Positions 1 to 28,324 of a stretch of 28,324 nt of DNA are shown here, one piece after another. Source of the stretch: a virus; IMG/VR virus record IMGVR_UViG_3300017746_000099, positions 1-28,324 of that record; one strand, written 5' to 3'. The notes below the pieces were generated by a model. That model saw only the letters and a program-made list of their open reading frames with translations, was not told the origin of the DNA and ran no database searches. The position numbers and the translations under genes are program-made. Positions within the stretch are counted from its first letter, which is position 1. The number at the start of each line of letters is the position of its first letter.

Positions 1-36
1 AACTTAGTTTTTGTTTATATGTAAAGATAATAAATA

Positions 37-50
37 GGAGTTGCTACTCC
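37..50 (-). terminator. Possible terminator hairpin after the last gene
   Basis: A perfect 5-bp stem (GGAGT/ACTCC) with a 4-base loop lies about 30 nt past the stop of the Cys-rich gene. On the minus strand it is followed by a T-rich but interrupted stretch (TATTTATTATC). The stem is short and the T tract imperfect, so it is only a plausible intrinsic terminator closing the fibre transcription unit. Confidence 0.35.
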
Positions 51-79
51 AAATGTTTTGTAATAAATATTAAATAATA

Positions 80-340
80 TTACTTTGGTGTAGTTCTTAT
101 GTTATACATTCTTTGGTCTATTTCATCCCATTTTTTTCTTGGGCAAGCACCTACATTTGGGGAAAATATTTTACCTTTTAATAAACAACCACATACACCA
201 CAAGTATTTACTTTTAGAGTGGTTTTTTTAAACTCACAATCATTGCATATTTCTATCCTTTGAGAGGCAAGTTCTGATTGTTTACTATTTGGATCAAAAC
301 TGATGTTCCAAGATTTAAATATCTCTTCAATCTTATTCAT
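80..340 (-). CDS. Small Cys-rich zinc-finger-like phage protein
   Basis: An 86-aa protein with six cysteines spaced as two metal-binding knuckles: C32-x2-C35, then C47-x2-C50-x-C52, and C66 in a CPRKKW ending. The pattern (CxxC ... CGxCGC ... CPxxKW) resembles small zinc-ribbon-like proteins I recall from tail-fibre regions of T4-like marine phages. Zinc binding is inferred from the cysteine spacing and the function is unknown. It is the last gene of the block that starts at 6899, 18 nt downstream of the fibre gene, and a weak hairpin follows it. Possible roles are fibre assembly or a small regulator, but nothing in the sequence decides this. Confidence 0.7.
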   Translation of the reverse strand: MNKIEEIFKSWNISFDPNSKQSELASQRIEICNDCEFKKTTLKVNTCGVCGCLLKGKIFSPNVGACPRKKWDEIDQRMYNIRTTPK

Positions 341-358
341 AACATTTGTTTATACTAT

Positions 359-3300
359 TTAAACTTGTCCTCCATCTGTTATAGTCCAGTTATTAGGAGC
401 TCCTGTTAATGTTCCTCTTGCAGTTGCTGCTGTACCAGCAGAGTATTGTGAATTTCCTCCACTAAATGTAACATTACTATTTAATGTTTGAGCTGCCCAC
501 CCAGTAAGTAAACCATCATAGTTTGAAGTTGAGAGTGTAACATTTTCAAACATCAAATTCATAGTTGCAACACTGCTTACATCCCAACCTCCAATGTTTT
601 GGTCGAAAGAAGTAGCATTTTTAAACATTCCATACATGTCATCAACATTACTTGGAGTCCAACCACTAATATTTTGATTGAAAGGAGTATTTTCAAACAT
701 ACCACCCATTTTTGTTACAAGACCTACATTCCAACTAGCAATATTACCATTAAAAGCACCACCACCAGATGGGTTGGCGAACATATTATCCATTCTTGTT
801 ACTTTAGCTACATCCCAAGAATTTAAATTTTGGTTAAAGGTAGGATTATAGAAGAACATACTTTGGAAAGATTCTACATTACCTACTGTCCAAGAACCAA
901 TATCTTGGTTAAAAGCATTAGTAATTGTTTGATTAGTTCCTGCAAACATATCCCTCATATTGGTACAACTACTCGGAGTCCAACTAGTTATATTTCCATT
1001 AAAACTATTAGCACTAGCAGCTGCACGGAACATCCCTTGCATAGTAAGAACACTACTCACATCCCAAGAGTTTAAATCTTGGTTAAAATTAGGAGCATCA
1101 TAAAACATATTTTGCATATTAGTAACAATACTTACATTCCAACTGTTAATGTCTTGGTTGAAAGCAGTAGCATTTCTAAACATCTGAGCCATATTTGTAA
1201 CACCACTAACATCCCAATTTGAAATATTACTATTAAAAGTAGTTTTATTTTGAAATAAACTGCTCATATCAGTAACTGCAGTTACATTCCAAGTATTTAT
1301 TTGACCGTAGGTTGTTATTGCAGAGGCTTGATCTGAAATCCATAAGCTAATTCCTGTATTTAATTCTGTTCTATCTGCAAAAACATATGGATCAGGATCA
1401 CAGCTAGTTAAGTTTAATGCTCTAACATAAGTTTTAACTTTCCAGTTATCGGATGTAGCTGTAGCTCTTAATCTTGCGTTTCCTGAGTTTATATCTGTAC
1501 TTAATGTTAACCCTGAAGTAGTTCCAATATTTGCTGTACTATCTTCTGATGAATTGATACTAGTACCATCCCAAACGGATTTTACAGTACCTGCTCTAAG
1601 ATTTGTACTATCTGAAACAACATAATCAAAGAATGCTGCAGAATAATTTGTAGTACTTACTGTTGCTACAGTTTCAGTTCCAGTATCTACATCACAGTTA
1701 ACTTGAGTAGTTAGATTAGTGTTTTCTATTGTAAAACTATCTGCGTATGATGCTGTAGTTGTTATTCCACCTATTGAGGCACAAACTCTACCTGCTGTAG
1801 CAAAACTAAATACTACATCTAAGTTATTTGCATCTACAGTATTAATCTCTTCTGGTATTATTACTTGTCCAGAGGTATTAAATACCATTACTGTTGGGTA
1901 TCTGTTATTTAATCCATGATTAAATGACCAAGTAAGAGCAGCAACTGTTTGATCTAAACACTCATTATACCCTAGTTCACCAGTTTCACCTTTTAAACCA
2001 TCAGTACCTTGTGTACCTTGAGTTCCTTGAACACCAGTTTCACCTTGTGTACCTGTTGTACCAGTTTCACCTTGAGTTCCTTGAATACCTTGAACACCTT
2101 GAGCACCTTGTGTCCCTTGAACCCCTTGAACACCTTGAGTTCCTTGTACTCCTTGAACCCCTTGAGTTCCTTGTGTTCCTTGTATCCCTTGTACTCCAAT
2201 TTCTCCTTGTGTTCCTTGTGTTCCTTGTGTCCCTTGGGCGCCTTTATCTCCTCTATTACCTGATGTTACAAAAGAAACTATAATATCTTCACTGTTAATA
2301 AATGGAGATGTTGCTGATTGGGCACTAACAGCAATATCTATTGTCCACCAACCTGTATTATCAGTTAAATCAGTTATACTAAATAATAAGAAATCATTTG
2401 GATCAAACTTATTAGATATTCTTACAAATCCTTTTACTGCTGAGGTAACTGAATCTATAGATGTTAAAAATGAGTTAATACTAGTACCGTTAACATCGGT
2501 AGCATCAATATACATCTCATCAGAGGATGCTTGTAAAGAGTTATTAAGTCTTGTTTTTCCTGTTCCTGGATCAGCTGAGGTAGTTGATGTATCAAAAGTA
2601 TAATCAAAAGTTGCTCCACCAAATGATCCATCTGAACCTTGAACACCTTGGGTACCTTGAGTTCCTTGTACTCCTTGTGTTCCTTGAGTACCTTGAGTTC
2701 CTTGTATCCCTTGTACACCAATTTCCCCTTGAGTTCCTTGAGTGCCTTGTACTCCTTGTACACCAATTTCTCCTTGAGTTCCTTGTACTCCAATCTCTCC
2801 CTTTTGACCTTTGGATCCTTTATCACCTGTTGTACCTATTTCACCCTGTGTTCCTTGGATACCTTGAAGACCTTCTTCACCTTGAGTACCTGTTTCTCCT
2901 TGTGTACCTGTAGTACCTTGTGCTCCTTTTGTGCCTATTGCACCTTGTGCCCCTTTTTCTCCTTTTTCTCCTTTTTCTCCTTGAACTCCTTGAGTTCCTT
3001 GTATGCCTTGTGCTCCTTTTTCTCCTTTTTCTCCTTGAACTCCTTGAGTTCCTTGTACTCCTTGAACCCCTTGAGTTCCTTGTGTTCCTTGTGTTCCTTG
3101 TACTCCTTGAGTACCTTGTGTTCCTTGGATACCTTGAAGACCTTCTTCACCTTGAGTACCTGTTTCTCCTTGAGTACCTGTTTCTCCTTGAGTACCTGTT
3201 TCTCCTTGTGTTCCCTGTGTTCCTTGGGTACCCTGTGTACCTTGAATACCTGTAGTACCTATTTCACCTTGAGTACCTTGTGCTCCTTTTTCTCCTTTTG

Positions 3301-4204
3301 TTCCTTGAACTCCTTGAGTGCCTTGAACACCTTGAAGGCCTTCTTCACCTTGAGTTCCTTGAATTCCTTGAGTTCCTTGAACTCCTTGAATGCCTTGAAC
3401 TCCTTGAATACCTGTTTCTCCTTGAGTACCAAATGTACCTTGTACTCCTGTTTCTCCTTGTGTACCTTCTTCTCCTTGAGTACCTGTTAGTCCTTGAGTA
3501 CCTGTTTCTCCTTGTGTACCTGTAGTACCTTGTGCTCCTTTTGTGCCTATTGTACCTTGAACACCTTCTTCACCTTGTGTACCTGTAGTACCTATTTCAC
3601 CTTGAGTACCTTCTTCACCTTGAGTACCTATTTCACCTTTTTGACCTTTTTCTCCTTGAACTCCTTGAGTACCTTGAATTCCTTGAGCACCTTGGGTACC
3701 TACACCTGTTAATCCTTGGGTACCCTGTGTACCTTGTGTACCTGTTGTACCAATTTCACCTTGTGTACCAGTTTCACCTTGTGTTCCTTGTGTTCCTTGT
3801 GTTCCTTGAGTACCTTGAAGACCTACACCTGTTTGACCTATTGTACCTTGAGCTCCTATTTCTCCTTTTTCTCCTTTTGTACCTTGAACTCCTTGTAGTC
3901 CAGTATCACCTTTAGCACCTGTTGTTCCTTGTGTTCCTTGTGGTCCTTGATTAGCCCCACCTGAATATAGAGTACCATCTGTATCTATTAATACCGCATT
4001 ATAAGGATTAGCTGTAGTATTTTCGTATACAGATTTAAGAGCTACTGAACCAGTAACTTTAAGAGAACCTGTTAACTCTAATGAACCTGATACAGTAATA
4101 TCATAAGCGTCGGCACCTGTAAAGGCATCTACTGATTGAGATACCTGTGAGGCTTCAATAGTTTCTCCTGTTAGAATACCATTATATATAAATTGTTTTG
4201 CCAT
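359..4204 (-). CDS. Collagen-like tail fibre with C-terminal BspA/DUF285 repeats
   Basis: A 1281-aa protein, most likely the receptor-binding tail fibre. Residues 1-86 form a short N-terminal region, probably for virion attachment. Residues 87-521 are an uninterrupted Gly-X-Y collagen-like stem rich in GTQ, GVQ, GEK and GEI. A globular insert occupies about 522-648 (starts FDYTFDTSTTSADPG, contains a GWW motif). A second Gly-X-Y stem spans about 649-741. A beta-rich domain with WSFNHGLNNRYP follows at about 743-812 and resembles modules in other phage fibres. Residues about 813-940 are unassigned. From about 968 there are ten repeats of about 25 residues of the form SWDVSxVTxMxxMFxxAxxFNQ, characteristic of DUF285/BspA leucine-rich-like surface proteins. 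The end (GLLTGWAAQTL ... GWTITDGG-like) is the usual cap of Bacteroidota members of that family. The protein should trimerise through the stem. The C-terminal repeats are the probable host-contact end. Roles are inferred from architecture. Confidence 0.85.
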   Translation of the reverse strand: MAKQFIYNGILTGETIEASQVSQSVDAFTGADAYDITVSGSLELTGSLKVTGSVALKSVYENTTANPYNAVLIDTDGTLYSGGANQGPQGTQGTTGAKGDTGLQGVQGTKGEKGEIGAQGTIGQTGVGLQGTQGTQGTQGTQGETGTQGEIGTTGTQGTQGTQGLTGVGTQGAQGIQGTQGVQGEKGQKGEIGTQGEEGTQGEIGTTGTQGEEGVQGTIGTKGAQGTTGTQGETGTQGLTGTQGEEGTQGETGVQGTFGTQGETGIQGVQGIQGVQGTQGIQGTQGEEGLQGVQGTQGVQGTKGEKGAQGTQGEIGTTGIQGTQGTQGTQGTQGETGTQGETGTQGETGTQGEEGLQGIQGTQGTQGVQGTQGTQGTQGVQGVQGTQGVQGEKGEKGAQGIQGTQGVQGEKGEKGEKGAQGAIGTKGAQGTTGTQGETGTQGEEGLQGIQGTQGEIGTTGDKGSKGQKGEIGVQGTQGEIGVQGVQGTQGTQGEIGVQGIQGTQGTQGTQGVQGTQGTQGVQGSDGSFGGATFDYTFDTSTTSADPGTGKTRLNNSLQASSDEMYIDATDVNGTSINSFLTSIDSVTSAVKGFVRISNKFDPNDFLLFSITDLTDNTGWWTIDIAVSAQSATSPFINSEDIIVSFVTSGNRGDKGAQGTQGTQGTQGEIGVQGIQGTQGTQGVQGVQGTQGVQGVQGTQGAQGVQGIQGTQGETGTTGTQGETGVQGTQGTQGTDGLKGETGELGYNECLDQTVAALTWSFNHGLNNRYPTVMVFNTSGQVIIPEEINTVDANNLDVVFSFATAGRVCASIGGITTTASYADSFTIENTNLTTQVNCDVDTGTETVATVSTTNYSAAFFDYVVSDSTNLRAGTVKSVWDGTSINSSEDSTANIGTTSGLTLSTDINSGNARLRATATSDNWKVKTYVRALNLTSCDPDPYVFADRTELNTGISLWISDQASAITTYGQINTWNVTAVTDMSSLFQNKTTFNSNISNWDVSGVTNMAQMFRNATAFNQDINSWNVSIVTNMQNMFYDAPNFNQDLNSWDVSSVLTMQGMFRAAASANSFNGNITSWTPSSCTNMRDMFAGTNQTITNAFNQDIGSWTVGNVESFQSMFFYNPTFNQNLNSWDVAKVTRMDNMFANPSGGGAFNGNIASWNVGLVTKMGGMFENTPFNQNISGWTPSNVDDMYGMFKNATSFDQNIGGWDVSSVATMNLMFENVTLSTSNYDGLLTGWAAQTLNSNVTFSGGNSQYSAGTAATARGTLTGAPNNWTITDGGQV
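527..1303 (-). repeat. Ten DUF285/BspA-type repeats in the fibre gene
   Basis: This DNA encodes ten consecutive protein repeats, mostly 25 residues, each with a Trp near the start, a V-x-x-V-x-x-M core and an MF pair. Repeats 4, 5 and 7 carry 3-5 extra residues (for example AASANSF and SGGGAF). Repeats differ in sequence, so this is an old protein repeat and not a recent DNA duplication. The units form the distal half of the fibre. Confidence 0.8.
1982..2260 (-). repeat. Second collagen-like (Gly-X-Y) coding tract
   Basis: A 9-bp periodic tract encodes about 93 residues of Gly-X-Y triplets, rich in GTQ and GVQ, between the globular insert and the next beta-rich domain of the fibre. It starts with a charged GNRGDKG and ends with GLKGETGELG, so charged triplets sit at the ends. 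There is no interruption of the triplet phase. Confidence 0.85.
2642..3946 (-). repeat. Main collagen-like (Gly-X-Y) coding tract with exact internal duplications
   Basis: About 145 consecutive Gly-X-Y triplets are encoded here with strict 9-bp periodicity. Two exact long duplications can be read directly. Positions 2847-2902 and 3117-3172 are identical over 56 nt and 270 bp apart. Positions 2880-2940 and 3492-3552 are identical over 61 nt and 612 bp apart. Both offsets are multiples of 9, so the triplet phase is kept. The tract looks prone to recombination or slippage. It also creates many stop-free antisense frames that are not genes. Confidence 0.9.
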
Positions 4205-4217
4205 TGTTTAGTATTAT

Positions 4218-5168
4218 TTACTGTTTATCAATATTCACTAATATAGTTGTATCTGTAGTCCTTGATGTTGGTAAGGGTTGTGCTAGTTTTCCAACTGCCA
4301 TCAACTCATAGTTATTGTTATACATACCAACTGTTGTAACATAAGGAGAAAAGAATGAAGAAGTTACATAGTTAAAAACTGTTCCATCATTACTTGAACC
4401 TGATATTACTGTAGGGTTTAAAGTGTACCCAAACTCACTCTCTCCAATAGTACATTTATATTGCGACTCATAAATAGTAAAGGAACTTGAGAAAGACATA
4501 GTAATATTAGAACTAGTTACAAAGTTTTCTATATCACTGTTTGTTATAACTCCCGTTCCTGTTGATCCGGTATTTTCTAATCTTGTTCCCCCAGTAAAAA
4601 CTATTATTCCATGATCATATGTTATATTTCCAACAAAAATTGAGCTGGAGGGTGATTGTAGGGGGGTATTCATTTTTAATCTACCTTCACCATCATCGAA
4701 ATAACTACCACTATCTGTTTCTATTAAAATAGAGTTAGGTAATATATAATCACCAAACATTGCTTTAGGAACAGACATTACACCTATAGATTCATTAGAA
4801 CCAGTAGGCCAATATTTTTTAGGATTTAAATCTGTTTGTGGGTAGTTGTAGTATCCGTTAGAAGCAACCAATCCAGTTGTTGTACCGTCGGGGTTTATGG
4901 ATTGTGTGTTTGCTTGCTGTACCTCACCGTCACTACCGGAAATATAATTAGAATAATACAGTTGCTGTATTGAATAATATATAGCAGATTGGGATACAAA
5001 GTTATTATATCCTGTTGATTCTGTTGTATTATCTTGATTACCTAAATATCTACTTATATTGACATTTGAGGCAGTTAAAGAACTACTACCCACAAAACTA
5101 AACCCTTTTGTCAGTTCCAATGGGGATATTATAATATCCTGTGAATTAAACTGCTTATAGGCTGCCAT
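4218..5168 (-). CDS. Phage structural protein, paralogue of the next upstream gene
   Basis: A 316-aa protein whose last 75 or so residues align with those of the 349-aa product encoded at 5173-6222. Both have SEFxYxxNPxxISGS, then a T-T-V-G-[LM]-Y-N motif, then a short strand with AV-x-KL-x-[KQ]PL. The N-termini also begin alike (a short FNSQDII/LEADDFV strand). The middle contains VPKAMFGDYILPNSI and a YDHGIIVFTGG strand, a pattern I recall from predicted structural proteins of T4-like marine phages. It is probably a tail or fibre-connector component, given its place between baseplate proteins and the fibre. No enzymatic motif is visible. The start is ATG with an A/T-rich leader, 4 nt after the upstream gene. 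Confidence 0.7.
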   Translation of the reverse strand: MAAYKQFNSQDIIISPLELTKGFSFVGSSSLTASNVNISRYLGNQDNTTESTGYNNFVSQSAIYYSIQQLYYSNYISGSDGEVQQANTQSINPDGTTTGLVASNGYYNYPQTDLNPKKYWPTGSNESIGVMSVPKAMFGDYILPNSILIETDSGSYFDDGEGRLKMNTPLQSPSSSIFVGNITYDHGIIVFTGGTRLENTGSTGTGVITNSDIENFVTSSNITMSFSSSFTIYESQYKCTIGESEFGYTLNPTVISGSSNDGTVFNYVTSSFFSPYVTTVGMYNNNYELMAVGKLAQPLPTSRTTDTTILVNIDKQ

Positions 5169-5172
5169 TTAT

Positions 5173-6222
5173 TTAAAAATCTAATTTAACTCTTATAAGT
5201 GCTTCTTTAGTAAAATCTTTGTTTAATGGTTTTGATAACTTTGCTACTGCTAATAAGTCATTTTCATCATTATATAAACCTACTGTTGTCATATAAGTTT
5301 GAGGATTGTTAATGAAGTAGTTATATGCTACCTCTCCAGTTGATCCAGAAATATATGAAGGATTAGTTGAGTAGTTAAACTCACTGTTTCTTGCTCTTAC
5401 AAACACAAAATCAGAAGTTATTGTTTCCTCAGAATTAAGACCAAAACTAGGACTTATGATACCTGATCCTGAAATTGCTTGGTATATTTTTTCGTTATTT
5501 TCTCCTTCTGTATTACTTGTTTGAACTGTTCCTAAGTTTATTCCTTGAACATCATTTAAATCTAATGCATCACCATTTAATATTATAGTACCAATATCTG
5601 GAAGAAATAAACCATAAGAACCATTAGAGGTAGTATAACCATTTCCTCCTCCAGCACTATTCCAAGCTAAACCATCTGATCCACTTATTATCTGATATGC
5701 TCTTGTAGTACCATAATAATCAGGTACAGTAACCATTTGAGAATTATCTGTTAAAGATATAGAATTTCCAGTTCCAACTGAACCACTTAAATTTATATTT
5801 AGTGAACCAGGAAATAATGCTTGTTTATAAGCTGCTCTTTCAATACTTAAAACATAAATGGAACTACCAGAAACACCACCAAATACAAACCCAGCATTTT
5901 CATCTTCTAAAACTAATGTTCTATATTGACCATATATTGTTGAAGTTGGAGAAACACCAGGATTAGCAGTTTCATTATAAGCTAAAGCTCCTCCTCCTGT
6001 TTCATTACCATATGCTACCTCAAATTGTGCCACAGCAGGTGCGGCGGCATCATCTCCAGAATTATTAAATACAGTTGTATAGTAAGTACCTGAAGATCCA
6101 TTAGTTTGACTTGATTGTGTAAAGAAGGTAGTTAATGCTGGAACATTATTGCTCCAACAGGTAGCAGTTTGTGCTTGTGCACTTACTACAAAATCATCTG
6201 CTTCTAATCTTTTAAATCCCAT
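5173..6222 (-). CDS. Phage structural protein, paralogue of the next downstream gene
   Basis: A 349-aa Gly/Ser/Thr-rich, beta-rich protein. Residues about 125-225 contain YVLSIERAAYKQALFPGSLNI, then an LTDNSQ strand and GLFLPDIGTIILNGDAL, which parallel FGDYILPNSI and HGIIVFTGG in its neighbour. The C-terminal 80 residues clearly match that neighbour (SEFNYSTNPSYISGS ... TTVGLYNDENDLLAVAKL). The pair probably arose by tandem duplication and diverged. The position just before the fibre gene suggests fibre attachment or an additional fibre-like spike. This is inference from context; no catalytic motif is seen. Confidence 0.7.
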   Translation of the reverse strand: MGFKRLEADDFVVSAQAQTATCWSNNVPALTTFFTQSSQTNGSSGTYYTTVFNNSGDDAAAPAVAQFEVAYGNETGGGALAYNETANPGVSPTSTIYGQYRTLVLEDENAGFVFGGVSGSSIYVLSIERAAYKQALFPGSLNINLSGSVGTGNSISLTDNSQMVTVPDYYGTTRAYQIISGSDGLAWNSAGGGNGYTTSNGSYGLFLPDIGTIILNGDALDLNDVQGINLGTVQTSNTEGENNEKIYQAISGSGIISPSFGLNSEETITSDFVFVRARNSEFNYSTNPSYISGSTGEVAYNYFINNPQTYMTTVGLYNDENDLLAVAKLSKPLNKDFTKEALIRVKLDF

Positions 6223-6233
6223 TATTATTTATT

Positions 6234-6899
6234 TTATGTTGTTGATTTGGTTACTGTTATAGGAACAGTTATTCTAGCTCCACTATCCAATCCTACTATA
6301 GTTAATGTACTTACTAAAGTGGCATTAGAACCAAATAGTGTATTAACTGTAGTTGCTCTAAGAGATATTTGAGTTCCTGTTACTGTAGAGGAAACATTAG
6401 TTCCTATAGTAGTTGTTGCAGTTGCATTAGCGGCTGCAGCAGCATCAGTATTAATACCAGTTGCTGTAAATGTACTCATCAATCTTACATCTGCTATAGT
6501 TGCACTATATCCAGCTGTTTCAAAAACTTGATCATTACCTAAGTAATTTAAAGTTTGAGGAGTAATAGCTATTGTAGCTCCTTGTTGTAGTGTTATTGAA
6601 GTGTATCCTACATTTAATACAGGTAACTTTGCTGTACCTCTAGGTAAAGTAGCTAACTTAAATTTCATTATTTGAGATTCCTCAGGAAATGCTTCTAATA
6701 AAGGCATACCATCTATGGCTTGACCATAAAATGCAGAACCTGAAGGATGTGAAGGATTATAAAGCATATAATCAATTTCATCATCTGCTAAAGCAAATTG
6801 TGTTATTCTAAAGGAACCATCATTAGCTGCTAATGCTTGTCTTCCTTTTGTAGTTAAGATAGCATCTACTGTAATGACGCTGTTATTTAAATATCCCAT
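6234..6899 (-). CDS. Conserved phage structural protein
   Basis: A 221-aa protein with a recognisable N-terminal half: ILTTKGRQALAANDGSF at about 14-30 followed by ITQFALADDEIDY at about 32-44, and later MPLLEAFPEE. I recall this combination from predicted structural proteins of T4-like marine phages near tail genes. The C-terminal half is an Ala/Thr/Ser-rich, Ig-like beta segment ending in PITVTKST. It is the first gene of its block. A 41-nt gap upstream holds the conserved CATATTTATAAC motif, and no Shine-Dalgarno is present (leader is AAAAAACAAAA). The function is not known beyond likely virion structure. Confidence 0.7.
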   Translation of the reverse strand: MGYLNNSVITVDAILTTKGRQALAANDGSFRITQFALADDEIDYMLYNPSHPSGSAFYGQAIDGMPLLEAFPEESQIMKFKLATLPRGTAKLPVLNVGYTSITLQQGATIAITPQTLNYLGNDQVFETAGYSATIADVRLMSTFTATGINTDAAAAANATATTTIGTNVSSTVTGTQISLRATTVNTLFGSNATLVSTLTIVGLDSGARITVPITVTKSTT

Positions 6900-6928
6900 T
6901 TTTGTTTTTTATATAAGTGTGGTTATAT

Positions 6929-6940
6929 GTTATAAATATG
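6929..6940 (-). promoter_or_regulatory. Candidate late promoter motif CATATTTATAAC
   Basis: The minus strand reads CATATTTATAAC, 29 nt upstream of the ATG at 6899 and immediately after the preceding stop. The same 12-mer occurs at 25005-25016, with close relatives ahead of four other block-leading genes. Its reverse complement contains TATAAATA, the T4 late promoter consensus. Confidence 0.5.
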
Positions 6941-9900
6941 TTACTCTATTAGTTTCTTATCTCTTAAATCAATTATTACTTCATCAGGATTTAAATCAAT
7001 TAGTTCTGTTGGGAACTCAGGAAATATTATACCTGAAGGTGTGTTATCTGCTTTAGTTAAAGGTTTATATATAGTTACTATACTTCCTGATTGTGATGAT
7101 GTAGAAAATGAACCAGTAGCTGTTGAACCTGGTTCATTTGCTTCATTTACTAAATCAACGTTGGTAGAAGGTATAAACTCTTTAGTAACAGGTAAAGAAC
7201 CATATGGAAATTCTCTATTTATTAAAATTGTATTAGGGGAATAAACGTATCTTCTTAATAAAAAGAAATCTATATTAACAGAACGTTGTACTACACCATC
7301 CAATGTTATTTGTAATTGTCCACTATTTTCTTCTGGTGTTAGGTAATTTAAAATTTTATAAGAAAATGATTCATTATTTTCAAATCTTATTTCATCATAA
7401 TCACTACCCCCCTCATTAAATATTTCCCCTGGTCTTATAACAGACCAAGGTATACCTGTAAATGGAAAAGCAGAATCAGCTGGTTCTAATCCTCCAGGAA
7501 ATCTTTCATTTGCTGAGGCTGTGTAATTTAATTCTCCCATAATATCACCACTACCATATGAAGAATTTCCTATAGAAGATACTAATGTAAGAGTAGTTAA
7601 ATTTATATTAGGTTCATTTTCTTGATTTGAATATTTAAATTCCCAAAATGGTGCTATAAAGTTCTTTGGATCTGTAAATGGATCATAATCTAAAGGTACT
7701 GAAGGTGTTTTAGTACCTTGAATAAACATTTGAACAAAAGGTCCATTAATTGGTGGATTAATCAATACACTTGTACCCCCACCAGTATAAGCATAAGGTG
7801 CATTAGTGGGATTCCAATAATTTACTGCTGAATATGCTGCTTGATCTGCTCCAACTGGAGTATAGTTTTGGGTAACTTCCCATCTATATCTTCTGTTAGC
7901 TCTTATAGGTCTATTAGGTGAAGATTTTATTTTTATTATAAATGTAGCATATATAGCACTAGTAGGATTAAGAGTACTTTTAGTCCCACCCTGTTTAGAA
8001 GAAATTCCAAAATCTCCTAATTGTTGTAATGCCGCATTTAAATCATAAGGTAATACATTAATTTGTATACCTGCATTTGCACCAGTTAAAAATTGAACAC
8101 TTTTTATTCCATTACTACCATTTATATCAAATAGATTTAAAGTTTTATTAGTATTTGGACCATAGTTTACAGAAAATGTAGCTTCTAAATCACTTCTAAA
8201 AAGAGTTTCATCAGCCCATTCACTATCTACATAAGGTTGTGTATTATTTTGAACATTAGAATATTTTAATTTTATTACTATACTACCTACTGAACCCCCT
8301 GAATTATTACCAGCTAATTTAGTATCTTTACCAAAATTATTTGTTCGAATAAAAGATGGAGGTGTAGATGGAAATTGAGCTTCCAAGTTAATAGTATAAT
8401 TATCAGATAACTGATTACCCTGAGGTTGAAGACTACTTCTTGTTGGATATTGTGGGTCATCATTATCTTTAGCAAATTGATCTTGGTTAAAAAATACTTC
8501 TCCAGGTACAGCATAAGCTACAGATTCTGTTACAATAGAAGATGAAGCATATACTGTAGGTAATGTAGGTAAGATAGGTGTACTACCTGAGAAACCATAT
8601 CTAGCATCATAAGTAACTGTATAATCAGTTGGTATAAGATTTGTAGAACCACTTACCAAATTAGGTAAAGTTATAGATAGATTATTATTTGAACTATAAG
8701 GAGCACCCTCTATATTCATACTATAATTTACAAATTCATCATCATTAGATTCTACATTGTATGTATCTGACCCTAATGGAATCCATGTTGAAAATGATGT
8801 TGCACCTGTTTGAGAATATAAATATGGAGTAGGTAATTTTGTTACCTCATATACAGATTGTATATTATTTAAAATATCATACTGAGTTGAACCAGAAGAT
8901 TGGTTTACACCTATTCTAGCAACTCCATTTGCTTGCCAACTTCCTTGTATATCAAAAGCTGTATAAGGAGAAAGATTAGGTTGTTTAGCATCTCCACCTT
9001 CATTAATTAAATACTTTATATTAAATAAAGTTTTATTATTAATAACAGGGTATAAATCTACAATTTGATCACAATAAGCAAGATACGCTGTTTTATAGTC
9101 AATAACAGGTACTTTTCCAAATCCACCTTCTAAACCATTTATAGTATTTACATCATTAGCAGATGATTTAGCTCCATTATATCTAGGAATAATAGATGAG
9201 GTTTGAGTATAAAAAGATTCTGGTACTGTAGATTTAATAGCTGTATTATTTTTTATTGCTTTAAAGTTAGAGGGATTGTATAAACCATAAGTAAAACTTA
9301 AAGTTATTTGTAAGTCTCTAACAATAGCACTTCCAAAAACAGGGGTTAATACTGATTGTGGTATAGTAAGTAAATCTCCCTTTTTATGTCCTCTACCTGG
9401 ACTGCTAACTGTAATACTAAGACCAGTTCCCAAATCTATAGAAGTAATATCTAATTCTAAACCTGTTCCTGTACCTGTAGTTGTAATTTGTAATGTACCA
9501 TTAGGTAAAGGAACTTGACTAACAATAATATTAGCCCCATCTGTCATAACCTCACCAGAAAGAAGTTCCATTGTTGATTTATCACCATCACTAAATGGTG
9601 AATTTGCACCTGTTGTAGTTCCATCTGTTATAGTTATACTATATTTTCCTACTGAAGGGAATGATCCAAAAGGTGTATAAGTAGGATTACCAGAAACATT
9701 AAATTGTAAATTACCACCTATAGAAGGAAATTTTATTATTCTATTAGTGGAATTTTCCCATATGTCAAAGTTATTAGTAATCATAACTGAAGCATTGGCT
9801 GAATCTCCTTCGGGATAATATCTATTATTTATTTCAACTACAGGAGAATTCACTTGGGGACTAGAAACAAATCTAAATATCCCTGTATCATAAGGATTTA

Positions 9901-11710
9901 CAACTGTACTATTATATTCATAAGCATTAAATGAAAATGAATCTAATGGTGTAAATGGAGCTTGAGATAATGATAAATTTTGACCTACTTCTAATAAAAA
10001 ACTTTCCGGTATATTGTATTCAATTTCTTGTATAAGAGGATTTCTTCTTAAAGTATCATCTGTAACTATAAGATTATATAGAGGTTGACAATCAACGGCA
10101 TTAGCAAACCCATCAGTATCACCAAATGCATTTTCTATGAATACGGGTACTTTACCATCTCCAGTTTCTTCAGCTGATGGAGTATTAAACTCTAACTCAT
10201 ATGTTTGTACTACTAGTGCTTGTTCTACTGAAGCAGAGTTTGCTGAACCAGATGATACTGATAAAGCAACTGATAAACAATCTTTTAAAGATAATGAATC
10301 TTTAGGTATTAAAGTACTCATTGTAACTGCTAACCCTTCATGTATTAAAGAAGATGAGAAGGCAGATGTAACATAAGCATCATCTAATGTAGTTGGTACA
10401 GCAGAAGGATAACTACCAGTGTATATTAAAATAGAAGCTGTTTGAAAAGTAGGTTCTCCTCCATCAGTATCAAAACCATAATGGGGTTCATTAGGAGAAA
10501 TAGAATAAGTTGTATTAGTATCTCCATATTGAAATCCTGATTCTACTCCTGTCCATGATGTTAAAAACATAGAAACTGTTACTTGAACATCAGATTGTGG
10601 TATTTGATTAAAAATATATAATCCATCAATAGATTCAGATAGTGAAGATGAATATGATATATAAACATCATTTACTCTAGTTGAAAATATATTTTGTACT
10701 GTACCAGTAGAGGTAGCAGATGGGTTAGTAATGGTATTAGTAAAGTTAGCTACAGGTGTAAAACTGGGAGTTCCAACTAGTGCTGTATATGTAACTTTTT
10801 TATCTTTTGGTAAATCAAAATATACTGGTGTTAAAAACTCATCTGAAGAGGTATATGTTACTCTAACTGTAGTAGTACTTAAGTTACTAGCTTCATATTC
10901 TACAAAATCGTCATATTCACAGTATAAACCAAACTGAGAAGCTCCTATAGCTGAAGGAGTTGGTACGTTGAAAATACTACTTGTAAAAGTATATTCTCCA
11001 TTAGTTAAGTTACCACTTGATACAGGAACAGTTGGAAAACCAGTTGCTGTTTGAGATTGAACTAAAGTTGCTACTACAGCTTGAGTAGAATCTTTAACTT
11101 CAATAGTAGCTCCAGATCCTGGAGGTGTTGGAAGTGAACCGTATCTTGTAAACACATAAGGTTGTACTCCTCTATTTTCATTTTCTACAGTAAAACTTCC
11201 ACTAAAAGCTACTATACTATTTACTCTTTCTTGAGTACTAATATTACCATTTGAACCTAATACTCTTTCATCATACTTATCTACTATATCAAAAATATTT
11301 CCAGTATTAAATGGAACATTAGAATATAAAGGAAAACCAGTTGGTAAAAATGGAGATGCAGAAGTTCCAGATCCTGTTTCAGTTAACATATATGCTTTAT
11401 ATGGTCTGTGAAGGTGTGGATTATATCTATAAGCATTAGCATCCTCAGTATTTGCGGGTTGCCATCCTCTATATACCCATAGTTCTTGATTATCTGCTAT
11501 GGTTATTTCTGTAGTATCATCTACTCCATTTTGAACAAGGTATGTAAGATTAGCTCCTAAAGAAGAAATCTTAGCTGTAGTGTTACCATTAACTATAGGA
11601 TTATTCTTAGGGGAGGTAAGTAATGTATTCATACCACTTGTTGTGGATGAACCAGAAACAAATACTTGATTTGTTGTTTCTTTAAAGTAATATTTTATTT
11701 CATCTGCCAT
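6941..11710 (-). CDS. Very large phage tail/baseplate structural protein
   Basis: A 1589-aa, Ser/Thr/Asn-rich, predicted all-beta protein without catalytic motifs or signal peptide. Three segments stand out. Around residues 533-563 is DCQPLYNLIVTDDTLRRNP, similar to a DCNPLxN motif I recall from marine phage structural proteins. About 735-803 is a Gly-rich module (TGTGTGLELDI ... GRGHKKGDLLTIP) shared with two other proteins in this window. About 827-930 begins VPESFYTQTSSIIPRYNGAKSS. The C-terminus ends in a charged IIDLRDKKLIE. It lies between the giant wedge-like protein and the fibre-proximal genes and has its own upstream motif, so it may be a baseplate periphery protein, but this is inference. 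Start is ATG with an A/T leader. Confidence 0.7.
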   Translation of the reverse strand: MADEIKYYFKETTNQVFVSGSSTTSGMNTLLTSPKNNPIVNGNTTAKISSLGANLTYLVQNGVDDTTEITIADNQELWVYRGWQPANTEDANAYRYNPHLHRPYKAYMLTETGSGTSASPFLPTGFPLYSNVPFNTGNIFDIVDKYDERVLGSNGNISTQERVNSIVAFSGSFTVENENRGVQPYVFTRYGSLPTPPGSGATIEVKDSTQAVVATLVQSQTATGFPTVPVSSGNLTNGEYTFTSSIFNVPTPSAIGASQFGLYCEYDDFVEYEASNLSTTTVRVTYTSSDEFLTPVYFDLPKDKKVTYTALVGTPSFTPVANFTNTITNPSATSTGTVQNIFSTRVNDVYISYSSSLSESIDGLYIFNQIPQSDVQVTVSMFLTSWTGVESGFQYGDTNTTYSISPNEPHYGFDTDGGEPTFQTASILIYTGSYPSAVPTTLDDAYVTSAFSSSLIHEGLAVTMSTLIPKDSLSLKDCLSVALSVSSGSANSASVEQALVVQTYELEFNTPSAEETGDGKVPVFIENAFGDTDGFANAVDCQPLYNLIVTDDTLRRNPLIQEIEYNIPESFLLEVGQNLSLSQAPFTPLDSFSFNAYEYNSTVVNPYDTGIFRFVSSPQVNSPVVEINNRYYPEGDSANASVMITNNFDIWENSTNRIIKFPSIGGNLQFNVSGNPTYTPFGSFPSVGKYSITITDGTTTGANSPFSDGDKSTMELLSGEVMTDGANIIVSQVPLPNGTLQITTTGTGTGLELDITSIDLGTGLSITVSSPGRGHKKGDLLTIPQSVLTPVFGSAIVRDLQITLSFTYGLYNPSNFKAIKNNTAIKSTVPESFYTQTSSIIPRYNGAKSSANDVNTINGLEGGFGKVPVIDYKTAYLAYCDQIVDLYPVINNKTLFNIKYLINEGGDAKQPNLSPYTAFDIQGSWQANGVARIGVNQSSGSTQYDILNNIQSVYEVTKLPTPYLYSQTGATSFSTWIPLGSDTYNVESNDDEFVNYSMNIEGAPYSSNNNLSITLPNLVSGSTNLIPTDYTVTYDARYGFSGSTPILPTLPTVYASSSIVTESVAYAVPGEVFFNQDQFAKDNDDPQYPTRSSLQPQGNQLSDNYTINLEAQFPSTPPSFIRTNNFGKDTKLAGNNSGGSVGSIVIKLKYSNVQNNTQPYVDSEWADETLFRSDLEATFSVNYGPNTNKTLNLFDINGSNGIKSVQFLTGANAGIQINVLPYDLNAALQQLGDFGISSKQGGTKSTLNPTSAIYATFIIKIKSSPNRPIRANRRYRWEVTQNYTPVGADQAAYSAVNYWNPTNAPYAYTGGGTSVLINPPINGPFVQMFIQGTKTPSVPLDYDPFTDPKNFIAPFWEFKYSNQENEPNINLTTLTLVSSIGNSSYGSGDIMGELNYTASANERFPGGLEPADSAFPFTGIPWSVIRPGEIFNEGGSDYDEIRFENNESFSYKILNYLTPEENSGQLQITLDGVVQRSVNIDFFLLRRYVYSPNTILINREFPYGSLPVTKEFIPSTNVDLVNEANEPGSTATGSFSTSSQSGSIVTIYKPLTKADNTPSGIIFPEFPTELIDLNPDEVIIDLRDKKLIE

Positions 11711-11728
11711 ACTCTATTGTAATAAATA

Positions 11729-11740
11729 ACATAAATATTT
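11729..11740 (-). promoter_or_regulatory. Variant copy of the late promoter motif
   Basis: The minus strand reads AAATATTTATGT, 18 nt upstream of the ATG at 11710, in a 35-nt gap. It keeps the ATATTTAT core of the motif and diverges at the 3' end (GT in place of AAC). The gap is extremely A/T-rich, including a run of ten T on the plus strand at 11738-11747, so this copy alone is weak. Confidence 0.35.
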
Positions 11741-11745
11741 TTTTT

Positions 11746-14700
11746 TTAAATATTATATAAATATAATATACATGATACTGGTTCTGTAGGTGTTTCTGCA
11801 AATATATCATTTGGTGTAAGACCACTAAAATCTACTGAATACCATGTGAAAGTCCTAGCTTGTGTGCTACCTATTCCAGAAGTTTGTGCCATTTGATTAC
11901 GTGATGTTGCCGTAATTGGAGTTTCATAAAGAGCACCCTCTAATACATTTGTTATTGTTCCACTAGTAGGATTAGAAAGATTACCATTAAAAAATATTGG
12001 GTAAAAATTAGTTCCATCACTAATACAAAACATTTTATTTTGGGATGAAGAATTAACATCTCTAAGGAATCCTGGGTCACCAGTAAATTGATTAGCACCT
12101 ACTGATTGTGCTTGGAATCTACCAAATGGAGGAGTATTATTTGCATAATTAGCTGTACTTATATTCCAAGTAAAATTTGTAAAAGGAGCTCTATTTCCTG
12201 TTAATCTTACTTTTATTTCATAATAATTACTAGGTACATTTCTAGGTCCTGCAACAATAGAAGTACCAGATGCTATATAAGCTCTAGTATTCCAATCAGT
12301 TTCTCCTTGTAGTTGAAATTCAAAAACAGGTGTTGTAGTATCCCACCCAAAAGGTTCTATTACTAAACCTTTAGTCCATGAAATACTATCAGCTGCTAAT
12401 CTAATAACTGTATCAGCTGCATTTCCACCTTGATTAGTATTAGTAAATAAATTATATTGAATAATGTCACTAAAGGTTAAACCAGTAGCAGGTATTGCTG
12501 CAGGTGGACTATAAACTTCCCAAACAGGACCTATAGGAACACTTGAAGCTGTTATTGAACCTGTGTATAACTGTAAATCAGTTTGACCTGCATTTCCTAC
12601 TTCTGATGAATTAACTAAAACTTGGGTAGTAGATTCTATAGCATTCATAAACCAAGGATATGTACTTGGAGTATATGATGTAATATTAGTTACATCAGTA
12701 TCTATTTCTTTTTTTCCTATATTAAAGTTTCCAGTTTCATCAGTATTAAATCCATCACCAGATGAAGTGTAATAAACATTACCTTCATTATCATCTATAA
12801 AAAATGTAGCATCATCCCATCCTCTAAGAAAAGATTCAGTTGGAAAAGTGGGAACTGGAGGAAAATATCCTTGTGGAACTGATTGAGTTAAATTAATTGA
12901 AGGTGTTACATTTGGGTCCATCCCAGATGCAGTTGCTAACCAATTTAATTGTCCACTTGCTGAAAATGTTAAATCGTAAAAATTAGCATCATTAGAACCT
13001 ACTACATCAGAAGATGGTGGTTGAAAAATTTCTAATAGTTGAGCATTTGTAGTCGCAGGATTATTATCATCTTGTGCTGAAATGCTAGAGATGTACCATG
13101 TTTGAGGGCCACTAATAATAGCAAATTCAAAATCAAATGCTTGAGTAAGATTAAAAGTAATATAGCTACTATCCTTTATATAAGGCATTATAGCATTTCC
13201 ACTAATGTCTGTATCAGATATTTTTATATACTTAACTTTGTTAGTAGGTTGTCTAGTTAAAGTATTAGAATTAGGTCTAGCAGATACACCAAGACCAGAG
13301 GTAGTAGTTATTCCTGCTGCATTTAATACTGCTTCACTAAAAGAGAATATACCTCCCATACCATATTGAGGATTACCACCAGATATAAAATAAGCAGAAG
13401 TAATATTATTACTTGCTACTACCAATCTAATAGTACCTCCACTACCTATACCAGAATAGGTAAAATCTGTAATATCATAATTACCATTAGCTGTTCCAGT
13501 TGTAGAATAACTTACACCACCTATTGGGGTAAGACTATATCCTAAACCAACTTGAGAAGCTATTTTTATAGGTGCTACTGTATCAGCCCAAAACCAGGCA
13601 TTTCCTGCTTGTGGAATTTCAGTTGACAATAAAAAGTTCCCTTCAGTAAAAGTTAGATTATTAAAGTATTGTATATAATACTCATAATTTATATAGTTGT
13701 TTTGACCGAAAAATGCACTACAAATATCCTTCATTCCAACAGCAAAATCACTTTGTTGAAATTCACCGTTATAAAACTCTCTTTGATCTATTCTAGGTAT
13801 TGTATAAGGTCCTTGTCCTGATCCTGTTGTTAAAGATAGTTGATTTGGTAGCTGTGTACCTAAAAGAGTTTGAACTGATTCTGAAAATTCTTGTACTACC
13901 CCTGGGTATATTGATGCAAATCTAGATGCAGATACTTGTACTGCTGTTTGTCCACTATAAGGTGCACCTGAGTAACTTACAGGAGCATTATTTATGTTAT
14001 TAAACTCATCAAATACTCCTCCTGTTCCTCCTTCATACAAATAAATAGAAGAACCACTTATTGTAGAATATTGAGGATATGAACTTGATGAGTTTGGCAG
14101 TTGAAAATCTCTTGGTAAAGATCTTACTGTTCCTGATAATGATAAATCTTTTTGTACTTGAGGTACTATTGTTGAATAAGGATCAGAAGGAGAACCTGTA
14201 TAATAAGTTGACATAGTTGTAGCTATATCAACTGATGGAGGTGCTAATCTATTTCTTTCTAAAAGATTTTGTTTTATTACTACACCTGATGTTAAAGTTG
14301 TATTAGCAGGTGTAAAATCCTTAATCATTTTAAATAATGAGTTATCAAAGAACTTTATTAACCTAATAAAATCATTTATATCATAACTTGATATATATTT
14401 TTTAAAGTATTCATCTCTTAAAGCATCTAAATCAGGGTAAGTATAGCTAGATTCTGATACTTGTCTAGGATCTCCTATATAATCTCCTATATTAAATGCA
14501 CCTATTTGAGCTATAATATCATCATTTACTTGATCAGTAGGTGAAAAAGCTACTTCTAAATAGTCTATACTATGTTCACTACTACTTATAAATACATTTT
14601 GTTGGATAGATCTAAAAGCAGATAAAGTATCTCCCTCAGGAACTACTTCATTTGTTATTTGTATTTTATCTGTAATCTTATTCTTTATTCCTCCTGGTTG

Positions 14701-17379
14701 TTGGTTAAAGTATACTACTTCTTTATTTTCAATCCAGTTATTACTACTAGTATAAAAAGTATTTATATCAACTAAAGATCCTCCAGCAAAACCAAGAAAT
14801 GATGCTGTTGGTTCCCAACTACCAGTTGTTTTGGGGTGTATAGAAACATTACTACCTGTATCTAATAAAGAACCTAAACTAGCTCTAAATGCTAACTCCT
14901 CAGGAGTTGAGTTTATTGTATTGCCTTGGACAGAAAATGGACTTAATACATAATCAAAGAATACACTTTCACTTATATGATTTCTCCAATATCTTATTTC
15001 TTGTAAAGAACCTGTTACAGGTGTATAAGCTATCCCATTTAAACCCACACTAGTAGGATGTGGGAATGATGATGTATCTGCTGAAGACCAATATTGGGTA
15101 TTAGTTGTTAAAGAAGAAGTTTCATAAAATCCTACTTCTCCATTTATTTCATTAGCTGCACTTAAAATGACATTAGGTGAGTCACCATTTTCATCAACAT
15201 TAACTTGTATAGACCACCATCCTTCATCAAAGAAAGGTAAAAATACACTAGCTGTAGTATTAACATCAGTTGAACCCATAGGCCAAAATGTTAATGTTCC
15301 ATAATCTTTATTTAAAGCAGGAACTGATCCTGAATATGAATCTGTTGCCATACCAGTACCTTGATAATCTAAAGTTATTACTGATACATTTTCATCTCCC
15401 GCCCAAAGATTATAATAAGTAGGTGATGCAGGAATACCTGCAGATTTAAATCTAAACTGTAGTGAATGAGGATAGTTAAAGGGAGGTAAATTACCTGGAT
15501 CTTTAAGTATAAAAGATGATGAAACATAACTTGTACCATCTAAATGATAAGCATAGTTAAATTCATCTTGTGCATAATCCCAATCTTGGTTGCTTTGTCT
15601 ATCTTGACCACCATATTCATTTATTCTTAATATTGTATCTGGGATACCATATGAGGTTATTAAAGCTCTTAAACCAGCTATTGTACCTTTAGTTTTTAAT
15701 AAATAAGGTAAATTATGGTAAATCCGTTTATATAATCGCTTGTTTACATCGTCTAACGGAACTATGTCATTTGAGGCAGATATTTCATTATCTACCAGTT
15801 CTAACCCAGAAGCTGCGGGATAACTGGTAGTCATGTCCGGGAAAGGAAATGCACTACCAGAAGGTGTTAATCCTAAGAAAGCTGTAAATAAATCATCAGC
15901 ATTAAAGTTATTTGAATATAGTTTTATACCAAAGTTTCTAATAGCATCTGCTACTAAATCTTTTGAAATACCATAATCTAACCTGTTATCAGCGTTAAAT
16001 CTATTAGTTAAATCTTTAGTATATAACCAAACATTATCATATTGTTGAGCAACCATATCAACAAATAACTCATAGTTTCTGTTTGCTGAATCGTCTCTTA
16101 AATATTCTGGTATTGTATTATATAAATAGTTAGTATTATTTTCATCATAGTTAGATGCTGATAATGCTTGACCACCATATTCCACATTGTTAGGATCAGC
16201 ACTACCAATCCAAGTTAATACTTCTGTACTTCCTGTTGAAAATAAAACATAAGGAGGTTCTGTATTAGATTTTGGGTAAGAATATAATGAACCACTATTA
16301 TAGTAAAGAAAGTATTCATAACCATCAAAGTTATTTTTAATATAATCAATCTTAGATATGTAAGTAGCTTTACTTTCACTATAAGCAAGGGATGAAGGTG
16401 TACCACCTCCTATTGTACCTAAGGCTTCTATAGAGTTATTATAGGATTCTATTAATCCTGCTTTGTAATAAAAGTTTTCTAATCTTGTATTAGCTGAAGA
16501 GAAATATATGAAGTTATTATAATCACTATAATCAACACTAATATTGATTTCTTTTCTTTTTAATAAGTTATTTAACTGTGAAAATGAACTAGTTAAATCA
16601 GTATTTACTAACTCATTATAGTTAAAAGTTTGAGTACTTTCTCCTGTTTCTTGAGTTACCTCTATACTATAGTTAGGTCCTTTAATAAACTGAAAATCAT
16701 TAGGTACAAACTCAACCTCAGGAAATTCTACATTATATGCTTGTGAAACAGATACTTCCTCCACAACCCATAAAGTTGATTTTAAACTAAACTGTGGTGG
16801 TAGGGGTTCATATAGTTTAACTAATAATGAAGGTTCAACTTCAGTTCCAGTATCTAATCTTAAGTTATTAGATATAACTTGTTGGTCATTACCAAAGTTA
16901 AGAAGAAAATCTACGAAATAATCAGCATCTTCTCTATATTGAATAAAATCATTACTTGACGATACTATTAACTCATCTGATATTGTATTACTTTTTAATC
17001 TTACTTCTGTTCTATCAGAACTTATCTCACTAATATAATAGTTTAAAGTAATATCAGAAGCTAATCTTCTTCTATAAAAATTATAAGTTGAAAAATATGA
17101 ACCATAATCATATCCTATTTCCTCTAAATCCTTAGATGGGTACAAAATAGTATCTCCCTCTAATACACTAAAAGTAGTTACAGAAACCGCTTTTGTAGGG
17201 GGTAAAGGAAATATTAGATTTTTATTTTCATCGTATGCATAATACTCTATATAATCAGTAGATGATGAAAAAGCAGTATCTAACCTAGATGAAGAGATTA
17301 AAACATTATCTTGTTCAGTATATTGTTGAAACTCAAAAGTAGTTGGATCAACTTGGTTTATTTGTGTTTTATCTGTCAT
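11746..17379 (-). CDS. Giant baseplate protein with P2 gpI/T4 gp7-like segment and LamG-like domain
   Basis: An 1877-aa protein. Residues about 540-590 read as helices around LPYLLKTKGTIAGLRALI, followed by YGIP and INEYGG. This resembles the KGT-x-GA/GL-R-x-AL segment of P2 tail protein I, counterpart of T4 wedge protein gp7. Residues about 605-820 look like a LamG/concanavalin-A-like jelly roll (LDGTSYVSSSFIL ... LQFRFKS ... EIRYWRNHISE). Residues about 960-1043 contain IGDPRQ and FFDNSLFKMIKDFTPANTTL, which I associate with Bacteroidota phage tail proteins. A Gly-rich module at about 1296-1368 recurs in two other window proteins. The remainder is beta-rich. It follows gp25 and gp6 with two small genes between, matching W-J-I order. 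Its start overlaps the previous stop as TAATG, suggesting translational coupling. The wedge role is inferred from motif and gene order. Confidence 0.75.
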   Translation of the reverse strand: MTDKTQINQVDPTTFEFQQYTEQDNVLISSSRLDTAFSSSTDYIEYYAYDENKNLIFPLPPTKAVSVTTFSVLEGDTILYPSKDLEEIGYDYGSYFSTYNFYRRRLASDITLNYYISEISSDRTEVRLKSNTISDELIVSSSNDFIQYREDADYFVDFLLNFGNDQQVISNNLRLDTGTEVEPSLLVKLYEPLPPQFSLKSTLWVVEEVSVSQAYNVEFPEVEFVPNDFQFIKGPNYSIEVTQETGESTQTFNYNELVNTDLTSSFSQLNNLLKRKEINISVDYSDYNNFIYFSSANTRLENFYYKAGLIESYNNSIEALGTIGGGTPSSLAYSESKATYISKIDYIKNNFDGYEYFLYYNSGSLYSYPKSNTEPPYVLFSTGSTEVLTWIGSADPNNVEYGGQALSASNYDENNTNYLYNTIPEYLRDDSANRNYELFVDMVAQQYDNVWLYTKDLTNRFNADNRLDYGISKDLVADAIRNFGIKLYSNNFNADDLFTAFLGLTPSGSAFPFPDMTTSYPAASGLELVDNEISASNDIVPLDDVNKRLYKRIYHNLPYLLKTKGTIAGLRALITSYGIPDTILRINEYGGQDRQSNQDWDYAQDEFNYAYHLDGTSYVSSSFILKDPGNLPPFNYPHSLQFRFKSAGIPASPTYYNLWAGDENVSVITLDYQGTGMATDSYSGSVPALNKDYGTLTFWPMGSTDVNTTASVFLPFFDEGWWSIQVNVDENGDSPNVILSAANEINGEVGFYETSSLTTNTQYWSSADTSSFPHPTSVGLNGIAYTPVTGSLQEIRYWRNHISESVFFDYVLSPFSVQGNTINSTPEELAFRASLGSLLDTGSNVSIHPKTTGSWEPTASFLGFAGGSLVDINTFYTSSNNWIENKEVVYFNQQPGGIKNKITDKIQITNEVVPEGDTLSAFRSIQQNVFISSSEHSIDYLEVAFSPTDQVNDDIIAQIGAFNIGDYIGDPRQVSESSYTYPDLDALRDEYFKKYISSYDINDFIRLIKFFDNSLFKMIKDFTPANTTLTSGVVIKQNLLERNRLAPPSVDIATTMSTYYTGSPSDPYSTIVPQVQKDLSLSGTVRSLPRDFQLPNSSSSYPQYSTISGSSIYLYEGGTGGVFDEFNNINNAPVSYSGAPYSGQTAVQVSASRFASIYPGVVQEFSESVQTLLGTQLPNQLSLTTGSGQGPYTIPRIDQREFYNGEFQQSDFAVGMKDICSAFFGQNNYINYEYYIQYFNNLTFTEGNFLLSTEIPQAGNAWFWADTVAPIKIASQVGLGYSLTPIGGVSYSTTGTANGNYDITDFTYSGIGSGGTIRLVVASNNITSAYFISGGNPQYGMGGIFSFSEAVLNAAGITTTSGLGVSARPNSNTLTRQPTNKVKYIKISDTDISGNAIMPYIKDSSYITFNLTQAFDFEFAIISGPQTWYISSISAQDDNNPATTNAQLLEIFQPPSSDVVGSNDANFYDLTFSASGQLNWLATASGMDPNVTPSINLTQSVPQGYFPPVPTFPTESFLRGWDDATFFIDDNEGNVYYTSSGDGFNTDETGNFNIGKKEIDTDVTNITSYTPSTYPWFMNAIESTTQVLVNSSEVGNAGQTDLQLYTGSITASSVPIGPVWEVYSPPAAIPATGLTFSDIIQYNLFTNTNQGGNAADTVIRLAADSISWTKGLVIEPFGWDTTTPVFEFQLQGETDWNTRAYIASGTSIVAGPRNVPSNYYEIKVRLTGNRAPFTNFTWNISTANYANNTPPFGRFQAQSVGANQFTGDPGFLRDVNSSSQNKMFCISDGTNFYPIFFNGNLSNPTSGTITNVLEGALYETPITATSRNQMAQTSGIGSTQARTFTWYSVDFSGLTPNDIFAETPTEPVSCILYLYNI

Positions 17380-17843
17380 TATACTACTGATGTATTAGTT
17401 GTGTTTACAGCTGGTGAAGAAACTTCTTGAGATATTTTAGCAAAATCGTCTCCTGCTATAGAGGAATCTTCTATTGCATTTACATCTAAATCAATCTTTT
17501 CTCCAGTAAGTGCTTCTGCTTTTTCTACTTGAGCTTGTAATAAATCTCTTCTTAAAGAAGTTATTTCAGCTCTTAAAGCCTCTATTTCTTGACTATCTTG
17601 ATCAAAATTAATATATTCTCCACTTGTTTTTATTAAATACTCATGTGAGTTAGTTTCACCTAAAGCAGGTATATCATAAAATAAGTTATTATAAGATTCA
17701 AAAAACTGATTTACTGTAACTGTATTTTCAATCTGTTCATTTAAAGAAACTACACCCAGTTGACTAAACTTAGTGTCTATTACTTTAGAATATTCTGTTT
17801 TAGAATATGTTTTTTTAATAAGGTCTACTTTTTGATCTCCCAT
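17379..17843 (-). CDS. Small coiled-coil phage protein
   Basis: A 154-aa acidic protein. The N-terminal 75 residues include TKFSQLGVVSLNEQIENTVTV and FFESYNNLFYDIP. Residues about 80-105 form a heptad-like coiled coil (EIEALRAEITSLRRDLLQAQ), and the tail is Ser/Thr-rich and probably disordered. It is sandwiched between the DNRLRE-like protein, which it abuts with no gap, and the giant wedge-like protein, which it overlaps by one base. Such coupling suggests an assembly partner of the giant protein, perhaps oligomerising through the coil. I recall similar short coiled-coil proteins ahead of the giant tail protein in Bacteroidota phages, but no function is established. Confidence 0.65.
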   Translation of the reverse strand: MGDQKVDLIKKTYSKTEYSKVIDTKFSQLGVVSLNEQIENTVTVNQFFESYNNLFYDIPALGETNSHEYLIKTSGEYINFDQDSQEIEALRAEITSLRRDLLQAQVEKAEALTGEKIDLDVNAIEDSSIAGDDFAKISQEVSSPAVNTTNTSVV

Positions 17844-19322
17844 TTACCCGTTAACTACTTTAAAGTAATATTTTTCATCCATTACAATCACATTATTATC
17901 TATATTTGTTTGTATTAATATTTGATAGTTTCTTTCTGGTTGTAAACCATTCATATAAACAGTAAAATAACTACCTGTTGGATCACAACTTATTTGTGTA
18001 TTTTGTGTGTCGAAATCTACAACAAACTCATTAGTTTCCAAATCTTTTATAGCATAATATGATGCTGATGGTAATGCTTGGTTCTGTGTATAAATAGATT
18101 CAGTTGTATAAACTCTTATAGGGAACTGTGGTCTACAGTTTAATCTAAACTGATTAATACTTTCACTATAAAATATACCTTGATTATCATCTAAGGCAAC
18201 AAATAAATCTGGGGTGGAAACTGTTTCCAATTGTGTAATATCAAATGTTGATAAAGTTACTTCAGCAGGAGTTAAAGCTCCTTCTATATTAGGCAAAGCA
18301 TTTAGTTGCTCTATTGACCAAGTTAAAGTTTCACCTGCTACATATCCTAATCCTATTTCTTTTACATATACATCTAACATAGAAGCACTATTAAAAGTAG
18401 CTCCAAAAGTAGCTCCACTACCAACACCTGCGTAAGTAGGATCATTGGGTAGAGATTGTGTAAATGAGCAAGATATAGAACTGGTTAGTTCATTTATTGG
18501 ATAAGATCCAGTTAATATTCTTCCATGTTTTAAATCACCACTACTAGTACTATAGGTAAAATCTCTCCATTTTATGTCTAACTCAGGAGGATATATAGTA
18601 TTTGTATCTACTGAATAAAAACTTAGTTGGGGAGTTACAGCACTTGAAGTTACAAATTCTGTTGAATCTTTCCATTTGATTATAAATCCTTCATTTGCTA
18701 TAGGAGTTAAACTACCAATAAGATCATTAGATGAAGAATACCATACTTTAACAATATCAGTTACCTCTGTATTTAAATCTTTATCACTTCTAAGATTAAA
18801 TATTTGTGATGATTCTAAACTTCCTATACCATCATATCCACCTGATCCTGTCCACCAGTTACATCCTCCTTCATTATTACTTCCAGAATAAGAACCAGTA
18901 GTAAGATCTTCATAAAATCCTTCTATAGGCCATTTATTTGATCCTGAATAATCACTAAATACCCAACTTACACCTGTTGTGTTTTGTCTTTGATCTAAAT
19001 ATTGACCTGATCCGTTATTCCAAGAACCGGAAATAGGATAAACATTAACTTCAGATTCTAAAATAACATTATCTGCCTTAGCAATGAATAGCTTTAGACT
19101 AGCTGTAAAGTCAAGAGAACTAGTTACAGATGCTACATTTTGTATTACATTATTTATTTGTAATTGGTCAAATTTAACTAATGATCTAGCTACATTAGAT
19201 ATAGGATTGTTATTAGTTACAAAATTTGATACCTCTAGTATAGGATCCAACCCTGTATTCATAGCAGGTTGTGCACTATAAATAGATGCATCCTGTGTTG
19301 GAAATAATTTATATACTGCCAT
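17844..19322 (-). CDS. DNRLRE-like beta-sandwich structural protein
   Basis: A 492-aa protein beginning AVYKLFPTQDASIYS, followed by MNTGLDPILEV and RSLVKFD. This is the layout of DNRLRE/CBM96-like domains: a strand, the TGxxxxLEV motif and an SRFLVKFD-like strand. Further matching elements are SLKLFIAKA, VNVYPISGSWNNGSG, TDIVKVWY and GFIIKWKDS. After a TNTIYPPELDIKW linker, residues about 293-362 hold a Gly-rich module (YAGVGSGATFGATF ... GLGYVAGETLTW) that also occurs in the 1589- and 1877-aa proteins. The C-terminal part returns to beta structure. DNRLRE domains are found in adhesins and surface proteins. A phage baseplate or side-fibre role is inferred from its place directly after gp6. 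Confidence 0.75.
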   Translation of the reverse strand: MAVYKLFPTQDASIYSAQPAMNTGLDPILEVSNFVTNNNPISNVARSLVKFDQLQINNVIQNVASVTSSLDFTASLKLFIAKADNVILESEVNVYPISGSWNNGSGQYLDQRQNTTGVSWVFSDYSGSNKWPIEGFYEDLTTGSYSGSNNEGGCNWWTGSGGYDGIGSLESSQIFNLRSDKDLNTEVTDIVKVWYSSSNDLIGSLTPIANEGFIIKWKDSTEFVTSSAVTPQLSFYSVDTNTIYPPELDIKWRDFTYSTSSGDLKHGRILTGSYPINELTSSISCSFTQSLPNDPTYAGVGSGATFGATFNSASMLDVYVKEIGLGYVAGETLTWSIEQLNALPNIEGALTPAEVTLSTFDITQLETVSTPDLFVALDDNQGIFYSESINQFRLNCRPQFPIRVYTTESIYTQNQALPSASYYAIKDLETNEFVVDFDTQNTQISCDPTGSYFTVYMNGLQPERNYQILIQTNIDNNVIVMDEKYYFKVVNG

Positions 19323-19340
19323 AGTTTTAAAATATTCTAT

Positions 19341-21197
19341 TTAAAATAATGTAACAACCCTTCCTTTGATATCATTATCTGGGTATTTTAGTTCAAATAT
19401 ACTTGGATCTAGTGATGGAAATATTGTTCCATTTTGTAATGCTCCATTCATATCATAAGCATATTTTGAATAACCTTGAGAAGTACCTGCTACATTATTT
19501 AGATTTACTTGTTTAACAGTTTGTACTCCTTCTACTTGGTCTAATAATACAAAAAGATTTGCTATAATAATAGGTTGATTTATTTGCCATTTATCTATAG
19601 AAAAATAATCTTTTAATGCTAAAATACATTCCTCTATTACTTGATTACCATTATAATCAGGAAAGGTAATTATTTCAAAATTAACATTAAAGTTTATTAC
19701 AAAAGCATTTTTAATACTAATAGTATCACTAATCATTCTATATTGATTAATGTATGTTTTTACATTTTCTTTTAACGCTTGTGACGCCGTTGTTAGTTTA
19801 CCATTTAAATCTGATGATAATAGGTAAATGTCTAATGTAGCGCTAGGACCATCATTTATATCTTCTACTAAAGGTTTTTGTGCCCAAGCTTTAGAAATAA
19901 CTCCATATTTAGGAGGCATACTAAGTGCTCTGATTAAATAATCATTAGATGTTACATTTCTAAGTTGTGTTGGAAAGTTAGAAATAGAATTTTGTCTTAT
20001 TTCCTCTATTGTATCTCCATCTTGACCACCAGAGGCTGCTATTGAATTATTTGTAGCTATAGAATCAAATACATATTGAGCTGTTGTTGGATCTAATCCA
20101 CCTCTTAAAAACTGAATAGTACTAGTAGTAGGATTAGTTAATGTATTAGATGGGATGTTTGATTGAACTCCACCTCCAGTATAATACCTAATAGTTAAAG
20201 TAGTATTACTAGGTGCAATACCATAAGTATTTGTAAATATAAAGTTAGTAGGACTATAAGCTGTTGTTAACTTACTTTGTCCAAATGGTAAACCTAAGCC
20301 TACATTATCAGGATTAGGTATTACATTTTCTGTAGTTTCTGTTGGTGAACCTGCTCCAAACTGTAACTGTAAAGTATTTGCATTTAAAAATCTTGTAGCA
20401 AATCTAGTTTGTACTCTTTTTGTTTGTAAAATATAAGGTGTATCTGCATCTGTATAAGTATTAGGGTCATTAGTATTAACATTTTTTAATCCAGTATACA
20501 CTGCATCTTGACCTAAATAATCTACTTCATACCATTGGTTACCATCTGAATCAAATACATCAATAATATTTGCAAGATTAGTTCCATTTATCTCTGTTGT
20601 AGCAAACTCTTCAGGTGCACCAAATGTTACTGATGTGTTATTAATAACACCACTAAATGCTCTTCTAGTTTTCTTTAGTAAGTAATAAGTAGGGTTACCG
20701 GCTGAAACTTGTGCTACTGATACTGTTGTAGGATCTAAAGAGTTAGATACTGAAAAATCAATAGGTTCATCTGTTGTAAACGATGTAGGACTTCCTGCTG
20801 TTGTACTTACAACTGTATTTTGGTTTACATATAAAGCATAATCAAAATCAGGCACATAAGCACTACCTGATAGTTTAGAAGGTACTTGTTGGAAAAAATC
20901 CACTAAAGTAGTAGCTAAACCTGTTGCTTTAGGTTTGTACCCGTACATATAAGCTAAATCATATAAATTATCATCCTGTCTAGCATACTGAAGGTATGTT
21001 TCTTGGACTTGATTGTCTAAGTAAAAAGATAAAACATCACCTACATAAGCAGCTTGTTCAATAAACATCATACCTGGAGATGTTTCAGTAAAATCTGTAT
21101 ATGTTGTTGGAAAATATGTTTGTGAGTAGTTTATTAGTGTATTTCTATACTCAGCAAAATCTTTATTTATATAGTTTATGTCTCTTCTGATTGCCAT
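19341..21197 (-). CDS. gp6: Baseplate wedge protein gp6 (baseplate J family)
   Basis: A 618-aa protein, close to the 660 residues of T4 gp6. It is a core subunit of the baseplate wedge, forming the ring around the hub that changes shape when the sheath contracts. The N-terminus carries the family signature at residues about 40-70 (SPGMMFIEQAAYVGDVLSFY, then LDNQVQETYLQ), followed by LAYMYGYKPKATG. The C-terminal half contains the baseplate-J-like features ISNFPTQLRNVTSNDYLIRAL and IKNAFVINFNVNFEI. Its start overlaps the gp25 stop as TAATG (base 21197 shared), so the two wedge subunits are probably co-translated. Identification is by motif recognition and the adjacent gp25. Confidence 0.92.
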   Translation of the reverse strand: MAIRRDINYINKDFAEYRNTLINYSQTYFPTTYTDFTETSPGMMFIEQAAYVGDVLSFYLDNQVQETYLQYARQDDNLYDLAYMYGYKPKATGLATTLVDFFQQVPSKLSGSAYVPDFDYALYVNQNTVVSTTAGSPTSFTTDEPIDFSVSNSLDPTTVSVAQVSAGNPTYYLLKKTRRAFSGVINNTSVTFGAPEEFATTEINGTNLANIIDVFDSDGNQWYEVDYLGQDAVYTGLKNVNTNDPNTYTDADTPYILQTKRVQTRFATRFLNANTLQLQFGAGSPTETTENVIPNPDNVGLGLPFGQSKLTTAYSPTNFIFTNTYGIAPSNTTLTIRYYTGGGVQSNIPSNTLTNPTTSTIQFLRGGLDPTTAQYVFDSIATNNSIAASGGQDGDTIEEIRQNSISNFPTQLRNVTSNDYLIRALSMPPKYGVISKAWAQKPLVEDINDGPSATLDIYLLSSDLNGKLTTASQALKENVKTYINQYRMISDTISIKNAFVINFNVNFEIITFPDYNGNQVIEECILALKDYFSIDKWQINQPIIIANLFVLLDQVEGVQTVKQVNLNNVAGTSQGYSKYAYDMNGALQNGTIFPSLDPSIFELKYPDNDIKGRVVTLF

Positions 21198-21604
21198 TAT
21201 GCGAAGTTTAATTCTAAATCATCATTAATTGTAGTGTTTATAACCGAGTAGAATACTTGTACTGTAATTGAATTATTATCTGGATTAGATAATACATTTA
21301 ATTCTTGAACATTAACATTTGGAAAATGTGTACCTATTTTATCAGCAACATCTTCTTTTAAAAAATCTAAATTATTTTCTGTTATTTGGGAAAATATAAA
21401 TTCTCTTAACCCCCCACCAAACTCAGGATTACCTGGTCTTTCTCCTACGTTAGTAAGGAAAAAGTTTATTAAGTTATTCTTAATAGCTTCCTTAGTAGTA
21501 TAATTAGGAGTAAATACTTCACCAGAGTTAAAAGGGAGACTAACTCCAATACCAACTCTTGGTCTTGTATCATTAGGAAATTTTTGTACCGCTCCAAATG
21601 CCAT
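21197..21604 (-). CDS. gp25: Baseplate wedge protein gp25 (GPW/gp25 family)
   Basis: A 135-aa protein of the expected size (T4 gp25 is 132 aa). The hallmark is GERPGNPEFGGGLREFIF at residues 54-71, the conserved gp25 EPR-like motif, where the family makes contact with gp6 and the sheath initiates. The upstream helix (TKEAIKNNLINFFLTNV) and downstream strand pattern (VNVQELNVL, SITVQVFYSV) also fit. Although often called lysozyme-like in databases, no lysozyme catalytic residues are apparent. It lies 4 nt after the 116-aa gene and overlaps gp6 by one base. Confidence 0.93.
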   Translation of the reverse strand: MAFGAVQKFPNDTRPRVGIGVSLPFNSGEVFTPNYTTKEAIKNNLINFFLTNVGERPGNPEFGGGLREFIFSQITENNLDFLKEDVADKIGTHFPNVNVQELNVLSNPDNNSITVQVFYSVINTTINDDLELNFA

Positions 21605-21608
21605 TTTA

Positions 21609-21959
21609 TTATACTTTACCTTTCATTAAATTCATAATTTGATCTGTTGATACTTCTCCTTGTGGTAGTTGACCATCAGGAGATGCGGTATTAGTATTAG
21701 TTACTTGCATAGGTACATTTGCTGATGTAGCAGATATAGTACCATTGGCATCAGGCATCATACCACCTAATACATTTTGAATATTTTCTCTCATAGCTAA
21801 CCTATTATCTTCTGACATAGGTACATTTTGTGGAGCAGGAGTTGTAGAAATCACGGGTTGAGGTGATCTTACTGCTTCCATAAGGATGTCTTTCATCTCT
21901 TCTTGAATAGCTTCTTTAACTGCTTCTTTTACAACGGACTTTAATTCACTTAGTTTCAT
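21609..21959 (-). CDS. Small protein with amphipathic N-terminal helix
   Basis: A 116-aa protein. Residues 1-30 form a strongly amphipathic, Lys/Glu-rich helix (LSELKSVVKEAVKEAIQEEM), a common start among small T4-like phage proteins. The rest is Pro/Ser/Thr/Asn-rich and probably disordered, apart from a short NRLAMRENIQNVLGGMM helix and a C-terminal STDQIMNLMKGKV helix. It heads the gp25-gp6 block and has the conserved upstream motif. I do not recognise its function. A chaperone-like or linker role in baseplate assembly is possible. Confidence 0.65.
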   Translation of the reverse strand: MKLSELKSVVKEAVKEAIQEEMKDILMEAVRSPQPVISTTPAPQNVPMSEDNRLAMRENIQNVLGGMMPDANGTISATSANVPMQVTNTNTASPDGQLPQGEVSTDQIMNLMKGKV

Positions 21960-21976
21960 ATCTTAATATATGTTTT

Positions 21977-21988
21977 GTTATAAATATT
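21977..21988 (-). promoter_or_regulatory. Candidate late promoter motif AATATTTATAAC
   Basis: The minus strand reads AATATTTATAAC, 17 nt upstream of the ATG at 21959, in a 32-nt gap. It differs in one base from the CATATTTATAAC copies at 6929 and 25005 and stands ahead of the gp25-gp6 wedge block. Confidence 0.5.
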
Positions 21989-21991
21989 GAT

Positions 21992-23341
21992 TTAATCTGC
22001 TTTTAAGTTATTTTGGACAATATAAAATGATAACTCATCAATTAATATTTGATCTTCAGCACTAAATGATCCCTCTCCCTTTAAAATCGTTACCCCAGCG
22101 CTATTTTTTCCAATAGCTCTTCTTTTATATAGTTCTCCTGTTTTACTTTGTTGATCTACTTCTACGGAAATTTCAAAACCATTTACATTGGTTACCACTG
22201 GGTTACCTTGTTCTACTGATTCTTTTCCAATAGCTAGTAGTTCATTATTAATTTCTGTCATTTCTAGCCCTTCATTTCCTTCACTTCCGCTAGCACATCT
22301 TTCTATTAATTCATCTATCTTTTTTAGATATCTTAATATTATAATTAAAGATGCTATTAAAAATACTAACGCAATAATTAATGCTTTTCTTAAATCTTTA
22401 TTAGCTTTTTCAAACTTATCAAATAACTCTTTTATACCTTCTAAAGCTGCTACTATAGGATAAACAACTGTAGGAGCTGGAGTGGAAAATATTGCTAATT
22501 TACCTGACTTAAAGGCAGCGCTAACAGCTAAAAATACAGCTACTAAAGCGGTATTAACAGCAATTACTTTATATATGTTATTTAGTTGTTTTACTATAGA
22601 ATTTCTTCTTTGAATAGCTAATTTTAATAGGGCATTACTAGGACATTTTTCTTCACCAGATTGTGCTAATTTTGTAATACCAAAAATAACTAATAATCCT
22701 ATTGCTAATGGAAAAAGTTTATTTTGAATTGAACTTGTAACAGTTAATACAGAATTTTTAACTACAACAATTGATCTTTCAATAGGATCTAAAACAAGAC
22801 TAGATACCTTTTGTATAACTTTATTTGCCTCATTTTTTAACTCAGCTGCTGCTATCTCTGCTGCTAACTCAATATTAACTAAACCAATAGGAGGTAATTC
22901 AGATAAAACCTCACCATTACCAGTAACAATAGTTTGTTGTTGAGGAGCATAACCATCTATGGTATATGCTAATTTAGGTTGACCTAAAACTACATTAGGT
23001 AAACTAGGTAAAACAGGAACTCCAAATCTTATCTCAAATTCTCCATTTGAATCGGTTTTAACTTCTTTATTGCTATCTTCATCTAATTTATATTCCAATT
23101 CACCTTCATCATTTTTAAAAGATTTCATAGGATATAATAATTCTATAAACTTTATATCAACTCCTTGTAAAGGTTCATTAGTTTGTTGATCATATATTCT
23201 TCCTTTAGTAACAAAGGTAGTAATTATAGGTTCATTTTGAGGATCATTTGTTAATTTATCTTTAAGATTAGATAAAACTTGTGAACCTCTTTGAGACTTC
23301 ATAAAACCAACAGCTAATCCTAATAGTAATTCCTCATTCAT
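21992..23341 (-). CDS. Membrane-spanning tail-region protein with carboxypeptidase-regulatory-like domain
   Basis: A 449-aa protein of unusual build. Residues about 43-160 look like a carboxypeptidase-regulatory-like beta sandwich (TKGRIYDQQTNEPLQGVDI, later TDSNGEFEIRF and LAYTIDGYAPQQ). Helical regions follow, with three hydrophobic segments of membrane-spanning length at about 209-226, 257-277 and 319-337, the second extended by another apolar stretch. The C-terminus (about 385-449) has NGFEISVEVDQQ, YKRRAIGKN and SAEDQILIDELSFYI, an ending I recall from Bacteroidota phage structural proteins. It lies 2 nt from the hub/spike gene and 32 nt before the wedge block, so a virion or tail-associated role is likely. 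It could act in membrane insertion during DNA entry or as an assembly scaffold at the membrane. Both are inference. It is too short for a usual tape measure protein. Confidence 0.7.
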   Translation of the reverse strand: MNEELLLGLAVGFMKSQRGSQVLSNLKDKLTNDPQNEPIITTFVTKGRIYDQQTNEPLQGVDIKFIELLYPMKSFKNDEGELEYKLDEDSNKEVKTDSNGEFEIRFGVPVLPSLPNVVLGQPKLAYTIDGYAPQQQTIVTGNGEVLSELPPIGLVNIELAAEIAAAELKNEANKVIQKVSSLVLDPIERSIVVVKNSVLTVTSSIQNKLFPLAIGLLVIFGITKLAQSGEEKCPSNALLKLAIQRRNSIVKQLNNIYKVIAVNTALVAVFLAVSAAFKSGKLAIFSTPAPTVVYPIVAALEGIKELFDKFEKANKDLRKALIIALVFLIASLIIILRYLKKIDELIERCASGSEGNEGLEMTEINNELLAIGKESVEQGNPVVTNVNGFEISVEVDQQSKTGELYKRRAIGKNSAGVTILKGEGSFSAEDQILIDELSFYIVQNNLKAD

Positions 23342-23343
23342 AC

Positions 23344-24639
23344 TTATGCTGTTTTAACTGATTTAGAAGTAAGATTAGGTATTTGAGACTTAATATTAGA
23401 TATACTACTTTTAATTAAGACAGAAGATGCAGCAGCAGCAGGTATTAAAGGTTCACCACTTAATGCGGTTAATAAAATATCTAAATTTTCTAATAAACTT
23501 GAAAACTGAGTTATAAAGGCATCTCCTAATACTAAAGATTCTGTAGCATTTTGTCTACCTAAAGATACTATACCTTTTGGGGATAATAAGTTTACATTAC
23601 CTTCTAATGATTTAATACCTAAACCTTCAACAGATTCCATTGCTATTGATTTTTGGGAAGACATTAAAATACTATCAACATTAGTATTAAATATTAATCT
23701 ACCAGAATTTAAAATAATCTGTTGTTGATTATATGATTGTGGTGATTGTGGTGTTTCTTTTACTATATTTGAAAAGGGAACTGAAGTGCCTTCCCCAGTT
23801 GCAGAACTTGCTACTGATACATCAATTGGAATTTGTTGGGTAGATGTTAAATAAATAGAAGATAAATCTGTATTTATATTTTCAGTTACAGGTAACCAAC
23901 CTGGTTCTCCTAAATCTTTAGGTTGTCCATTTCTTAATATTGTAATAGGACTACCAATTTCACCAGTTGTAGACCAGTTATTTTGTACTGATCCAAAGGA
24001 AGGTGAGGTACTACCTAATCTTAAACTATTAGAAAATCTACCTTCAAAAATTTGATCCCCAATAAAGGAAAGAATGGGTCTAATATTTCCCTTTTCTATA
24101 AAATCTCCTCCGCTATTACCATTTAAATCTAATTGAAATGGAGTACCACTAGGTTGTTGTATATTACCTAACTCAATAGATTCATTACTTTTATTTTGTG
24201 AAGGTGATTCAGTTGTATTAGTAGAATAAACATCAGGAATACCATTTTGTTCTGGGTGGTTCCAGATACCTATAGAGTTTAAATAATAATAGTTATATGT
24301 TCCTGTTGCTTGAGAATTACCTGTTGTAGGTAATCTAAATAATATTACTAACTCATTAACTAATGGATAGTTTTTGAATTGAGGAAATAATGGTTTAGCT
24401 AAGTTACTAGATAATGATTGGTTTGAAATTATTGGTGAGGTAGGTGTTGATACTAATTGATATTGAATAGTTCCTATTCCCCCCCACTGTCCTGTTTGAT
24501 TAAATAACTGAGAGTTACTGTTAAGAGAAATATCCACTACTCTAGCGGTTACCATCTTATCATTTAAAATACCTAACTCCTCAGTATTACCAACAGTATT
24601 AGAATTCCTACTTAAATATGATATTCCAACCTTATCCAT
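23344..24639 (-). CDS. gp5: gp5-like baseplate hub/spike protein without lysozyme domain
   Basis: A 431-aa protein. Residues about 28-130 look like the OB-fold of hub proteins (MVTARVVDISLN ... YPLVNELVILFRLP, then NYYYLNSIGIWNHPEQNG). The central part contains EGRFSNSLRLGST (about 199-211) and GSPITILRNGQ (about 228-238), followed by NTDLSSIYLTSTQQI, motifs I recall from hub proteins of T4-like marine phages. Residues about 310-372 alternate short strands (GRLIFNTNVDSILMSS, GNVNLLSPKGIVSLG) as in the intertwined beta-helix of a membrane-piercing spike. No lysozyme domain is visible between OB-fold and helix, unlike T4 gp5. The C-terminus is helical and Ala-rich. The role would be the central spike under the tail tube. 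Confidence 0.8.
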   Translation of the reverse strand: MDKVGISYLSRNSNTVGNTEELGILNDKMVTARVVDISLNSNSQLFNQTGQWGGIGTIQYQLVSTPTSPIISNQSLSSNLAKPLFPQFKNYPLVNELVILFRLPTTGNSQATGTYNYYYLNSIGIWNHPEQNGIPDVYSTNTTESPSQNKSNESIELGNIQQPSGTPFQLDLNGNSGGDFIEKGNIRPILSFIGDQIFEGRFSNSLRLGSTSPSFGSVQNNWSTTGEIGSPITILRNGQPKDLGEPGWLPVTENINTDLSSIYLTSTQQIPIDVSVASSATGEGTSVPFSNIVKETPQSPQSYNQQQIILNSGRLIFNTNVDSILMSSQKSIAMESVEGLGIKSLEGNVNLLSPKGIVSLGRQNATESLVLGDAFITQFSSLLENLDILLTALSGEPLIPAAAASSVLIKSSISNIKSQIPNLTSKSVKTA

Positions 24640-24641
24640 TA

Positions 24642-24989
24642 TTAGTCCTTAGTTGATAGATTAGTATTTAACTTATCAAGTTCAGCTAATAGTTCTTCTT
24701 TTTCAGAATCGGTAATACCCATTGAATCTTCGTTGCTACTATTATTAATCACACGCTGTACTATAGTAGCCATTTTAATGAGTTGTTCATCGTTTCTAAC
24801 GCCAATTTCTAAATATTCTTTAATAAGCGGTACTATGAGGGTAGCGTCTCCAATATCTTGTACTAGAGGTTTAAGTTCTGATATTAGACCTGATATTTGA
24901 TCTTCTTTTTTCTTTTGATTATTATAAATCTCACTTAATATGTCAGAAAATTTCTTTTTCCCAAATACTACACTGTTTAGACCGCTCAT
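24642..24989 (-). CDS. Small conserved protein next to hub gene
   Basis: A 115-aa mainly helical protein. The first 30 residues (LNSVVFGKKKFSDILSEIYN, then NQKKKEDQI) and the middle (IGDATLIVPLIKEYLEIGV, then RNDEQLIKMATIV) form a pattern I recall from short proteins next to hub/spike genes of T4-like marine phages. The C-terminus is acidic (DSEKEELLAELDKLN). It heads the block with the hub/spike and is separated from it by 2 nt, so co-translation and a role in hub assembly are plausible. T4 gp26 and gp51 are hub-assembly proteins in a comparable position, but I see no sequence basis to equate them. Confidence 0.65.
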   Translation of the reverse strand: MSGLNSVVFGKKKFSDILSEIYNNQKKKEDQISGLISELKPLVQDIGDATLIVPLIKEYLEIGVRNDEQLIKMATIVQRVINNSSNEDSMGITDSEKEELLAELDKLNTNLSTKD

Positions 24990-25004
24990 AATATTTATTT
25001 TTTA

Positions 25005-25016
25005 GTTATAAATATG
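25005..25016 (-). promoter_or_regulatory. Candidate late promoter motif CATATTTATAAC
   Basis: The minus strand reads CATATTTATAAC, 15 nt upstream of the ATG at 24989, in a 41-nt gap. It is identical over 12 bases to the copy at 6929-6940. The sigma-factor gene ends just upstream. Confidence 0.5.
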
Positions 25017-25030
25017 GAAAAAGTGTGAGT

Positions 25031-25741
25031 TTAAAATTTACAATGTCCGTTTTCTAAATAAAAATAATATTTACTTTTAAATATATCATGTAATTTATCT
25101 GCCACTTTTGTGATTTTAGGAGTTTTAACGTCAACTATTTCACGAATGTAGATATAAAGTGCCTTTTTATTAAACACATCTATTGTATCTCTCTTTCTAA
25201 ATAATTCTAAAACTGCATCAGCTATTTGAGCATCATTCTTTTTAGGAAATAATTCATAAATATTTTCGGTAACATGATTAACAAATATATCTATGTATTT
25301 ACTTAAATCATCTACAGTTTCTCCACCTATATCATCCATATCATATGAGTGAGGTGAGTTATCTTGTACTAATACATCAATATCTACTTTTTTAATTTTA
25401 GTATTGTAGTTTTTAGTAGTGTATAATATTAACCATCTTTTTACAATGGTACCAAAATAAGAGTATGCTTTAGCACCTCTACTGGGGTCAAATAAATGGA
25501 TTTTAGATAATAGGAAAACTATTATTTCATGCTGTAGATGCTCTAACTCCTCTACCTCAGTATGGTAAAACTTAAAAGTGTGGATTATATTCTCTGTAAG
25601 TTTAAAGAATGCGTAGTGAATCTTTTCCTTATATATTTTAGATTTAAACTCTGAATCTATAGATGCATTATATAATACAATAGAGTCCTCTGTCTCTTGA
25701 GTAAAATAATTTTTACTTTTAGGTTTTCTTTTTTTAATCAT
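25031..25741 (-). CDS. gp55: gp55-like late-transcription sigma factor
   Basis: A 236-aa protein resembling the RNA polymerase sigma factors of T4-like marine phages. Residues 12-27 (YFTQETEDSIVLYNAS) and 36-60 (IYKEKIHYAFFKLTENIIHTFKF) lead into the sigma region-2-like core LFDPSRGAKAYSYFGTIVKR at 83-102, the part that binds core polymerase and melts the -10. The stretch KKALYIYIREIVDV, then ITKVADKLHDIFKSKYYFYL, near the C-terminus reads like a helix-turn-helix. T4 gp55 is shorter (185 aa) and lacks a full region 4. The C-terminal part here may supply extra DNA contact. It should direct host polymerase to late promoters, plausibly the ATATTTATAAC motif found ahead of the tail blocks. It abuts the upstream gene with no spacer. 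Confidence 0.8.
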   Translation of the reverse strand: MIKKRKPKSKNYFTQETEDSIVLYNASIDSEFKSKIYKEKIHYAFFKLTENIIHTFKFYHTEVEELEHLQHEIIVFLLSKIHLFDPSRGAKAYSYFGTIVKRWLILYTTKNYNTKIKKVDIDVLVQDNSPHSYDMDDIGGETVDDLSKYIDIFVNHVTENIYELFPKKNDAQIADAVLELFRKRDTIDVFNKKALYIYIREIVDVKTPKITKVADKLHDIFKSKYYFYLENGHCKF

Positions 25742-26032
25742 TTAATTTGCTTTAAATCTTTCTAGTTTATTTTGGATTTCTTGGATATGCTTAAAAAACC
25801 ATCCAATCTCATCATCTCCCTCAAACATTCCCTTTTCATCAATTTTATTTAATCGTTCACTGGAATATTCTATTTGTTTAGTGAGTTCAATAATGTAGTT
25901 ATCATAATCAATCATTCCATCTTCTAATTTTTCTAATTTACGAAGAAGATTAATAACTGCAAATCCTAAAATTAAAACTATAGGGGATAAAACCCCTACT
26001 AGCACTTCTAATATCTCAAATTCAACTGTCAT
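25742..26032 (-). CDS. Small single-pass membrane protein with coiled coil
   Basis: A 96-aa protein. Residues about 10-30 (VLVGVLSPIVLILGFAVINL) form one transmembrane segment, followed by a Lys/Glu-rich coiled coil. The C-terminal stretch GMFEGDDEIGWFFKHIQEIQ is a motif I recall in small T4-like phage proteins. The start codon overlaps the HD gene stop (ATGA), so the two are translationally coupled. An i-spanin-like function could be imagined from the topology, but there is no partner o-spanin or holin/endolysin beside it, so the function stays unknown. Confidence 0.65.
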   Translation of the reverse strand: MTVEFEILEVLVGVLSPIVLILGFAVINLLRKLEKLEDGMIDYDNYIIELTKQIEYSSERLNKIDEKGMFEGDDEIGWFFKHIQEIQNKLERFKAN

Positions 26033-26805
26033 AAGCTATCTAACATATTTTTTAATCCTGGGCTGGCTATAGTACCTAATGCTTTAGATTTTATATTTGT
26101 ATTCTTGTTATTACCCAAGGTACGTGACTTCTTTTGGGGCTCCACATTTTTACCTGAGAGTTTTGGTAACCACTCCATTTCAAACTCTATTCGTGCTGAC
26201 ATTAAATCTGCTTGGTGGAGTATAAAAGGTAAAGATGTACGAGGTTTTTGTTCGGGCATGAATGTTTTCAAATATTTTGTATTTGCCTCATCATATAACC
26301 CATCATGTGTCTGAATAGCAATCATCTCATTAAACGAGTACTGGATGTTATGTGATTGGAGGAGAAATAATCCTCTATCGGGAACGGAAGCAAATGATAC
26401 TTTTTTATTAAACATATAATCCTCACCCAGCTTTTCTCGTCTCCAGTTATCAGTTTGAGGGATGTATGATTCATTTTCCTCATCACCCATTTTACCTAAA
26501 TCGTGGTTGATAGCGCTAAATACTAACTCTTCTTCGGTGAATGTCGTCATATCACAACCGGCCTCAGCCCATACAGTGGATAACGTGAGCGAAGCAGATA
26601 CCACACGATTTACGTGATAAACATACCCACCAGGAAATGCACTATGGTATTTATCTAGATGGGATGCAGGCATAAGGATTATTCTTTCCTCATACTTTTT
26701 ATAGAAATCCAATAATGCTTGTTTTCTATCTCCTGTAATATATTTCTCAATATTACCTGTGAATTCCTCCCAATTTGATTGGATTTGCTCTGCTGTCAAC
26801 TTCAT
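26029..26805 (-). CDS. HD-domain metal-dependent phosphohydrolase
   Basis: A 258-aa protein with the HD superfamily pattern. H64 lies in GGYVYHVNRV, the H101-D102 pair in AINHDLGKMGDE, H167-D168 in IQTHDGLYDE, and D200 in LHQADLMSARIEFE. These would coordinate one or two divalent metals for phosphomonoester or phosphodiester hydrolysis. The substrate is unknown; nucleotides or cyclic nucleotides are possibilities. The C-terminal 45 residues are basic, Asn/Lys-rich and probably flexible. HD proteins of this kind are frequent in T4-like marine phages next to the late sigma gene. It ends in TGA forced by the ATGA overlap with the next gene and starts 3 nt after the 62-aa gene. Confidence 0.85.
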   Translation of the reverse strand: MKLTAEQIQSNWEEFTGNIEKYITGDRKQALLDFYKKYEERIILMPASHLDKYHSAFPGGYVYHVNRVVSASLTLSTVWAEAGCDMTTFTEEELVFSAINHDLGKMGDEENESYIPQTDNWRREKLGEDYMFNKKVSFASVPDRGLFLLQSHNIQYSFNEMIAIQTHDGLYDEANTKYLKTFMPEQKPRTSLPFILHQADLMSARIEFEMEWLPKLSGKNVEPQKKSRTLGNNKNTNIKSKALGTIASPGLKNMLDSL

Positions 26806-26808
26806 AAC

Positions 26809-26997
26809 TTACCCTTCTCTAGATGATAATGGTTCATTTTCTATTTGACTCCTTACTTCCTCTACTAGTTCGCCTGCTTTTTCTAATGCTTTTAGATACG
26901 TTTCTAGTGGTTCCTGCTTACTAACTATTCCTCTTAGATTTCCTAGTACTCCCTCTAAATTGTCTAGTTGTTTGTTTATATAATTTCTGTTTTTCAT
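26809..26997 (-). CDS. Small helical phage protein (62 aa)
   Basis: A 62-aa, almost wholly helical protein (NYINKQLDNLEGVLGNLRGIV ... YLKALEKAGELVEEVRSQI), likely a short coiled-coil hairpin. It lies 3 nt before the HD gene. I recall comparable 60-70 aa proteins in T4-like cyanophages, but with no assigned function. The ATG is chosen because the helix begins directly after it. The leader is A-rich with no clear Shine-Dalgarno. Confidence 0.6.
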   Translation of the reverse strand: MKNRNYINKQLDNLEGVLGNLRGIVSKQEPLETYLKALEKAGELVEEVRSQIENEPLSSREG

Positions 26998-27049
26998 AAC
27001 TTTGTTTGTTTAACTTTATTCATTTATTATTCCTACTCTCTCTACCTAA
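26998..27049. other. Non-coding leader between two small genes
   Basis: About 52 nt lie between the TAG at 27050 and the ATG at 26997. The minus strand is purine-rich (TAGGTAGAGAGAGTAGGAA) then A/T-rich. No copy of the ATATTTATAAC motif and no convincing hairpin are seen. The adjoining 27050-27109 is coding-like and listed separately. Confidence 0.4.
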
Positions 27050-27109
27050 CTACACAGGGTCGAAGTTACTACCCTTCTTTGGCTTAGGCACGTTTTTTGT
27101 AATAAGTTT
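27050..27109 (-). other. In-frame coding-like extension behind a UGA stop
   Basis: Directly after the UGA at 27110-27112 the same reading frame continues for 19 codons to a TAG at 27050-27052. The product would be KLITKNVPKPKKGSNFDPV, a basic, protein-like tail with a compact GSNFDPV ending. Read through, the upstream protein would be 168 aa. Nineteen of the 21 genes here end in TAA, and the only other TGA is forced by an ATGA overlap. UGA followed by A is a context reported to favour readthrough in E. coli. A point mutation or base-call error is the main alternative. Confidence 0.45.
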
Positions 27110-27556
27110 TCAATATTTCTTTTTTAGTTTCTGAATAGTGTGAAGAAATGCGCATTTTTCGTATTCTTCTACCTCCTCAAAATATAAAATAGCTTCCCCT
27201 AATGTTTGTTTTAGGGGACCACTTTTATAATCCATAACTGCTTTACAATGATTTTTATTTTTTAAATCTAAATCTTTGACATAATACCAAGCTCTATTAA
27301 ATACAGCAAATGATGCTGCTTCTTTAGTAGTTTCTAAATCAATAGCTCCTGAACTTTCTTTATCTAAGAATTTTTTTAGTTTTTGGTGAAATACAAGATG
27401 ATTAATAATAAGTTTAACAAACATACCTAATTTGTTCATAGGTTGTTCTAACTCCTCTCCAACCAACTTTTCAAATTCTCTTATACTTTTTTTCTCATCA
27501 AAGTTATCATCATCACTACTACCAAATAGACTAAATAGTTTATTTTTATCAATCAT
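27110..27556 (-). CDS. Conserved-looking phage protein of unknown function (148 aa)
   Basis: A 148-aa, mostly helical protein. An acidic N-terminus (SSDDDNFDEKKSIREFEKLV) is followed by EQPMNKLGMFVKLIINHLVF (about 38-57), a region AASFAVFNRAWYYVKDLDL, and a C-terminal helix pair GEAILYFEEVEEYEKCAFLHTI. No catalytic or metal-binding motif is visible. I recall similar short acidic proteins in T4-like marine phages but cannot name a function. It heads the block leading to the HD protein and sigma factor, with an AATATTTATAAT motif 10 nt upstream. It ends in a UGA with an in-frame 19-codon continuation, so the annotated C-terminus may be incomplete. Confidence 0.7.
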   Translation of the reverse strand: MIDKNKLFSLFGSSDDDNFDEKKSIREFEKLVGEELEQPMNKLGMFVKLIINHLVFHQKLKKFLDKESSGAIDLETTKEAASFAVFNRAWYYVKDLDLKNKNHCKAVMDYKSGPLKQTLGEAILYFEEVEEYEKCAFLHTIQKLKKKY

Positions 27557-27566
27557 ATTATTTTTG

Positions 27567-27578
27567 ATTATAAATATT
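27567..27578 (-). promoter_or_regulatory. Candidate promoter motif AATATTTATAAT
   Basis: The minus strand reads AATATTTATAAT, 10 nt upstream of the ATG at 27556, in a 41-nt gap. It matches the CATATTTATAAC copies at 10 of 12 positions. It is the closest copy to its start codon, so if it is a -10 element the leader would be very short. Confidence 0.45.
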
Positions 27579-27597
27579 TTACAATATACTCAAAGTA

Positions 27598-28263
27598 TTA
27601 ATCAATTCCATAGTAATCATCTACTATGATTTTAAACTCTACTTGTATTTCTTCCTTAGGACCAGCATCAATATTAAAAAATGCAGCCCCCCATACTGTA
27701 ACTGTATCTCCAACCATTCTTCTATTTAAATAGAACTGTTGTTTTGAATTGTAACTATACATAGTTGAAGTACCAGTATTAAAAGAGGGACAAGTATAAC
27801 AAGTTGCTTTGTTCAATTGATATCCAGCAATATTAAGGGGTGGGTGAAGAGCAGCTAAATCTGTCATAGTAATTGTAAGATCTCCAACAGATATTGGAAC
27901 ATTTTGTCCATTTTTCAATCCTAAAATACTATATGCTGGAACTCTAAAAGATATAGTATCAAAAGCAATCCAAGTATCCGAATCCCAAGCACATCCAACT
28001 AAAGGAACACCATTATTCACATAATTAGGGTGCATTTCATCTAATTTAGCCATAACAGTAAAATATTTAGGACCTCTATATTCAATATGGTGAAAACCAT
28101 TATCATCCATATATTGATTAGGTTGAACTAATGTATCTATCCAAAATTCAGCATCACAATGTCCATCAGCACATGGGTATGCGTAATGTTCCCATGGATC
28201 ATAACAAGAACTAGATAATACAACAACTAACAACAGTAGTAAAATATTGAATAAATTTTTCAT
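27598..28263 (-). CDS. Phage-encoded lipoprotein
   Basis: A 221-aa predicted lipoprotein. The start at 28263 is preferred over an in-frame ATG at 28305 because it places a classical signal peptide first: MKN, a run of Leu/Val, then LSSSC with the acylated cysteine at residue 20. AAGG lies 4 nt before this ATG, one of the few Shine-Dalgarno-like sites here. The mature part begins YDPWEHYAYP and is mostly beta. Four to five further cysteines (PCADGHC, VGCAW, TCYTC) suggest disulphides in the periplasm or on the surface. No enzymatic motif is recognised. Known phage lipoproteins such as T5 Llp block superinfection by masking receptors, so an exclusion role is conceivable, but that is inference. 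A virion role is less likely given the signal peptide. Confidence 0.75.
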   Translation of the reverse strand: MKNLFNILLLLLVVVLSSSCYDPWEHYAYPCADGHCDAEFWIDTLVQPNQYMDDNGFHHIEYRGPKYFTVMAKLDEMHPNYVNNGVPLVGCAWDSDTWIAFDTISFRVPAYSILGLKNGQNVPISVGDLTITMTDLAALHPPLNIAGYQLNKATCYTCPSFNTGTSTMYSYNSKQQFYLNRRMVGDTVTVWGAAFFNIDAGPKEEIQVEFKIIVDDYYGID

Positions 28264-28291
28264 AACCTTAATTTTTAAATGTTTAAATATA

Positions 28292-28303
28292 CCGTAAATA
28301 TAC
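28292..28303 (-). promoter_or_regulatory. Divergent copy of the promoter-like motif
   Basis: The minus strand reads GTATATTTACGG, 28 nt upstream of the lipoprotein start. It shares the ATATTTA core with the other motifs but not the TAAC end. It also fits TAnnTTT of the Bacteroidota -7 element (TATATTTA), so it may be a host-type promoter instead. Confidence 0.35.
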
Positions 28304-28324
28304 ATAAAATCTCTGTGGTATCCA

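Follow-up and report, generated by a model that had tools for sequence, protein, structure and literature searches.

Late promoters of phage T4 are read by gp55 and consist of a -10-like box without a -35 element (PMC2988020, PMC7892883). In silico late promoters in KVP40, 44RR, S-PM2 and Aeh1 (reviewed in PMC2988020) are host-adapted variants of the T4 consensus. In Bacteroidota, promoters read by the host sigma-A carry a TTG at -33 and TAnnTTTG at -7 (PMC9723704). Our searches of the open-access literature turned up no description of late promoters in Bacteroidota or Flavobacterium phages.

The sequence analysed here (the window) is the IMG/VR virus contig IMGVR_UViG_3300017746_000099 of 28,324 bases, whose minus strand carries all main genes. 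Several features of this locus are like those of the T4 system: an A/T-rich, -10-like box of 8-10 bp without a -35 element stands before virion genes, six of eight of its bases match the T4 late box TATAAATA in gene direction, and the phage encodes a protein with putative homology to sigma region 2. The locus also differs from that system. The consensus is [AC]ATATTTATAAyAAA instead of TATAAATA, and the hosts are Bacteroidota. The late promoters of KVP40, 44RR, S-PM2 and Aeh1, likewise found by sequence, stay close to TATAAATA, whereas in the present element the central part of the box has changed.

Motif copies, their placement and their conservation

A scan of both strands of the window for MATATTTATAAY gave four exact matches, all on the minus strand and each within a gap of 32-41 nt. 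The 3' end of the element precedes the ATG by 29 nt at 6929-6940 (gene 6234-6899), by 15 nt at 25005-25016 (gene 24642-24989), by 17 nt at 21977-21988 (gene 21609-21959) and by 10 nt at 27567-27578 (gene 27110-27556). The candidate late elements and the genes behind the 21977 element are:

6929-6940, minus strand: candidate late promoter element CATATTTATAAC, exact, 16.9 bits; heads the block 6234-359
21977-21988, minus strand: candidate late promoter element AATATTTATAAC, exact, 18.6 bits; heads the block from 21609
25005-25016, minus strand: candidate late promoter element CATATTTATAAC, exact, 18.7 bits; upstream of 24642, 23344 and 21992
27567-27578, minus strand: candidate late promoter element AATATTTATAAT, exact, 17.7 bits; upstream of 27110
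60-71, minus strand: probable further late element AATATTTATTAC, 12.9 bits; its gene lies beyond the left contig end
11729-11740, minus strand: weak match AAATATTTATGT, 4.3 bits; precedes gene 6941-11710 and is questionable as a late promoter
21197-21604, minus strand: gp25-like baseplate wedge gene (phrog_261, 2.1e-20), in the block putatively driven from 21977
19341-21197, minus strand: gp6-like baseplate wedge gene (phrog_10646, 1.6e-10), in the same block

The block behind the 21977 element thus begins with gene 21609 and continues with the gp25-like and gp6-like baseplate genes; the gp6-like protein is 45% identical to the baseplate wedge protein of Flavobacterium phage immuto.

A preliminary description of this DNA had listed six sites as copies of one motif. 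Its coordinates and strand for the four strong copies were reproduced by the exact scan, and it had overlooked the plausible site at 60-71. The assignment of all six sites to a single motif did not hold: the 11729 site reaches 4.3 bits, as against 16.9-18.7 bits for the four strong sites, and GTATATTTACGG at 28292 scores -0.6 bits and is of the host type described below. Orthologous upstream sequences were sought for the 11729 site, and none were recovered.

Across the whole window, ATATTTATAA with one mismatch was not enriched (20 found, 21.05 expected), and TATAAATA occurred at a frequency near chance (13 vs 9.2). Exact ATATTTATAA was present in 4 of the 6 gaps longer than 30 nt, which together comprise 302 nt. 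For comparison, dinucleotide shuffles gave 0.03 per shuffle, and none of 5,000 reached four. It is therefore the placement of exact copies, rather than the abundance of one-mismatch copies, that is non-random. The motif is thus commoner in these gaps than in their shuffled counterparts.

To collect relatives, the gp6-like baseplate protein and the sigma-like protein were each used as the query of a scan, and each scan returned at least 80 loci. Among the matches listed, the motif was found upstream of gene 21609 orthologues in 70 of 70 non-identical sequences, upstream of gene 24642 orthologues in 65 of 73 (exact; 72 of 73 contain ATATTTA), and upstream of gene 6234 orthologues, in the gap of the 6929 element, in 11 of 14 (as ATATTTATA). 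Least conserved was the element upstream of gene 27110 (14 of 60 among the matches listed). The inverse motif was absent from the orthologous gaps of all four genes among the matches listed, and other gaps represented by nine or more sequences contained the motif at most once. The consensus of 97 distinct sites is the [AC]ATATTTATAAyAAA given above; at base -1, A or C is the rule (T in 9%), and the TAA extension is almost invariant. The motif recurs in the same gaps of related phages and in the same orientation, which marks it as a signal shared by a clade.

Comparison genomes were five related contigs of 64-155 kb and phage immuto (complete genome of 160 kb; host annotated as Flavobacterium sp. 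LMO8, Baltic Sea). The density of ATATTTATAA per kb in gene-direction gaps and in coding DNA, respectively, was 5.86 and 0.00, 2.01 and 0.02, 1.63 and 0.03, 1.46 and 0.01, and 5.59 and 0.00 in the five contigs, and 0.74 and 0.00 in immuto. In the contigs, 22 of 49, 22 of 75, 16 of 80, 9 of 47 and 7 of 17 gaps had a match, compared with 0.5-1.9 gaps in shuffles. A late-motif matrix trained without immuto identified 21 sites in the gene-direction gaps of this phage (12.8 kb), 2 in its gene-direction coding DNA (147 kb) and 4 on the opposite strand of gaps.

Late sites in the related genomes precede terminase, portal, sheath, tube and baseplate genes, and the targets in immuto include the terminase, portal gp20, tail sheath, tail tube and tail spike genes. 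Within 100 nt of the start, late genes had 26 late-class and 3 host-class sites and early genes 0 and 5, respectively (Fisher p=2e-4), with gene lists and matrix cut-offs being the analyst's own choice. The three host-class sites at late genes are all in immuto; one of its genes, gp107, has both classes, and a tie rule assigned it to the host class. The two groups were less well separated at operon distances, with 58 late-class and 9 host-class sites for late genes and 27 and 29 for early genes; the nearest upstream site was of the late type, at kilobase distances, for some early-class genes (27 of 56). Placement, conservation, orientation and late-gene association all support the earlier proposal that the element is a late promoter heading virion-gene blocks.

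Host-type promoters in the same genomes

De novo motif search identified a second class of sites in the same genomes, TTG-N20-TATATTT or TAnnTT, which resembles the Bacteroidota sigma-A promoter. With spacings of 19-21 nt allowed, 101 of 122 host-type sites had the TTG at a distance of exactly 20 nt, a sharp peak. In contrast, 19 of 136 late-type sites (about 14%) had a TTG at 19-21 nt, and the late class has no general -33 box. Two sites in the window are of the host type:

28295-28302, minus strand: -7 box of the host type, TATATTTA, distinct from the late motif; the -33 region is truncated where the contig ends
27061-27091, minus strand: host-type promoter candidate GTG-N20-TAACTTCG, a conserved dyad with 20-nt spacer, present in relatives

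The first corresponds to the 28292 site, which is conserved in relatives as TTGG...TATATTTACGG; in three of them (L090, L011, L096) TTGG precedes TATATT[TC]ACGG by about 20 nt. For the downstream gene, 27598-28305, the probable start is 28263 (MKNLFNILL..., resembling a lipoprotein signal sequence) instead of 28305, which would place the 28292 site upstream of the gene.

The second lies in the gap 26998-27109, which had been noted as the exception without a late motif. The exception is real, and the host-type promoter there explains it. The pattern [TG][TA]G-N20-TAnnTT was matched by 38 of 39 upstream sequences, the window's own included, and the 20-nt spacer scored best in 34 sequences. The summed score of the dyad (7.3) was only moderately higher than in shuffles (6.2); the fixed spacer and the place of the dyad are the stronger evidence. 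In relatives, the leader that separates this promoter from gene 26809 (26998-27060, minus strand, in the window) is purine-rich with a conserved AAUAAAGG, and in many of them it has a short GGGU...ACCC hairpin. No consensus RNA structure was found over the whole leader.

Host-type promoters were also observed in the record of Microcystis phage Mel-JY01 (PP395634.1, L194-L197), with 14 sites of the form TTG-N19-21-TAnnTTTG in gaps (for example L194 around 1660-1707) and 8 in 169 kb of coding DNA. Mel-JY01 also encodes a relative of the sigma-like protein. Together, these two observations suggest that its host belongs to the Bacteroidota and is not the cyanobacterium given in the record.

The sigma-like protein and the proposed late switch

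The host-type dyad at 27061-27091 precedes an operon with the gene order 26809, 26029, 25742, 25031, of which the first and last genes are:

26809-26997, minus strand: first gene of the sigma-like operon (ORF table)
25031-25741, minus strand: gp55-like sigma protein P0001, 236 aa, candidate reader of the late element

P0001 alone among the window's proteins matches Sigma70_r2. Within its family, 12 of 16 members matched Sigma70_r2 (best 1.8e-4), 8 of 16 matched TIGR02937 (7e-5) and 11 of 16 matched the PHROG late sigma profile, suggesting a homology to sigma region 2 that is weak yet recurrent. An AlphaFold2 model of P0001 (mean pLDDT 77.7, pTM 0.44) matched mostly sigma factors, with a best PDB E-value of 0.09; in a viral library it matched a cyanophage sigma factor at 3e-3 and the sigma-like factor of Klebsiella phage KPV15 with a TM-score of 0.65 by target (E 0.54). 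A PDB sequence search with the sigma-like profile returned nothing useful. The protein is barely alignable to T4 gp55: direct profile comparison by hhalign, over 70 columns, gave E=0.029 at 1.7% probability. It is also longer than gp55 (185 aa), and its family has a conserved helical C-terminal part at about residues 160-231. As to other readers, an Rpb2-type phage polymerase was sought and not found, and the profile for T7-type polymerases, PF00940, matched no control, which makes that search uninformative. The earlier proposal that the neighbouring gp55-like protein reads the element is likely by genomic position and homology, from which recognition is inferred.

We therefore consider it probable that [AC]ATATTTATAAyAAA is a -10-like late promoter element to which the gp55-like protein directs the host core polymerase. 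According to this model, the RNA polymerase of the Bacteroidota host, carrying the host's sigma-A, would read early genes from TTG-N20-TAnnTT promoters, among them the operon encoding the gp55-like protein (25031-25741). This protein would then guide the core enzyme of the host to the late element, a site without a -33 box, and virion-gene blocks would be transcribed from a few nucleotides downstream of the element, often with very short leaders. The distance from motif to ATG ranges from 12 to over 80 nt, and its lower edge near 12 nt fits transcription starting about there. In the window the 27567 element also precedes the sigma-like operon, which may therefore be read late too; possibly, transcription of gene 25031 from 27567 provides feedback in late infection.

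Competing explanations and the relation to T4

The element could instead be a variant of the -7 box of host sigma-A, read without any phage sigma factor. The ATATTTA core is common to the late element and the host-type class, a promoter type that the same phages use for other genes, the host box being TAnnTTTG (PMC9723704), and the minority of late sites with a suitably spaced TTG also fits. However, the late element lacks a general -33 box, has A or C at the position where the host box has its first T, and carries downstream the TAA extension that is absent from the host class. It also sits before late genes. Taken together, these differences make a host-box variant unlikely.

The A/U-rich composition of the element, its proximity to start codons on the mRNA strand and the lack of an evident Shine-Dalgarno sequence at these genes would also be compatible with a role in RNA, as a processing site or translation enhancer in long late-transcript leaders. 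Such a role is quite improbable, given the widely varying distance to the ATG and the absence of the element from other starts in the same blocks. Moreover, an intrinsic terminator stands 6-38 nt ahead of 12 late-type sites, leaving little room for another promoter in between, and these sites support new initiation over RNA processing there. This evidence is confined to the twelve cases themselves and is not an argument from frequency, since terminators were not clearly more frequent before late sites (12 of 136) than before other gaps (18 of 257).

The reverse complement of the motif contains TATAAATA exactly, as had been pointed out. The element might then be a T4 late promoter facing backwards, from which antisense transcripts start or which functions in inverted form. 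We regard this as very improbable. The element points the same way as the downstream gene in practically all conserved cases, and this orientation is fixed in orthologous gaps across the clade, on which ground the inverted T4 reading is rejected. Read in reverse, the element would fire antisense into the preceding gene. Gene-direction TATAAATA is found in none of the window's gaps, and inversion is unnecessary because, in gene direction, six of the eight bases of TATTTATA agree with TATAAATA; of the two options offered earlier, a changed consensus in normal orientation suffices.

That A/T-rich gaps hold the motif string by chance has next to no probability: the entire window is A/T-rich and one-mismatch copies are at chance level window-wide, but the shuffles did not match the observed gap count, the motif is conserved in orthologous gaps, and it is enriched in each of the six further genomes.

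The preferred reading, a phage-directed late promoter, thus appears to work like T4 late transcription without being a strict member of that system: the consensus differs, and the coactivator gp33 (PF16805) was not found in the relatives by a search that recovers it in T4 (6e-28), although a divergent form could escape. Three related contigs have genes for PolB, a clamp loader like gp44 and a clamp-like protein. Immuto has a family A polymerase, and none of the three proteins was detected there. The clamp profiles PF02916 and PF00712 gave no match, and both miss the clamp-like protein found beside PolB. This protein of about 245 aa lies beside PolB and the clamp loader at L165:15730-16470, L173:1346-2071 and L184:13963-14694, and one of four aligned members matched phrog_223 (1.5e-6).

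Tentatively, the late sigma may have re-targeted its promoters to the Bacteroidota -7 register, with late transcription in the immuto lineage proceeding without a phage sliding clamp. The ATATTTA core shared with TAnnTTTG would reflect this re-targeting, and A or C in place of the leading T, together with the TAA tail, would act as discriminators.

The late switch described here is very probably a variant of the control system known from T4. It yields a testable transcription map for Bacteroidota myoviruses, with early promoters of the host type and late promoters of the phage type. The phage group concerned is large and mostly uncultured, as the number of loci recovered in each of the two scans indicates, and it would provide a case of a T4-like late switch adapting to a host polymerase with unusual promoters.
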